NCBI GenBank assembly: GCA_945898095.1
Contig: CAMDHE010000015.1
Location: 1 to 54,923, forward strand
Direction of reading: 5' to 3'
Length of the DNA: 54,923 nt
Source: Roseateles toxinivorans
GTDB taxonomy: Bacteria; Pseudomonadota; Gammaproteobacteria; Burkholderiales; Burkholderiaceae_C
In this document: positions 1-54,923 of the stretch, piece after piece
How positions within the stretch are numbered: the stretch's first letter is position 1
Layout of the letters: each line of letters starts with the position of its first letter
Notes under the pieces: generated by a model
Database searches by the model: none
What the model saw: only the letters and a program-made list of their open reading frames with translations
What the model was told of the DNA's origin: nothing
Made by a program: the position numbers and the translations under genes

Positions 1-306
1 GACCAGCAGCAGCATGCGCTTGACACCGGCCAGGCTGGTTGCCGCGCCAACCGGCACGACCGCGCCGTTTTCGGCGATGTCTGGCCCGGTGATCGTCACT
101 TCCTTGCTTTCCACTGGTGCGCCAGCGCCCATAGATTTCATCAAGTCGGCCATCGTCTTGGCGTCGAAAGCGGCGCTGTTGTAAGGCGCGGCCTGTGCGT
201 TGACCATCCCTGGCAACATGCCCAGCGCAGCCAGCATGCCGGCCAATTGCGCCGATTTACTCAGCATGGCGCGCCTTGATTGCGAACGAATTTCTTGCGA
301 TTTCAT
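1..306 (-). CDS. soxY: SoxY, thiosulfate carrier protein (C-terminus beyond left edge)
   Basis: SoxY is the periplasmic carrier subunit of the Sox system; its C-terminal cysteine binds the sulfur intermediate while SoxXA, SoxB and SoxCD act on it. The first 102 residues are visible: a twin-arginine segment (SRRAML, about residues 11-16), a hydrophobic stretch ending at VNAQA, then the start of the carrier fold with VTGPDIAENGAVVPV-like sequence (VTITGPDIAENGAVVP seen). The conserved C-terminal GGCG motif lies outside the window. ATG at 306 follows AGGAGA with normal spacing. It lies 72 bp downstream of soxD on the same strand, as expected for soxC-D-Y. Identification rests on this order, the Tat signal and the start of the domain. 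Confidence 0.82.
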   Translation of the reverse strand, partial: MKSQEIRSQSRRAMLSKSAQLAGMLAALGMLPGMVNAQAAPYNSAAFDAKTMADLMKSMGAGAPVESKEVTITGPDIAENGAVVPVGAATSLAGVKRMLLLV

Positions 307-378
307 CTCAGTCTCCTTGGTTCGTTGATGCTGCTGAAGCAGATTCCTTAGTCGATCGGTGTTATCCCTGAATTTCAA

Positions 379-1680
379 TCATTTATTTGCCCCTGCGGCC
401 AGCCATTGAGCTATTTTGCGCGAATCGGCATCGCTGAGCTGCTGTGGGGGCATCGGAATCGCACCCCACAAGCCCGAGCCGCCCGACCGGATCTTGCCCG
501 CCAGATAGTCCGCAGCGTCAGCACGCTCGCGGTATTTCTTGGCGACATCGCGCAAGGACGGGCCGACAATTCTGCTTTCGACACCATGGCAGGCCAGGCA
601 GTTGTGCTTTTTCGCCAGGGCCAAGGCGGCCGCTGCGCTGCTGACTGCTGCTGGCGGGACGACGGGCGGTGCCGCAGCAATTCTGGACGGACTAGCAGCC
701 GGCGGGCGACTGGTGTCGGCACCTTGTTGCGCGCCAACGCTGCGGTTCTGCTCGGCCAGATTGCCATGGGCATTGCGCGCGAAGTCAGGCAAGGCAGAGG
801 CGATCGTCGCCTCCGGTGCACAGTCCTGCATGCAGGCCAAAGCTTTCACATCGGGCCGGCTGACTTTCCCCATCGGCTTGCCCGGCCATAGCCCATGTTC
901 GGTAGTGACGCCGTTGCGGTTGGGCAGCAGCTTTTGCACCTCGGCGATATTGCGGTCAGACAGAATCAGGCTGTCCGGCACGATGCCGCCGAGATTGAGC
1001 AGATAGGCGGTCAGCGCATAGACCTCGTCGGGTTTGAGCGATTTGGGTTCGGTCCAGGGCATCGCACGGCTGATGTAATCCCAAAGCGTCGACAGGGTCG
1101 AGAGCTTCATCAAGGTGCTGCGGCCCGGATAAGCCGAGTCAGTCAGGCTGGCGACCCGGCCGGTCTTGACGTCCTGCGCCGTTGTGCCGCCGACCAGCGG
1201 CGAGAAGGTCTGGTTGCTTTCACCGAACACGCCGTGGCAACTCGCACACCTGGCCTCCCATAAGTCCATGCCCTGCGCGACCGACCCCGAGCCCGCTGGC
1301 AGGCCCTTGAAGTCGGGACGCACGTCGATGTCCCAGGCGGCGACTTCTTTGGTTGTCGCTGCGCGACCGATGCCGGGATAGCTGCTTTGTGCTGCGGCCA
1401 AGCCGCAGGATAGGAGCAGCGCGCAAACCAATATCGCAGAACCGACTGATCCGGGTCGGGCGGTCTGACCCACAGAACCCGCTGAATCAGTTGGGGTCTT
1501 TGCCCGGACAGGATTGATCCTGAGGATCAGTCCTGCCTGGCGAAGGATTGGGCGCATGCAGGCGCCCAAGCAGAGCTTTAGTCGGGCGGTCTGACCCACA
1601 GAACCCGCTGAATCAGTTGGGGTCAGAGCTACTCCCTGCGGTCGGGCGGTCTGACCCACAAGGTCAAGAGATTTGTACAT
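379..1680 (-). CDS. soxD: SoxD, diheme cytochrome c subunit of sulfane dehydrogenase
   Basis: SoxD is the electron-accepting c-type cytochrome of periplasmic SoxCD, which oxidises the SoxY-bound sulfane sulfur. Two heme sites are visible, CASCH at residues 145-149 and CLACH at 361-365, separated by an Ala/Pro-rich linker; a MPP segment near 410 offers a likely Met ligand. The mature start (SYPGIGR, then WDIDVRPDFKGLP) is typical of SoxD. The ATG at 1680 overlaps the end of soxC and follows GAGGTG at good spacing, so it is taken as the start. Residues about 7-76 are then encoded by a REP-like repeat cluster, which puts a long unusual segment before the hydrophobic core SAILVCALLLSCGLAAA. An internal ATG near 1557 is an alternative start and still leaves a long n-region. 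The function call is firm; the start is not. Confidence 0.9.
   Translation of the reverse strand: MYKSLDLVGQTARPQGVALTPTDSAGSVGQTARLKLCLGACMRPILRQAGLILRINPVRAKTPTDSAGSVGQTARPGSVGSAILVCALLLSCGLAAAQSSYPGIGRAATTKEVAAWDIDVRPDFKGLPAGSGSVAQGMDLWEARCASCHGVFGESNQTFSPLVGGTTAQDVKTGRVASLTDSAYPGRSTLMKLSTLSTLWDYISRAMPWTEPKSLKPDEVYALTAYLLNLGGIVPDSLILSDRNIAEVQKLLPNRNGVTTEHGLWPGKPMGKVSRPDVKALACMQDCAPEATIASALPDFARNAHGNLAEQNRSVGAQQGADTSRPPAASPSRIAAAPPVVPPAAVSSAAAALALAKKHNCLACHGVESRIVGPSLRDVAKKYRERADAADYLAGKIRSGGSGLWGAIPMPPQQLSDADSRKIAQWLAAGANK
1455..1660. repeat. REP/BIME-like palindromic repeat cluster inside 5' end of soxD
   Basis: Two identical 44-bp copies lie at 1455-1498 and 1581-1624, both beginning GTCGGGCGGTCTGACCCACA and ending TTGGGGTC. 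A third, 20-bp partial copy is at 1641-1660. TCTGACCC and GGGTCAGA within and between units are inverted, so the units can pair. The 82-bp spacer holds two more hairpins: an 11-bp stem with one mismatch at about 1510-1534, and GGGCGC/GCGCCC at 1550-1567. The whole cluster is open in the soxD frame and encodes VGQTARP-type peptide repeats. REP-like elements normally sit between genes; here the cluster replaces or extends the n-region of a signal peptide. Confidence 0.8.
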
Positions 1681-3031
1681 TTTTCACCTCGCCGTTTTCC
1701 TGCACCAGCCAGGTCTGCACCGAGTTGTTGTGATAGATCGACCGGCTGCCACGAACCGCGCGCAACTGCTTTTTGCTGGGTTGCACATAGCCGGTATCGT
1801 CGACTGCGCGACTCTGAATCAGCACGGGCTTGCCGTCCCAGATCCAGTCGATGTTGAAGCGGGTCAGGCATTTGCTCAAGACCGGTGTCTCCAGCCTTGC
1901 GCTGCGCCAATTGCGTCCGCCATCGACCGAGACATCGACCTTTTTTACCTTGCCGCGGCCTGACCAAGCCAGACCGCTGATACTGAAGAAACCCTTGTCG
2001 AGCAGAACCTGCCCGCCCGATGGCGTCGTCACCACGCTCTTGCATTCCTGGATGCTCGAATATTGGCGGTGCAGCCCGCCGGGCATCAGGTCAACATAAT
2101 GGAGCGTCTCGTCCTTGCTGCCATAAGGCTGATCGCCGACCTCGATGCGGCGCAGGTACTTGACCCAGCTGACGCCTTGCACACCCGGAACGACCAGGCG
2201 CAAGGGGTAGCCGTTTTCGGGACGCAGCATTTCGCCGTTCTGGCCATAGGCCACAAAAACCTCGCCGCTTTCGATCAACTCCATCGGCACGGTGCGTGTC
2301 ATCGAAGAGCCATCAGCGCCCTCGGCGAGGACGAAGCGGCCGCGTTTGTAGTCGACCCCGGCCATGTCAAGCAGGATTTTCAAGGGCACGCCCGTGAACT
2401 CGCTGCAGCTCAGCATGCCATGCGTGTACTGGCAAGACGGCACTGCCACATTGCCCCATTCCATCCCGGTATTGGCGCCGCATTCGATGAAGTGGAAGCG
2501 GCTGACCGCCGGCAAGCGCATCAACTCGTCCATGGTGAAGACCAGCGCCTTCTTCAGCATCTTGTCGTCAGAGCCATTGATCATCAGGCGATGTTTGGTC
2601 GGGTCGATGTCCCACCAACCCTGATGATGGCGCTCGAAATGCAGGCCGCTGGGCGTGACGATGCCGAACAGCGACTGCAAGGGTGCGAACGAAACCGACG
2701 ACTGGGGCGTCTGCGTCAGCCCGGGGCTCGGGCGGCGCTGGACATTGGCCTCGAAGCTGGACGGTTTGCCATAGCCATCGGTGGCTACCGACTGACCCAG
2801 TCCGCGCGAATGGGCTGGCAGCTCAAGGATGTTGGGATCTCCAGCGACGGCAGATGGGTTGGCCAGCGCCATTGGCGCAGCGGCTGCCGTTCCCGCAGCG
2901 AGGAAGGCCTGACGGATGAAGTCACGGCGCCCGGCCTTGGCTTCGGCAACGACCTGCTGCACCGCCTGGGCGTCGAGAAAGTTCTCCGGTGCCTTGAGCA
3001 AGCGACCCATCATCTGTAGTTCGGAATCCAA
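1664..3031 (-). CDS. soxC: SoxC, molybdenum subunit of sulfane dehydrogenase SoxCD
   Basis: SoxC belongs to the sulfite oxidase family and carries a molybdopterin cofactor; with SoxD it takes six electrons from the sulfane sulfur on SoxY. A twin-arginine signal is seen (GRRDFIRQAFLAAG, about residues 34-47). The Mo-ligating cysteine is in HFIECGANTG (C184), and the C-terminal Mo-co dimerisation domain includes VDVSVDGGRNW. The length of 455 aa fits the family. The start is TTG at 3031, preceded by a perfect AGGAGG seven bases upstream; no ATG fits as well. The gene ends inside the first codons of soxD, which suggests coupled translation. Presence of SoxCD implies complete oxidation of thiosulfate to sulfate without sulfur globules, as known for Sox systems that contain SoxCD. 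Confidence 0.95.
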   Translation of the reverse strand: MDSELQMMGRLLKAPENFLDAQAVQQVVAEAKAGRRDFIRQAFLAAGTAAAAPMALANPSAVAGDPNILELPAHSRGLGQSVATDGYGKPSSFEANVQRRPSPGLTQTPQSSVSFAPLQSLFGIVTPSGLHFERHHQGWWDIDPTKHRLMINGSDDKMLKKALVFTMDELMRLPAVSRFHFIECGANTGMEWGNVAVPSCQYTHGMLSCSEFTGVPLKILLDMAGVDYKRGRFVLAEGADGSSMTRTVPMELIESGEVFVAYGQNGEMLRPENGYPLRLVVPGVQGVSWVKYLRRIEVGDQPYGSKDETLHYVDLMPGGLHRQYSSIQECKSVVTTPSGGQVLLDKGFFSISGLAWSGRGKVKKVDVSVDGGRNWRSARLETPVLSKCLTRFNIDWIWDGKPVLIQSRAVDDTGYVQPSKKQLRAVRGSRSIYHNNSVQTWLVQENGEVKNVQIS

Positions 3032-3088
3032 GGGAATGCCTCCTGTAACACCGCCATCGAACTTCCATCTGGCGGATGGAGTACTTTA

Positions 3089-3110
3089 TATATTCGGATT
3101 AGCTAATATA
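3089..3110. promoter_or_regulatory. Candidate operator in soxC/transporter divergent promoter region
   Basis: TATATT and AATATA form an inverted repeat with a 10-bp spacer (TATATTCGGATTAGCTAATATA, 3089-3110 overall) in the AT-rich part of the 193-bp gap between divergent soxC and the YeeE-like gene. ATATTC-type dyads are known operators for ArsR-family sulfur regulators (SoxR/SqrR/BigR). No such regulator gene is in the window, so the assignment is by analogy only. Confidence 0.4.
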
Positions 3111-3224
3111 AGTCACTTACGATTAATTTAACCCTAGGACAAACCCGCAAGTCGCCGGTGCCAAGGACAGCAAGCCAACTGATCGACAATAATCGCCCCT
3201 TCCAAAAGCAGCCGACCTCCAGCG

Positions 3225-4340
3225 ATGACCAACAATTCGAGCCCTGAATTTGCCACACAGATGGTCGTCTGGGGCGGACTGCTGCTCGGCCTGGTGCTCG
3301 GCGTAGTCGCTCAAGCGACGAGCTTTTGCACCAGGGGCGGCTTGGTCGACTGGTTCACCTATGGCGGCAAGGCGCGCCTGATGATGTGGGTGCTGGCAGT
3401 CGTGGTGGCCGCCACCGGAACGCTGAGCTTGATCGACCTGGCCTGGCTCGATGCGACACGCGCTAGCGCATGGAGCGAACGCTTCCTCTGGCTGTCCTAC
3501 CTGGTCGGCGGATGCCTGTTCGGCTACGGCATGGCCATTGCTTCGGGTTGCCCGCAGCGCAGCTTGGTGAAAGCCGGAGCCGGCAGCATGAAGGCAATAG
3601 TGACCCTGCTGGTGACTGCCGTCGTGGCGCAAATGACCTTACGAGGCCTTTTCGCCGGGCCCAGGGTGAACTGGCTCGATGCGGTGAGCCTGGACCTGGG
3701 TCATCCGCAAGACCTCGGCTCGATGCTATCGCCGATGCTCGGCGCACAACCCGCTGCGCTGCGCTGGATGCTGCTGGCGCTGCTGCTGCTGCTGGCCGGC
3801 CTGCTCTTGTGGCGCAACCGGGCCGGCATGGACCTCAGCCACTGGATCGGCGGGGCCCTGGTCGGCCTGCTGGTGCCGGCAGCCTGGGTCTTGACCGGAC
3901 ACCTGGGCTTCATTGCCGAACATCCGGAGACCCTCGAAGCGGTCTGGATGGGCAGCTACTCGCACCGCCCGGAAGCCCTGAGCTTCGCCGCGCCGCTGGC
4001 CCATGGGATGGATTTGCTGACGCTCTGGTCGGACCGCAACAACACGGTCAGTTTCGGCATCACCCTCACCGTTGGCGTACTGCTCGGCAGCGCCGCTTCA
4101 GCGCTGGTCCGGCGTGAATTCCAATTCGAATCGTTCACCGATGCCCAGGACATGGGCAGGCATCTACTCGGCGGTGTCCTGATGGGCTTTGGCGGTGTGA
4201 CGGCCATGGGCTGCTCGATCGGCCAGGGCATCAGCGGTCTGTCACTGTTGTCGGCCGGTTCAGTCCTGGCCGTCGCAGGGATCGTCGCCGGCGTCTGGGT
4301 TGCGACGCGAATCCAGGCTTGGCAGGTCGAACGCGCCTGA
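3225..4340 (+). CDS. YeeE/YedE-family (TsuA-like) membrane transporter, probable thiosulfate uptake
   Basis: An integral membrane protein of 371 aa with about nine or ten hydrophobic segments. It has the conserved cysteine loops of the YeeE/YedE (sulphur transport) family: SFCTRGGL near residue 36, SGCPQRS near 107, and MGCSIGQG near 328. Characterised relatives (TsuA) pass thiosulfate through the membrane along such cysteines. Its position, divergent from soxC across a shared promoter region, fits a role in moving thiosulfate or another sulfur compound beside the periplasmic Sox system. ATG at 3225 is the first start in the frame; there is no strong Shine-Dalgarno. The substrate is inferred from family and context. 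Confidence 0.85.
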   Translation: MTNNSSPEFATQMVVWGGLLLGLVLGVVAQATSFCTRGGLVDWFTYGGKARLMMWVLAVVVAATGTLSLIDLAWLDATRASAWSERFLWLSYLVGGCLFGYGMAIASGCPQRSLVKAGAGSMKAIVTLLVTAVVAQMTLRGLFAGPRVNWLDAVSLDLGHPQDLGSMLSPMLGAQPAALRWMLLALLLLLAGLLLWRNRAGMDLSHWIGGALVGLLVPAAWVLTGHLGFIAEHPETLEAVWMGSYSHRPEALSFAAPLAHGMDLLTLWSDRNNTVSFGITLTVGVLLGSAASALVRREFQFESFTDAQDMGRHLLGGVLMGFGGVTAMGCSIGQGISGLSLLSAGSVLAVAGIVAGVWVATRIQAWQVERA

Positions 4341-4548
4341 CCTGCCTCGCGCCCGCGCTGCAGAAGCGCCAAAAGGACTGAAGCATGGCAAAGCGCAAAT
4401 GCTTCCAAACTGGAATCCCCCACCCGGCACACCTGTTTCATTTTTAACAATATGACCCGCCCAGGCAGGGTTTTTCCCCGGTTGCCTTGCCTTTGATGAA
4501 TTCAATAATCGTCATTCATGTTCGACAACAACAATGGAGAAATTCCCC

Positions 4549-5016
4549 ATGCAGGTTCAGCTTACGGTCAACGGCAAGCCCCACTCGGTTGACGTCCCTC
4601 CAAATACATTGCTGGTGCAAGTCCTGCGCGAACACCTCAAACTGACCGGCACCCATGTCGGCTGTGACACCGCCCAATGCGGTGCCTGCACGGTGATCAA
4701 GGATGGTCACGCGATCAAGTCCTGCAATGTGCTGGCGGCACAAGTCAGTGGCAGCGCGATCACCACGATCGAAGGTCTGGCCGAACCCGATGGCACCATG
4801 CACCCGATGCAGGCCGCCTTCAAGGAATGCCATGGTCTGCAATGCGGTTACTGCACCACCGGCATGGTGATGAGCGCAGTCGACCTGTGCAAGCACCACC
4901 CGAAAGCGACTGCCGGTGAAATCCGCGAGTTGCTGGAAGGCAATATCTGCCGCTGTACCGGTTACCAGAACATCGTCAAGGCCGTGCAGCTAGGTCAAGC
5001 TGCGATGAATCCCTGA
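4549..5016 (+). CDS. 2Fe-2S small subunit of form II-like molybdenum hydroxylase (CoxS-like)
   Basis: The iron-sulfur subunit of a xanthine-oxidase-family hydroxylase passes electrons from the Mo site to FAD. The N-terminal plant-type ferredoxin cluster shows CDTAQCGAC and a fourth Cys at KSC. The C-terminal helical cluster shows CGYC and CRCTG. At 155 aa it has standard length. ATG at 4549 is preferred over the in-frame ATG at 4534 because GGAG sits 9 bp upstream and the ferredoxin fold begins at once (MQVQLTVNG). First gene of an S-L-M-D-E-G operon; the 208-bp gap upstream is AT-richer and should hold the promoter, but no clear boxes were recognised. Confidence 0.93.
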   Translation: MQVQLTVNGKPHSVDVPPNTLLVQVLREHLKLTGTHVGCDTAQCGACTVIKDGHAIKSCNVLAAQVSGSAITTIEGLAEPDGTMHPMQAAFKECHGLQCGYCTTGMVMSAVDLCKHHPKATAGEIRELLEGNICRCTGYQNIVKAVQLGQAAMNP

Positions 5017-5086
5017 AACCTTGCCGGGCAGACTGCCGCCATCAGGTGGGCAAGGACTGCCTTCAACAGATCAATTGGAGAAACTT

Positions 5087-7456
5087 ATGGGTGCAACAGA
5101 CTTCGCGAACCTGCCGCATATCGGCGCGCCGATTCGCCGCAAGGAAGACTACCGTTTCCTGACCGGTGCCGGTCAGTACACCGACGACATCAATATGCCC
5201 GGGCAGACCTATGCGGTCTTCGTCCGCAGCCCGCATGCGCATGCGCTGATCAAGGGCATAAACCTGACGCAAGCCAAAGCAATGCCTGGCGTGGTCGAGA
5301 TCTTCACCGGCAAGGACCTGGAAGGCAAGATGGGCGGCCTGCCCTGCGGTTGGTTGATCACCAGCACCGACGGCTCGCCAATGAAGGAGCCACCGCATCC
5401 GGTGCTGGCCTTGGGCAAGGCGCGCTATGTCGGCGACCAGGTCGCAATGGTGATTGCCGAAACCCTCGACCAGGCCAGGAATGCCGCCGAAGCGGTTGAC
5501 GTCGACTACGAGGTCCTGAGCGCTGTCGTCGATGTTCGAGATGCGGCCAAAGCCGCCGCGCTGCATGAAGCCGCACCCGACAACCATTGCTACAAATGGG
5601 CGATCGGCGACAAGGCACAGGTCGACGCGGCCTTCGCCAACGCCGCCCATATCACCCAGCTCGATCTGATCAACAACCGCCTGATCCCCAATGCGATGGA
5701 GCCGCGCGCCGCGATCGGCAGCTACAGCCGCGCCAATGAGGAATACACGCTGCATGTGTCAAACCAGAACCCGCATGTCGAGCGGCTGCTGATGACGGCT
5801 TTCGTGCTCGGCCTGCCTGAGCACAAGGTGCGCGTCATCGCACCCGATGTCGGTGGTGGTTTCGGTTCGAAGATCTTCCTCTACGGTGAAGATGTGGCGC
5901 TGACCTGGGCCGCCAAGCAGGTCAACCGCAGCATCAAGTGGACTTGCGAGCGCAGCGAATCATTCCTCACCGACGCCCATGGCCGCGACCATTCCAGCCA
6001 CGCCGAAATGGCCATGGACAAGGACGGAAAATTCCTCGCCATGCGGGTGCATACCGACGCGAATCTGGGCGCCTATCTGTCGACTTTCTCGACTGCGGTG
6101 CCGACGATCCTCTACGCGACGCTGCTGGCCGGTCAGTACACCTGCCCGCAGATCTATGTCGAAGTCGATGCCTGGTTCACCAACACCTCGCCGGTGGACG
6201 CCTATCGCGGCGCCGGCAGGCCTGAAGCGACCTATCTGCTCGAGCGCCTCGTCAGCCGCTGCGCTTGGGAGCTGGGCCTTGGCCAGGACGAAATCCGCAA
6301 GCGCAACTTCATCAACAGCTGGCCTTACCAGACGCCGGTCGCCCTGCAATATGACGTCGGCGATTACCTCGGCTGCATGGACAAGGCGCAGACGCTTGGC
6401 GATGTGGCCGGCTTTGAAGCCCGCAAGACGGCCAGCGCGGCCAAGGGCCTGCTGCGCGGCATCGGCTACTCGAGCTATATCGAGGCCTGCGGCATCGCGC
6501 CGAGCAATATCGCCGGCGCACTCGGTGCCCGTGCGGGCCTGTTCGAATGCGGCGAAGTGCGCGTCCATCCGACCGGCAGCGTGACCGTTTTCACCGGCTC
6601 GCACAGCCATGGCCAGGGTCATGAAACGACCTTTGCCCAGGTTGTCGCGGCGCGCCTGGGGATCGCCGTCGATGCGGTCGACGTGGTGCATGGTGACACC
6701 GGCCGCGTGCCTTTCGGCATGGGCACTTACGGTTCGCGTTCGATCTCGGTCGGCGGTGCAGCGATCATGCGCGCGCTCGACAAGATCGAGACCAAGGCCA
6801 AGAAGATCGCCGCCCATCTGATGGAAGCCAGCGATGCCGATGTCGACTTTGCCAATGGCGAATTCACCGTCAAGGGCACCGACAAGAAGGTCACTTTCGG
6901 CCAGGTCGCGTTGACCGCCTATGTGCCGCATAACTACCCGCTCGACAAGCTCGAGCCGGGCCTGAACGAAACCGCCTTCTACGATCCAGTCAACTTCACT
7001 TTCCCGGCCGGCACCTATATCTGCGAAGTCGAAATCGATCCAGCCACCGGCATGACAAGGGTCGAGAAGTTCACTGCAGTCGACGACTTCGGCACCATCA
7101 TCAACCCGATGATCGTCGAAGGCCAGGTGCATGGTGGCTTGGTGCAAGGCATCGGCCAGGCTCTGCTTGAAAATTGCGTCTATGACCGCGAGACGGGGCA
7201 ATTGCTGACCGGCTCCTTCATGGACTATGCGATGCCACGCGCCGATGATTTCCCCGAGTTCAAGATCGACACCATCTGCACGCCCTGCACGCACAATCCG
7301 CTCGGAACCAAGGGCTGCGGCGAAGCCGGCGCGATCGGCTCGCCGCCGGCCGTCATCAATGCGGTGCTTGACGCCTTGAAATCAGTCGGCGTGAAGGACT
7401 TCGATATGCCGGCCTCGGCCAGCCGAGTCTGGGAAGCTATCCAGGCTGCCGCCTGA
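5087..7456 (+). CDS. Molybdopterin large subunit, form II CoxL-like hydroxylase
   Basis: Catalytic subunit of 789 aa in the aldehyde oxidase/xanthine dehydrogenase superfamily, hydroxylating a carbon with oxygen from water. The active-site loop reads AYRGAGR at residues 372-378, the signature of form II (BMS) CoxL-type proteins. True CO dehydrogenase (form I) has AYXCSFR with a copper-binding Cys, absent here. The catalytic Glu is E746 in GCGEAG, and the cofactor loop GGGFGSK is present. ATG at 5087 follows TTGGAG at good spacing; an earlier start at 5021 would add a non-homologous leader. The S-L-M gene order is also that of form II clusters. Oxidation of CO is not supported; an aldehyde or heterocycle is likelier, substrate unknown. 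Confidence 0.92.
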   Translation: MGATDFANLPHIGAPIRRKEDYRFLTGAGQYTDDINMPGQTYAVFVRSPHAHALIKGINLTQAKAMPGVVEIFTGKDLEGKMGGLPCGWLITSTDGSPMKEPPHPVLALGKARYVGDQVAMVIAETLDQARNAAEAVDVDYEVLSAVVDVRDAAKAAALHEAAPDNHCYKWAIGDKAQVDAAFANAAHITQLDLINNRLIPNAMEPRAAIGSYSRANEEYTLHVSNQNPHVERLLMTAFVLGLPEHKVRVIAPDVGGGFGSKIFLYGEDVALTWAAKQVNRSIKWTCERSESFLTDAHGRDHSSHAEMAMDKDGKFLAMRVHTDANLGAYLSTFSTAVPTILYATLLAGQYTCPQIYVEVDAWFTNTSPVDAYRGAGRPEATYLLERLVSRCAWELGLGQDEIRKRNFINSWPYQTPVALQYDVGDYLGCMDKAQTLGDVAGFEARKTASAAKGLLRGIGYSSYIEACGIAPSNIAGALGARAGLFECGEVRVHPTGSVTVFTGSHSHGQGHETTFAQVVAARLGIAVDAVDVVHGDTGRVPFGMGTYGSRSISVGGAAIMRALDKIETKAKKIAAHLMEASDADVDFANGEFTVKGTDKKVTFGQVALTAYVPHNYPLDKLEPGLNETAFYDPVNFTFPAGTYICEVEIDPATGMTRVEKFTAVDDFGTIINPMIVEGQVHGGLVQGIGQALLENCVYDRETGQLLTGSFMDYAMPRADDFPEFKIDTICTPCTHNPLGTKGCGEAGAIGSPPAVINAVLDALKSVGVKDFDMPASASRVWEAIQAAA

Positions 7457-7478
7457 AACCAACTAGAGGAGTTCGACC

Positions 7479-8270
7479 ATGTATTCATTCACATTTGAAC
7501 GCCCGGCCACGCTGGCTGACGCCGCAAGTCTTGCCGGTGGCGGTGCCACGCTGCTGGCCGGCGGCCAAACGCTGCTCGCCTCGATGAAGTTGCGCCTGTC
7601 TGATCCGGGGCAACTCGCCGACCTCGGCGCGATCAAGGAATTGAGCGGCATCCGCCGCGACGGCAATTCCCTGGTGATCGGCGCGATGACCCGCCACCTT
7701 GAGGTAGCCGACAGCGCCGAAGTCAAGGCAGCGATCCCGGCGCTGGCCGACCTGGCCGCCCATATCGGCGACAAGCAGGTGCGCGCGATGGGCACGATCG
7801 GCGGCTCGGTCGCCAACAATGACCCAGCCGCCTGCTACCCGAGCGCCTTGCTGGCGCTCGGCGCGACGATCCATACCACGCAGCGCAAGATCGCCGCAGA
7901 TGATTTCTTTCTCGGCATGTTCAGCACCGCGCTGGAAGCCGGCGAGATCATCACCGCGGTCAGCTTTCCGATCCCCAAGAAAGCTTGCTACAAGAAGTTC
8001 AACCAGCCAGCCTCGCGCTTTGCCCTGGTCGGCGTCTTTGTCGCGCAGACCGATGGCGGCGTGAGGGTAGCGGTCACCGGCGCAGCCAATGGCGTGTTCC
8101 GCCATCAGGGTCTGGAAGACGCGCTGAACCGGAGCTTCAGCGCGGCTGCAGCGGCCGCCGTCGCGATTGATTCAAGCGAGCTCAATGCCGACATCCATGC
8201 CTCGGCCGCTTACCGGGCCAATCTGATCAGCGTGCAGACCCAGCGTGCGGTCACGCAGATGCTCGGTTGA
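7479..8270 (+). CDS. FAD-binding medium subunit of Mo hydroxylase (CoxM-like)
   Basis: Flavoprotein subunit of 263 aa in the PCMH/CO-dehydrogenase flavoprotein family; it accepts electrons from the 2Fe-2S subunit. FAD motifs are visible: [15 protein letters not shown] near residues 26-40 and [19 protein letters not shown] near 107-125. Start ATG 7479 has GAGGAG 9 bp upstream. It is the third gene of the S-L-M set, 22 bp after the large subunit. An 83-bp palindromic element separates it from coxD, so transcription of the downstream maturation genes could be attenuated there. Confidence 0.93.
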
Positions 8271-8281
8271 GTTCGGGGCCT

Positions 8282-8364
8282 GCGTAATCCGCCATGAGGG
8301 GCAATGCGGGACCATCCCGCATTCCGGCCTATGGCCTTCATGACGGGCTACGGGGCGGGTTACG
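8282..8364. repeat. 83-bp palindromic (MITE/REP-like) element between medium subunit gene and coxD
   Basis: The ends are near-perfect inverted repeats: GCGTAATCCGCC at 8282-8293 against GGCGGGTTACG at 8354-8364. The centre holds a perfect 8-bp stem, AATGCGGG/CCCGCATT (8303-8323), with a 5-base loop. Most of the element folds back on itself apart from an unpaired stretch. This is the structure of small non-autonomous intergenic elements. It could also act as an RNA hairpin affecting expression of coxDEG, but no U-tract follows, so it is not called a terminator. Confidence 0.65.
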
Positions 8365-8418
8365 ACTTGGGTGACGGATTGGCAAGTTGAGAAGTTTTTT
8401 CGAAGAACCGCAGAATCA

Positions 8419-9330
8419 ATGAGCCCTTTCCAGGACATCGACAGCTTGAGCCTGGCGCTCGAGGCTGTCGGCTATTTCGCTGACCGCAGGCTTTGCACTG
8501 CGGTGTTTCTCGCGCTCAAGTTGGAGCGGCCCTTGCTGCTCGAAGGTGAGCCCGGCGTCGGCAAAACAGAGTTGGCCAAGGCGCTGGCGCTGGTGCTGCA
8601 GCGCGAAATGCTACGCCTGCAATGCTATGACGGACTCGAGCAGCGCGAAGCGCTGTACGAGTGGAACTATGCGGCGCAACTGCTGCATATGCGCGCCGCC
8701 CAGGGCCAGGGCGGTGATGCCGATGAGATCGAGCGGGTCGAGCGCGAGGTCTACCAGGAGCGCTATCTGATCCGCCGCCCCTTGCTGCGGGCGCTGCAGA
8801 CACCCTCCCCTGGCGCCGTCCTGCTGATCGACGAAGTCGACCGCGCCGATGAGCCCTTCGAGGCCTTCTTGCTCGAATATCTGGGCGAATACCAGGTCAG
8901 CATTCCCGAGCTCGGCACCATCACTGCGGTGGTCAAGCCGGTGACTATCCTGACCAGCAACCGCACCCGCGAACTCAACGATGCGGTGAAGCGGCGTTGC
9001 CTCTATCACTGGCTGGATTTTCCGCAGCGCGAGCGCGAACTGGCGATCATTCGCGCCCAGGTGCCGCACGCCTCAGCCCAGCTCGCGGAACAGGTCGCGC
9101 TGGTGGTCAGCCGCCTGCGCAGCCAGCCCTTTGCCAACGCCTTCCAGCGTGCCCCGGGGATTGTCGAAAGCGTCGAATGGGCGCGCGCCCTGGTCGCGCT
9201 TGACACGCTCAATATCGACCCTGAGGTGATGGCAGACACCGCCGGCATCCTGTTCAAGCAGCGCGAAGATGTGGCGGCGCTGACGCGTGAGCTCAGCGCC
9301 GAATTGCTCAAGCCGGCCGAGCCCGACTGA
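8419..9330 (+). CDS. coxD: CoxD, MoxR-type AAA+ ATPase for Mo hydroxylase maturation
   Basis: A MoxR-family AAA+ ATPase of 303 aa. The Walker A motif is GEPGVGKTE (about residues 39-47) and Walker B is LLIDEVDRAD (near 136). A sensor-like TSNRTREL follows. CoxD in Oligotropha works with CoxE to insert sulfur (and copper) into the Mo centre of CO dehydrogenase. In this form II-like cluster, without the Cu-binding Cys, a role in sulfuration or metal-site maturation is inferred. ATG 8419 is chosen because the conserved region (DIDSLSLALEAVGYF) starts just after it. A GTG at 8371, only 7 bp beyond the palindromic element, is an alternative; neither has a strong Shine-Dalgarno. Confidence 0.88.
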   Translation: MSPFQDIDSLSLALEAVGYFADRRLCTAVFLALKLERPLLLEGEPGVGKTELAKALALVLQREMLRLQCYDGLEQREALYEWNYAAQLLHMRAAQGQGGDADEIERVEREVYQERYLIRRPLLRALQTPSPGAVLLIDEVDRADEPFEAFLLEYLGEYQVSIPELGTITAVVKPVTILTSNRTRELNDAVKRRCLYHWLDFPQRERELAIIRAQVPHASAQLAEQVALVVSRLRSQPFANAFQRAPGIVESVEWARALVALDTLNIDPEVMADTAGILFKQREDVAALTRELSAELLKPAEPD

Positions 9331-9344
9331 CGGGTCGCCAAGCG

Positions 9345-10529
9345 ATGCTGCTGGGTGACGCCAGAACCGGCAAGCTGGCCGACAACATCAGCGCTTTCGG
9401 CCGCTGCCTGCGCCGTGCCGGCGTGCGCCTTGACAGCTCGCGCATCGCCCTGGCTGCAGATGCAGCGCTGGCGGTCGGTCTGGCATCCAAGGCCGATGTC
9501 GGCGCGGCCTTGGAAGCGGTGCTGATCAGCCGCGAGCAAGACCGCGCGGTGTTCCGCGAACTGTTCGACGCCTTCTTCCGCGACCCTGAAGTGGCGCACA
9601 AGCTGTTGTCGCAATTGCTGCCCAGTGCCGAGGGGCGGGCCGAGCCGAGCAAGCGCCGTCCCCGTGTACGCGAGGCCTTGTCGCCGCAACAGGCCTTCGG
9701 TCAGCAGGTCAAGCCCAAGCAGGAAGACCAGCAGGTCGAGTTCGATGCGGCGATGACAGCCAGCAATTTGCAGCGCCTCAAGCATGCGGATTTCAATGCG
9801 CTGTCGGCGACCGAGTACCGTCTGGTCGAACGCCTGGCGCGCGACGTCAAGCTGCCGCTGCCGATGGTCGCAGCCCGCCGCACCCGACCGGCAGCTACCG
9901 GCGCGCAACTGCACTGGCCCGGCGTGATGCAGCAGGCGGTGCGCTCGGGCGGCGAAATCATGCAACTGCCCAAGCTTCAACGCCGCGAGCAAATGCTGCC
10001 GCTGCTGGTGCTGGTCGATGTGTCGGGGTCGATGGAGCGCTATGCGCGCCTGCTGCTGGCCTTTTTGCATGCGGCGACAAGGCGCCATCCGCGCTGCGAT
10101 GTGTTCGCCTTCGGCACCCATCTGACCGATCTGACGCCGGCCTTCCGGATTGCCGATACCGACGCGATGCTGGCTTGTGCGAGCCAGGCAATCGATGATT
10201 TTGCCGGCGGTACGCAACTCGGCGAATCACTGGCAACGCTGCGCACAAGGCATCAGCGCCGGTTGGTCGGGCGGCGCACGCTGGTGCTGCTGATCACCGA
10301 TGGCCTCGATACCGGCGAGCCCGAGCTGCTGACGCAGGAGTTGGCCTGGTTGAAGCGCCGCAGCCGCCGGCTGTTATGGCTGAATCCCTTGCTGCGCTTC
10401 GACGGCTATGCGCCTTTGGCACGCGGCGCAGCGGTGCTGCACCAGCAGGCGGATGGCATGCTGGCGGTCCACAACGTCAGCAAGCTCGAGGAACTTGCTG
10501 CCAGTCTGGCGGCATTGATGCGACGCTGA
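9345..10529 (+). CDS. coxE: CoxE, VWA-domain partner of CoxD
   Basis: A protein of 394 aa with a C-terminal von Willebrand factor A domain: the metal-ion site DVSGSM lies near residues 226-231, with further MIDAS residues in LLITDGLDTGE. The N-terminal half is helical and charged, as in CoxE. MoxR ATPases and VWA proteins act as pairs in metalloenzyme maturation, and the gene follows coxD by 14 bp in the standard order. ATG 9345 is the first in frame after the coxD stop. A cytoplasmic, membrane-associated chaperone role is inferred from Oligotropha CoxE. Confidence 0.88.
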   Translation: MLLGDARTGKLADNISAFGRCLRRAGVRLDSSRIALAADAALAVGLASKADVGAALEAVLISREQDRAVFRELFDAFFRDPEVAHKLLSQLLPSAEGRAEPSKRRPRVREALSPQQAFGQQVKPKQEDQQVEFDAAMTASNLQRLKHADFNALSATEYRLVERLARDVKLPLPMVAARRTRPAATGAQLHWPGVMQQAVRSGGEIMQLPKLQRREQMLPLLVLVDVSGSMERYARLLLAFLHAATRRHPRCDVFAFGTHLTDLTPAFRIADTDAMLACASQAIDDFAGGTQLGESLATLRTRHQRRLVGRRTLVLLITDGLDTGEPELLTQELAWLKRRSRRLLWLNPLLRFDGYAPLARGAAVLHQQADGMLAVHNVSKLEELAASLAALMRR

Positions 10530-10574
10530 GCGCCGCAACGGACACAATCGGGCAATACACAAGGAATCACGCTC

Positions 10575-11150
10575 ATGGACATGCAAGGAAGCAAGCAGTT
10601 GGCAATCAGCCAGCAACAGGCCTGGGATTCATTGAACGACCCGGAAGTGCTCAAGCTGTGCATTCCCGGTTGCGACAAGGTCGAGGCCACCGGCGAGAAC
10701 AAATATGCGGTCGGCATGGCACTGAAGATCGGCCCGGTATCGGCCAAGTTCGCCGGCAAGATCAGCCTGGAAGACATCGTTGCGCCAAGCAGCTACAAGA
10801 TTGCCTTTGACGGCCAGGGCGGTGTCGCCGGTTTCGGCCGCGGCAATGCCCAAGTCAAGCTGACGCCCAACGAGGCCGGTTGCCTGCTCGACTACACCGT
10901 ACAGGCCACGGTCGGTGGCAAGGTGGCACAACTCGGTCAACGCCTGATCGACGGCGCAGCCAAGTCGATGTCCGAAGATTTCTTCAAGCGCTTCGACCTG
11001 GAGATGCAGCGGCTTTATCCGCAGGCCTATGTCGAAAAGGTCGCGCCCACGGAACCGGTTGCGGCAAAAGCTGCGCTGCCGGCCTGGGTCTGGGTCGCCG
11101 GACTGCTGGCAGCAATGCTGGGTTTCTGGGCCTGGCGGACCTACGGCTGA
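10575..11150 (+). CDS. coxG: CoxG, SRPBCC-domain protein with C-terminal membrane anchor
   Basis: A protein of 191 aa with an SRPBCC (START-like) fold. LAISQQQAWDSLNDPEVLKLCIPGCDKVE near the N-terminus and ACL-LDYT/QATVGGKVAQLGQRL later are CoxG hallmarks. The last 20 or so residues (about LPAWVWVAGLLAAMLGFWAW) form one transmembrane helix with a short basic tail. CoxG has been proposed to hold the Mo hydroxylase at the membrane, near the respiratory chain. ATG 10575 follows AAGGAA. It closes the plus-strand operon; the convergent hydrolase gene ends only 17 bp away. Confidence 0.88.
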   Translation: MDMQGSKQLAISQQQAWDSLNDPEVLKLCIPGCDKVEATGENKYAVGMALKIGPVSAKFAGKISLEDIVAPSSYKIAFDGQGGVAGFGRGNAQVKLTPNEAGCLLDYTVQATVGGKVAQLGQRLIDGAAKSMSEDFFKRFDLEMQRLYPQAYVEKVAPTEPVAAKAALPAWVWVAGLLAAMLGFWAWRTYG

Positions 11151-11167
11151 ATTGGCCGGCGCCAGCC

Positions 11168-11932
11168 TCAACGCAGGAAGTCGCTCACCGCCGCGGTGAA
11201 TTCAGCTTCGCATTCATGGTTCGAGATATGCGCGCAAGGTGAAAGCGCCAGATGCTGCGCCTGCATCGCCGCAGCCAGTTCGGCCATATGCGCCGCAGGT
11301 GCAGCCATATCGTCGCTGCCGCTGATCAGCAAGGTCGGGCAGGTGATCGACGGCAGCAGCGGCCGGAAATCAATATCGCGCACGATTGCTGCGGCCGCTG
11401 CATAACCTTGCCTGGAAGTGCCGGCGATCATGCCGCGCAGCAAGGCTGCGGTCTGGGGATGGCTGGCAATGAAGGGCGCGGTCAGCCAGCGCGCAACAGT
11501 CGCATCGGCGATCGACTCGACGCCGTCAAGTTCTACCTTGGCGATGCGTTCCATCCATGGCTGCCGGTCAGCGTCAGTTTGGTAATACTTGGCGTTGGCG
11601 ACCACCAGTTTTTGCAGCCGTGACGGCGCGGTGGCGGCCAATTGCAGGCCCAACATGCCGCCCAGCGACAGTCCGACATAGCGGAAGCGGTCGATGCCCA
11701 GCGCGTCGAGGCCGGCCAGCAATGATTCCGCCAGTTCCGCCACCGTCGTGCAAGCGCCGTCGATCGAGGCCTGGCCATGGCCGGCATAGTCAAAGCACAG
11801 CACCTGGTAATGCTGGCGCCAGACTGCAATCTGCGGGGCCCACATTGCCATCGAACTGGCCAGCGAATTGCCAAGCAACAGCACCGGCGAAGCGGAACCG
11901 CCTTGGGCGTGAAATTTCATCGGAATAGTCAT
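11168..11932 (-). CDS. Alpha/beta hydrolase, PcaD-like
   Basis: A protein of 254 aa with the alpha/beta hydrolase fold. The nucleophile elbow is GLSLGG (about residues 91-96), the oxyanion region is LLLGNSLASSM, a candidate acid is in ISGSDDMAAP, and the C-terminal His is in SPCAHISNHE. The nearest familiar relatives are 3-oxoadipate enol-lactonase and carbon-carbon bond hydrolases of aromatic degradation. ATG 11932 follows AAGGAAAC. It lies 109 bp downstream of the TetR gene on the same strand and so is probably part of its regulon. A role in opening or hydrolysing a ring-cleavage intermediate is plausible but not shown. Confidence 0.85.
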   Translation of the reverse strand: MTIPMKFHAQGGSASPVLLLGNSLASSMAMWAPQIAVWRQHYQVLCFDYAGHGQASIDGACTTVAELAESLLAGLDALGIDRFRYVGLSLGGMLGLQLAATAPSRLQKLVVANAKYYQTDADRQPWMERIAKVELDGVESIADATVARWLTAPFIASHPQTAALLRGMIAGTSRQGYAAAAAIVRDIDFRPLLPSITCPTLLISGSDDMAAPAAHMAELAAAMQAQHLALSPCAHISNHECEAEFTAAVSDFLR

Positions 11933-12041
11933 GGCTTGTTTCCTTCAATGTGTAACCCGGCCCGGTAGATGAAATCGGCGCAGGCCCCGCAAACGGCGAC
12001 GACCCGCGACATCGGTCTCGCAGCCGCAAACAAGGGCGCGC

Positions 12042-12764
12042 TCAATGCGCTTGCTCGCCAAGCCGGGGCGGCGTTACCTGAGCCAAGTTGCTTGCGCGGA
12101 ACAGCAGCCTCGCCTTCATGCCGCATAGAAAACTGCTGACCAAGGCAATGATGGTGGCATTCACATCCTTGGGCATGTTGGTCGCGTAGACCCATTTGCG
12201 CATGCCGATGTAGAAAATGCTCGCATGCAGACCCCATACCAGCTCAAGTTCCAGGTCGAGGTTTTCACTAATGACCAAAGCTGCGGCATCGTTGCAATAT
12301 TCAGCAATACATTCAGCCACGACCGGCCTGAAGATCCTCTCTTTGAGCAGCTTGAACAAGCGGTCGTTGATGCCCGACTTCTCGAAGCCGGCAAAGATCA
12401 GGATTCGCACCCATTCATGGCGCAGCACCAGCTTGGCATAGTCGAGGTAATACTCCTCGAGCCTGACCTCCAGCGGCTTGCTGCGATCCTTGATGATGTC
12501 TTCCCAGAACGGATTCCAGCGCGACAGCGTCACCTCGTCGTAGACCGCCTCGATCAAGGCCTGCTTGTTCGGAAAATAGCGATACAGCAGGGACTGGGTG
12601 ATGCCCATCGCGGTTGCGAGGTCGCGGGTGCTGGCGGTGAAGCCATTGGCCGCAAAGTAGTCGAGTGCCTGGCGCAGGATCATCTCGCGTCGATCGCTCG
12701 ACCGCAGTTTCGGCGCACGAGCGCGCGCAGGCTTTCCGGTCGCCGTCACAGCGGACAAGCTCAT
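12042..12764 (-). CDS. TetR-family transcriptional regulator
   Basis: A protein of 240 aa with an N-terminal TetR DNA-binding domain: ALDYFAANGFTASTRDLA and the helix-turn-helix ITQSLLYRYFPNKQALIEAVY, about residues 30-70. The C-terminal ligand domain is of unknown specificity. The ATG at 12764 is preferred to the GTG one codon earlier because AAGGAG lies 8 bp upstream. It starts 4 bp after the AhpD-like gene. The paired-half-site operator at 13702-13728, between this operon and the divergent LLM operon, is its likely binding site. Confidence 0.92.
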   Translation of the reverse strand: MSLSAVTATGKPARARAPKLRSSDRREMILRQALDYFAANGFTASTRDLATAMGITQSLLYRYFPNKQALIEAVYDEVTLSRWNPFWEDIIKDRSKPLEVRLEEYYLDYAKLVLRHEWVRILIFAGFEKSGINDRLFKLLKERIFRPVVAECIAEYCNDAAALVISENLDLELELVWGLHASIFYIGMRKWVYATNMPKDVNATIIALVSSFLCGMKARLLFRASNLAQVTPPRLGEQAH

Positions 12765-12768
12765 CACA

Positions 12769-13293
12769 TTACTCCTTGACCATTCCGAAAGCGTTCAGCG
12801 TATACGCCACCATAGTGTAATAACCGATGATGCCGACGATTTCCACCAGCGCCTTTTCGCCGAACAAGGCCTGACCGCGCAAATACATCGCCTCGTCAAG
12901 ACGGTGGCTGCGCAAGAGCTGCGCGCCGAGCTCAAGCAGCAAGCTCAAGCGCTCGCCCTCAAGTGGCGGCGCCAGACGGGCCCGGATGGCTTCAACCGCA
13001 GCCATGGGCAATCCTGAGGCCAGCGCGATGGGCTCGTGAATCTGCTGCTCGGCCAGGCAGTCGTAATGCGCGGCCACCAGCAGGATCAGCAACTCTGACT
13101 CGACCGCATCGAGGCTGCTGCCGAAGCGGCAAAAAGCGCCGAGATTCTGCGCCGCATCGGCCAGCTTGGGGCTGTGCAACCAGGCCAGGAAAGGCCCGTC
13201 GATGCTGCCGCGGGTGCTCATGATGGAATCGAAGATGGCTCGCTGCTCCTCGTTGAATGCCTCGATCGCCGGCAAGGGCAGACGCGACTTCAT
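12769..13293 (-). CDS. AhpD/carboxymuconolactone decarboxylase-like protein
   Basis: A protein of 174 aa, helical, with sequence in the style of the carboxymuconolactone decarboxylase/AhpD fold (DAVESELLILLVAAHYDCLAEQ, LGAQLLRSHRLD, VEIVGIIGYYTMVAYTLNAF). The classical CxxC of AhpD peroxidases is missing: only one Cys (HYDCLAEQQIH) remains at the site, with His and Glu nearby. That points to a lyase or hydrolase-like role rather than disulfide chemistry. The start is placed at ATG 13293, where homology begins; the Shine-Dalgarno is weak. First gene of the minus-strand operon with tetR. Confidence 0.8.
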   Translation of the reverse strand: MKSRLPLPAIEAFNEEQRAIFDSIMSTRGSIDGPFLAWLHSPKLADAAQNLGAFCRFGSSLDAVESELLILLVAAHYDCLAEQQIHEPIALASGLPMAAVEAIRARLAPPLEGERLSLLLELGAQLLRSHRLDEAMYLRGQALFGEKALVEIVGIIGYYTMVAYTLNAFGMVKE

Positions 13294-13913
13294 CGCGCGC
13301 GCTCGAACAATTTCAGTCCTGACATATGCAATTCCTCGGGTTGAAAGATGCTGCCGGTATCGGCGGATTCCGCGATTGATTCGAAAGCGGCCTAGCGGTC
13401 GTACAGATCCTGCCGCGAAGCCGCAAGCCGGATCACCACCCGCCCCGCAAGGCTGCATGCCGCGACATTATCCAGAACCGCTGGAACGGGCCGAAGCAGC
13501 TTGTTGTTCGCCGGCACCCTCTCGCTGACTCAACAAATTAGCAACGAATAGTTAACAATTGATCATAATAATCAGTGACTGCGTGGCTGGCAAGCGTCGC
13601 CGAGCCCGCAGGCCTCGAACTTACCTGCTTGAATGCAGGGAGTATTGACTGTCTGAGGGCCATGTATGTTGGGGGAAATCCCTGATGGAAGAAAACTTCA
13701 GATCACTTTATAGTGATTAAACGATCACTAATTTAAGGGCTTGCTGGCCCGCAGGTGACCGGACGAAAACATCGCAGCAGTTGCCACCGACCGGGTCGGG
13801 CCCTTGGCGAGACAAACCCCTTGCCGATCCGCCACCTTCGCTGATCGCATTGATGCCGACCTGGAAGAAGAACGTCAATTGCAAGGGCTATCACCGCTTC
13901 TCGAGAGTCACCA
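13294..13913. other. 620-bp divergent intergenic region
   Basis: No convincing gene was found here. The stretch about 13530-13590 is AT-rich (TAGTTAACAATTGATCATAATAATCAG) and fits a promoter for the minus-strand AhpD-tetR-hydrolase operon. The stretch 13700-13735 is also AT-rich and holds the triple half-site operator described separately. The remaining 180 bp before the LLM gene are G+C-rich without recognised signals, giving a long untranslated leader. Confidence 0.5.
13702..13728. promoter_or_regulatory. Probable TetR operator with three AGTGAT half-sites
   Basis: ATCACT (13702-13707), AGTGAT (13712-13717) and ATCACT (13723-13728) form two overlapping perfect dyads: ATCACT-N4-AGTGAT and AGTGAT-N5-ATCACT. 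Such overlapping palindromes are typical of TetR-family operators that bind two dimers. The site lies about 185 bp before the LLM gene and 410 bp before the AhpD-tetR operon, so it could control both directions. Confidence 0.65.
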
Positions 13914-15008
13914 ATGAAATACAGCATGTTCATGATGCCGGTGCACCCACCCGGCCGCAACGTCACTGAAACCTTGCAGGAAGATCGTGAGGCCATCCTG
14001 CTGGCTGACCGGCTCGGCTATTCCGAGGCTTTCGTCGGCGAACATGTCACCGATGCGGCCGAGAGCATCACCTCGTCGATGATCTTCCTGGCCAGCCTGA
14101 TTTCGGAAACCCGCAATATCAAGCTCGGCACCGGCACCCTCAACCTGCCCAATTCACACCCTGCGGCGATCGCCGGGCAGGTCGCGATGCTCGACCATCT
14201 GGCCAAGGGCCGTCTGATCATGGGCATCAGCCCAGGTGGACTGATGTCGGACGCTGAAGTCTTTGGCAACTTCGGCAAGGATCGCAATGCGATGTTCGTC
14301 GAGAGCATCAACATGATCCTGAAGATCTGGGAATCCGAGCCGCCCTACAACATCAGCGGGCAGTTCTGGAACGTCTCGGTCGAGAAGACGATGATCCCCG
14401 AGATCGGCCAGGGTTTCATCATGAAGCCCTTCCAGCATCCGCATCCGCAGATCGTCGGCACCGCCGTCGCGCCGTTTTCGCAAGGCGTGGCCGAAATGGC
14501 CAAGCGGGGTTGGCAGCCGATCTCGGCCAATTTCCTGATGCCGGAATGGGTCAAGACCCATTGGCCGAAATATGTCGAAGGCCGCGAAGCGGTCGGCGCG
14601 GTTGCTTCGCCCTCGGATTGGCGGGTGGCCAAGAGCATCTTCGTGGCTGATGATGCCGCCACTGCCCAGCGCTATGGACTTGAAGCCGGCGGCCCTTATC
14701 ACTTCTATTTCAGCCAATTGGTGAGGAAATTGGTCGGCGGCGGCCGCAGCAACCTGTTCAAGACCGACCCGCAGATGCCCGACAGCGCCCTCACACCGGA
14801 CTATGTAACCAAGCGTCTGGTGCTGGCCGGCACCGTCGACTTGGTCGTCGAACAGATCCTGGCATTCCGCGATCAGGTCGGCGATTTTGGCCAACTGCTC
14901 TATGCCTGCCACGACTGGATGGACCCGGTCCTGGGCAAACGGTCGATGGAGTTGTTCGCCAATGAAGTGATGCCTCGGGTCAACGCGGCGCTGAGAGAGT
15001 CGGCATGA
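13914..15008 (+). CDS. LLM-class flavin-dependent monooxygenase (luciferase-like)
   Basis: A protein of 364 aa with the bacterial-luciferase TIM barrel that uses reduced FMN. Family features include EAFVGEHVTD near residues 38-47, LGTGTLNLPNSHP near 74-86, and DHLAKGRLIMGISPGG near 95-110. It resembles the limonene 1,2-monooxygenase/alkanal monooxygenase group, whose members cleave rings or C-heteroatom bonds. ATG 13914 follows GAGAG. It leads the plus-strand catabolic run; an ATGA joins it to a possible 49-aa frame. No flavin reductase is in the operon, so FMNH2 must come from elsewhere. Substrate unknown. Confidence 0.88.
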   Translation: MKYSMFMMPVHPPGRNVTETLQEDREAILLADRLGYSEAFVGEHVTDAAESITSSMIFLASLISETRNIKLGTGTLNLPNSHPAAIAGQVAMLDHLAKGRLIMGISPGGLMSDAEVFGNFGKDRNAMFVESINMILKIWESEPPYNISGQFWNVSVEKTMIPEIGQGFIMKPFQHPHPQIVGTAVAPFSQGVAEMAKRGWQPISANFLMPEWVKTHWPKYVEGREAVGAVASPSDWRVAKSIFVADDAATAQRYGLEAGGPYHFYFSQLVRKLVGGGRSNLFKTDPQMPDSALTPDYVTKRLVLAGTVDLVVEQILAFRDQVGDFGQLLYACHDWMDPVLGKRSMELFANEVMPRVNAALRESA

Positions 15009-15154
15009 CCATCAGCAAGACCTGGATGCAATCGAACAGAATTTCGATCTTGCGATCCGGTCGGCCGGCGGCAATGTTGCACCGGTCTGCGCCCAGCCCG
15101 AAAACCTGCATCGCGATCGCCGCATTTCGCGATTTTTTTGCCGCCAAACCATAG
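15005..15154 (+). CDS. Possible 49-aa small protein between LLM and amidohydrolase genes
   Basis: An ATG overlaps the LLM stop codon (ATGA), and the frame ends 7 bp before the ATG of the amidohydrolase gene, filling the gap almost exactly. The product would be basic (MTISKTWMQSNRISILRSGR at its start), with no recognised domain. Placement suggests a translational relay, but codon quality is unremarkable and it could be chance. Confidence 0.25.
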   Translation: MTISKTWMQSNRISILRSGRPAAMLHRSAPSPKTCIAIAAFRDFFAAKP

Positions 15155-15161
15155 AGCCGCC

Positions 15162-16319
15162 ATGTTCTTCACCTGTTCACCGCAATGCCTCGATCCGACC
15201 CACAAGCATGGACAGGCGCGCAGCGCTGCAGCCAGCAGCAGCGCCAAAGCCAAGGCGGCCGTACCGATCAAGAAAAGCCCGGCTGCCCAGTCGATCGTCA
15301 AGGACAGCGCCGGCAAGTCCAAAGTCGTCGACATCCATTGCCATTACCTGAACCCCGAAATCAACCGCAAGACGGCGCACCTCAACGCTGTCCAATATGA
15401 CCCGTCCACCGTCTTCGCCAATGAACTGACGCGCCAGACCAATGTGGCGCAGATGCGCGACCGGGCGCCCAAGCTGATGGGCATCGAAGAGCGGATCAAG
15501 GACATGGACCGCATGGGAGTCGACATCCAGGCCGTCTGCCCCGCGCCCTTCCAGTTCTTCTATTTCACTCCGCCCGATGAAGGGGCGGCGCTGGCGCGTG
15601 AAGTCAACGAAGGCATCGCCAATCTGGTCGCCACCCATCCCGATCGCTTCGTCGGTCTGGGGTCGGTGCCGCTGCAGAATCCCGAACTGGCTGTGGCCGA
15701 GCTCGAATACGCGGTCAAGAAACTCGGCCTGCGCGGCGTCGAGATCAATACCAACGTCAACGGCATGAACCTGACCGACCCTCGCCTGGGCCTGGAGAAG
15801 TTCTTCGCCAAGGCCAATGAACTCGGCACGGTGATCTTCATGCATCCGCTCGGCTTCACCCAGGCCGACCGTTTGACCAACCATTACTTCAACAATGTGA
15901 TCGGCAATCCGCTTGACACCACGATCGCGGTCAGCCACCTGATCTTCGACGGCGTGGTGGCGCGCAACCCGAAGATCAAGTTCATCGCGGCCCATGGCGG
16001 CGGCTATATCGCCCATTACTGGGCACGCATGGATCATGCCTGGCGTGCCCGCGCCGATTGCCGCACGGTGATCAAGCGCAAGCCTTCGAGCTATCTGGAA
16101 AAGTTCTATTTCGACACCATCACTTTCGACCCCGAAATGCTGCGCAACCTGATCGACCGCTACGGCGCCGACCATGTGCTGCTCGGCACCGACTACCCCT
16201 ATGACATGGGCGAAGACGACCCGCGCGGCCTGGTCGCCAGCGTGAAGAATCTCCCCGATGAAGAGCGCCGCCAGATCGAAGGTCTGAACGCGATGCGCTT
16301 GTTGAAAATCAAGGCCTGA
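15162..16319 (+). CDS. Amidohydrolase-2 family decarboxylase/hydrolase (ACMSD-like)
   Basis: A protein of 385 aa in the family of aminocarboxymuconate-semialdehyde decarboxylase, gamma-resorcylate and 5-carboxyvanillate decarboxylases. Metal ligands are visible: VDIHCH (HxH), FMHP, AAHGGG and LGTDYPYD. These enzymes remove a carboxylate without oxygen or split C-C bonds, using one Zn or Mn. Unusually, about 55 residues precede the barrel: MFFTCSPQCLDPTHKHG with two Cys and two His, then an Ala/Lys-rich linker. ATG 15162 is chosen over 15138 because of position after the upstream frame. In context it may decarboxylate a product made by the Mo hydroxylase and LLM enzyme. Confidence 0.87.
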   Translation: MFFTCSPQCLDPTHKHGQARSAAASSSAKAKAAVPIKKSPAAQSIVKDSAGKSKVVDIHCHYLNPEINRKTAHLNAVQYDPSTVFANELTRQTNVAQMRDRAPKLMGIEERIKDMDRMGVDIQAVCPAPFQFFYFTPPDEGAALAREVNEGIANLVATHPDRFVGLGSVPLQNPELAVAELEYAVKKLGLRGVEINTNVNGMNLTDPRLGLEKFFAKANELGTVIFMHPLGFTQADRLTNHYFNNVIGNPLDTTIAVSHLIFDGVVARNPKIKFIAAHGGGYIAHYWARMDHAWRARADCRTVIKRKPSSYLEKFYFDTITFDPEMLRNLIDRYGADHVLLGTDYPYDMGEDDPRGLVASVKNLPDEERRQIEGLNAMRLLKIKA

Positions 16320-16336
16320 GTCGGCTGGAGCCATCA

Positions 16337-17227
16337 ATGAAGATCGGACTGTTGGGGACGGGGAAAATGGGTTCGGCAATCGCCGAACGGTTGATCGACA
16401 GCGGTCACAGCCTGACGATGTGGAACCGCTCGGCCGACAAGACCGAGGCCTTGGCCAAGCGCGGTGCCACCGTCGCTGCCAGCCCGGCTGAATTGGTCGC
16501 GGCGAGCGAGATCGTCCTGTCGATCCTGACCGATGCTGACGCGATCGAAACGGTCTACTTCGGCGCTGTCGGGGCGATGAGCACTGCACTCGCCGGACGC
16601 CTGTTCATCGAGATGAGCACCGTCAGGCCGGCCACCGAAGTGGCATTGGCCCAGCGCATCGAAGCCCGTGGCGGCCGGATGATCGAATGCCCGGTCGGCG
16701 GCACGATCGGCCCGGCGCGCGACGGCAAGCTGTTCGGCCTGGTCGGCGGCGAGACCGAGGATGTCGAGCGCGCCAAGCCGCTGCTGCTGCAGATGTGCAG
16801 GCGCGTCGAGCATGTCGGGCCGGTCGGCGCCGGCGCGAGCCTGAAGCTGGCGATCAATCTGCCGCTGCTCGTCTACTGGCAAGCCTTGAGCGAGGCGCTG
16901 GCCCTGGCCGCACCTGCCGGGCTCGACCCGGTGCGGCTGATGGACATCATCGGCGACACCTCGGGCGCACCGGCGCTGCTGAAGTTCCGCGGTCCGGTCG
17001 TCGCGACGGCCTTGGCCGGCAAGCCGCTGGAAGCCGCCCATTTCAATATCAACTCGATCCGCAAGGACCTGCGCACGATGCTCGAAGAAGCAACTTCACT
17101 CGGCTATGCCTTGCCGACGGCCGCAGCAGCGATGGCCTCCTTCGATGCTGCTGCGCAGGACGGTATGGGATCGCGCGATGGCGCCGAACTCGCCGCCTGG
17201 TGGCTGGCCCGGGCAGGATCCAAGTGA
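16337..17227 (+). CDS. NAD(P)-dependent beta-hydroxyacid dehydrogenase (HIBADH family)
   Basis: A protein of 296 aa of the 3-hydroxyisobutyrate dehydrogenase family. The N-terminal Rossmann motif is GLLGTGKMGSAIA; the substrate loop is CPVGGTIGPARDGKL; and GAGASLKLAINL contains the catalytic Lys. It reduces or oxidises a beta-hydroxyacid or semialdehyde; relatives include tartronate semialdehyde reductase. ATG 16337 lies 17 bp after the amidohydrolase. Its stop overlaps the start of the next gene by 4 bp, which ties it to the Mo hydroxylase that follows. Confidence 0.88.
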   Translation: MKIGLLGTGKMGSAIAERLIDSGHSLTMWNRSADKTEALAKRGATVAASPAELVAASEIVLSILTDADAIETVYFGAVGAMSTALAGRLFIEMSTVRPATEVALAQRIEARGGRMIECPVGGTIGPARDGKLFGLVGGETEDVERAKPLLLQMCRRVEHVGPVGAGASLKLAINLPLLVYWQALSEALALAAPAGLDPVRLMDIIGDTSGAPALLKFRGPVVATALAGKPLEAAHFNINSIRKDLRTMLEEATSLGYALPTAAAAMASFDAAAQDGMGSRDGAELAAWWLARAGSK

Positions 17228-17688
17228 TCAGTTTCAGCCTCAACGGCCGCGCGACAGAAATCGCCGGCGAACCCAACACGCCGCTGCTTTACACCTTGCG
17301 CAATGACTGCGATGCCAAGGGCGTGCGCTTCGGTTGCGGGGCCGGCAATTGCGGCGCATGCATGGTGCTGATCGACGGCGTGGCCCAGCCTTCCTGCACG
17401 ACGGCGAACTGGGTTGCGGTTGACAAGCAGGTCCTGACTGCTGAAGGCCTGGCTGCCGACCCGATCGGCGCGCTGGTGCTGCAAGCCTTCATCGCCGAGC
17501 AGGCTGCTCAATGCGGCTATTGCATCAACGGCATGCTGATGTCGCTGACCGCCCTCTTCAAGCTCAACCCGCAAGCCGATGAAGCCGCGCTGCGCAGCTG
17601 TCTCGACCGCCATCTATGCCGCTGCGGCACCCATCTGCGCATCCTCCGCGCGGCACGCCATGCAGCCGAACTGATACAGGCCTTATGA
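17224..17688 (+). CDS. 2Fe-2S subunit of IorA/NicA-like Mo hydroxylase
   Basis: A protein of 154 aa carrying two 2Fe-2S clusters: RFGCGAGNCGACMVLIDG plus PSC for the plant-type cluster, and CGYC...CRCG for the second. The start is GTG at 17224, overlapping the previous stop (GTGA). It pairs with the next gene, again through a 4-bp ATGA overlap. In isoquinoline 1-oxidoreductase and nicotinate dehydrogenase this small subunit and a large Mo subunit work without a flavoprotein. Confidence 0.9.
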   Translation: MISFSLNGRATEIAGEPNTPLLYTLRNDCDAKGVRFGCGAGNCGACMVLIDGVAQPSCTTANWVAVDKQVLTAEGLAADPIGALVLQAFIAEQAAQCGYCINGMLMSLTALFKLNPQADEAALRSCLDRHLCRCGTHLRILRAARHAAELIQAL

Positions 17689-19817
17689 GCAATCCCGAAC
17701 TCCCCGCCAGCATCCTCAGCCATCCCAGGCTGGGCGACTGGATCCGGATCCATGACGATGGCATTGAAATCCGCAGCGGCAAGGTCGAGCTCGGTCAGGG
17801 CATCTCGGCGGCCTTGATCAAGACCGCCTGTCTGGCCCTGGGTGTCACGCCCGCGCAGGTCCGGCTGGTCGCTGGCGACACCGTGAATTCGCCCAACGAG
17901 GGCTATACCTCGGGGAGCCAGTCGATCGAGCTTGGCGTGGCTGCGCTGCAGCATGCTTGTGTCGCGCTGCGGCAACTGGCTGCAGCCGCCGCAGCCCAGC
18001 GCTGGCCCGGTGCAGCGCTGAGCGTTGCAGGCGGTGTTTTCTGCTGCGCTGCGCAGCCGGCCGGCCTCAGCTACCGCGAGCTTGCCGCAGCTGCAGCCGA
18101 TGCCGATTGGCCAGCACAGCGCATCGACCATTGGCCCGATCCGCAAAGCGCCGATGCCGTCGTCCTGGCACAGGCCGATAGCGCTTTTGTGCGCGCCGAC
18201 CTGGATCTCAAACTCAGCGGCGCCGGTTTTATCCATGACCTGGTGCGTCCGGGCATGCTGCATGCCCGGGTCGTGCGCGGCGCCCATGCCTTGAGCCGGC
18301 CGAGCCGCTACGACGCTTCGGCCTTGCGCGCGCTGGCCGGCGTGCAACATCTGCTGATTGAAGGCGAATTCCTGGCACTGGCCGGCCCCGACGAAGCCAG
18401 TCTCGTTGTGGCTGCCGCAGCCGCGCGACTGTTGATCGACTGGGAGTTGCCTGAGCTGCTGCCTTTTGCTGATGCCGAGGCGGTTCTGACCGCCTTGCCT
18501 GCGGTTACGAGCATCGCCTACAGCGCGGGGCCGGCGCTGCCGGAGAAGGGCGCCAAGCGGCTGGTCCGGCGCTATTCACGCCCTTATATCGCCCATGGCG
18601 CGATCGGCACCTGCTGCGCGGTGGCCGAGCCCGCCGCAGGGCCGGGGCTGACAATCTGGACGCATAGCCAGGGCGTGTTCCAACTGAGGGCCGAGATCGC
18701 CCAAGCGCTGGGTCTGGCGCCAGCCGCCCTGCACCTGATCCATCAGCCGGGATCGGGCTGTTATGGCCACAACGGTGCCGACGATGTTGCTTTCGACGCG
18801 GCCTTGATCGCGCTGAAGTTGCGGACGGCGGTGCGCGTTGTCTGGTCGCGCGAAGACGAGCTCAGCGTCGCCCCGGTCGGAGCGGCCGGCCTGGTCGAGT
18901 TGCAAGCCGGCCTGGATGAACAAGGAATGATCACCGACTGGCAGGCTCAGGTCTGGAGCCACAGCCACCTGAGCCGGCCCGGCTGGGGTGTTGGCATGAA
19001 CCTGCTCGGCGCCTGGGCCTGCGACCCGGCCAAGCCGCGCCCTGTCCCCACCGATGTGCCGCTGCCAGCAGGCGGCGGGCTGCGCAATGCAGTGCCTGGC
19101 TATGACCTGCCAGCCGTTCAAGTGCAGCACCATTTTGTCGCTGCTTCGCCGCTGCGCGTTTCGGCCCTGCGCTCGCTCGGTGCCCATGCGAATGTGTTCG
19201 CGACCGAATCGTTCATCGACGAGCTCGCCGCCGCTGCCGGCGCCGACCCGCTTGATTTCCGCCTGCGGCACCTGGGCGACCCGCGCGCGCGCCGCACGCT
19301 CGAGACCGTGGCCGCGATGTCGGGCTGGCGTGAACGCGGCGCCGGTGGCGAAGGCGAAGGGCTGGGCCTGGGCTTTGCCCGCTACAAGAACCGGTCAGGC
19401 TATTGCGCCGTCGCCATCGAAGTCCGGGTCGAAGATTCGGTGCAGGTCAGGCGGGTCTGGTGTGCCGTCGATGCCGGCGCGATCGTGCACCACGACGGCC
19501 TGTTGAACCAGGTCGAAGGCGGCATCCTGCAGGCGCTGAGCTGGTCACTGAAGGAATCAGTTCGCTGGGGCCCGGAGGGCGTGTTGAGCGCAAACTGGGA
19601 CGAATATCCGATCCTGACCTTCGCCGAAGTGCCCGAAGTCATGATCGAGTTGCTGGATCAGCCCGGGAAGCCCAGCCTGGGCGCCGGTGAACTCGCGGCC
19701 GGCCCGGTTGCGGGCGCCCTGGGGAACGCGATCGCCGCGGCGCTGGGACTGCGCGCAAGGCATTTGCCGTTCGCGCCGGAGCGGCTGCTGGCCCTGGTGC
19801 ATTCGAGCGGCGAATGA
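17685..19817 (+). CDS. IorB/NicB-like molybdopterin large subunit
   Basis: A protein of 710 aa with the split/permuted arrangement of the isoquinoline oxidoreductase beta family. It begins with DWIRIHDDGIEIRSGKVELG and GQGISAALIKTAC, and ends with the catalytic-Glu region GAGELAAGPVAGALGNAI. The middle holds RPSRYDASALRALAGV and SGCYGHNGADDVAFDAAL cofactor loops. There is no FAD subunit gene beside it and no cytochrome domain in the protein, so the electron acceptor is unclear; NicAB-type enzymes pass electrons to cytochrome c. ATG 17685 overlaps the upstream stop. Likely N-heterocycle or aldehyde hydroxylation; the precise substrate is unknown. Confidence 0.88.
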   Translation: MSNPELPASILSHPRLGDWIRIHDDGIEIRSGKVELGQGISAALIKTACLALGVTPAQVRLVAGDTVNSPNEGYTSGSQSIELGVAALQHACVALRQLAAAAAAQRWPGAALSVAGGVFCCAAQPAGLSYRELAAAAADADWPAQRIDHWPDPQSADAVVLAQADSAFVRADLDLKLSGAGFIHDLVRPGMLHARVVRGAHALSRPSRYDASALRALAGVQHLLIEGEFLALAGPDEASLVVAAAAARLLIDWELPELLPFADAEAVLTALPAVTSIAYSAGPALPEKGAKRLVRRYSRPYIAHGAIGTCCAVAEPAAGPGLTIWTHSQGVFQLRAEIAQALGLAPAALHLIHQPGSGCYGHNGADDVAFDAALIALKLRTAVRVVWSREDELSVAPVGAAGLVELQAGLDEQGMITDWQAQVWSHSHLSRPGWGVGMNLLGAWACDPAKPRPVPTDVPLPAGGGLRNAVPGYDLPAVQVQHHFVAASPLRVSALRSLGAHANVFATESFIDELAAAAGADPLDFRLRHLGDPRARRTLETVAAMSGWRERGAGGEGEGLGLGFARYKNRSGYCAVAIEVRVEDSVQVRRVWCAVDAGAIVHHDGLLNQVEGGILQALSWSLKESVRWGPEGVLSANWDEYPILTFAEVPEVMIELLDQPGKPSLGAGELAAGPVAGALGNAIAAALGLRARHLPFAPERLLALVHSSGE

Positions 19818-19895
19818 GTCGCAGGGCTGCCTGATTCAGCCATTTTGCTGCTACGCTGCGGCCCTCGATCACTGACGCCAACGCGGCAATCTCCC

Positions 19896-21608
19896 ATGCA
19901 GATCTCCAAACTCAGCGGCTTGCTTGCTTTCACCTTCGTCGCCAGCGTCCAGGCGGCATCTCAGGCGCCGGTCGCCGCTGAAAACGGCATGGTCGTCACG
20001 GCCCAGCATCTGGCGACGCATATCGGCGTCGATGTGCTGAAAGCCGGCGGCAATGCGGTCGACGCGGCGGTGGCGGTCGGCTATGCGCTGGCCGTGGTCT
20101 ACCCGGCAGCCGGCAACCTCGGTGGCGGCGGCTTCATGACGATCCAGTTTGCCGATGGGCGCAAGACCTTTCTCGACTTCCGCGAGAAAGCGCCGCTGGC
20201 CGCTTCGGCCAATATGTACCTGGACAAGGACGGCAACGTCACCAAGGGCGCGAGCACAACCGGACACCTCGCCGTGGCAGTGCCGGGCAGCGTCTCCGGC
20301 ATGGAGCTGGCGCGGACCAAATACGGCACGATGAGCCGCTCGGCGTTGATCGCGCCGGCGATCCGCTACGCGCAGGAAGGCTTCGTCCTCGATCAGGGTG
20401 ATGTCGACATGCTGGTCACCGCGACTGCCGATTTCCGCAAGGACGCCACCATCGGCGCGATTTTCCTGAACCAGGGTGCGCCGTTCCAGAGCGGCGAGAA
20501 ACTGGTGCAAAAAGACCTCGCCGCCACCTTGAAGCTGATCAGCGAACAGGGCGAGGCAGGCTTCTACAAGGGCAAGGTCGGGGCCGCGATCGCCGCTGCG
20601 AGCCTGGCCGGCCGCGGCCTGATCACCCAGGCCGACCTCGACCAGTACCAGACCCGCGAGATGAAGCCGGTTGAATGCAATTACCGCGGCTATGGCATCG
20701 TCTCGGCGCCGCCGCCAAGTTCGGGCGGCGTGATCATCTGCGAAATCCTCAATGTGCTGGAAGGCTACCCGCTGAAGGAGCTGGGCTTCAGGTCAGCGCA
20801 GTCTGTGCATTACCAGATCGAGGCGATGCGCCATGCTTATGTCGACCGCAACAGCTATCTCGGCGACCCGGACTTCGTCAAGAACCCGCTCGAGCGACTG
20901 CTCGACAAGAACTATGCGGCAAGCCTCCGCGCGGTGATCGATCCGAACAAGGCTGGCGTATCCGCCTTGATCAAGCCTGGCGTGGCGCCGCATGAAGGCA
21001 GCAACACGACGCACTACTCAATCGTCGACAAGGCCGGCAATGCGGTCTCGGTGACTTACACCCTGAACGGCTGGTTCGGCGCCAAGGTGACCGCCAATGG
21101 CACCGGCGTGATCTTGAACAACGAAATGGATGATTTCACCGTCAAGTTGGGCGTACCCAATCTGTTCGGCCTGGTGCAAGGCGAGGCCAATTCGATCGCC
21201 CCGGGCAAACGTCCGCTGAGCTCGATGAGCCCGACGATCGTCACCAAGGATGGCAAGCCGGTGATGGTCGTCGGCACGCCCGGCGGCAGCCGCATCATCA
21301 CCGCCGTGCTGCACAGCATCATCAATGTGATCGACTACGGCATGAATGTGCAGGAAGCCGTCGATGCACCGAAGTTCCACCAACAGTGGTTGCCCGATTT
21401 GACCAATCTGGAGACCTTCTCGGTCAGTCCCGACACGCGCAAGATCCTCGAGGCGATGGGCCACAAACTCGGCGGCCCGCAACCGGCCAATCACCTCGCC
21501 GCGATCCTGGTCGGCGCGCCGACCTTGGGTGGCCAGCCGGTCGGCAAGAGCCGCTTCTATGGAGCCAACGATCCAAGGCGCAACTCGGGGCTGGCGCTGG
21601 GCTACTGA
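19896..21608 (+). CDS. ggt: Gamma-glutamyltransferase precursor
   Basis: A periplasmic protein of 570 aa, made as a proenzyme that cleaves itself. A signal peptide is seen (LSGLLAFTFVASVQAAS). The large chain follows, then the nucleophile T371 at the start of TTHYSIVD. Further active-site loops are SSMSPTIV and GTPGGSRI. It hydrolyses or transfers the gamma-glutamyl group of glutathione and similar compounds. ATG 19896 begins the signal peptide; an earlier frame start has no family support. It lies 78 bp after the Mo subunit. The last 53 codons recur at 24073-24231, showing a duplication or rearrangement at this end. Confidence 0.93.
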   Translation: MQISKLSGLLAFTFVASVQAASQAPVAAENGMVVTAQHLATHIGVDVLKAGGNAVDAAVAVGYALAVVYPAAGNLGGGGFMTIQFADGRKTFLDFREKAPLAASANMYLDKDGNVTKGASTTGHLAVAVPGSVSGMELARTKYGTMSRSALIAPAIRYAQEGFVLDQGDVDMLVTATADFRKDATIGAIFLNQGAPFQSGEKLVQKDLAATLKLISEQGEAGFYKGKVGAAIAAASLAGRGLITQADLDQYQTREMKPVECNYRGYGIVSAPPPSSGGVIICEILNVLEGYPLKELGFRSAQSVHYQIEAMRHAYVDRNSYLGDPDFVKNPLERLLDKNYAASLRAVIDPNKAGVSALIKPGVAPHEGSNTTHYSIVDKAGNAVSVTYTLNGWFGAKVTANGTGVILNNEMDDFTVKLGVPNLFGLVQGEANSIAPGKRPLSSMSPTIVTKDGKPVMVVGTPGGSRIITAVLHSIINVIDYGMNVQEAVDAPKFHQQWLPDLTNLETFSVSPDTRKILEAMGHKLGGPQPANHLAAILVGAPTLGGQPVGKSRFYGANDPRRNSGLALGY

Positions 21609-21626
21609 ACCAGGATTTGGCAGTTG
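21450..21626 (+). repeat. Direct repeat copy A: 3' end of ggt
   Basis: This 177-bp segment, covering the last 53 codons and 18 bp beyond the ggt stop, matches 24073-24249 at a constant offset of 2623 bp. I count 12 mismatches (about 93% identity) and no gaps. Similarity stops sharply on both sides. Of the nine differences within codons, six are silent, which suggests both copies evolved as coding sequence before one was truncated. Confidence 0.9.
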
Positions 21627-21677
21627 TGATTGAACGATGCAAAAAGGGTCGCTCTTTCGCCTCGCCATTCTGGACCA

Positions 21678-21847
21678 CTAGGGATGCTCTGCGTAACTCA
21701 ACGCGAGTGTGTGTAGTGCGGATCGGGATGGGATGCAAGGCGCATTTTGCGGCCAATAGCGCGGGCTATTGGCAATAAATGCAACGCCGCAGACCGCCCG
21801 AGGCCGCGCTATCACAAACCGTGAGGGGTTATGCAGAGCATCCCTAG
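21678..21847. mobile_element. MITE-like element with IS5-type ends (about 170 bp)
   Basis: Inverted ends GGGATGCTCTGC (21681-21692) and GCAGAGCATCCC (21833-21844) are perfect, and the similarity continues as GTAAC/GTTAT. CTAG occurs at both outer edges (21678-21681, 21844-21847), as expected of a target duplication of an IS5-group transposon. The interior has no transposase; it folds into a hairpin, GCCAATAGC/GCTATTGGC at 21752-21773, with longer imperfect flanking arms. It lies between ggt copy A and the CocE-type gene. Confidence 0.7.
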
Positions 21848-21883
21848 GTCAATCTTGCTAAGCTTTGGGGCAGTTCCCTGGTT

Positions 21884-23839
21884 TCAGGGGGTGCCTTCCA
21901 AAACACCGAATGTCACGCCAGAGGGTTGATCTCGCCAATGGAAGACTTTCTGCGTGGCCGATTTAAAGTCCTCCGGTTTCGCGTCCCTGATATTGACAAA
22001 GGTTTGCGGATTCCGGTCAAACATTGGAAACCATGAGCTTTGCACCTGCACCATGATGCGGTGGCCGCGGCGGAATGTATGCAGTACGTCGGGCATATTG
22101 AAATTGATAGCTTCCACCTTGCCCGGCACAATGGCTTCTGGCTTTTCAAAACTATTCCGATAACGCGCACGTAGCGGGTTGCCACGCAAAAGTTGCTGGT
22201 AGCCAGATCTGACTACCTTGGGTGGTTCCACATCGCTGGGAGGTTCGGTACGTGAGCGGGGCGCTGGGTTGTCTAGTTCTTCGGGGTAAACATCAATCAG
22301 TTTCACCACCCAGTCAGCATCTGTTCCGGTGGTGGATACAAATAGCTGTGGGCTAACCGGACCAGCGATTGTGATGTCTTGGTCAAGTACATCACTTTGA
22401 TAAACCAGTACATCGGGACGGGTCGCTGCAAAGCGTTGATCAGCGACCATATGCTCCGCAGGCATACCAATTGCTGTGTATCCGATGAATGGAACCGGTC
22501 TGTTTGGATCGCTCACGAATTGGTCAAATTGTGGCTGAGCGCTGTTTTCAGACTGGAACGACAGTTTCCCGCCCGACTGGAAATACAGAGTTTTGCGTTT
22601 TACCTGAGCGGGTGGCCAAGCGGGGAACTCACGCCAGATATTGGTCCCTGTTTCAAACATGGTGGCTTCGGCAAGTTTGGCGTCGGAGCCTTCGCGAAGG
22701 TGTTGTTCAAAAAATGGCAACATGATCTTCTTTTGAAAGTAATCACTGGTCTTGGCTGCAAAGTCAACATGCCCAAGCGCTTTACCCACATTGCGCAACC
22801 AACCCCCATGCACCCATGGCCCCATGACCAACGCATTGGATATGCCGGGGTTTTGGGACTCTATCGCTTGGTAAGTGGAGAGGGCTCCCTGCAAATCTTC
22901 AGCATCGAACCAACCGCCGACGGTTAGCACTGCCGCTTTGATTCCCTTGAGATGGGGCGCGATATTGCGAGATTTCCAGTAGTCGTCGTAACGTGGATGC
23001 TCGACCATGATGTCAAACATCGGATTGCCGGGTTTGCCAAGAGACTTGGCGATGTTGGAAAGATTTCCAAGTTTTAGAAAATAGTCGTACCCGTTGGAAT
23101 TATTGTAGTCATGCGGAACAAAAACCTTCGGCCCTTCGGTTGGGTTGTCCTGGGACTTGAAGAAGGTCAGGAAACTGTAGTTGTGAGGCAGCATAAATGC
23201 CCCACCGTGGTAAGAATCATCCCCCATGTACATGTCGGCAATAGGTGCTTGCGGCGAGGCGGCCTTGATCGCGGGATGGGATTCAATGATAGAAGCTGAT
23301 GTGTAGAAGCCAGGATATGAAATACCCCAAATTCCGAGCCTCCCGTTATGTCCGGGCACATGGTCGAGCAGCCATTGCACGGTGTCATACATATCCGTGC
23401 TTTCGTCCACATCTGCGGTGGACTTTTTGACAACTTTGTGCGGTGTCATTTCAATGAAATTCCCCTCGGACATATATCGTCCTCGAACATCCTGGCAAAC
23501 AAAAATATAGCCAGCCTTCAAAAATTCGTCGGTGGGCGCAACCCGGCCATATTTTTCTACACCGTATGGCCCGCAGGCGTAGGGTGTTCGCTGCATCAGG
23601 AACGGATACTTGATACCGGTTTTTTTCGGAATATGTAATACAGTAAATAGATGCTTTCCGTCACGCATCGGAATCCGGTACTCATACTTGGTATAGGCCT
23701 CCTTCAAGTCAAAGGGTACGGCCAATGGAGTACTGGGTGTTTGTGTTTGTGTTTGTGTTTGTGTTTGCGCCTGTGCCGGTTGCAATGTGACTGCGCAAGC
23801 CGCAAGCACGCCGATCAAAAAGGTAAATGATTGAATCAT
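21884..23839 (-). CDS. CocE/NonD-family serine hydrolase, secreted
   Basis: A protein of 651 aa of the X-Pro dipeptidyl-peptidase/alpha-amino-acid ester hydrolase family. A signal peptide ends near PAQAQ and is followed by a QT repeat. The catalytic Ser is in WGISYPGFYTS, the Asp in GGWFDAED and the His in GPWVHGGW. A C-terminal jelly-roll domain contains PVSPQLFVSTTGTDADWVVKL-like sequence. Members hydrolyse esters or amides, such as acyl-amino esters and beta-lactam side chains. Base composition is clearly lower in G+C than its neighbours by eye. With the flanking ggt direct repeat and a MITE, this points to acquisition by transfer. The gene stands alone, opposite in strand to ggt. Confidence 0.9.
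   Translation of the reverse strand: MIQSFTFLIGVLAACAVTLQPAQAQTQTQTQTQTPSTPLAVPFDLKEAYTKYEYRIPMRDGKHLFTVLHIPKKTGIKYPFLMQRTPYACGPYGVEKYGRVAPTDEFLKAGYIFVCQDVRGRYMSEGNFIEMTPHKVVKKSTADVDESTDMYDTVQWLLDHVPGHNGRLGIWGISYPGFYTSASIIESHPAIKAASPQAPIADMYMGDDSYHGGAFMLPHNYSFLTFFKSQDNPTEGPKVFVPHDYNNSNGYDYFLKLGNLSNIAKSLGKPGNPMFDIMVEHPRYDDYWKSRNIAPHLKGIKAAVLTVGGWFDAEDLQGALSTYQAIESQNPGISNALVMGPWVHGGWLRNVGKALGHVDFAAKTSDYFQKKIMLPFFEQHLREGSDAKLAEATMFETGTNIWREFPAWPPAQVKRKTLYFQSGGKLSFQSENSAQPQFDQFVSDPNRPVPFIGYTAIGMPAEHMVADQRFAATRPDVLVYQSDVLDQDITIAGPVSPQLFVSTTGTDADWVVKLIDVYPEELDNPAPRSRTEPPSDVEPPKVVRSGYQQLLRGNPLRARYRNSFEKPEAIVPGKVEAINFNMPDVLHTFRRGHRIMVQVQSSWFPMFDRNPQTFVNIRDAKPEDFKSATQKVFHWRDQPSGVTFGVLEGTP
23737..23766. 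repeat. Hexanucleotide tandem repeat in signal-peptide region of CocE-type gene
   Basis: Five perfect GTGTTT units (AAACAC on the coding strand) encode a Gln-Thr run just after the predicted signal cleavage site. Unit-number changes would keep the frame and only vary linker length. Confidence 0.85.
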
Positions 23840-24072
23840 GATGTAAATCCAAGTAAATAAATTATGCGTGCTGGTTCAAGACAATCCAATGCAACTAGCA
23901 GTATCGCTCCTTGGGTTGGGGTTCAATTAGCGTAAAAACCCTCGATCCGCATAAGATGGAATGCAGGGCGTGCTCAAATCGCAAAGAAAAATATCTTTAC
24001 TTCGCGTGCAGCCAGCGTTTTACTAGCCACCGCAAGTATTAGGCCAGCCCCATTGGCAAATGTGGTCAACTA

Positions 24073-24231
24073 GAGGCGATGGGCCACAAACTCGGCAGCC
24101 CGCAACCGGCCAACCACCTCGCCGCGATCCTGGTCGGCGCGCCGACCTTGGGCGGCCAGCCGGTCGGCAAGAGCCGCTTCTATGGCGCCAACGATCGAAG
24201 GCGCAACTCGGGGCTAGCGATGGGTTATTGA
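24073..24231 (+). pseudogene. ggt 3' fragment (direct repeat copy B)
   Basis: Fifty-three codons from EAMGHKLGSPQP to NSGLAMGY and a stop match the C-terminus of the intact ggt upstream. The protein differs at three positions (G to S, P to R, L to M). Similarity continues 18 bp beyond the stop, to 24249. There is no start or upstream coding part: the 5' side changes abruptly to the AT-rich sequence before the CocE-type gene (23840-24072, its presumed promoter region). It is the remnant of a second ggt or of a recombination event; 24250-24350 shows nothing recognisable. Confidence 0.88.
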
Positions 24232-24350
24232 AACTGGATTCGGCAGTTGCCCGCTTACAACTACCGAAGCCAGGTTGAGTACCGGCCGCGAACTTGCGCG
24301 TCACAAGCGCCACTCGACTGCGCAGCGCGGTTGCCGCGGACAACTCCGCT

Positions 24351-25865
24351 TCAGGCGCGTGGATTGAAAGGGTCGCGCATGCCGGGGCCCGAATCGATCC
24401 ACACGCTCTTGACTTCGGTGTACTCGTGGATCGCTTCACGCCCGTTTTCGCGCCCCAGGCCGCTTTGTTTCATGCCGCCGAACGGCATCGAATAGCCGGT
24501 CCGGCGATAGGTGTTGACCCAGACCGTGCCTGCCCGGATCTTCTTGATCATCCGGTTCGCGCACTTGATGTCATTGGTCCACACGCCCGCGGCCAGACCG
24601 AAGCGGGTGTCGTTGGCGATCGCGATCGCATCGGCTTCATCCTTGAAAGGAATCAGGCACAGCACCGGCCCGAATATTTCCTCGCGCGCGATCCTCATGC
24701 TGTTGCCGACATTGCCGAAGATCGTCGGCTCGACGAACAGGCCTTTCTGCAAGGCGTCCGCGGTCGGGTGCCGGCCCCCGGTCAACAACTCGGCACCATC
24801 TTCCAGACCGACCTGAATCCAGTGCATGACCTTGTCGTACTGCATGCGGCAAGACAAGGTGCCCATTTCAGAGTCGGGATGCAAGGGGTCGCCGAGCTTG
24901 ATCGCACGGGCACGCTCCACCAGGCGCTTGGCGAACTGCTCGTAGATGTCCACATGAATCAGCGCACGCGATCCGGCCAGGCAGGTCTGTCCCGTGGCAC
25001 CGAAGATGCCCGCCAGGATGCCGTTGATGGCATTGTCGAATTCCGCATCGGCAAACACGATATTGGGTGACTTGCCGCCAAGCTCGAGCGACACCCGCGC
25101 CAGACGCGATGCGGCCTCCTTCGCAACCTCGATGCCGACCGCGGTGGAGCCGGTGAATGCGATCTTGTCGACGCCGGGATGCTTGACCAGCGCCGCCCCG
25201 ACGCTGCCATCGCCTGTCACCACATTGAACACGCCTTTGGGAAAACCGGCCTTCTCGACCAGTTCGGCGAAGACCAGCGTCGACACCGGCGTGACTTCCG
25301 AGGGCTTGACCACGATCGTATTGCCTGCCGCGAGCGCCGGGCATAACTTCCAGAACAGCAAGGCGAGCGGGCTGTTCCAGGGGGTGACAGCGGCGATCAC
25401 GCCGATCGGCTCGCGCGTCGTGTAGTTGAACATGTCAGGCAAGCTGACCGGCACCGTGTCGCCATGCAGATGCTCGGCCGCACCGGCGAAGTAATAACAA
25501 AATGCCGCGAGCCCCTGGGTCTGACCCAGCACCTCGCGCATCAGCTTGCCATTCTCGAGCACCTGCACATTCGCGAGCTCCTGGAATTCGCTTTCGATCA
25601 GGTCGCCAAGCTTGCGCAGCAGGCGGGCCCGCTTGGCGGGCAAGGCGTTCGCCCAATCGCCCTGTTCGAAAGCAAGCCTGGCTGCGGCCACCGCCGCGTC
25701 CACGTCGGCTATGGTCGCAGTGGGCACACGCGCCCAGGCAAGTCCACTGTACGGATCGATGCAATCAAACCCTTGGCCATCGGCCGCATCGACCCACTGG
25801 CCATCGATATGCATCCGGTAGGACCGGAAATCGCGTTGGCGAATATCTGCGGCTTGTTCCACCAT
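24351..25865 (-). CDS. Aldehyde dehydrogenase (NAD(P)-dependent)
   Basis: A protein of 504 aa of the aldehyde dehydrogenase superfamily. AAVTPWNSPLALLFWKLCPALAAG and VKPSEVTP form the cofactor site, FTGSTAVG is the nucleotide-binding glycine motif, and the catalytic Glu is in VSLELGGKSP. The nucleophile Cys is in GATGQTCLAGSR, and the C-terminal MPFGGMKQSGLGRE is present. It is of the betaine/hydroxymuconic-semialdehyde dehydrogenase type. ATG 25865 lies immediately after the TctC-type stop, so the genes are co-transcribed with hyuAB. It probably oxidises an aldehyde produced in the same pathway. Confidence 0.92.
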   Translation of the reverse strand: MVEQAADIRQRDFRSYRMHIDGQWVDAADGQGFDCIDPYSGLAWARVPTATIADVDAAVAAARLAFEQGDWANALPAKRARLLRKLGDLIESEFQELANVQVLENGKLMREVLGQTQGLAAFCYYFAGAAEHLHGDTVPVSLPDMFNYTTREPIGVIAAVTPWNSPLALLFWKLCPALAAGNTIVVKPSEVTPVSTLVFAELVEKAGFPKGVFNVVTGDGSVGAALVKHPGVDKIAFTGSTAVGIEVAKEAASRLARVSLELGGKSPNIVFADAEFDNAINGILAGIFGATGQTCLAGSRALIHVDIYEQFAKRLVERARAIKLGDPLHPDSEMGTLSCRMQYDKVMHWIQVGLEDGAELLTGGRHPTADALQKGLFVEPTIFGNVGNSMRIAREEIFGPVLCLIPFKDEADAIAIANDTRFGLAAGVWTNDIKCANRMIKKIRAGTVWVNTYRRTGYSMPFGGMKQSGLGRENGREAIHEYTEVKSVWIDSGPGMRDPFNPRA

Positions 25866-25866
25866 G

Positions 25867-26853
25867 TCATTCAGTCATCGGGACCTTGGCATCCCGGATG
25901 AGCTTGCCCCACTGGGCTTTTTGCTGCACGAGCCAGCTGCGGAACTGCTCTGGCGAAGCGCTTGCAACCGGATCGAGCCCGGTGTCCCGCAAACGCGCGG
26001 CGTATTCAGGTTCGGCCGCAATCGCCTTCAATTCCTGATGCAGTTTGGCCACCACTTCGGCTGGCATCTTCGCCGGGCCGGCGATGCCAAGCCATGCGAT
26101 CGCCTCGAAACCCGGCACCGTTTCGGCCATGGTCGGAACATTGGGCAGCAAGGTAGACCGCTGCGGCGTTGTGACACTCAGGGCGCGCAGCCGGCCGCCA
26201 CGGATCTGTGCGAGTGGCGACGGCAATGAATCAATGAAGAAGTTGATCTGCCCGCCGATCAGATCGGTGATCGCTTGTGCCGCGCCCTTGTAGGGCACAT
26301 GCAGGAGCGTCGTGCCGGTATTCATCGCGAAGATCTCACTGATCAGATAGGGCGCGCTACCCGGGCCGAACGATCCATAGGAAATCGTGCCTGGCGCTTT
26401 CTTGGCAGCAGCAACCAGATCCGCCACGTTCTTGTACGGACTTTCTGCCGACACCACCATGGCATAGGGGAAAGAAACAATCTGCGAAATCGGCGTGAAG
26501 TCGTCGATCGGATCGAAGGGGTAATTCTTTTGCAGATGCGGCGCCACGGTGTGCACCGTGGCGGCCATCAGCAGCAAGGTGTAGCCATCAGCGGGCGCTC
26601 GCACCACGGCCATGGAGCCAATCTGCCCGGTGGCACCGGCACGATTTTCAACCAGCACCTGTTGGCCCAGCCGGGCTGACAAACGCTCGCCGAGAATCCG
26701 CGCCGTCATGTCCACCGTACCGGCAGCGGTCCAGGGCACGATCAGCTTGATCGGCTTGTTCGGGTAGGCGCCCTGCGCCATCGCAGCCGCGCCGCAGAAG
26801 GCCAGCGTCATCGCGAGCAGTCGGGGCAAGCACAGAGTTCTGGAAATCTTCAT
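25867..26853 (-). CDS. Bug/TctC-family periplasmic solute-binding protein
   Basis: A protein of 328 aa with a signal peptide (LPRLLAMTLAFCGAAAMAQGA). It has the Bug fold: YPNKPIKLIVPWTAAGTVD at the mature N-terminus and VENRAGATGQIGSMAVVRAPADGYTLL further on. Such proteins bind carboxylates and may feed a tripartite tricarboxylate transporter, or act as sensors; tctA/tctB are not in the window, as is common in Burkholderiales. Located between hyuB and the aldehyde dehydrogenase, it probably binds the substrate of this operon. Confidence 0.93.
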   Translation of the reverse strand: MKISRTLCLPRLLAMTLAFCGAAAMAQGAYPNKPIKLIVPWTAAGTVDMTARILGERLSARLGQQVLVENRAGATGQIGSMAVVRAPADGYTLLLMAATVHTVAPHLQKNYPFDPIDDFTPISQIVSFPYAMVVSAESPYKNVADLVAAAKKAPGTISYGSFGPGSAPYLISEIFAMNTGTTLLHVPYKGAAQAITDLIGGQINFFIDSLPSPLAQIRGGRLRALSVTTPQRSTLLPNVPTMAETVPGFEAIAWLGIAGPAKMPAEVVAKLHQELKAIAAEPEYAARLRDTGLDPVASASPEQFRSWLVQQKAQWGKLIRDAKVPMTE

Positions 26854-26903
26854 ATCAAAGGTCCTCGGGTTGGGTCAATTTGAACTGGGTCGAAGAGCAA
26901 AGT

Positions 26904-28574
26904 TCAGGCGGCCTCGTAACCATATCTTGTCCTGGCTTGTTCGGCGCTGATCAGTCCATTGCGCAAGTCTTGCGCCACGGCTTCGCGGCTGCGATCCCTG
27001 GGGTCGCCGTAACCACCGCCGCCGGGTATGTGGCTGACGACGCGGTCCCCCCCGCGCAATACAACCTGACGCCCCGCGTCCTGACTTTCGCCGCGGATCG
27101 ACAGAAAGCCTTTGGGCGCATCGCCGCCACCCAGCACGCCTTCCGGCGGATGGATGAAGCGGCCACCGCGAAAGCTTGCCAGCACCTCGCCCACGGGGCC
27201 GAGTTCGCCCTCGAGCAGGCGCAGCACATAGCGTTGTCCCAGACCGCCGCGGAATTTACCCGGGCCGGCCGAGTCCTCCCAGAGGGAACGCTCCTCGACG
27301 ATCACCGGCACTTCGCTTTCGATCACCTCCGCCGGCGTATTGCCCACGTTGTAGGGAAAGGCGAGGCAGGACACACCATCCTTGCCAGCCCGCGCGCCTA
27401 GGCCCCCGCTGGCCACATTGAACGGTGCAAAGTTCTCGCCATCGGCGCGTTTGCCGAACATGTACTGCCCCCACATCGGCGTAGCGCCCGCGCCGGCACA
27501 GATGCGCGTGGGTGCCGCTGGCGCGATCGCCTGGTACACCAGGTCGGGCAGAAAGTTGCCGATCGCCGTGCGGCCGAACACGGGCGCGGGGAACTTGCAG
27601 TTCAGCACGCTGCCTTCTTCGGCGATGACCTTGATCGGGCCGAGCGTGCCTTCGTTGACGGCCACGGGCAGATCGAGCATGCAGAGCACACCGAATACCG
27701 TGTAGGCGGCGGTGTATGACAGCGTGCAATTGATGGCGGGGGCGACCTGCGGCGAGCTGCCGGTGAAGTCGACGATGATTTCGTCACCCGTCACCGTGAC
27801 CGCGGTGCAGATCGTCAACGTGGCACCGCCGACGATGTCGATCAAGGCTTCATGGCGATAAGTGCCTTGCTTGAGCTTGCCAATTTCAGCACGCGTCACC
27901 TCATCGCTGCGCGCCACGATCTCGTCAGCCAGATCCTGCAGGTCGCCCGATGCAAGTTCGGCGCATAGTTCGCGGATTCGCTCGGAGCCCACATGGCAGG
28001 CCGCCACCTGCGCACCCAGATCACCAACAACGATTTCCGCAGAACGCACATTGCCGAGGATGAAGGCCAGCACATCGGTGTTGACCTGACCCTCGCGGTA
28101 ATACTTGAGCATCGGAATGCGCAAGCCTTCCTCATAGTTGTCGCGGCTCTCGGTGGTGGCGCGGCGCCCGCCGATGTCAACATGATGGCAACAGGTGATC
28201 ACGAAGCCGACAAGGCGAGCTTCATGAAAAATTGGCGCCATGATGCTCACATCGTTGTGGTGGCCGCTGCCGGCCCAAGGGTCGTTGCCGATGATCACAT
28301 CGCCCTCCTTGAGCGTGGCCGGCGGATGCGCGACGAGGAAATGACGCAACATCGCCCCAAGCGGTCCGCAAAGCCCTGGCGTGCTGTCGGGGGTCTGCGC
28401 AAGCAGGCGTGCCCTCGCATCAAACACCGCACAGCCATAGTCACCAATGTCGCGCACGACGGTGGAGAACGAGGTGCGCCGCAAGGTGGAGCCGAGCTCG
28501 CCGACGATGGAGACAAGGCGCCGCCAGTACATCTCGAGCGTGATCAGATCGATCTTCGAAGTCCTGGGAGTCAT
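26904..28574 (-). CDS. hyuB: HyuB, hydantoinase B/oxoprolinase B family subunit
   Basis: A protein of 556 aa of the hydantoinase B/oxoprolinase family. It starts with TLEMYWRRLVSIVGELGSTLRRTSFS and contains GDVIIGNDPWAGSGHHNDVSI-like metal-site sequence and the C-terminal GGGGYGDPRDR. With HyuA it forms an ATP-dependent enzyme; characterised relatives are N-methylhydantoinase, 5-oxoprolinase and the acetone/acetophenone carboxylases. Its ATG overlaps the hyuA stop (ATGA), so translation is coupled. Substrate not determinable; the nearby ggt makes 5-oxoproline one possibility. Confidence 0.92.
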   Translation of the reverse strand: MTPRTSKIDLITLEMYWRRLVSIVGELGSTLRRTSFSTVVRDIGDYGCAVFDARARLLAQTPDSTPGLCGPLGAMLRHFLVAHPPATLKEGDVIIGNDPWAGSGHHNDVSIMAPIFHEARLVGFVITCCHHVDIGGRRATTESRDNYEEGLRIPMLKYYREGQVNTDVLAFILGNVRSAEIVVGDLGAQVAACHVGSERIRELCAELASGDLQDLADEIVARSDEVTRAEIGKLKQGTYRHEALIDIVGGATLTICTAVTVTGDEIIVDFTGSSPQVAPAINCTLSYTAAYTVFGVLCMLDLPVAVNEGTLGPIKVIAEEGSVLNCKFPAPVFGRTAIGNFLPDLVYQAIAPAAPTRICAGAGATPMWGQYMFGKRADGENFAPFNVASGGLGARAGKDGVSCLAFPYNVGNTPAEVIESEVPVIVEERSLWEDSAGPGKFRGGLGQRYVLRLLEGELGPVGEVLASFRGGRFIHPPEGVLGGGDAPKGFLSIRGESQDAGRQVVLRGGDRVVSHIPGGGGYGDPRDRSREAVAQDLRNGLISAEQARTRYGYEAA

Positions 28575-30658
28575 CGCGTTTTCCTCGCGCTTGAAAGTTT
28601 GACGATGAGACTGCCGTGCAGGTCGATATGTGCCAGCGCGCCGCTGGGGATCACGGTGGTCGATTCATTCTCCTCGACGATGGCCGGCCCGGAGAATTCA
28701 ACCCCCGGCGCGATCGACGCGCGGCGGTGGATGCCGAAGTCCATCCAGTTGCGGGTGCGCGAGCAGAAGGCGCGACGCGAACCGATCTTGCCATCGCCTT
28801 GCGCCTGCGAATCAATCGCCCCCAGGTCGGTCACATGCCGCCTGGCACTTGCCGAAAGCCTGAAGCCCATGATCTCGAGTGGCGCGTCGGTAAAGATACG
28901 GCCATAAAGCTTGAGGTAACTCTTTTCGAACGAGGCCCGCAGCACGTTCGCGGCTGATGCCGCCGAGATGTCAGCCGGCAGCAAAGCGGCCACGTCATAA
29001 CCCTGGCCAAGGTAGCGCATGTCAGCGCTGAACTCATAGGCAATCGCGCCATGTGCCACCGTTTTCGGCAAACGCATCACACATTCCGCAGCCATCTCCC
29101 GCTGGACCTGCTCAAGCAACTCCGCCGTGACATGACTCAACAGCACGCGCCGCGAACGCACGGCGTCATAACTGACCGGCGCGACGATCATGCCAAAAGC
29201 TGCAGCCACCCCGGCGCGCGGCGGAATCAGCACGGTTTCGATGCCGAGTCTGGCCGCCAGATCGCAGGCATGGACCGGTCCGGCGCCGCCGAAACCCACT
29301 AGCGCACAGGATCGCGGGTTCTCGCCCTTTTCACTCACATAGGCCTTGGCCGCAGAGGCCATGTTCTCGTTGACGATGGCGTGGATGCCGAACGCCGCTT
29401 CCTCCACCGAAATGCCCAAGGGTTCAGCAAGAACCATCTTGATGGCATTTTCGGCCGCAGCCTTGTCGAGCTTCATGCGCCCGCCCAGAAAATGGTCGGC
29501 ATCAAGATAGCCAAGCACCAGGTCGGCATCCGACACGGTCGGGTTCGTGCCACCCTGGCCATAGCAGGCGGGGCCGGGTACGGCTGACGAACTTTCGGGG
29601 CCGACCTGCAGCGTGCCGACCTTGGTGCGGCGCGCGATGCTGCCGCCACCGGCACCGATCTCGATCAGGTCGACGACCGGAATGCGCACGGGAATACCGC
29701 TGCCGGGTTTGAAGCGGTGCACATGCGCCACTTCAAAGTCGTTGGTGCGCAGGGCCTTGCCGTTTTCGACCAAGGCGAGTTTGGCTGTCGTACCCCCCAT
29801 GTCGAACGCGAGGACCTTGTCGAGATGGGCGAGTCGGGCGAAATGCGCGGCCCCGAGCGTTCCGGCAGCGGGGCCCGATTCGATGATCTGGACCGGGAAT
29901 TCGCGCGCGAATCCGACCGAGTTGATGCCGCCGCTTGACTGCATCAGCAGCAACTCGCCGCTGAAGCCCAAAGTCTTCACGCGTTCTTCAAGCCGGGTGA
30001 GGTAACGCGCTGTCACCGGTTTGGCATAGGCATTCAGCACCGTGGTGGTGGTGCGTTCGTATTCCTTCATCTCGGGCAGCACGTCACTGGACAGAGTGAT
30101 CGCCACATCCGGCGCAAGGTCCCGCACCAACTCGCCGATGCGCCGCTCATGGGCGGGATTGGCGTAGGAATGCAAGAGGCAAACCGCAATCGATTCGCAA
30201 CCCTGCGCCTTCAGCCCCTCAACCGCCATGCGGACCGTGGCTTCGTCGAGCGGCTCGAGCACAAGGCCAGTGGCATGCAGTCGCTCCGTCACTTCCATGC
30301 GCAGGTAGCGGGGCACCAAGGGTTCGGGAAATTCGATCTGCAGGTCATAGGCATCGAATCGCTTCTCGCGGCCGATTTCGAGCACATCGCGAAAACCCCG
30401 GGTGGTGATCAAGCCTGTTTTCGCCCCTTTGCGTTCGATCACGGCATTGATCACCAGAGTGGTGCCGTGGATCATGACGTCGATGGCTGCGGCAGTTCGG
30501 CCCTGGCGGCGGGTGAGTTCGGATACGCCGATTTCGATCGCCAGGGACGGATCTTCTGGCGTGGTGAGGCATTTGAAAACCTCGACCCGGCCACTCGATT
30601 CGTCGACTTCGACGAAATCGGTGAAGGTGCCACCGATGTCGCTGCCGAGGGTGATCAT
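28571..30658 (-). CDS. hyuA: HyuA, hydantoinase A/oxoprolinase A family subunit
   Basis: A protein of 695 aa with the ASKHA-like ATP site: GSDIGGTFTDFVEVDE at the N-terminus and LAFDMGGTTAKLALVENG in the middle. SALVGFGGAGPVHACDLA-type sequence (CALVGFGGAGPVHA) follows. The family activates an amide or ketone with ATP. ATG 30658 is preferred over 30685 because the domain begins at once and GGAG lies upstream at 9 bp. It is the first gene of a four-gene operon hyuA-hyuB-tctC-aldehyde dehydrogenase facing a LysR gene. No third small subunit, as in acetone carboxylase, is present. Confidence 0.92.
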   Translation of the reverse strand: MITLGSDIGGTFTDFVEVDESSGRVEVFKCLTTPEDPSLAIEIGVSELTRRQGRTAAAIDVMIHGTTLVINAVIERKGAKTGLITTRGFRDVLEIGREKRFDAYDLQIEFPEPLVPRYLRMEVTERLHATGLVLEPLDEATVRMAVEGLKAQGCESIAVCLLHSYANPAHERRIGELVRDLAPDVAITLSSDVLPEMKEYERTTTTVLNAYAKPVTARYLTRLEERVKTLGFSGELLLMQSSGGINSVGFAREFPVQIIESGPAAGTLGAAHFARLAHLDKVLAFDMGGTTAKLALVENGKALRTNDFEVAHVHRFKPGSGIPVRIPVVDLIEIGAGGGSIARRTKVGTLQVGPESSSAVPGPACYGQGGTNPTVSDADLVLGYLDADHFLGGRMKLDKAAAENAIKMVLAEPLGISVEEAAFGIHAIVNENMASAAKAYVSEKGENPRSCALVGFGGAGPVHACDLAARLGIETVLIPPRAGVAAAFGMIVAPVSYDAVRSRRVLLSHVTAELLEQVQREMAAECVMRLPKTVAHGAIAYEFSADMRYLGQGYDVAALLPADISAASAANVLRASFEKSYLKLYGRIFTDAPLEIMGFRLSASARRHVTDLGAIDSQAQGDGKIGSRRAFCSRTRNWMDFGIHRRASIAPGVEFSGPAIVEENESTTVIPSGALAHIDLHGSLIVKLSSARKTR

Positions 30659-30720
30659 TGCTTTTTTCTCCGCCCATGTTTCCATGGCGCGAGTCTATTT
30701 TTTCCTGCGCCGGCGCGAAA

Positions 30721-30760
30721 CCTCATTTGAAGCAAAGTCCATTTAAACTATTTGTTACAT
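30721..30760. promoter_or_regulatory. AT-rich divergent promoter region hyuA/lysR with possible LysR site
   Basis: The 131-bp gap between the divergent genes has an AT-rich core with an imperfect dyad, CAAAGT...ACTATTTG (30733-30754), the size and place expected of a LysR binding site. The dyad is weak, so this is a guess from position. Confidence 0.35.
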
Positions 30761-30789
30761 ACCCCTCAACTGCTTCCTTCAATCTTGCC

Positions 30790-31791
30790 GTGGACAAACT
30801 CCGAGCCATTCAATACTTCATCGCTTCTGCCGAAGCACGCAGCTTTTCCGGTGCGGCCCGCGAACTCGATGTCAGCGTCCCCGCCATCGCGCGGCTGATC
30901 GGCTCGCTCGAAAAGAGTCTCAGCACCCAGTTGTTCGAGCGGACGGTACAGGGCATCACCCTGACAGCCGATGGCTCGGCTTACCTCGAAGCTTGCCAGC
31001 CGCTGGTAAGGCAACTCGCCGCCGCAGACGACGCCTTGCGCGGCGCTGCATCGCGCCCCTTGGGCACCTTGGTGATCGGTGCACCCGCCATCATTTCCCA
31101 GCATTGCATCGTGCCTATGTTGCCGGTTTTCCATCAACGCTACCCCGACATCGAGATCGACATTCGCACGGTCGACAAGCCTTCGGCTGCTGATGCCGAG
31201 CTGTCCGAGTTGCAAGTGCTTTATGGCTGGCCCGAGCATCCTGGTTTGATCCACCGGCGCCTCGTCAATACCCGCATGTTCATCTGTGCGTCACCGGCTT
31301 ACTGGGCAGCGCATGGCATGCCAACGCGCATCGGCGACCTCGCAAGCCATCCCTGCCTGCTGTTCCGCGACCAGGAAGGCACGGTCATCGACTACTGGGC
31401 GCATGAGTTTGGCGGCATCAAGGAAGCTGTCACTGTCAACGGCTGGCTTGTCAGCAACCACCGGGATGTCATCCTCGATGCCGCGATTGCCGGGCTCGGT
31501 GTTGCGCGCTTCACCGATGTTTCGGTCTTGCATGCGATCAAGGCCGGTCAACTCGTGCCCGCGCTGATCGAATGGGAGTCGCGCCATGCCCCGCCGATCA
31601 ACCTACTCTACCGCGCGAGCCAGCGTCGACTGCCGCGTGTGCGCTTGATGATCGATTTCCTGCTTGAAATGTTCCAGAAAATGGATGCCGATCGTCTGCC
31701 GGGCATGCGCGTGACCTTGCCGCCGGAACGCCCCCCTTGGTACCGGCGGCGGCATGGTCGGGCATCGTCAACGCCGAGAGACAAGGGCTGA
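30790..31791 (+). CDS. LysR-family transcriptional regulator
   Basis: A protein of 333 aa with the LysR winged helix at the N-terminus (KLRAIQYFIASAEARSFSGA, then LIGSLEKSLSTQLFERT) and a periplasmic-binding-protein-like effector domain. The start is GTG 30790, where homology begins; an open stretch upstream shows no family similarity. It is transcribed away from hyuA, the usual layout for autoregulated LysR activators of a neighbouring catabolic operon. The last 30 residues (PPERPPWYRRRHGR region) are an unusual basic tail. The 205 bp after it hold only a short GCCCAA/TTGGGC stem (31891-31921) and no gene. Confidence 0.92.
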   Translation: MDKLRAIQYFIASAEARSFSGAARELDVSVPAIARLIGSLEKSLSTQLFERTVQGITLTADGSAYLEACQPLVRQLAAADDALRGAASRPLGTLVIGAPAIISQHCIVPMLPVFHQRYPDIEIDIRTVDKPSAADAELSELQVLYGWPEHPGLIHRRLVNTRMFICASPAYWAAHGMPTRIGDLASHPCLLFRDQEGTVIDYWAHEFGGIKEAVTVNGWLVSNHRDVILDAAIAGLGVARFTDVSVLHAIKAGQLVPALIEWESRHAPPINLLYRASQRRLPRVRLMIDFLLEMFQKMDADRLPGMRVTLPPERPPWYRRRHGRASSTPRDKG

Positions 31792-31996
31792 CCCGCCACA
31801 AGTTCAACCCATGATGTAACGGCAAGCCATGACCCTTCATGCCTCGCTTTCAAAACCGACAGGCGGCGCAGCGTTAGGCACCAGGACATCGCCCAAGGCC
31901 GCGCCTGGCGTCCAGTTGGGCCATCGCGTCGCGCATGAAGCCCTTATCGAGGCCCAGGCAGGTCATTCACAACCTGGCTTCCCACCTTCGTCCGGT

Positions 31997-32704
31997 CTAC
32001 ACCCGCAGCCGCTCCAGCAAGTCAGCACGGCTCGCGGGATCTGCGGCCTTGCCCTCGGCAATAACCTGCCCTCGCTCCAGCATGTAGAAGCGGTTCACCA
32101 GTGCGATGGCCCGCTTGATGTTCTGTTCAACCAGCAAAATCGCCATACCGTCCCGGGCCAGGCTGGCCATCAATTCGAACAATTCGTCGACGATCATCGG
32201 CGCCAAGCCTTCAGTCGGCTCATCGATCAAGAGCATCCTGGCCTCGCCCACCAGCGTTCTGGCGATTGCCAGCATCTGCTGCTCGCCGCCGGACAGCGTC
32301 GTGCCCATCTGCTGACGGCGCTCTGCCAACCGGGGGAAGCGCTGGTAGGTCTCCTCTAGCTTTCGCAGAGAGTCAGTTCGAGTTCGGCCCGGGGCTTGCA
32401 TAAAGCCCAGGCACAAATTTTCCTCGACCGTCAGGCCCGGAAAAATGCGCCGGTCCTCAGGTACCAGTCCGATACCAAGCCGGCAGATCTGCTCTGAGGG
32501 CAACCCTTTCAAGACCTGCCCTTCGAAGCGCAGTTCGCCAGCAGACGGCTCGACCCAACCGGCGATCGTCTTCATCACGGTCGTCTTGCCAACACCATTG
32601 CGGCCGAACAGGCCGACGACCTCGCCCGCACCGACCCGCAGCGTGATGCCCTGCAGCACATGGCTGAGGCCGTAATGGGTGTGAACCTGCTTCAATTCCA
32701 GCAT
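31997..32704 (-). CDS. livF: LivF-type ABC transporter ATP-binding protein (importer 1)
   Basis: An ATPase of 235 aa: Walker A GRNGVGKTT, ABC signature LSGGEQQM, Walker B ARMLLIDEPTEGL. Family features of LivF are present (LELKQVHTHYGLSHVLQGI). The start is placed at ATG 32704 with AGGA upstream; a GTG 21 bp earlier is less likely. It is the last gene of the long minus-strand operon, 87 bp after livG. It powers uptake of an amino acid or, as often in aromatic-degrading bacteria, an aromatic acid. Confidence 0.93.
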   Translation of the reverse strand: MLELKQVHTHYGLSHVLQGITLRVGAGEVVGLFGRNGVGKTTVMKTIAGWVEPSAGELRFEGQVLKGLPSEQICRLGIGLVPEDRRIFPGLTVEENLCLGFMQAPGRTRTDSLRKLEETYQRFPRLAERRQQMGTTLSGGEQQMLAIARTLVGEARMLLIDEPTEGLAPMIVDELFELMASLARDGMAILLVEQNIKRAIALVNRFYMLERGQVIAEGKAADPASRADLLERLRV

Positions 32705-32791
32705 GACATGTTCCTGCTCGATCACTTGATTTGAACTTGCGCCAGCCCCGCGCAGCGGCGTTGATACCGGGCTGTTGCCCTTGCCTGACCG

Positions 32792-33544
32792 TCAATGGCT
32801 CGGGCCGAAATAGGCTGCCTGCACTTCCGGATTGGCGCGCACGGTAGCCGGATCGCCTTCAGCCAGCTTTTGCCCCTGTTGCATCACGATGACATGATCG
32901 GAGAGGTTCATCACCAGCTCGACGTCATGTTCAACCAGCAAGATGCTCAATCCATGCTCGCGCGCCAGGCCCCGGATCAAGACCTCGGTCTGCTTCGTTT
33001 CGAAATGGCTCATGCCCTGGGTTGGTTCATCGAGCAGCAGCATGCGCGGCCTTGCGGCCATTGCCACGGCAATTTCCAGCCGGCGCTGTTCGCCATGTGA
33101 CAGATTGCCGGCCAGTTCATTGGCCTTGGCGGACAGGTCGAACTGGCCGATCAAATCGTCAACACGCGCCATAGCAAGTCGACTGCTCGAAAGCGGCCGC
33201 AGCAGCCCGCGGCCTTGCTCGAGAAACTGGGCCGCCAAGCGCAGGTTTTCGCGCAAGGACAGCTCGAAAAACAGATTGGTGATCTGGAATGAACGCGCCA
33301 ACCCGGCTTTGAGCATTCGATTGGGCGCGACTCCGGTCACGTCCATGCCGCCAAAGCGAACGCTCCCGGCAGTCGGCTGCAGCGCACCGCTGATAAGGTT
33401 GAACAAGCTGCTCTTGCCGGCCCCGTTCGGGCCGATCAAGGCGGTGATCGCACCCTGCTGCGCATCGAAGCTGACCTGGTTGACTGCATACATGGCGCCG
33501 AAGCGAACGCTCAAGCCCTGCACTGACAGGATCGGACTATTCAT
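32792..33544 (-). CDS. livG: LivG-type ABC transporter ATP-binding protein (importer 1)
   Basis: An ATPase of 250 aa: Walker A GPNGAGKSS, signature LSHGEQRRLE, Walker B ARPRMLLLDEPTQGM. The LivG-specific C-terminal segment (VRANPEVQAAYFG) is present. The ATG overlaps the livM stop (ATGA). It forms the second nucleotide-binding subunit with LivF. Confidence 0.94.
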   Translation of the reverse strand: MNSPILSVQGLSVRFGAMYAVNQVSFDAQQGAITALIGPNGAGKSSLFNLISGALQPTAGSVRFGGMDVTGVAPNRMLKAGLARSFQITNLFFELSLRENLRLAAQFLEQGRGLLRPLSSSRLAMARVDDLIGQFDLSAKANELAGNLSHGEQRRLEIAVAMAARPRMLLLDEPTQGMSHFETKQTEVLIRGLAREHGLSILLVEHDVELVMNLSDHVIVMQQGQKLAEGDPATVRANPEVQAAYFGPSH

Positions 33545-34536
33545 GTTGACTCCTTGCGCGCATCGAAGCGTCGCTGCAAAGCCGTCAAGGCATAGCCGAT
33601 CATGCCGCGGGGCAAAAGAATCACGACGAAGACAAACAAGCTGCCGATGACAAGTTCATGATGCACGGTGAAGGAGCCGACCAGCGAGCGCAACAAGGTC
33701 AGCAGAGCCGCACCGTAAAGCGGCCCGATCAATGTACCTGTGCCGCCGATGATGACGTTGATGACCGCATTGCCCGAGACCTGGAAAAACATCAGCTCTG
33801 GCGACACAAAACCGCGCAACATCGGGTAAAGCGCGCCACTCACACCGGCGATGCAAGCGGCAGCGACAAAGGCAAAAAGCCTGTAACGCCAGGGATCGAA
33901 GCCGAGAAACGCCACCCTGTGTTCATTGGTGCGAAGCGCTGACAGCAGGCGCCCCAGCGGCGTTTCCAGCAAGTAAGCCAGGCCCAGGTAAAGCAGCGAG
34001 ATGCAAGCCAGGGTGACGAGGAAAAATCCAGCTGGATTGCCCGAGTCCAGCCCCGGCAAAAGAAGGGCAACCGGCACGCCAATGATGCCGTCCGAAGCAC
34101 CCAACTCACGCGTGTTGAAGACGATTTTCGACACCACCTGTGCCAGTCCGAAGCTGACCAGGGCGAAATAGACACCCTTGGAGCGAATCGCGATGATGCC
34201 GCCGATCAAGCCGGCCAATGCGCTCGCCAGCAAGGCGCCCGCCAAAGCGAACCAGAACGAATTACTCCAGTCCTTCAGCAACAAGGCCGACACATAAGCG
34301 CCAAGGCCGAAGAACAGCGCCTGACCCAACGGCAGCAGACCGGTACAGCCGAGCAGCAGGTCAACCGACAAGGCCAGACCGCCGAAAATCAGCGCCTCAG
34401 TAGCGAGTCTGAAATAGAACTGGTCACCCATGAAATGAGCAACCGCCGCAAAGGCGAGCGCGAGGAAGAAAAACAGCAGGGCGAGCCAGCGCAATGCCTT
34501 GGCAGGGCCCTTGGAAATCAGATCATTTTCACGCAT
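33541..34536 (-). CDS. livM: LivM-type ABC transporter permease (importer 1)
   Basis: A membrane protein of 331 aa with about nine hydrophobic helices. It carries the conserved cytoplasmic coupling loop ALRTNEHRVAFLGFDPWRYRL and GGTGTLIGPLYGAALLTLL, as in branched-chain amino acid permeases. ATG 34536 overlaps the end of livH by 8 bp; a TTG two codons earlier is possible. Confidence 0.93.
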   Translation of the reverse strand: MRENDLISKGPAKALRWLALLFFFLALAFAAVAHFMGDQFYFRLATEALIFGGLALSVDLLLGCTGLLPLGQALFFGLGAYVSALLLKDWSNSFWFALAGALLASALAGLIGGIIAIRSKGVYFALVSFGLAQVVSKIVFNTRELGASDGIIGVPVALLLPGLDSGNPAGFFLVTLACISLLYLGLAYLLETPLGRLLSALRTNEHRVAFLGFDPWRYRLFAFVAAACIAGVSGALYPMLRGFVSPELMFFQVSGNAVINVIIGGTGTLIGPLYGAALLTLLRSLVGSFTVHHELVIGSLFVFVVILLPRGMIGYALTALQRRFDARKEST

Positions 34537-35422
34537 GGCCAAGCTTTCCGAACAGACCTTGAGGTCGCCACATCAGCACCAGCACCATGATGCTGAAGAG
34601 CAGCGGATCGCTCCACACCGGCGAGATGAAAAGGCTGGAAATCGACTGCACCTGCGTCAGCAGCAACCCTGCCAGCACCGCCCCCTTGATCGAGCCCATC
34701 CCGCCGATAATGACGACACTGAAAGCGATCAAGACGAAGTCACGCCCCATGGTCGGGAATACCGAATAGATCGGTGCCAGCAGCACACCGGACAGGCCAG
34801 CCAGCGCCACCCCGAAAGCGAATGTCGCCGCATAGACCCGCCCGACCGGCACGCCGAGCGAGGCGCTCATATGCCGGTCAAAGGCTGCAGCTCGAACGAT
34901 CGCACCGACCGAGGTCCGGAACACCAGCAACCAGACTGCGGCGATCAGCAAGGCGCCGAAACCCATCACGAACAGCCTGTAGTTGGGAAAGAACAGACCC
35001 ACCATTTCAGTGGCACCGCTGATCGGTGTTTCAACCCGCAGCGGATTTGCACCGTAGATGATCTTCAGCCCATCCTCGATCACGATGCCCACGCCAAAGG
35101 TCAGCAGCAAGGTCAAGGTGTGCCTGTCCTTGCTGTGGAAAACGCGCTGGATCAGGCCTCGCTCGGTGACATAACCGAGTACTGCCATCAGCAGCGGCAC
35201 CAGCAGCAGCACCCCCCAGAAGGACAAACCGATACCTAGCAAGGAGACGGCCAGATAAGCCCCGATGGCATAGAACTCACCATGCGCCATGTTGATGACA
35301 TCGAGCAGGCCGAAGATGATCGTCAAGCCCAGGGCCATCAGCACCACGGCCATGCCGATCGACAGGCCGTTGATCATCTGTGGCGCAAGCACGAACTGCA
35401 ACCAGTCGACCGCGTTTGTCAT
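34529..35422 (-). CDS. livH: LivH-type ABC transporter permease (importer 1)
   Basis: A membrane protein of 297 aa: GLSIGMAVVLMALGLTIIFGLLDVINMAHGEF is the LivH N-terminal helix pair, and RAAAFDRHMSASLGVPVGRVY is the coupling loop. IIGGMGSIKGAVLAGLLL is also typical. ATG 35422 follows GGGGAG. It lies 13 bp after the binding-protein gene. Confidence 0.93.
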   Translation of the reverse strand: MTNAVDWLQFVLAPQMINGLSIGMAVVLMALGLTIIFGLLDVINMAHGEFYAIGAYLAVSLLGIGLSFWGVLLLVPLLMAVLGYVTERGLIQRVFHSKDRHTLTLLLTFGVGIVIEDGLKIIYGANPLRVETPISGATEMVGLFFPNYRLFVMGFGALLIAAVWLLVFRTSVGAIVRAAAFDRHMSASLGVPVGRVYAATFAFGVALAGLSGVLLAPIYSVFPTMGRDFVLIAFSVVIIGGMGSIKGAVLAGLLLTQVQSISSLFISPVWSDPLLFSIMVLVLMWRPQGLFGKLGHA

Positions 35423-35435
35423 CGCTACTCCCCTC

Positions 35436-36593
35436 TCAGAACTTCGTGCAGTTGTCCGGACCGATCGCCGCTGCGGCCGCGACCTTGCCGACGATCTCGA
35501 ATTTGCCACCATTCACGCGGGCGGCATACATATCCTGCAAGGCCTGATGGTCACCGGCACGCATCAGCTTCATGCCCTGCGGAGTCGCCCATTGCAGGCC
35601 ACGCATCGATTCGCGCAGTTTGTCGGTCTCCACGCTCTTGGCCTTCTCGACTGCGGCCTTGTAGAAAAAGAGCACGCCGTAACTGTCGACGCCGTACAGG
35701 TCAGGCGCGGACTTGTTGGCCGCCTCGAATTCAGCGACGAATTTCTTGTTCGCTGGCGTATCCAGGCTCAGCGAATAAGCGACTCCAGTGACGAAACCAT
35801 CGGCAGCCTTGCCGATCGCAGGCAGATTTTGCGAAGTGACCGTCCCCGAAGCACCGACCACCTGCAGGTTGCGGTTCAGGCCGAATTCAGCCATCTGATT
35901 GAACAGGCGCACTGTGTCATTGCCGGCGACCGATGTGTAGACCACGGTCGGCCTTGCCGCACGAATCTGGCCGAAATATGGCGAATAGTCCTTGTTGTCT
36001 AGGGGAGCAAAGACCTCACCGACTGTCTTCGCGCCCTTGGCCTCGGCGGCCGACTTGAAGGCAGCGACGGTACTGCGGCCCATTTCGTAATCAGGTCCGA
36101 GGTAGAACACCGTAGCGTTCGGGTAGGTCGTCCCGACCCAATCGGCCAGCGCCGCCGACTGCATGCCGGCGCGCGCATTGACGCGAAACACATTGGGTGA
36201 GCATTTATCGGCGGTGATCGAGTCTGCAAACGACACCGTCGTGGCGATCAAGCGGCCGTTGCGCTCGGCGACCTGACCGACTGCCAATGTCGACCCCGAA
36301 TTGACCGTGCCGGTCAAAAAATCGACCTTGTTGACCTGAAACAGCTTCTCGGCCTTCTGCACCGCCACCGCCGGATTGGCCTCTTCATCCTCGTAAATCA
36401 GTTCGATTTTGCGGCCCATCACGCCGCCTGCAGCGTTGATCTGGGCTGCCGCGAGATCGAGCCCCCATTTCACTTGCTGGCCGATCCCCGCGTAGGTGCC
36501 CGACAGGGGCGTGACGACACCGATTCGGATGTTTTGCGCTGATGCAGCGCCGGCGATCAGCGCGAGGCAGAGGGCTATAGCTTGTTGTTTCAT
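35436..36593 (-). CDS. Periplasmic substrate-binding protein, Liv/aromatic-acid type (importer 1)
   Basis: A protein of 385 aa with a signal peptide (MKQQAIALCLALIAGAASAQ) and the Peripla_BP_6 fold (IRIGVVTPLSGTYAGIGQQV, GGVMGRKIELIYEDEE). ATG 36593 follows AGGAGA. Relatives bind branched-chain amino acids, amides or aromatic carboxylates. It lies between the enoyl-CoA hydratase and livH, so it delivers substrate to importer 1. This is one of two such proteins in the same operon, and they are not close copies. Confidence 0.92.
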   Translation of the reverse strand: MKQQAIALCLALIAGAASAQNIRIGVVTPLSGTYAGIGQQVKWGLDLAAAQINAAGGVMGRKIELIYEDEEANPAVAVQKAEKLFQVNKVDFLTGTVNSGSTLAVGQVAERNGRLIATTVSFADSITADKCSPNVFRVNARAGMQSAALADWVGTTYPNATVFYLGPDYEMGRSTVAAFKSAAEAKGAKTVGEVFAPLDNKDYSPYFGQIRAARPTVVYTSVAGNDTVRLFNQMAEFGLNRNLQVVGASGTVTSQNLPAIGKAADGFVTGVAYSLSLDTPANKKFVAEFEAANKSAPDLYGVDSYGVLFFYKAAVEKAKSVETDKLRESMRGLQWATPQGMKLMRAGDHQALQDMYAARVNGGKFEIVGKVAAAAAIGPDNCTKF

Positions 36594-36631
36594 GATCCTG
36601 TCTCCTGAAGTTGGTAGTTGCGAAATGGAAA

Positions 36632-37444
36632 TCAAAGTCCGGTGAAAACCGGTCGACGCTTCGAATGAAAGGCCTCCACACCCTCCTTGAAATCAGCCGA
36701 ACTGCGCAGTCTGGAGTAACTGTGACCTTCCAGTTCGATCGCAATCGACAGCGGCGAGTCCTCAGTGTCATTGAGCAGTTTTTTTGCCGTGCGCTGTGCC
36801 AGCGGCGAAAAGCTGCGCAATTCATCGACCAGCGCATCGGTTGCTTGTTCAAGCTCCGCATCGGCTACGCAGTCAGTTGCCACGCCCCAATCGAAGGCCT
36901 GGCGCCCAGGGATACGCCGCGAGCGCATCACGATGTCCTTGGTACGCGTAATGCCGATCATTTTCTGCAGCCGCGCCGACCCGCCTGAGCCAGGAATCTG
37001 GCCGAGCTTTTGTTCCGGCAAGGCATACAGCGAAGTCTCGGTGACAAGGCGGAAATCGCAGGCCAGCGACAACTCGAAACCAACGCCGAAACAATAGCCC
37101 CGCCCGGCTGCAATCACCGGCTTGCTGCAACGCGCTGGTGCGGCCACGTTCCAGGCCAGCTTCGAAACATGCTCGGGCGTCGCCTCGAGAAAACCCCTTA
37201 TGTCACCGCCGCTGGAAAAATGCTCGCCAATGGCTCGAATGACGATCACGCGAACCCGCGCATCGGCATCAAGCGCTTCAAAGGTGATGCGCAACTGCTC
37301 GCGCGCCAGCATGCTGATCACATTCAGCGGCGGGCGATCAAGGATGACGTCGGCGCGTTGCCGGGCTGCATCGATCTCGACACGGAAACCGTCAAGTTCA
37401 ATCGAAAGGCTTTGTGCCGGATGGTTCAAATCGGTCAATTTCAT
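36632..37444 (-). CDS. Enoyl-CoA hydratase/isomerase family protein
   Basis: A crotonase-fold protein of 270 aa. The oxyanion-hole segments are HFSSGGDIRGF and GYCFGVGFELSLACDFRL. A Glu in the second catalytic position is in ALPEQKLGQIPGSGG; the first catalytic Glu of typical hydratases is less clear. ATG 37444 follows AAGGAAAG. It sits after the aldehyde dehydrogenase (19-bp gap) in a row with a short-chain dehydrogenase and a hydroxylase. Hydration or a ring/C-C reaction on a CoA thioester is expected. Confidence 0.9.
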   Translation of the reverse strand: MKLTDLNHPAQSLSIELDGFRVEIDAARQRADVILDRPPLNVISMLAREQLRITFEALDADARVRVIVIRAIGEHFSSGGDIRGFLEATPEHVSKLAWNVAAPARCSKPVIAAGRGYCFGVGFELSLACDFRLVTETSLYALPEQKLGQIPGSGGSARLQKMIGITRTKDIVMRSRRIPGRQAFDWGVATDCVADAELEQATDALVDELRSFSPLAQRTAKKLLNDTEDSPLSIAIELEGHSYSRLRSSADFKEGVEAFHSKRRPVFTGL

Positions 37445-37463
37445 AGCGCTCTTTCCTTCGGGT

Positions 37464-38915
37464 TCAAGGGGCAATGACGCCCGCGTTTTGGTAGATATGC
37501 TTGATTTCGACAAAGTCGATCAAGGCGTCGGCACCGTGCAGCCGGCCGACACCACTGCGTTTGTAGCCACCGGTCTCAGCTTCGGCAAAGAGCTTGTTGT
37601 GCTCATTCAGCCAAACTGTGCCGTTGCGAAGTGCACGGGCCATCCGCATCCCGCGCGCGCCGTCCGCCGTCCAGACGCTGGCCGAAAGTCCGAACTCGCT
37701 GTGATTGGCAAGGGTGACCGCTTCTCGCTCGTCTTCGAACTGTTCCAGCACCAGCAACGGGCCGAATATTTCTTCCTGAATGAAGAAGGCATTGGTGTCG
37801 CTATGGGCGATCAGGGTCGGCGTGAGGAAACTTCCCGAACTCAGCGCTCCGCCGGGGCGACCTCCGCGCAACAACACCTCGTCAGCCTCGTCCAAGGCCC
37901 TGCAGATCTGCGCATCGACCTGATTGCGCGATGCCATGTCGATCAACGGGCCGATCTGTGCGCCGGCAAGATCTCCCGGCGCGACCGTCATGGCGGCCAG
38001 CGACCGGGTCAGCGCCTGCTTCATCGCTTGATAGCGCGATGCGTGCACAAGCACTCGCCGTGCGGCGGTGCATTGCTGGCCCGAAATGATCGTGGCAGCG
38101 GCTGCCAGCTGCGGCGCGATACGCTCGATGTCACAGTCATCGAAAACGACGCAGCAAGACTTGCCGCCGAGTTCGAGCGAAAGTTTTTTCATCGTCGGAG
38201 CGGCATCGGCCATGATGCGCTGGCCGGTCGCAGTTGAGCCAGTGAAACAAAGCACATCCACATCGCGCGAAGCTACCAGCAATTTCGCGATCGCATGGCC
38301 GGACTCAATGACCAGGTTGACCACACCCTTGGGCATGCCCGCTACTTCGTGCAACTCGGCGATCACGGCCGCTGTGATCAAGGCCGTCTGCGGCGCCGGC
38401 TTGACGACCGCAGTACAACCAGCGGCCAGCGCCGGTGTCAGTGCGCGGATCAGCAAAACGACCGGTGCGTTCCAAGGGATGATCAAGCCAGCAACACCCG
38501 CTGGCTCCTTCAGAAGCGTCGAGTATTCGCCAGGCGCGACTTCGAACACATGGCCAGGAATGTAGCGGGCCAGCCCGGCGTAGTAACGGATCTCCGAGAT
38601 TGCGCCACCGATTTCAGCGCGCGACTGCGCGAGCACCTTGCCATTCTCCCGGGTCAGCAACTGGGCCAGTTGTTCGGCCTTGCGTTCCAATCCATCCGCC
38701 CAATGCAGCATCACCTGCTGGCGCAAGCGTGGTGCCTGCGCCCAATCAGGCCGCTCGAACGCGCGCTTGGCGGCGGCTATCGCAGCTTCCCCATCGGCGA
38801 GTTCTCCGTCCGCATAGCGGCCGATTACCCGTCCATCGGCAGGGTTGATGCTGTCGACGTGTACGCCGCCTGCAAGCCATTGCCCATCAATCAGTTGTCT
38901 GGCTTCTTTGATCAT
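37464..38915 (-). CDS. Aldehyde dehydrogenase
   Basis: A protein of 483 aa of the aldehyde dehydrogenase superfamily: IPWNAPVVLLIRALTPALAAG, FTGSTATGQRI, catalytic Glu in LSLELGGKSC, catalytic Cys in SGQQCTAARR, then EEIFGPLLVLEQF. ATG 38915 follows AAGGAATG. With the short-chain dehydrogenase just upstream (9-bp gap) it forms a plausible alcohol-to-acid pair acting after the hydroxylase. Confidence 0.93.
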   Translation of the reverse strand: MIKEARQLIDGQWLAGGVHVDSINPADGRVIGRYADGELADGEAAIAAAKRAFERPDWAQAPRLRQQVMLHWADGLERKAEQLAQLLTRENGKVLAQSRAEIGGAISEIRYYAGLARYIPGHVFEVAPGEYSTLLKEPAGVAGLIIPWNAPVVLLIRALTPALAAGCTAVVKPAPQTALITAAVIAELHEVAGMPKGVVNLVIESGHAIAKLLVASRDVDVLCFTGSTATGQRIMADAAPTMKKLSLELGGKSCCVVFDDCDIERIAPQLAAAATIISGQQCTAARRVLVHASRYQAMKQALTRSLAAMTVAPGDLAGAQIGPLIDMASRNQVDAQICRALDEADEVLLRGGRPGGALSSGSFLTPTLIAHSDTNAFFIQEEIFGPLLVLEQFEDEREAVTLANHSEFGLSASVWTADGARGMRMARALRNGTVWLNEHNKLFAEAETGGYKRSGVGRLHGADALIDFVEIKHIYQNAGVIAP

Positions 38916-38924
38916 TTCATTCCT

Positions 38925-39704
38925 TCAATGCATGACCGAGCCGCCATCGACAACGATGACCTGCCCGGTGACGAAGTCGCTCTCGGCACTGGCCAGATAG
39001 ACCAGGCTGCCGCACAAATCTTCCGGTGTCAGCTCGCGCTTGATCGCACGGCTGGCAATATTGTTTTGGCTTACTGCCCCCTGCCAGGCGGGATTGGACA
39101 GCGTGTTTTCGCTGGTCGTTAGTCCCGGCGCCAGCGTATTGACCCGGATACCTGCATCGCCGAGTTCGCGCGCCATAGCCCGCGTCATGGCCACCACGGC
39201 GCCCTTCGAGCTGACATAGTGCAGCAGCATCGGAGCGCCCTTGAAGACCGTACCCGAAGCGATATTGATGACCTTGCCATATTGCTGCGAGCGCATCTGT
39301 GCAAACACAGCCTGGGTGCACAGGAAGGGGCCCCGTACGTTGACTGCCATCACAAGGTCCCACTCAGCAACGGCGATTTGTTCGAACGGTTGCATTGCCA
39401 GATTGGCGAACAGGCCGGCGTTGTTGACCAGGATGTCGATGCGACCGAAAGCGTCGACGGTGGCTGCGGCCATTGCCGCGGTGGACTCAGCCGAAGTGAC
39501 ATCAGTGCGGATGGCCAGCGCCCTGCCGCCCTCGGCACGGATCCCGGCCGCCACCGACTCGGCATCAAGCAGGTCACTGCAGACAACGGCCGCACCCTCG
39601 GCGGCCAAGGCCTTGGCATAGCGCGCGCCAATACCCTGGGCGGCCCCGGTGACGATGGCGACCTTGCCGGCCAGACGGGCAGAAAATGGCATCGAGTAAG
39701 TCAT
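38925..39704 (-). CDS. Short-chain dehydrogenase/reductase
   Basis: A protein of 259 aa with the classical SDR pattern: TGAAQGIG cofactor motif, NNAG at the structural site, catalytic Ser in NIASGTVF and YVSSK for the Tyr/Lys pair. ATG 39704 follows AAAGGATG; a TTG one codon earlier is possible. It lies 24 bp after the hydroxylase gene and probably oxidises its alcohol product with NAD(P). Confidence 0.93.
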   Translation of the reverse strand: MTYSMPFSARLAGKVAIVTGAAQGIGARYAKALAAEGAAVVCSDLLDAESVAAGIRAEGGRALAIRTDVTSAESTAAMAAATVDAFGRIDILVNNAGLFANLAMQPFEQIAVAEWDLVMAVNVRGPFLCTQAVFAQMRSQQYGKVINIASGTVFKGAPMLLHYVSSKGAVVAMTRAMARELGDAGIRVNTLAPGLTTSENTLSNPAWQGAVSQNNIASRAIKRELTPEDLCGSLVYLASAESDFVTGQVIVVDGGSVMH

Positions 39705-39728
39705 CAATTCATCCTTTAAAAAGCAGGT

Positions 39729-40487
39729 TCAGCCAGGGTCACGCTGCGCGTCAACTCGGGCCTGGATTTCGGGTTTGCGTGCCTTGTCAGACATGCCGTT
39801 GAACAGAGTGGCGATCAAGCCCTTGTCGAGGTCGCTGGTGCCGAACAGGGCATCGCAGATCGGGAAAGTCAGGTTGAAATTGCGCGTGTGCATGAAGTCC
39901 GGGTTGTGGTGCAACACATGCATTCGACGCACCGTGTTGACCAGCGGCAGCGCATCGAGCAGCGGATGTTCGAGGTGAGCGAGCGTGTGCAGGCCCTCAT
40001 ACATCAGGAAATAGGCGGCCATCGTCAGCATCGCGATATAGCCGGCATTGGAATGCCAGAGATTGCCCAGCAAGAGAGCCGCCGGCAGCGCCGCCAGCAC
40101 GAACAGCACCGGAGCGAAGGGCGGAAACAGCAGCGCTCGCCAATCCTTCTGGCCGTGGTAATCCAGTGTCTTGTGCGAAAAAAACTGGTGGTGGGTCGCC
40201 ACATGGCGCTTGTAAGCAGGTTTGATCCAGCTCTTCGGACTGTGTAGCAGATAGCGATGGCCCGCCCACTCTGCCCAGTTCCCGAACAGCAATATGGGCA
40301 GTACGACCCAAAGCCATTGCTGCCAGCTGGCAGCTTCAATCTGGGCAGCGCAATAAGCGATCACGCCGCAAGTAAAGACCAGCGTGAACGCAAGATGCAT
40401 TTCGCCGCGGTACCAGCCCGGGGTGTTGGTGCGGTACTCCTCACGATAAGCCAGCGAGCGGGCCACGATTTCCTGTTCACGATTCAT
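39729..40487 (-). CDS. Fatty-acid hydroxylase/sterol-desaturase family membrane di-iron enzyme
   Basis: A protein of 252 aa with several hydrophobic segments and the histidine clusters that bind two irons: HRYLLH, HHQFFSH, HTLAHLEH and MHVLHH. The family hydroxylates or desaturates alkyl groups with O2. ATG 40487 follows AAGGAAA. Its place between an importer and SDR/aldehyde dehydrogenase genes suggests oxidation of a methyl or methylene group of the imported compound, starting an alcohol-aldehyde-acid series. An electron donor gene is not adjacent. Confidence 0.9.
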   Translation of the reverse strand: MNREQEIVARSLAYREEYRTNTPGWYRGEMHLAFTLVFTCGVIAYCAAQIEAASWQQWLWVVLPILLFGNWAEWAGHRYLLHSPKSWIKPAYKRHVATHHQFFSHKTLDYHGQKDWRALLFPPFAPVLFVLAALPAALLLGNLWHSNAGYIAMLTMAAYFLMYEGLHTLAHLEHPLLDALPLVNTVRRMHVLHHNPDFMHTRNFNLTFPICDALFGTSDLDKGLIATLFNGMSDKARKPEIQARVDAQRDPG

Positions 40488-40503
40488 TGCATATTTCCTT
40501 TCT

Positions 40504-41208
40504 TCATTCAAGACCGAGAAATTTGGCGGCAAAAGCGGGGTCGGCGAAGAGTTCTTCGCTGCCACCCTCGAGTACCGTACGACCGTTCTCCACCACATAG
40601 GCGCGGTCGACGAATCCCAGCGCGCGGTGGGTGTTCTGTTCGACCAGCAGCATCGTCACGCCGTCGACGGCAATCTGGCGCAGCGCTGCAAGAATCTCCT
40701 CGACCAGCATCGGCGCCACGCCGATGAATGGTTCGTCAAGCAGCAGCAGGCGAGGGCTTGACATCAGCGCACGGCCAATCGCAACCATCTGCTGTTGTCC
40801 GCCGCTGAGCTCGCCGGCGGCTTGCCTGGCCTTCTGCCGGAGGATTGGAAACAACTTCAGCACCTGTTCCAGCGGTTCTGCATCAGCGCGATCGGTCGCG
40901 GCAAATGCACCCATCTGCAGGTTCTCGAGGACGGTCATGCCAGGAAACAGGCGGCGGCCTTCCGGCACCAACGCAATCCCACTCGCCACCGTCTGTGCCG
41001 TGGTCGGCTGAACTTGCAGCACGCCGTCGAAGGTGACCGTGCCGGCGGCGACTTGATACAGACCGATCACCGCCCCCATTGCGGTTGACTTGCCGGCACC
41101 GTTGGCACCGAGCAGGCCGATCTTTTCGCCGCGACCGACATGCAGTGAAAGATCCCAAAGCGCGCGCGCCTTGCCGTGATCGACGGCGAGATGACTCAAA
41201 GTCAGCAT
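40504..41208 (-). CDS. livF: LivF-type ABC transporter ATP-binding protein (importer 2)
   Basis: An ATPase of 234 aa: Walker A GANGAGKST, signature LSGGQQQMVAIG, Walker B RLLLLDEPFIGVAP. The start ATG 41208 overlaps the livMG stop by 7 bp. Comparison by eye with the other LivF shows only family-level similarity, so the two importers are not a recent duplication. Confidence 0.93.
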   Translation of the reverse strand: MLTLSHLAVDHGKARALWDLSLHVGRGEKIGLLGANGAGKSTAMGAVIGLYQVAAGTVTFDGVLQVQPTTAQTVASGIALVPEGRRLFPGMTVLENLQMGAFAATDRADAEPLEQVLKLFPILRQKARQAAGELSGGQQQMVAIGRALMSSPRLLLLDEPFIGVAPMLVEEILAALRQIAVDGVTMLLVEQNTHRALGFVDRAYVVENGRTVLEGGSEELFADPAFAAKFLGLE

Positions 41209-43007
41209 GGCAGAACTCCTTGCCTGGAAAGGGTCGAAGCGCCGAGATAAGTGCTCAGCACCCTTTCGTCCTTGACCACGGCGGCCAGCGGCCCATCGGC
41301 GATCAGCGTTCCCTGCTCCAGCGCGATCACGCGGTCGACGACCTGCTCCAGCGCAGAGAAAATATGTTCTACCCAGATGACGGTTATGCCGTAACGATCT
41401 CGCATATGACGGATATGTTCGACAAAGCGCTTGACCTCGACCGGGGTCAGGCCGGAGGCCACTTCGTCGACAAGCAGCAGGCGGGGTTTGGTGGCCAGCG
41501 CGCGCGCGAACTCCAGCGCTTTTTTCTCTTGCACGCTCAAGGCATCAGCGCGGTCGGTCAAGCGACTTGAAAGTTCGGCATAGTCGACAAAAGCCCGGGC
41601 CTCGCGCATCGCATCGCGCGGCGACATCGGCTGCGCGCCGAACATCAGCGGAATGGCGATGTTCTCCTGAACGGTCAGATCACCGAACGGACGCGGGATC
41701 TGGTAAGTTCGGCCGACGCCAAGCCTCGCGATGCCATCGCGGCCGAATCCGGCCAGATCCTGGCCGGCAAAAAGCACTTTGCCAGCGCTGGGCTTGTAGA
41801 CCCCCGAGATGCAGTTGAACAAGGTTGTCTTGCCGGAGCCGTTTGGCCCGATCAAGCCGACGATCTCTCCCTCATTGATCTTCAGGCTGACATCATTGAC
41901 GGCAATATTGCCGCCAAACTGCATCCTCACACCCTGCAGTTCAATCAAGGGCTGGGCGCAGTCTGCGCGGAGCCTGGTCAAGGGCAAAATTTCAGATCTC
42001 GCTGATGGGCCTTCAGCTTCTCCTGCGTACTCATGGTGCTCACGGCTCAGAGCCGCTAGCCCAGGCACTTGCTTGACCCATTTGGCACGCAAAAAACCGC
42101 CAGGCATGAAGCGGCCAATCAATAGGATGGTCAAGCCGTACAGCGTGGCCTGATAGCCCTGTATGTTGACCAGCAACCATTGCTGCATGCTGGCCAACAG
42201 CAGCACGCCCACGAGTGGTCCGAAACGCAGACCCGAGCCGGCAAACAGGACCATCGCAATCGGCACCAAAGATACGTTCAATCCGAACACCGTTGCCGGA
42301 TCGATATAGCTCATCTGCCAGGCCTGCAATGCGCCGGCTGCCGCGCCGAACAAGGCACTGATCACCAATACAAGCCGCTTCACCGGGGCGATCCGAACGC
42401 CCACCGTCTCGGCCACCTGCTCGTCATTGCGTATGCTTTTCAAGGCATAGCCGAAGCGAATTTGGTTGATTCGAAGGGTAGCAATGAAGGCGATCACACA
42501 TACCGCCAAAGCGGACAGATAGGCTGGCGTGAGTACCTGGGCTACCGGCAGCACAATGCCGTCCGCCCCCTTGGTGATCGGGGTGAGGTTGTAGGCCAGC
42601 ACCTCCATCAAAGGCAGCAGCGCGAGCGTGGCGAAGGCGAAATAGTCACCATGCAAACGGAACAGCGGTACCGCCAGCAAGAGCGCCAGCAAGCCGGTCA
42701 CTGCCAGCGCGAAAACCAGCGAGACCGGCATCGACCAGCCACTGACCAGTGCAATCGAAAATGCATAGGCCCCAAAACCGTAGAAGATGTAATGCCCTAG
42801 GTTGACATAGCCCATTTCGCCAGCCACCCAATCCCAGCTCTGGCCGAGAATGTAGGCGATCAGTACGGCAAAGCCAAAGGTCAGGAGATAGGAATTGCCG
42901 ACAAATGGCAAGGCCAGCAAGGCCGCGATCACCAGCCCTGCACACAGCCAGCCAACTGCGCCGCCGCTGGTCTTTGTCGGCAATCTGGCGCTACCGGTTG
43001 TGCTCAT
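41202..43007 (-). CDS. LivM-LivG fusion: permease joined to ABC ATPase (importer 2)
   Basis: A single open frame of 601 aa. The first 320 or so residues are a LivM permease with about eight to ten helices, including GEMGYVNLGHYIFYGFGAYA and KSIRNDEQVAETVGV. A linker of about 35 residues follows (LSREHHEYAGEAEGPSARSE). The remainder is a LivG ATPase: GPNGSGKTT, LSVQEKKALEFARAL in place of the usual LSGGQ signature, and RLLLVDEVASGL. ATG 43007 overlaps the livH stop (ACATGA). Both halves are complete, so this is a real fusion rather than a frameshift. Such fusions are known in some Liv-type importers. Confidence 0.9.
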   Translation of the reverse strand: MSTTGSARLPTKTSGGAVGWLCAGLVIAALLALPFVGNSYLLTFGFAVLIAYILGQSWDWVAGEMGYVNLGHYIFYGFGAYAFSIALVSGWSMPVSLVFALAVTGLLALLLAVPLFRLHGDYFAFATLALLPLMEVLAYNLTPITKGADGIVLPVAQVLTPAYLSALAVCVIAFIATLRINQIRFGYALKSIRNDEQVAETVGVRIAPVKRLVLVISALFGAAAGALQAWQMSYIDPATVFGLNVSLVPIAMVLFAGSGLRFGPLVGVLLLASMQQWLLVNIQGYQATLYGLTILLIGRFMPGGFLRAKWVKQVPGLAALSREHHEYAGEAEGPSARSEILPLTRLRADCAQPLIELQGVRMQFGGNIAVNDVSLKINEGEIVGLIGPNGSGKTTLFNCISGVYKPSAGKVLFAGQDLAGFGRDGIARLGVGRTYQIPRPFGDLTVQENIAIPLMFGAQPMSPRDAMREARAFVDYAELSSRLTDRADALSVQEKKALEFARALATKPRLLLVDEVASGLTPVEVKRFVEHIRHMRDRYGITVIWVEHIFSALEQVVDRVIALEQGTLIADGPLAAVVKDERVLSTYLGASTLSRQGVLPC

Positions 43008-43870
43008 GTTTTCACCCCCACGCCCTTCGGGTAAGCGACCAGAATCACCAGCATCGCGACGACACTCAATGCCGGAGCCCATTCCGGCTTCCAGTAAAGA
43101 CCGGTCAAGCCTTCTGCGACGCCAAGAAAGACGCCGGCCAGCAAGGCGCCCGGCAAATTGCCGACGCCGCCGACGACGATGATGGTGAAGGCCTTGACCG
43201 TCAGGCTGAAGCCCATATAGGGATCGACCGGAAAGGACAGGACATAGAGCACGGCAGCGATGGCCACCGTGGCCGAGCCGAATGCGAATGTCATTGCTTT
43301 GATGCGCGTACTTTGCACACCGCAGATCTGCGCGCCGACAGCGTCCTGGGTGACTGCCCGCACGGCGCGCCCGAACCAACTGTGTTTGAGCAGCAAATGC
43401 ATGATCAGCGTCAGCAAGACGATGCCCGCCAGTATCAGCAACTGCGTCGTCGAAATGATGATGTCGCCGTACTCGATCACCGGCATCCGCAGCGGAATAT
43501 TGCGCTGCGTGGCGCCCGCGGCCTTCGCGGTCAGATCCGACAACATCATCAGCGTACCTACCGTCACAAGCACCGTACCCACCGTGCTCTCGAAATGGCT
43601 GCGCTGGGCCAGCGGCCGCAACAACAGGTGGTAGTACCCATAAGCAAAGATGAACATCAGCGGGCCCAGCAAGACGGCAATCAGCAAGGGATGAAGCTGC
43701 CAGGATGTGAAGGCCAGACTGGCCAGCACACCGCTGACTGCCAGCAAAGTGCCATGGGCAAAATTGAGAATGCGTGCAACGCCGTAGATCAACGACAGCC
43801 CGAACGCGACCAGCGCGTAGAGGCCACCGAGCAAGACGCCGCCGATCAGCACTTGAAGTAGCACCTCCAT
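43004..43870 (-). CDS. livH: LivH-type ABC transporter permease (importer 2)
   Basis: A membrane protein of 288 aa: GGVLLGGLYALVAFGLSLIYGVARILNFAHG is the typical LivH start, RAVTQDAVGAQICGVQ is the coupling loop, and VVGGVGNLPGALLAGVFLG is the conserved C-terminal segment. It lies 96 bp after the binding protein and overlaps livMG. Confidence 0.93.
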   Translation of the reverse strand: MEVLLQVLIGGVLLGGLYALVAFGLSLIYGVARILNFAHGTLLAVSGVLASLAFTSWQLHPLLIAVLLGPLMFIFAYGYYHLLLRPLAQRSHFESTVGTVLVTVGTLMMLSDLTAKAAGATQRNIPLRMPVIEYGDIIISTTQLLILAGIVLLTLIMHLLLKHSWFGRAVRAVTQDAVGAQICGVQSTRIKAMTFAFGSATVAIAAVLYVLSFPVDPYMGFSLTVKAFTIIVVGGVGNLPGALLAGVFLGVAEGLTGLYWKPEWAPALSVVAMLVILVAYPKGVGVKT

Positions 43871-43966
43871 GTCAGCCCCCGACCACCCAAAGTACCCGCC
43901 GCGCCCGCGCGGAAAAGCGCGCCCGAAATCTATGTTGTCGCATCTCTGCTCTCCTGCTGCTTTGCC

Positions 43967-45175
43967 TTACTGCTGCCAGGTCGGCGAAGGCCAGATCAAC
44001 TTGCCGGTCGCCACTTCCGGTGGCCAAACGACATTGACCTTCCCGTTCTGCATCTGCACGGTGAAGGCACCGGTATTCGGGAAGCCCTTCTCGTCAAAAG
44101 TGACATCGCCCGCCGGACTCTTGAAGGTGCCCTTGAACAGCGCTTCCTTGACTCTTTCGCGGTCGACCACGCCGGCCTTCTCGATGGCTTGCACCATCGT
44201 CAGATAGGACGTCAGCCGCCCGAGCGTCCAGATGTAATCGAACATCGTCACATCGGAGCGCTTCATCACCGTTTCGACCAGATCGCTGTAATCACCCTTC
44301 ACGCCCGGATACCAGGAGAGCTCACCGGTCATGCCCTCGATATCCTTGCCGACCTGACGAAACAGCGCGCCGGTCAGCATCGTGTGATGGACATCCATGG
44401 CGCGAACACGCAGCTGGCGCATCTGCTGCACCAGCGGCACCGAGGCGTTGTCGTAGGAGGCGATATAGACGATGTCGGCTTTGGCCGCGCGCACCTTGGC
44501 AATCAAGGCAGTGAAATCCTTCATCTCTGGCGAGAAGGTTTCGTTACCCAGCACCTTCAAGCCCTGCGCCTCGGCCTTCTTGATCCAGGTCGCGCTGATG
44601 CCCTTCATGACCGGGTTGTCATGGGTGATGAAGTAGATCGACTGGGGCTGCGGACTGACTTTCGTAATCATGTCGAAGTAGCGCGCTGACCAGTTCGGCA
44701 CGACCGGGAACGGCGTGCCCCAGATGTACTTGAGGCCGCGCTCATAAACAGATGGGGTGGCAACGTTGGCCATCACCATCGGGATCTTGTGCTTGTCGGC
44801 GATCGGCGGCACCGGTCCGCCCAAACTGCTCCAGTCTGGTCCGACAAAGAAGTCCACGTTGTCGACCGTGGCCATTTTTTCGTACAACTGCAAAGCTGTG
44901 GCGGGCACGCTCTGATCGTCATAAATGACAAACTTCAGCGGCAACTTCTTGCCGCAGCTTTTCACCATCACGCCGCCTGTCTTGTTGACCTCCTCGGCGA
45001 ATACCTCGGTCAACTTGCGCCAGCGGTCGGCCAGGGTGGAGAAGGGGCCGGTTTCCGAAATCGTCGTCCCGAGCAAGATCGGATCGCTGCAGGAGTTCAG
45101 CTTGGCCAAGGCAGGGCCTGACATCAGCAATGCCAATCCGGCTGTAGCAAGGATTCGAGTAACGCAATATTTCAT
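43967..45175 (-). CDS. Periplasmic substrate-binding protein (importer 2)
   Basis: A protein of 402 aa with a signal peptide (ILATAGLALLMSGPALAK) and Peripla_BP_6 fold (ILLGTTISETGPFSTLADRW, VDFFVGPDWSSLGG). A Cys pair after the signal (NSCSDP and KSCGKK) may form a disulfide. ATG 45175 follows GGAGA. It lies 29 bp after the UbiD-family gene, which suggests that the decarboxylase substrate or a precursor is what this importer carries. Confidence 0.9.
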   Translation of the reverse strand: MKYCVTRILATAGLALLMSGPALAKLNSCSDPILLGTTISETGPFSTLADRWRKLTEVFAEEVNKTGGVMVKSCGKKLPLKFVIYDDQSVPATALQLYEKMATVDNVDFFVGPDWSSLGGPVPPIADKHKIPMVMANVATPSVYERGLKYIWGTPFPVVPNWSARYFDMITKVSPQPQSIYFITHDNPVMKGISATWIKKAEAQGLKVLGNETFSPEMKDFTALIAKVRAAKADIVYIASYDNASVPLVQQMRQLRVRAMDVHHTMLTGALFRQVGKDIEGMTGELSWYPGVKGDYSDLVETVMKRSDVTMFDYIWTLGRLTSYLTMVQAIEKAGVVDRERVKEALFKGTFKSPAGDVTFDEKGFPNTGAFTVQMQNGKVNVVWPPEVATGKLIWPSPTWQQ

Positions 45176-45204
45176 CTTTGTCTCCGTTTGTGGTTGAGGG
45201 TCAA

Positions 45205-46662
45205 TCAGTGATCTGTTTCGGAAAGCGTTGTGCCTATCAACGCGGCGTGGCCGGAAGCGGCGATGACGCTGTCGAGGTCAAGCTCGCTCGCACCCGGGAT
45301 ACGCACCCGGGTAAACACATGGCCGGCTGAGCTCAGTGGCTTGGTCGCGTCGAGTCCCATCTTGGCGCTGAGGCCCTGCATCTCCAGCGGCGGCTTGTTG
45401 CCAGGAAATTGCGTCGTCGTCGATGGATCCAGCGCCGAGCCCTGTGCGCCGCTGATCACGACCAGATCCCGGTCGGCTTGAAAGCGCGTGGCCACGGCCC
45501 ATTCCACTTCGGCCGGGTCATGCACGTTGACATCCTCATCGACGACGATCACTTGCTTGATGTCGTAATGCCCGCCGAACGCGCCAAGGATGACGTTTTT
45601 CGGTTCGCCTTCGCGCCGTTTCACCATCTGTACATGCAGGTGGTAGCGGGCCACGCCACCGACCGAAAGATGCACATCGGTGACACCCGGAAAGCTGCGT
45701 TTCAGGTGCGACAGCAGGGTCGCTTCGCGGGGAATTGCGCCCAGCAGCAGATGTTCCATCTCGGCCGGAATGATGGTGTGGAAGATCGGCGCGCGGCGCT
45801 GCGTCATCACGTCGATCACGATCACCTCGCGATCCTCTCGGGCGCTGTAATACTTGGGAAACTCACCAAACGGACCCTCGGGCTCGCGCAATCCTGGCAG
45901 GATTCGCCCTTCGATGACGATCTCGGCATCGGCCGGTACGCGCACTTCGTTGCTGATGCACTTGACCACTGGCAAGGGTCGGCCCTGAAGCGCACCAGCG
46001 ATCTCCAGCTCATCGCAGTCAATCGGCGCAATAGCCTGGGACGCCAGCGCAGTCAGTGGATCAACACCGATGACGATCGCGATCTCGAGTGCCTGCCCCT
46101 GAGCTTCGGCCGCGCCAAAGAAATTGTGCAAATGGCGTGGCAGCATCAAGATACCCATGCGATCGCGGTCGTGGATCTGGATGCGGTTGATCGATACGTT
46201 CTGCACGCCGGTTTTCGGGTTCCGCGCAATCACCAGTCCGGCGGTGATGTAGGCGCCGTCGTCATGCTCGCTGTGCGTCGGGATCGGCAACAAGGTCCTG
46301 ATATCGGCCTGCCCATCGGAAAAATGGTGCACCAATTGCTGTACCGGCGCTTCGCCATAGGCAAGCTCGCGCCATGGCAGCGGATGGTCGGCTGCCGCAC
46401 TGAAGCGCTGCAGCAGTTGCGGCTCGGGCACCCCCATCGCTTCGGCAATCCAGGCCCGCTTCGACATGAAGCCGGAAACTACCGGAATGGCATGCCCGTC
46501 AGGTTCCGGAAACAGCGCGGCCTGCCGTCCGTCGAGTCGCTTGGCAATGGCCGCCAGTTCATGCTTGAGCGCGACGCCTGGCTTGAGCGTCGTCAGCCGA
46601 TCAGTGGCGGCCAAATGGCGCAGCCAATCGCGCAGGCTGGTGAACGGAGTCGTCGTCGTCAT
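45205..46662 (-). CDS. UbiD-family (prFMN-dependent) decarboxylase
   Basis: A protein of 485 aa of the UbiD family, which uses prenylated FMN to decarboxylate unsaturated or aromatic acids. Visible are the cofactor region NVSINRIQIHDRDRMGILM-type sequence, and EGPFGEFPKYYSA with the conserved acidic residues. FLSHLKRSFPGVTDVHL-like sequence (LLSHLKRSFPGVTDV) is also present. No ubiX (prenyltransferase) lies in the window, so the cofactor must come from elsewhere. Beside an acyl-CoA synthetase, a phthaloyl-CoA-type decarboxylation or a free-acid reaction are both possible. ATG 46662 is the only good start; the gap to the upstream gene is 59 bp. Confidence 0.92.
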   Translation of the reverse strand: MTTTTPFTSLRDWLRHLAATDRLTTLKPGVALKHELAAIAKRLDGRQAALFPEPDGHAIPVVSGFMSKRAWIAEAMGVPEPQLLQRFSAAADHPLPWRELAYGEAPVQQLVHHFSDGQADIRTLLPIPTHSEHDDGAYITAGLVIARNPKTGVQNVSINRIQIHDRDRMGILMLPRHLHNFFGAAEAQGQALEIAIVIGVDPLTALASQAIAPIDCDELEIAGALQGRPLPVVKCISNEVRVPADAEIVIEGRILPGLREPEGPFGEFPKYYSAREDREVIVIDVMTQRRAPIFHTIIPAEMEHLLLGAIPREATLLSHLKRSFPGVTDVHLSVGGVARYHLHVQMVKRREGEPKNVILGAFGGHYDIKQVIVVDEDVNVHDPAEVEWAVATRFQADRDLVVISGAQGSALDPSTTTQFPGNKPPLEMQGLSAKMGLDATKPLSSAGHVFTRVRIPGASELDLDSVIAASGHAALIGTTLSETDH

Positions 46663-46721
46663 GTTTGCCCGATCAATCGATTATTGGCAACCTACTGTTG
46701 CGAGCCATAGATTGGCTTTCA

Positions 46722-48278
46722 TCAGTGGGTCTCCGGCAAAGTCGGACGCCCGGCAACCGGCGCAGCGACGACATAGTCGCCCGCAACCAGTTTGCGACGC
46801 AGCACCTTGCCGACCGGCGACTTTGGAATTTCCTGCACGAACACATAGTCGCGAGGGCGTTTGAAATTGATCAGATCCGAATTGCGGCAATGCGCATCCA
46901 GGGTCGCCGCGTCAAGCTGACCACGCGATTTCACAAAGGCCACGACTTTCTGGCCCCAGCGCGGATCGGCCAGGCCGGCTACTGCGACATCGTCAACCGC
47001 CGGGTGCAGCGAGAGTACGGATTCGATGTCGACAGGCGAAATATTTTCCCCGCCGCTGATGATCATGTCGTCGATCCGCCCGGTGACAAACAGATCGCCA
47101 TCGGTATCGAAATAGCCTGTGTCACCTGTGAAGTACCAGCCTTCGCGCAGGCTCTTGGCGTTCGCATCGGGCCGGTTGTGATAGCCCTCGAAAGCCTCGT
47201 CGCTGAGCAGATCGGCAATGATCTGCCCCTCTTCAAGCGGTGCGGCGAGTTGCCCGACACAAGCAGCGTCAAGCTTGATCACCCGCAAGCGCGTATTGAT
47301 GCCAGCTCGGCCTGCCGAGCCGGCCTTGGCCAGCGCGCGCTGATTGACCGCCATCGTGTAGATTTCGGAGCTGCCGTAATGATTGACAAAAAGTTCCGGC
47401 TGAAATGCTGCTTGCAGACGCAGCAGCAATGCATCGTGCATCGGCGCGCCGGCAAAACCGAGCTTGCGCACCGAACTGATATCGGTCGTCGCGAAATCAG
47501 GATGCGCCAGCAGATCGTGGAACAGCGTCGGCACCAGATAGAGATGGCTGACGCGTTCGGTTGCGATTTTCTGCAAAGCCTGCCCAGCCTCAAAGCGCGC
47601 CTGACAGACAAAGCGGCCGTCGAGCAAGGCCAGGGTCAGCAGCGAGCGCACCCCCATCGTGTGATAAAGCGGCATCACGCCAAGCGTGCATTCGCCGTAG
47701 CCAAAGCAGTTCTGCGCCACATGGGCCAGCGCAGCAATGCGCTCGGCACGCTGTCGCCGCGGCACACCCTTGGGTGTACCGGTCGTACCCGAGGTGAAAA
47801 GCATCAGGGACAGGTCTTCCGCATTGGCCAGAGCTTGCGGCTCGCAAGCCCCGCCCATGCAGACATCGAAATGCAAGTTGCCGCCCTGAGCTTCGCCGAC
47901 CGCGACGCGCATCACGCCCGCAGCCAGCAGCGATGACATGACCGCCTGTTCGGAGGCAGCTTCGAATATCAGCAGCCTGGCGCCGGAATTGACAAGGCCA
48001 AAGTCGATTTCATCGGACTTGGCACGCCAGTTCAAGGGCGTCATGACGATGCCGGCGAACTGGCAGGCCCAATGAATTGTGGCTGCCTCGGCGCGATTCT
48101 GCAGCAAGGTCAACAGATGGTCTCCGCGCTTTAACCCCAGCTCAAGCAAGCCGCGTTGCGCTGCTCCGATCCGCAAAGCCCATTGAGAATAGGTGAGGCG
48201 CAGTTCGCCGTCGACCAGTGCGACCGCATTGGGCGCTCTTTCAAGGCTTTGCAGAAAAGTTCGTCCGAGGTCAAGCAT
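46722..48278 (-). CDS. Acyl-CoA synthetase (AMP-binding family)
   Basis: A protein of 518 aa of the adenylate-forming family. The P-loop is LFTSGTTGTPKGVP, the A5 region is NHYGSSEIYT, the A7/A8 region is YFTGDTGYFDTDGDLFVTGR followed by IDDMIISGGENI, and the catalytic Lys is in KSPVGKVLRRKL. It activates a carboxylic acid to its CoA thioester. It overlaps the 2Fe-2S subunit gene by 8 bp, so it is coupled to the Mo hydroxylase. The substrate is probably the compound hydroxylated by, or imported for, this operon. Confidence 0.92.
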   Translation of the reverse strand: MLDLGRTFLQSLERAPNAVALVDGELRLTYSQWALRIGAAQRGLLELGLKRGDHLLTLLQNRAEAATIHWACQFAGIVMTPLNWRAKSDEIDFGLVNSGARLLIFEAASEQAVMSSLLAAGVMRVAVGEAQGGNLHFDVCMGGACEPQALANAEDLSLMLFTSGTTGTPKGVPRRQRAERIAALAHVAQNCFGYGECTLGVMPLYHTMGVRSLLTLALLDGRFVCQARFEAGQALQKIATERVSHLYLVPTLFHDLLAHPDFATTDISSVRKLGFAGAPMHDALLLRLQAAFQPELFVNHYGSSEIYTMAVNQRALAKAGSAGRAGINTRLRVIKLDAACVGQLAAPLEEGQIIADLLSDEAFEGYHNRPDANAKSLREGWYFTGDTGYFDTDGDLFVTGRIDDMIISGGENISPVDIESVLSLHPAVDDVAVAGLADPRWGQKVVAFVKSRGQLDAATLDAHCRNSDLINFKRPRDYVFVQEIPKSPVGKVLRRKLVAGDYVVAAPVAGRPTLPETH

Positions 48279-48774
48279 TTGCGACCTCCATCACTGCGGC
48301 CACGATCGGCGCGTAGCCGGTGCAGCGACAGAGGTGGCCGGAGAGCATCTCGCGCACCTCGTCTTCAGTCGGTCTGCGGCTGGCAGCCTCCAAGCGCGCC
48401 AACCAGTCAACGCAGGACATCAGAATACCGGCAGTACAAAAACCGCATTGCAGCGCATGATGACGCTTGAACGCCGACTGCAATTCGCTCAGCCGGCCAT
48501 CCGTCCCGGCCAACCCTTCAACCGTGTCGACCTTGCGGCCATCGACTTGAACTGCCAAGGTCAGACAGGAGCGGCTGGCAATCCCGTCGATCAAGACCGT
48601 GCAGGCACCGCAAACGCCATGCTCACAACCGACATGGGTTCCGGTTGCGCCGAGTTGCTGGCGTAGAAAATCACTCAACAGCAGCCGCGGCGCGGCCAGC
48701 GCCTGCCGCTGTCTGCCATTCAATTGCAGCGACACCCGATGCTGGATCGCCTGGTGAAGAATTGTCGATGTCAT
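48271..48774 (-). CDS. 2Fe-2S small subunit of the third Mo hydroxylase
   Basis: A protein of 167 aa with two 2Fe-2S sites: CEHGVCGACTVLIDG with a later SC, and CGFC...CRCTG. It overlaps the FAD subunit stop by 4 bp (ATGA). The order large-medium-small differs from both the S-L-M operon and the two-subunit enzyme elsewhere in the window. Confidence 0.93.
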   Translation of the reverse strand: MTSTILHQAIQHRVSLQLNGRQRQALAAPRLLLSDFLRQQLGATGTHVGCEHGVCGACTVLIDGIASRSCLTLAVQVDGRKVDTVEGLAGTDGRLSELQSAFKRHHALQCGFCTAGILMSCVDWLARLEAASRRPTEDEVREMLSGHLCRCTGYAPIVAAVMEVANA

Positions 48775-49601
48775 GAGGACCTTTGCTGCAGCGCTTGTGC
48801 AACCGCCCGGCTGCCGAGACGGCGCACCAGATGGCGGCGCGTGGTGGCGCTGATATGTGGATCGCTCCGGGCGTCCAGAGCCCAGGCAAATTCGTTCAAT
48901 GCATCGTCCAGGGCAGCGCCTTCGAGCAAGGGGAAGTCACGCGCAACTGGCCGGTCAGCAACCCCACCGACGGCCACCCGCAAGCTCCCTGCATCGGCCA
49001 CCACGGCTACCGCACAGACCGCAAAGTCACCATGCCGGCGCGAATATTCGGCAAAGCCGAAGGTCTGCCCCGGCTTGGCCAAGGGCAAGCGAACGGACTC
49101 GAGCAATTCGTCTGCCGCGCGAGCAGTGCTCAGCATGCCCTTGAAGAAATCGTCGGCTGCAAGCAAGCGTTTCTTGCGGGACGAACGGAGCAACACCTGA
49201 CCTCGCAACGCCAGCAGGCACAAGGGCAGTTCGGCCGATGGGTCGGCATGCGCGATCGATCCACAGAAAGTGCCGCGATTGCGAATCTGGAAATGTGAAA
49301 TATGCGGAAACGCCATGGCCAGCAAGGGCAACTGCTGCGCCAATTGCGGGCGCCATTCGACACAAGACTGGGTGGCTGCAGCGTTGACCCGCAGGTGCTG
49401 TTCAGTGACGTCAACCCGGGCCAGTTCGGCGCTGCGCGAAATGTCGATCAAGAGCCTGGGTTGGGCCAGGCGCATATTCAAAACCGCCATCAGCGATTGC
49501 CCCCCGGCCAAGATGCGGGCATCTTCTCCATGCTTTGCCAGCAAGTCGCAGACCTCAGCGAGGCTGTCAGCGCGCACATAGTCAAAAGCTGCCGGTTTCA
49601 T
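48771..49601 (-). CDS. FAD-binding medium subunit of the third Mo hydroxylase
   Basis: A protein of 276 aa with ILAGGQSLMAVLNMRLAQP and the second FAD motif NRGTFCGSIAHADPSAELPL. The extra 4Fe-4S insertion of 4-hydroxybenzoyl-CoA reductase HcrB is absent, so a benzoyl-CoA-type reductase is not supported. ATG 49601 overlaps the large-subunit stop (ATGA). Confidence 0.93.
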   Translation of the reverse strand: MKPAAFDYVRADSLAEVCDLLAKHGEDARILAGGQSLMAVLNMRLAQPRLLIDISRSAELARVDVTEQHLRVNAAATQSCVEWRPQLAQQLPLLAMAFPHISHFQIRNRGTFCGSIAHADPSAELPLCLLALRGQVLLRSSRKKRLLAADDFFKGMLSTARAADELLESVRLPLAKPGQTFGFAEYSRRHGDFAVCAVAVVADAGSLRVAVGGVADRPVARDFPLLEGAALDDALNEFAWALDARSDPHISATTRRHLVRRLGSRAVAQALQQRSS

Positions 49602-52567
49602 GCGCCCATCCATTTCAGCAGGCGTTGCCACCAACCAAGCCGCGGGCCTGCGGCCTGACGCCCGAGAGACTCAAACAACTGCGCCACAATGATGCGGGCC
49701 GCGCCTTCGAGCATGCGGCTGCCGACCATCGCCACCTTGCCGCCTACTTGCGCCTGATAGTCATAATTCAGGCGGCAGCCGCTGGCCGTGGCTTCCAGCG
49801 TGACCAGTCCATTTCCGGCACCGCTGCCGAGTGATGACAGGCCGCTGCCGGCCAGCCTCAAGCGGCGAGGCGGGTCAATGTCTGACAACTCGATCGTGGC
49901 CTGATACCGGGCCTTGATCAGCCCGACACCGATGGTCACATCGGCAAGATAGCGGTGCGGGCCGGTGGCTGTCAGTGCATGACAGCCCGGGATCACCCTG
50001 GCCAATGCCAGCGGATCCAGCAGAATCGCAAAGACCTGCTCCGGCGTGGCAGCGATCTCGACCATGCCCTGGGCTTGCAGAGACAGTCCGCCAGGAATTG
50101 AAGGCGCCGCGGCCGGTGCCTGCTCAGGTGCCGGGTCGGCAGTCCCGAGCAGGTCCAGGACCTTCGATGGCGTCAGTGGCAACCGCACATCGGTCAGGTC
50201 GTGCTGCGGTCGCAGCGCATCGGCAAAGGCGTTGGCGATGCAGACCGGGGTGCTCATATTGTTGCCTTCGCCCAGTCCCTTGGCACCCAAGGGCGTGAAT
50301 GGCGACGGGGTCTGCAGATGGACGATCAGCGGCGTGGGCACTTCACAGGCTGTCGGCATCAGGTAATCGGCCAGGCTGCCTGACTGAAAACTGCCATCTG
50401 CGCCATAGCTGAACTCTTCGAACAAGGCCGCGCCAAGACCTTGCGCGAATGCGCCGCAGATCTGCCCATCAGCCAGCGCCGGATTCAGCAGGCGCCCGGC
50501 GTCATGGGCGGTGATATAGCGGTCGACCCGGACTGCGCCGGTATCCGGGTCGACTTCGAGTCCGCAGACATCGAACACGAACCCATAGGCGGCTGAGGTA
50601 TTGACCCGATCTTGCGCGTCAGGCGCGCCAAGGGTTTCGGGGGTCCAGAAGACCGTTTCACGCAAGCCGGGGTTGAGTCCCTGCGGCAACAATGCCGGCG
50701 CCCAATGCGGGCTGGCGGCCAGCCGGGTGAAGGGTTGGCTCTGGGTTGGATTATCAAGATTGAAAATCGCACCGTCGGCAAAACCGATCTGCCCCGCATT
50801 GCAACCGAACTGTGCCGCCGCGACCGCTGCCAGTTTGTCGCGCAGCCGGACTGCAGCCAGGTGCACGGTCCCCGCCACTGCCCCGGCAAAACGACTCGAA
50901 TAATTGCCTGCCGCCACCGACCAGGCGTCCTTGGCCGTATCGAACTCGACATTGACCATCACCTGACCGGGTTGCAAACCCAGTACATCGGCGACGACTT
51001 GGGAGCAAACCGTCATATGCCCCTGACCGGCAGGCGCTGAGGCGATCGTCACATTGATGCCACCGAGCAGATCGATGGCCACCGTGGCAGCGGCTATTGC
51101 ACCGTTTTTCGGACCGGCTTTGGCGCGCTGTTCAGCCGTCAGCACGGTGCTGATATAGCCCATATTGGAAACCGATGGCTCGACGATTGCGGCCAAGCCG
51201 ATGCCATAGAGCTTGCCGGACGCGCGGGCCGCCAACTGACGCTCGCGCAACCCTTGTCCCGCGGCGGCAGCCAGGGCCATGTCCATCAAGCGCGCATAGT
51301 CGCCCGAGTCGAGCAAGGCCCCGGCTGCGGCGCGGAACGGGAATTGATCGGAACGGACGAAGTTGAGCCGTCGCAGTTCAACAGGATCAATCGCCAGTTC
51401 AACCGAGATCCGGTCGATCAAGCGCTCCAGCGCGTAGTAGACCTGCGGGCCGCCAAAGCCTCGGACCAGTCCGGTCGGGGTCTTGTTGGTGACGACTACG
51501 CGGTTGCGTACGGCAAGATGGGCGATGTCGTAGGCGCCGGTCAGACAGCCATGCATGCGATAGAAAGTGGCCGGTTCGGGCGCGCGCAGATAGGCGCCGA
51601 CCTCGTCGACCTGATCCCAGCGCAAGGCCAGGATGCGACCATCATCCTGGACCGCGGCCTCAATCGTCGTCAGGCGCGCGGTCGCCGAAGTCGCTGCGCT
51701 CAAATGCTCAAGCCGATCCTCAACCCATTTGACCGGTGCGCCCGCCTTGCGCGAGGCCAGGCACATCAGAACGATGGAAGGGAAGACCGCCTGCTTGACG
51801 CCAAAACTGCCGCCCGAATCGCGCGGCACCTTGTGGCGCAGCTTGTTGCCCGCCACCTTCAGCGACATGGCCATCACCGCATGCAAGGAGAACGGCCCCA
51901 TGAAATTGGAAACTACGTCGTAGCCTTCGTCGCCGCTCAAATGTTCGGCAATCACCACACCGCATTCGATCGGGGTGCAGCTGTTGCGCGGGTAATGCAC
52001 CGTTGCCTGCACCTGACGAGCGCTCTTGAAAGCAAGCTCGGGATCGCCGTATTTGAACTCGCGTTCGGACACCACGTTGCTGCCGACAGCGTCGTGCAGC
52101 AAGGTGGTATCCGCGCGCAGCGCCTGCTCGATCTCGACGACGGCCGGCAGCGGTGCGTAATCGACCCGAATCAATTCGAGTGCGTCTTCGGCGATATAGC
52201 GGTCCTCGGCGACGACCACGGCTACCGGTTCGCCGACATGGCGTACCCGATCGATTGCCAAAGCCCATTGCGCCATCGGCTGCTTCACGCCGACTACAAA
52301 TGGCTTTGACCAACGCTGTACATCTTCACCGGTCAAGACGGCATGCACGCCGCGCAAGTTCAGCGCGGCGGCCGCGTCGATGGCCAGCAGCCTTGCATGG
52401 GCATAGGGTGACCGCAACACGGCAGCATGCATTGTCCCGGGCTTGCTGCCCAGATCGTCAGCATAGGTTCCGCGACCGCAGAGCAAGGCAGCATCTTCCA
52501 GTCGCTCAAGGCGCTGGCCGACGAACCCTTCAGCTTTCGCTGCAGGCGGTTCATGCAGTCCGTACAT
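49598..52567 (-). CDS. Mo hydroxylase large subunit fused to a C-terminal CoxG (SRPBCC) domain
   Basis: A protein of 989 aa. Residues 1 to about 800 form the molybdopterin large subunit (RLERLEDAALLCGRGTYADD, active-site loop GLVRGFGGPQ, catalytic Glu in GAKGLGEGNN). After an Ala/Pro linker, residues about 826-989 are a CoxG-type SRPBCC domain (VEIAATPEQVFAILLDPLAL, GCRLNYDYQAQVGGKVAMVG). The domain lacks the transmembrane helix of free-standing CoxG and ends in an amphipathic WWQRLLKWMG. ATG 52567 has GAGGAG upstream, so the earlier in-frame start at 52624 is not used. The active-site loop differs from form II CoxL, hence a different substrate. No coxDE-like genes accompany it. Confidence 0.9.
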   Translation of the reverse strand: MYGLHEPPAAKAEGFVGQRLERLEDAALLCGRGTYADDLGSKPGTMHAAVLRSPYAHARLLAIDAAAALNLRGVHAVLTGEDVQRWSKPFVVGVKQPMAQWALAIDRVRHVGEPVAVVVAEDRYIAEDALELIRVDYAPLPAVVEIEQALRADTTLLHDAVGSNVVSEREFKYGDPELAFKSARQVQATVHYPRNSCTPIECGVVIAEHLSGDEGYDVVSNFMGPFSLHAVMAMSLKVAGNKLRHKVPRDSGGSFGVKQAVFPSIVLMCLASRKAGAPVKWVEDRLEHLSAATSATARLTTIEAAVQDDGRILALRWDQVDEVGAYLRAPEPATFYRMHGCLTGAYDIAHLAVRNRVVVTNKTPTGLVRGFGGPQVYYALERLIDRISVELAIDPVELRRLNFVRSDQFPFRAAAGALLDSGDYARLMDMALAAAAGQGLRERQLAARASGKLYGIGLAAIVEPSVSNMGYISTVLTAEQRAKAGPKNGAIAAATVAIDLLGGINVTIASAPAGQGHMTVCSQVVADVLGLQPGQVMVNVEFDTAKDAWSVAAGNYSSRFAGAVAGTVHLAAVRLRDKLAAVAAAQFGCNAGQIGFADGAIFNLDNPTQSQPFTRLAASPHWAPALLPQGLNPGLRETVFWTPETLGAPDAQDRVNTSAAYGFVFDVCGLEVDPDTGAVRVDRYITAHDAGRLLNPALADGQICGAFAQGLGAALFEEFSYGADGSFQSGSLADYLMPTACEVPTPLIVHLQTPSPFTPLGAKGLGEGNNMSTPVCIANAFADALRPQHDLTDVRLPLTPSKVLDLLGTADPAPEQAPAAAPSIPGGLSLQAQGMVEIAATPEQVFAILLDPLALARVIPGCHALTATGPHRYLADVTIGVGLIKARYQATIELSDIDPPRRLRLAGSGLSSLGSGAGNGLVTLEATASGCRLNYDYQAQVGGKVAMVGSRMLEGAARIIVAQLFESLGRQAAGPRLGWWQRLLKWMGA

Positions 52568-52650
52568 TTGTCTCCTCATGCACCCGAGCGAGGTTCGCTC
52601 AATTGGTAGCTTGATTTTGAGCAATCAAGCTGCCGAGGTGCTAACGCAGG

Positions 52651-52700
52651 AGTCCGGTGATTACCGGAAAAGTCCGGGGACTATCGGAAAAGTCTGGTCA
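52651..52700. repeat. Tandem 20-bp repeats upstream of the third Mo hydroxylase
   Basis: AGTCCGGTGATTACCGGAAA (52651-52670) is followed by a copy with a few changes, AGTCCGGGGACTATCGGAAA (52671-52690), and a partial AGTCTGGTCA (52691-52700). The first units also hold a short TCCGG/CCGGA stem. They lie 84-134 bp before the large-subunit ATG and just after the AraC gene. A 20-bp direct spacing suits AraC-type activators, but a decayed transposon end cannot be excluded. Confidence 0.6.
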
Positions 52701-52716
52701 CTTGATCGCCATCGCC

Positions 52717-53634
52717 TCAGATCAGCGCGGTACCCGACCCTGGAGGCGGCTCGAACAAGTTGACGACGCGTCGATAGTCGCTCGGCGTGATGCCGAGATG
52801 CGCCCGGAAAAAATGCGAGAAATGACTGTGGGTAGAAAAACCCAGATCATGGGCGACATCGGCCACCGGCTCGCGGCTTTGCGTCAGACGCTGCACCGCT
52901 GCTTCGAAGCGCAAGACATTGGCGTAGACCAGCGGTGTGACCTGCGTATCGCGTTGGAACAAAGTGAAGAAATGCGCCCTCGACAGGCTGGCACTGGCCG
53001 CCAGTTGTTCGATGTCAAGGTCATGCCCGATATCCTGCTTCATCAAGGCAATCGCCTTGCGGATGCGGGAATCCATGGCGACCGGCGGTCTGGCCTTCAG
53101 CAGACCGGCCAGATCGCGCCAGCCTGAGTAGCTCTCGATCACCGCGATGATCAGATTGAACAGCAGGTCTTCGAGACGACCCTGCGAGAGCTCATCAGCC
53201 CACCACAACTCGAGCACGAACTCTTCAGTGATCTTGCGCGTCGCGGCATTCAGTCGCACGCCGCGTTCCGGGAAAAATCGTGGATGCCCCGACATGGCCA
53301 ATGATTTCTGGATTTCGGCCAGCCAACCCGGCTCGATATAAAGCGCCAGGACCAAGGTGCGTTCGCTCGCCGGTGCCACATGCTCATAGGCATGGTATTC
53401 CCAGGCATTGACCAGCACCGCCATCTCGTCGGTCAGCGGCGCGCGTTCACCGCGCACGCTGAAAGCAGCATCGGCTCCGCCAGCCTTGATCAGGATATGA
53501 CAATGAGGATGGGCGTGGCCGACCAGTGGCGCACTCATGTCCAGCAAAGCCACGCGGCCGAAACGGCCCTGAAAAATTTTGACAGCGGAGGACAAGGGAT
53601 TGATGAAGCTCTGGAAGACCCGGCGCGCCAGCAT
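52717..53634 (-). CDS. AraC-family transcriptional regulator
   Basis: A protein of about 305 aa. The N-terminal half is a cupin-like ligand domain (PLVGHAHPHCHILIKAGG). The C-terminal AraC domain has two helix-turn-helix motifs, LDIEQLAASASLSRAHFFTL and VADVAHDLGFSTHSHFSHFF, then HLGITPSDYRR. The start is uncertain: ATG 53634 is the first that does not lie within the upstream gene, and no clear Shine-Dalgarno precedes it. It stands immediately before the Mo hydroxylase and most likely activates it. Confidence 0.87.
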   Translation of the reverse strand: MLARRVFQSFINPLSSAVKIFQGRFGRVALLDMSAPLVGHAHPHCHILIKAGGADAAFSVRGERAPLTDEMAVLVNAWEYHAYEHVAPASERTLVLALYIEPGWLAEIQKSLAMSGHPRFFPERGVRLNAATRKITEEFVLELWWADELSQGRLEDLLFNLIIAVIESYSGWRDLAGLLKARPPVAMDSRIRKAIALMKQDIGHDLDIEQLAASASLSRAHFFTLFQRDTQVTPLVYANVLRFEAAVQRLTQSREPVADVAHDLGFSTHSHFSHFFRAHLGITPSDYRRVVNLFEPPPGSGTALI

Positions 53635-53680
53635 AGCGACTTTCGCGTTCCGCGCCAACTGGGCTTGCACCAATGCCGCT

Positions 53681-54727
53681 TCACTCCCCGCTGCGTGGCG
53701 CCTGCTGTAAAAGTTCAGCCAGCCGATCCTTGTACAAGCCGGCCCGCAAGACGCTGGCATGGCCACAGGTAGCGGGGCCTCCGGGGATCAGCAGGTACTG
53801 GCCATGCCTGACCCTTTTGATCTCGCGCTGCATCAAACCGAGTTCGGGCGGATTGCGTTCATCGTCGGCCGAGTTGATCGCCAGCAGCGCCGCCTCGATG
53901 CGTTCCAGGCCGGGCCCGGGGTCGAAGTCGAAGCTGGATTCCCATTGATAAAGCAGGTCATTGGCATCACCGCTGAAGGGCTGGGCCAGCGCGGCGGCGA
54001 TCAGCTGGTCGCCGGCGGTCGACGAAGGTGCCTGGCCATACCAGCCCAGGCTGCCACCGGCTGTGGCCAGGCTGAAATACAGCAGGTGGGCTTGCATCCC
54101 GCGCGGCTGGGCGCTGTAGTTGCCCCCTTGCCAATCCGGATCATTGCGGATCGACTGCGTGAGCATGCGGCGCAGCATCCAGTTGCGGCCGGACATCGCA
54201 GCCGGCGTGCTGGCCATCGGCACCAGCGCATCGGCAAAGCCCGGGTAGCGTGAACCCCATAGCCAGGTTTGCATGCCGCCCATCGAATAGCCGATGACGG
54301 CGCGCAGCCGCTTCAGCCCGAGGCCTTGGGTGACCAGCCGATATTGCGCCAGCACCATGTCGTCGTAGTTGTAGCGCGGGAAGTTCATGCGCAGCCCGTT
54401 CGAAGGTTTGGCGCTGCGGCCGCAACCGAGCGAGTCGGGCAGGATGAGGAAATAGCGGCTTGCGTCAAGCGGCTGGCCCGGGCCGAACAAGGCGCCGGCG
54501 AATTCCTCGCTCAACAGCGCGGCGCCCGAACCCGCCGTGCCATGCAGGATCAGCACCGGCTCGCCATTCGGGTTGCCGATGGCCTGGTAGTGCAACTTCA
54601 GCTCAAGCAACGATTCGCCGCCATGGAAGCCGAAGTCGCGCGCCACCCAGTCACAATGTTGCGGCACCGGATAGCCAGGCGCTGGCGCCACTGCAGGCGA
54701 CTCCTTGTTGCTTTCAATCATGGACAT
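53681..54727 (-). CDS. Alpha/beta hydrolase of the homoserine O-acetyltransferase (MetX) family
   Basis: A protein of 348 aa with the MetX-type fold. NPNGEPVLILHGTAGSGAALL is the oxyanion region, GYSMGGMQTWLWG holds the nucleophile Ser, the acid is in INSADDERNP and the His in CGHASVL. True MetX enzymes use a GxSxGG context with conserved Arg and Asn residues for homoserine. Sequence here resembles the many uncharacterised hydrolases of that family found in catabolic operons. Hydrolysis of an ester or a CoA thioester is likelier than methionine synthesis. It lies between the partial enoyl-CoA hydratase and araC. Confidence 0.87.
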   Translation of the reverse strand: MSMIESNKESPAVAPAPGYPVPQHCDWVARDFGFHGGESLLELKLHYQAIGNPNGEPVLILHGTAGSGAALLSEEFAGALFGPGQPLDASRYFLILPDSLGCGRSAKPSNGLRMNFPRYNYDDMVLAQYRLVTQGLGLKRLRAVIGYSMGGMQTWLWGSRYPGFADALVPMASTPAAMSGRNWMLRRMLTQSIRNDPDWQGGNYSAQPRGMQAHLLYFSLATAGGSLGWYGQAPSSTAGDQLIAAALAQPFSGDANDLLYQWESSFDFDPGPGLERIEAALLAINSADDERNPPELGLMQREIKRVRHGQYLLIPGGPATCGHASVLRAGLYKDRLAELLQQAPRSGE

Positions 54728-54837
54728 ATTTTTTTCCGGGCCAGGCAGCGTTGCAGGTCAATTCAAACGGAGCGCAAAGCAGGTCAGCGCTGCGGCGCCG
54801 AATCAGCTTGGCAGTCTTGAGGTATGCAGCCCTGGTT

Positions 54838-54923
54838 TCAGTCAGCCCTGGAGGGCTTGACGAAGCGCGCCGGCCGTTTTTCGATAAAGGCAGCCGTGGC
54901 TTCGCGGTGATCGGCGGTCTCGG
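54838..54923 (-). CDS. Enoyl-CoA hydratase family protein, C-terminal end only (cut by right edge)
   Basis: Twenty-seven residues and a stop are visible, reading ETADHREATAAFIEKRPARF and then a short basic tail. The EATAAFIEKRPARF pattern is the usual C-terminus of crotonase-fold enoyl-CoA hydratases (EAVAAFLEKRKPxF). It is on the same strand and 110 bp upstream of the MetX-like gene, so the catabolic operon continues past the window. Confidence 0.7.
   Translation of the reverse strand, partial: ETADHREATAAFIEKRPARFVKPSRAD

Follow-up and report, generated by a model that had tools for sequence, protein, structure and literature searches.

The window, i.e. the whole 54,923-nt stretch of Roseateles toxinivorans DNA analysed here, carries a long run of genes on its minus strand, spanning positions 31997-54923, where the contig ends. 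The open reading frame (ORF) list confirmed the 20 complete genes and one partial gene counted in a preliminary description, the latter being the 27-codon tail of a 21st ORF. The gaps of at most ~150 bp and many overlaps claimed there were likewise borne out, with 12 of the 20 junctions between longest ORFs overlapping (by 4 to 376 nt) and a largest gap of 110 bp. Upon re-picking of starts by hand, the big overlaps became smaller for FAH, HmfE, LivK2 and LivH2, each with a Shine-Dalgarno-like motif at the new start; the start chosen for the LivM-LivG fusion leaves a 4-nt overlap and lacks such a motif. Read along the minus strand, the run comprises the following features, in which enzyme activities, importer substrates and the regulator's role are predictions from sequence.

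54838..54923, minus strand: final 27 codons of a gene truncated at the end of the contig (ORF list)
53681..54727, minus strand: alpha/beta hydrolase (PRK06489; NF005071, 490 bits against a cut-off of 305), co-directional, outside the conserved cluster
52717..53766, minus strand: AraC-family regulator (HTH_18/HTH_AraC), adjoining hmfA also in G193, G183, G091, G005, L022, L023 and L029 (68-78%)
49598..52624, likely start 52567, minus strand: predicted HmfA, Mo subunit of 2-furoyl-CoA dehydrogenase, bearing a CoxG domain at its C terminus (MoCoBD_1/2, Ald_Xan_dh_C, COXG)
48771..49634, minus strand: predicted HmfB, FAD subunit (FAD_binding_5)
48271..48774, minus strand: predicted HmfC, 2Fe-2S subunit (Fer2, Fer2_2)
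46722..48278, minus strand: predicted HmfD, 2-furoyl-CoA synthetase, an AMP-forming ligase (AMP-binding)
45205..46662, minus strand: predicted HmfF, prFMN-dependent decarboxylase of 2,5-furandicarboxylate (FDCA), UbiD family (best match 6H6V)
43967..45175, minus strand: LivK1, substrate-binding protein of importer 1 (Peripla_BP_6)
43004..43870, minus strand: LivH1, permease of importer 1 (LivH/UrtB-type NCBIfam matches, conserved order)
41202..43379, likely start 43007, minus strand: LivM-LivG fusion, combining a permease and an ATPase of importer 1 (BPD_transp_2 and ABC_tran within a single ORF, conserved)
40504..41208, minus strand: LivF1, ATPase of importer 1 (LivF-type match, conserved)
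39729..40598, likely start 40487, minus strand: FAH, fatty-acid-hydroxylase-like membrane protein of the predicted histidine-rich di-iron type (homologues' PF04116, His motifs)
38925..39707, minus strand: putative PsfG-like short-chain alcohol dehydrogenase (SDR; adh_short_C2)
37464..38915, minus strand: putative PsfA-like aldehyde dehydrogenase (ALDH; Aldedh), with a homologue in 39 of 80 hmfF loci
36632..37513, likely start 37444, minus strand: HmfE, proposed 2-oxoglutaroyl-CoA hydrolase of crotonase fold (ECH_1)
35436..36635, likely start 36593, minus strand: LivK2, substrate-binding protein of importer 2 (Peripla_BP_6)
34529..35512, likely start 35422, minus strand: LivH2, permease of importer 2 (profile match, conserved order)
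33541..34542, minus strand: LivM2, permease of importer 2 (profile match, conserved order)
32792..33544, minus strand: LivG2, ATPase of importer 2 (profile match, conserved order)
31997..32725, minus strand: LivF2, ATPase of importer 2 (profile match, conserved order)

Pfam and NCBIfam profile matches agreed with the gene classes first proposed, save for the di-iron hydroxylase's own sequence. Homologues of HmfABC, HmfD and HmfE all lie together and share 57-82% identity with clusters from organisms that are not close kin. HmfA shares 64-78% identity with proteins of hmf clusters and 48% with a divergent copy in genome G305; the corresponding values are 57-72% versus 51% and below for HmfB and 61-75% versus 54-59% for HmfC, while HmfD is 61-75% identical in hmf clusters. 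Three annotated Cupriavidus/Caballeronia plasmids carry UbiD-UbiX-HmfABCDE (interrupted in one by a TctC-type gene), followed in two of them by a GMC oxidase (HmfH) and an MFS permease. The gene directly after the AMP ligase in these plasmids is 78-81% identical to HmfE, which the preliminary description had mistaken for an enoyl-CoA hydratase. A search with one XdhC query found no XdhC-type maturation factor in the window.

The UbiD-family protein scored highest against 6H6V (430 bits), identified as HmfF in an excerpt of PMC8988006, as compared to 211 bits for AnInD, 178 for protocatechuate decarboxylase, 149 for UbiD and 61 for PA0254. H297 of HmfF is described as key to furan specificity, with Asn at that site in PA0254 (PMC7976604, excerpt). 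The His of the EHLLLG motif aligns with H297 (our hand count in the 6H6V chain gave 296, taken as the same residue), and the His of EHLLLGxIxREA together with its downstream Arg was found in 87 of 87 hmfF ORFs, not all of them independent. From 317 confirmed matches, 80 hmfF loci were kept in stretches of up to about 10 kb on each side; within these, at least three of HmfA-D lay near hmfF in 66 of 80. No hmfG (UbiX) match occurred in the window, as against 73 of the 80 hmfF stretches, and the single UbiX match in the window's own genome, G000, falls on contig C26.

Judged by these homologies, the cluster almost certainly encodes the hmf/psf pathway for 5-hydroxymethylfurfural (HMF), FDCA and 2-furoate, whose genes hmfABCDE, hmfF, psfG, psfA and araC have been described (PMC6678421 and PMC12064950, excerpts). 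The earlier claim that the gene order matches no known pathway was thus wrong, and what that description had named as evidence against itself, a conserved homologous cluster of a known pathway, was found. The pathway opens no new metabolism; the variant features here are two ABC importers replacing the usual permeases and a membrane hydroxylase.

The SDR and aldehyde dehydrogenase probably correspond to PsfG and PsfA, assigned by class and position, 6H6V being the Hmf/Psf reference sequence compared. Knock-outs in PMC12064950, as excerpted, show a role in FDCA formation for PsfG (short-chain dehydrogenase) and PsfA (aldehyde dehydrogenase). All six SDR-bearing hmfF loci have LivK1, and none has HmfH, which occurs in 45 of the 74 other hmfF loci. 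Likewise, no GMC oxidase HmfH match was obtained in the window, so that a short-chain dehydrogenase and ALDH stand near hmfF with HmfH absent, the PsfG/PsfA-type upper-pathway set. Genome G000 has eight GMC loci, six of which align with HmfH at 29-35%, the other two having no match over half its length.

Two described systems are close to this arrangement. The hmfABCDE and hmfFG/hmfH genes of Cupriavidus basilensis HMF14 (Koopman 2010, following the excerpt of PMC6678421) share with the window the HmfA-B-C-D-E and HmfF homologues, the HmfA-B-C-D order and the predicted chemistry. In contrast, hmfF and the upper block here sit between hmfD and hmfE, there is no window match to hmfG or hmfH, SDR and ALDH replace the GMC oxidase, and two Liv ABC importers are present with no MFS permease match. 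Pseudomonas umsongensis GO16 (PMC12064950, excerpt) has PsfG, PsfA, HmfF, HmfABCDE and AraC in common with our cluster, which however lacks UbiX (psfC), an XdhC-type gene (psfD) and an internal LysR, carries Liv importers in place of HmfT/HmfI, and has the di-iron hydroxylase in addition.

The best overall explanation, in which we place high confidence, is a furan-catabolic hmf/psf cluster of two joined modules with two importers. In the upper module, importer 1 (LivK1, LivH1, the LivM-LivG fusion and LivF1) would bring in a furan carboxylate (HMF-carboxylate, HMFCA, and/or FDCA). The SDR would convert HMFCA to 5-formyl-2-furoate (FFCA) and the aldehyde dehydrogenase FFCA to FDCA, from which HmfF, with prFMN from the unlinked UbiX, would yield 2-furoate. 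In the lower module, importer 2 (LivKHMGF2) would import 2-furoate, HmfD would form 2-furoyl-CoA and HmfABC would hydroxylate ring C5 with oxygen from water; the lactone form would then open and HmfE free 2-oxoglutarate for the TCA cycle. AraC is likely the activator. Uptake, CoA activation, Mo-dependent water-derived hydroxylation, UbiD decarboxylation and side-chain oxidation, as first proposed, all fit this scheme, except that decarboxylation precedes CoA activation and hydroxylation.

The new part is the modularity. In a family sample of 200 genomes, importer 2 tracks HmfD (hmfD in seven genomes, LivK2 in the same seven) and importer 1 tracks HmfF (hmfF in five, LivK1 in the same five), kinship being ignored in the co-occurrence counts of both our genome samples, which include G000 itself and share G091. 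Because five of the seven genomes with hmfD have both modules, the importer split rests mainly on G005, G186 and G305. The first two have the lower block only (araC or hmf genes plus importer 2) and no hmfF or LivK1 match. In G305, C33 carries hmfF-importer 1-FAH-SDR and C68 carries hmfD-hmfE; both contigs are large, and each block is far from the contig ends. The LivK2 match of G305 (59% identity) lies about 20 kb from hmfD, its HmfABC-like genes have diverged (48-59%), and we saw no ALDH homologue following the SDR. The modules of G014 are not shown to be separate, since its two contigs may adjoin. At locus L044, hmfF, hmfE, importer 1, SDR and ALDH are grouped, and nothing within 10 kb matches HmfA-D at more than 55%. 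A distance of 70-123 bp separates LivK2 from hmfD in L030, L054, L055 and L060; the stretches of L054, L055 and L060 have no LivK1. MFS permeases were found at none of the 12 hmfF loci having LivK1 or LivK2, versus 33 of the 68 others.

Given the exact co-occurrence, the lower-only genomes and the separate blocks of G305, importer 2 probably carries furoate, and we favour, about as strongly, FDCA/HMFCA as the cargo of importer 1. A less probable but serious competitor is a furan pathway with unspecialised importers, either both transporting a range of furan or aromatic acids or one of them transporting something unrelated. Neither importer's specificity is readable from PDB matches, because the best ones of LivK2 span diverse periplasmic binding proteins (best 144 bits) and those of LivK1 are all remote (best 67 bits). 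The order sample of 295 genomes also speaks for it, in that LivK2 is present in only three of nine hmfD genomes (absent from six) and LivK1 in only three of six hmfF genomes (absent from three); one genome there, G253, has hmfF (59%) without hmfD. The exact and differing distributions of LivK1 and LivK2 in the family sample, together with G005, G186 and G305, argue against it. The proposed division of labour is directly testable by binding assays. Specific FDCA transporters are "scantly described" (PMC12064950, excerpt); how FDCA enters and leaves cells is important for the production and recycling of furan-based plastics. Besides LivK2 itself, G000 encodes a further LivK2-like protein (51%).

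FAH invites a different reading of the upper module, which we consider unlikely, namely a pathway for methylfurans that has an importer of its own, importers 1 and 2 being ABC systems with specificity for furan di- and mono-carboxylates. FAH would then hydroxylate 5-methylfurfural or 5-methyl-2-furoate to the hydroxymethyl compound, SDR and aldehyde dehydrogenase would carry this to the acid, and HmfF would remove the acid, a cascade resembling XylM-XylB-XylC but feeding a decarboxylase. HxxxxH, HxxxHH and HxxHH form the histidine motif set of the fatty-acid-hydroxylase/sterol-desaturase superfamily PF04116, and these clusters are invariant across 17 aligned FAH sequences. All six homologues scanned, from 20 found, passed the PF04116 cut-off. 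The class of di-iron hydroxylase given earlier draws on motifs and homologues, whereas the window's own FAH has no Pfam match and falls below detection for PF04116; it further differs from the superfamily in being embedded in furan clusters. FAH occurs in 14 of 80 hmfF loci, which suggests that furan clusters have a conserved di-iron membrane protein, one for which we found no assigned role.

Thiophene-2-carboxylate is also degraded via CoA activation, a Mo-hydroxylase and ring opening. It is nevertheless very improbable that another heteroaromatic acid (e.g. thiophene-2-carboxylate or pyrrole-2-carboxylate) is degraded here by the same chemistry, with furans as side substrates. Liv importers and the di-iron hydroxylase are missing from the furan cluster table in the excerpt of PMC12064950, as that reading would allow, but the UbiD protein is near HmfF and far from PA0254, the pyrrole-2-carboxylate decarboxylase, and retains the furan-specific His. 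Furans are the most likely substrate class, rather than terpenoid or benzenoid acids.

A search for the same order in other genomes, as the preliminary description had advised, recovered araC to LivF2 in G193, G183 and G091, with protein identities of 61-87% and some extra space or genes in between; araC to HmfE is also ordered alike in L023 and L029 (L022 is the same contig as G193:C35). The layout is thus more than chance. That unrelated catabolic operons came to line up on one strand by accident has a negligible probability given this conservation, even though scans gave no sign of a single transcript (terminator-like sites, 17 vs 12.9, sd 4.3, and 5 vs 10.7, sd 3.4, in shuffles; promoter-like sites, 2 vs 3.5 and 3 vs 2.1) and the upstream alpha/beta hydrolase is not conserved alongside. 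This rejection applies to 31997-53766 and does not extend to 53681-54923. Since no alpha/beta hydrolase homologue was found in loci L018-L124 (thresholds 40% identity, half length) and the partial gene is too short for comparison, we delimit the conserved cluster to about 31997-53766 (19 genes), which may be co-transcribed. Just beyond the cluster end, a LysR gene lies on the opposite strand (30658-31791).

The window takes up the whole of contig C15 in a genome of 4.71 Mb and 209 contigs. On its minus strand, from position 31997 to the contig end, lie 20 complete ORFs and a 27-codon tail of another, with 12 of the 20 junctions overlapping and the largest gap measuring 110 bp (before start correction). 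This bears out the co-directional layout proposed in the preliminary description, whose list of gene classes was likewise matched by domain calls; promoter and terminator scans of the gene run were uninformative. The claim that the gene order fits no known pathway did not hold, as the genes are those of the known HMF/furoate (hmf) pathway cluster and conserved homologous clusters are already assigned to it. The cluster is real, conserved and serves a known pathway.

The UbiD-family protein is by far nearest to structure 6H6V (430 bits vs 211 for AnInD, the next enzyme), named in the consulted part of PMC8988006 as HmfF, acting on furan dicarboxylic acid. Furan specificity is ascribed to H297 of HmfF as a key residue, replaced by Asn in the pyrrole enzyme (PMC7976604, in part). 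A histidine aligned with H297, and the arginine following it, occur in the window and in 87/87 hmfF ORFs checked, not all of them separate (L022 and L110 are one contig, and the window has a near-identical counterpart in locus L021). A pyrrole-2-carboxylate route was rejected, the decarboxylase PA0254 scoring only 61 bits, as was a terpenoid or benzenoid acid pathway, because the UbiD protein matches HmfF and its neighbors match HmfABCDE.

Among these neighbors, the Mo hydroxylase corresponds to HmfABC, the ligase to HmfD and the crotonase-fold protein to HmfE; PDB searches with HmfA and HmfD returned class-level matches only. In Cupriavidus basilensis, according to the excerpted text of PMC6678421, HmfD makes furoyl-CoA from furoate and HmfABC hydroxylates it, with 2-oxoglutarate resulting and HmfE as a proposed thioesterase; the same excerpt reports that Pseudomonas pseudoalcaligenes R1D needs an AraC regulator for growth on furfural. 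A genome scan with HmfF gave 317 confirmed matches, the best 80 of which were kept as loci, and 66 of these 80 carry at least three of HmfA-D within the fetched stretch. Three annotated plasmids share the order UbiD-UbiX-(Mo, FAD, 2Fe-2S)-AMP ligase-crotonase, one with a TctC-type gene inserted. One HmfD homolog, in a fragmented genome (G297:C133:2270-3790), contains a single in-frame TAG. An upstream alpha/beta hydrolase is not claimed as a lactone hydrolase since it is not conserved with the cluster. A possible candidate helper in lactone opening is:
11168-11932, minus strand: PcaD enol-lactonase homolog, 219 bits vs the NCBIfam cut-off of 256

The order araC-hmfABCD-hmfF-importer 1-FAH-SDR-ALDH-hmfE-importer 2 (importers of the Liv type, with binding proteins LivK1 and LivK2; FAH, a membrane fatty-acid-hydroxylase-like protein) was sought in other genomes and found, with some extra space or genes in between, in G193, G183 and G091, the first and last of one genus. 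In G014, G005 and G186, importer 2 directly follows hmfABCDE, and the latter two have no hmfF or LivK1 match genome-wide. In G014, the segment hmfF-importer 1-FAH-SDR-ALDH-araC sits at the end of a contig other than that of hmfA, showing the upper segment to be a movable unit outside hmfD-hmfE. We withdrew this genome as proof of physically separate modules: the araC ending the hmfF block lies 128 bases from the start of C5 and hmfA starts 78 bases into C56, so that the two contigs may adjoin, and it is mobility rather than separation that is demonstrated. In G305, of another family, hmfF-importer 1-FAH-SDR (C33) and hmfD-hmfE (C68) both lie tens of kb from contig ends. On the latter contig (L124), an importer-2-like set adjoins divergent hmfABC-like genes (48-59%), ~20 kb from hmfD.

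In a sample of 200 family genomes that includes the window's own (E-value cut-offs of 1e-80 or 1e-100), the 7 genomes with hmfD are also the 7 with LivK2, and the 5 with hmfF are those with LivK1; chance coincidence would be ~4e-13 and ~4e-10, respectively, figures that ignore kinship and are therefore not proper probabilities. Among 295 genomes of the order (an overlapping sample, with G000, the window's genome, and G091 in both), LivK1 occurs in 3, all with hmfF, while hmfF is found in 6, hmfD in 9 and LivK2 in 3; G253 has hmfF and lacks hmfD. LivK2 lies 70-123 bp from hmfD in four loci (L030, L054, L055, L060). Among cultured relatives found by the HmfF scan, Massilia cavernae, Massilia agrisoli and Paralcaligenes ureilyticus have importer 2, and Noviherbaspirillum denitrificans has importer 1. 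An MFS gene is present in 0/12 hmfF loci with LivK1 or LivK2 vs 33/68 others (best 80 of 317), and MFS permeases seem to replace the Liv importers there. No LivK1 was found on plasmids. Together, co-occurrence, module layout, closeness of LivK2 to hmfD and MFS exclusion support importer 2 as the predicted furoate importer of the lower module (furoate to 2-oxoglutarate), and importer 1 as that predicted for the upper module (HMFCA/FDCA to 2-furoate). In the literature collection searched, no paper was found joining furoic acid, hydroxymethylfurfural, ABC transporter and Burkholderia. The assignment is open to direct testing and lends the cluster moderate interest.

Most hmfF stretches (73/80; best 80 of 317) contain hmfG (UbiX). 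In nine loci of close and distant relatives, hmfF and livK1 are 693-795 bp apart; a UbiX-like reading frame was seen in this space in 5/9, and an HmfG match in the stretch in 9/9. In the window, this space (45176-45204) spans 29 bp without the hmfG/UbiX gene that relatives carry there, and in the near-identical contig L021 32 bp. Since hmfG is absent from the cluster, the one UbiX encoded elsewhere in the genome would have to supply prFMN to HmfF here.

The protein described earlier as a di-iron hydroxylase, the window's FAH, has no Pfam match itself, yet 6/6 homologs scanned exceed the FA_hydroxylase cut-off, and an alignment of 17 sequences shows no variation in the histidine motifs. Its gene is present in 14/80 hmfF loci (best 80 of 317), 8 with the GMC oxidase HmfH and 6 without, and absent from five fetched hmfA-D stretches without hmfF (L018, L125, L112, L113, L114); FAH thus seems to go with the upper pathway. 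G014, the source of L112, has FAH in its hmfF block. As FAH precedes alcohol and aldehyde dehydrogenases, our guess is methyl-group hydroxylation. The same collection yielded no paper linking furoic acid with sterol desaturase, or on a bacterial hydroxylase for 5-methylfurfural or 5-methyl-2-furoic acid. The hydroxylase adds to the moderate interest of the cluster.

HmfH is found in 0/6 loci with the SDR vs 45/74 without (best 80 of 317 hmfF matches), a distribution that agrees with the furan hmf/psf knock-outs in the portion of PMC12064950 consulted. An HmfH elsewhere in the window's genome was rejected: of eight GMC loci, all fetched as short stretches, six are 29-35% identical to HmfH and two are unmatched over half the HmfH length. 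On plasmids, the SDR search (E 1e-60) gave five records, all below 60% identity.

The rest of the window carries:
379-3031, minus strand: sulfite-oxidase-type Mo protein adjoining cytochrome c
4534-10529, plus strand: second Mo hydroxylase operon, in which genes for 2Fe-2S, Mo and FAD subunits precede those for AAA and CoxE-like VWA proteins
16687-19817, plus strand: third Mo hydroxylase (2Fe-2S-domain ORF and Mo subunit, the latter with MoCoBD_2 and MoCoBD_1 matches in this unusual order)
22001-24000: GC of 0.50 vs ~0.6 around, covering an X-Pro dipeptidyl-peptidase (S15 family) gene
24351-30685, minus strand: row of hydantoinase A and B, TctC-type binding protein and aldehyde dehydrogenase
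30658-31791, plus strand: LysR gene on the opposite strand, between the hydantoinase row and the furan cluster
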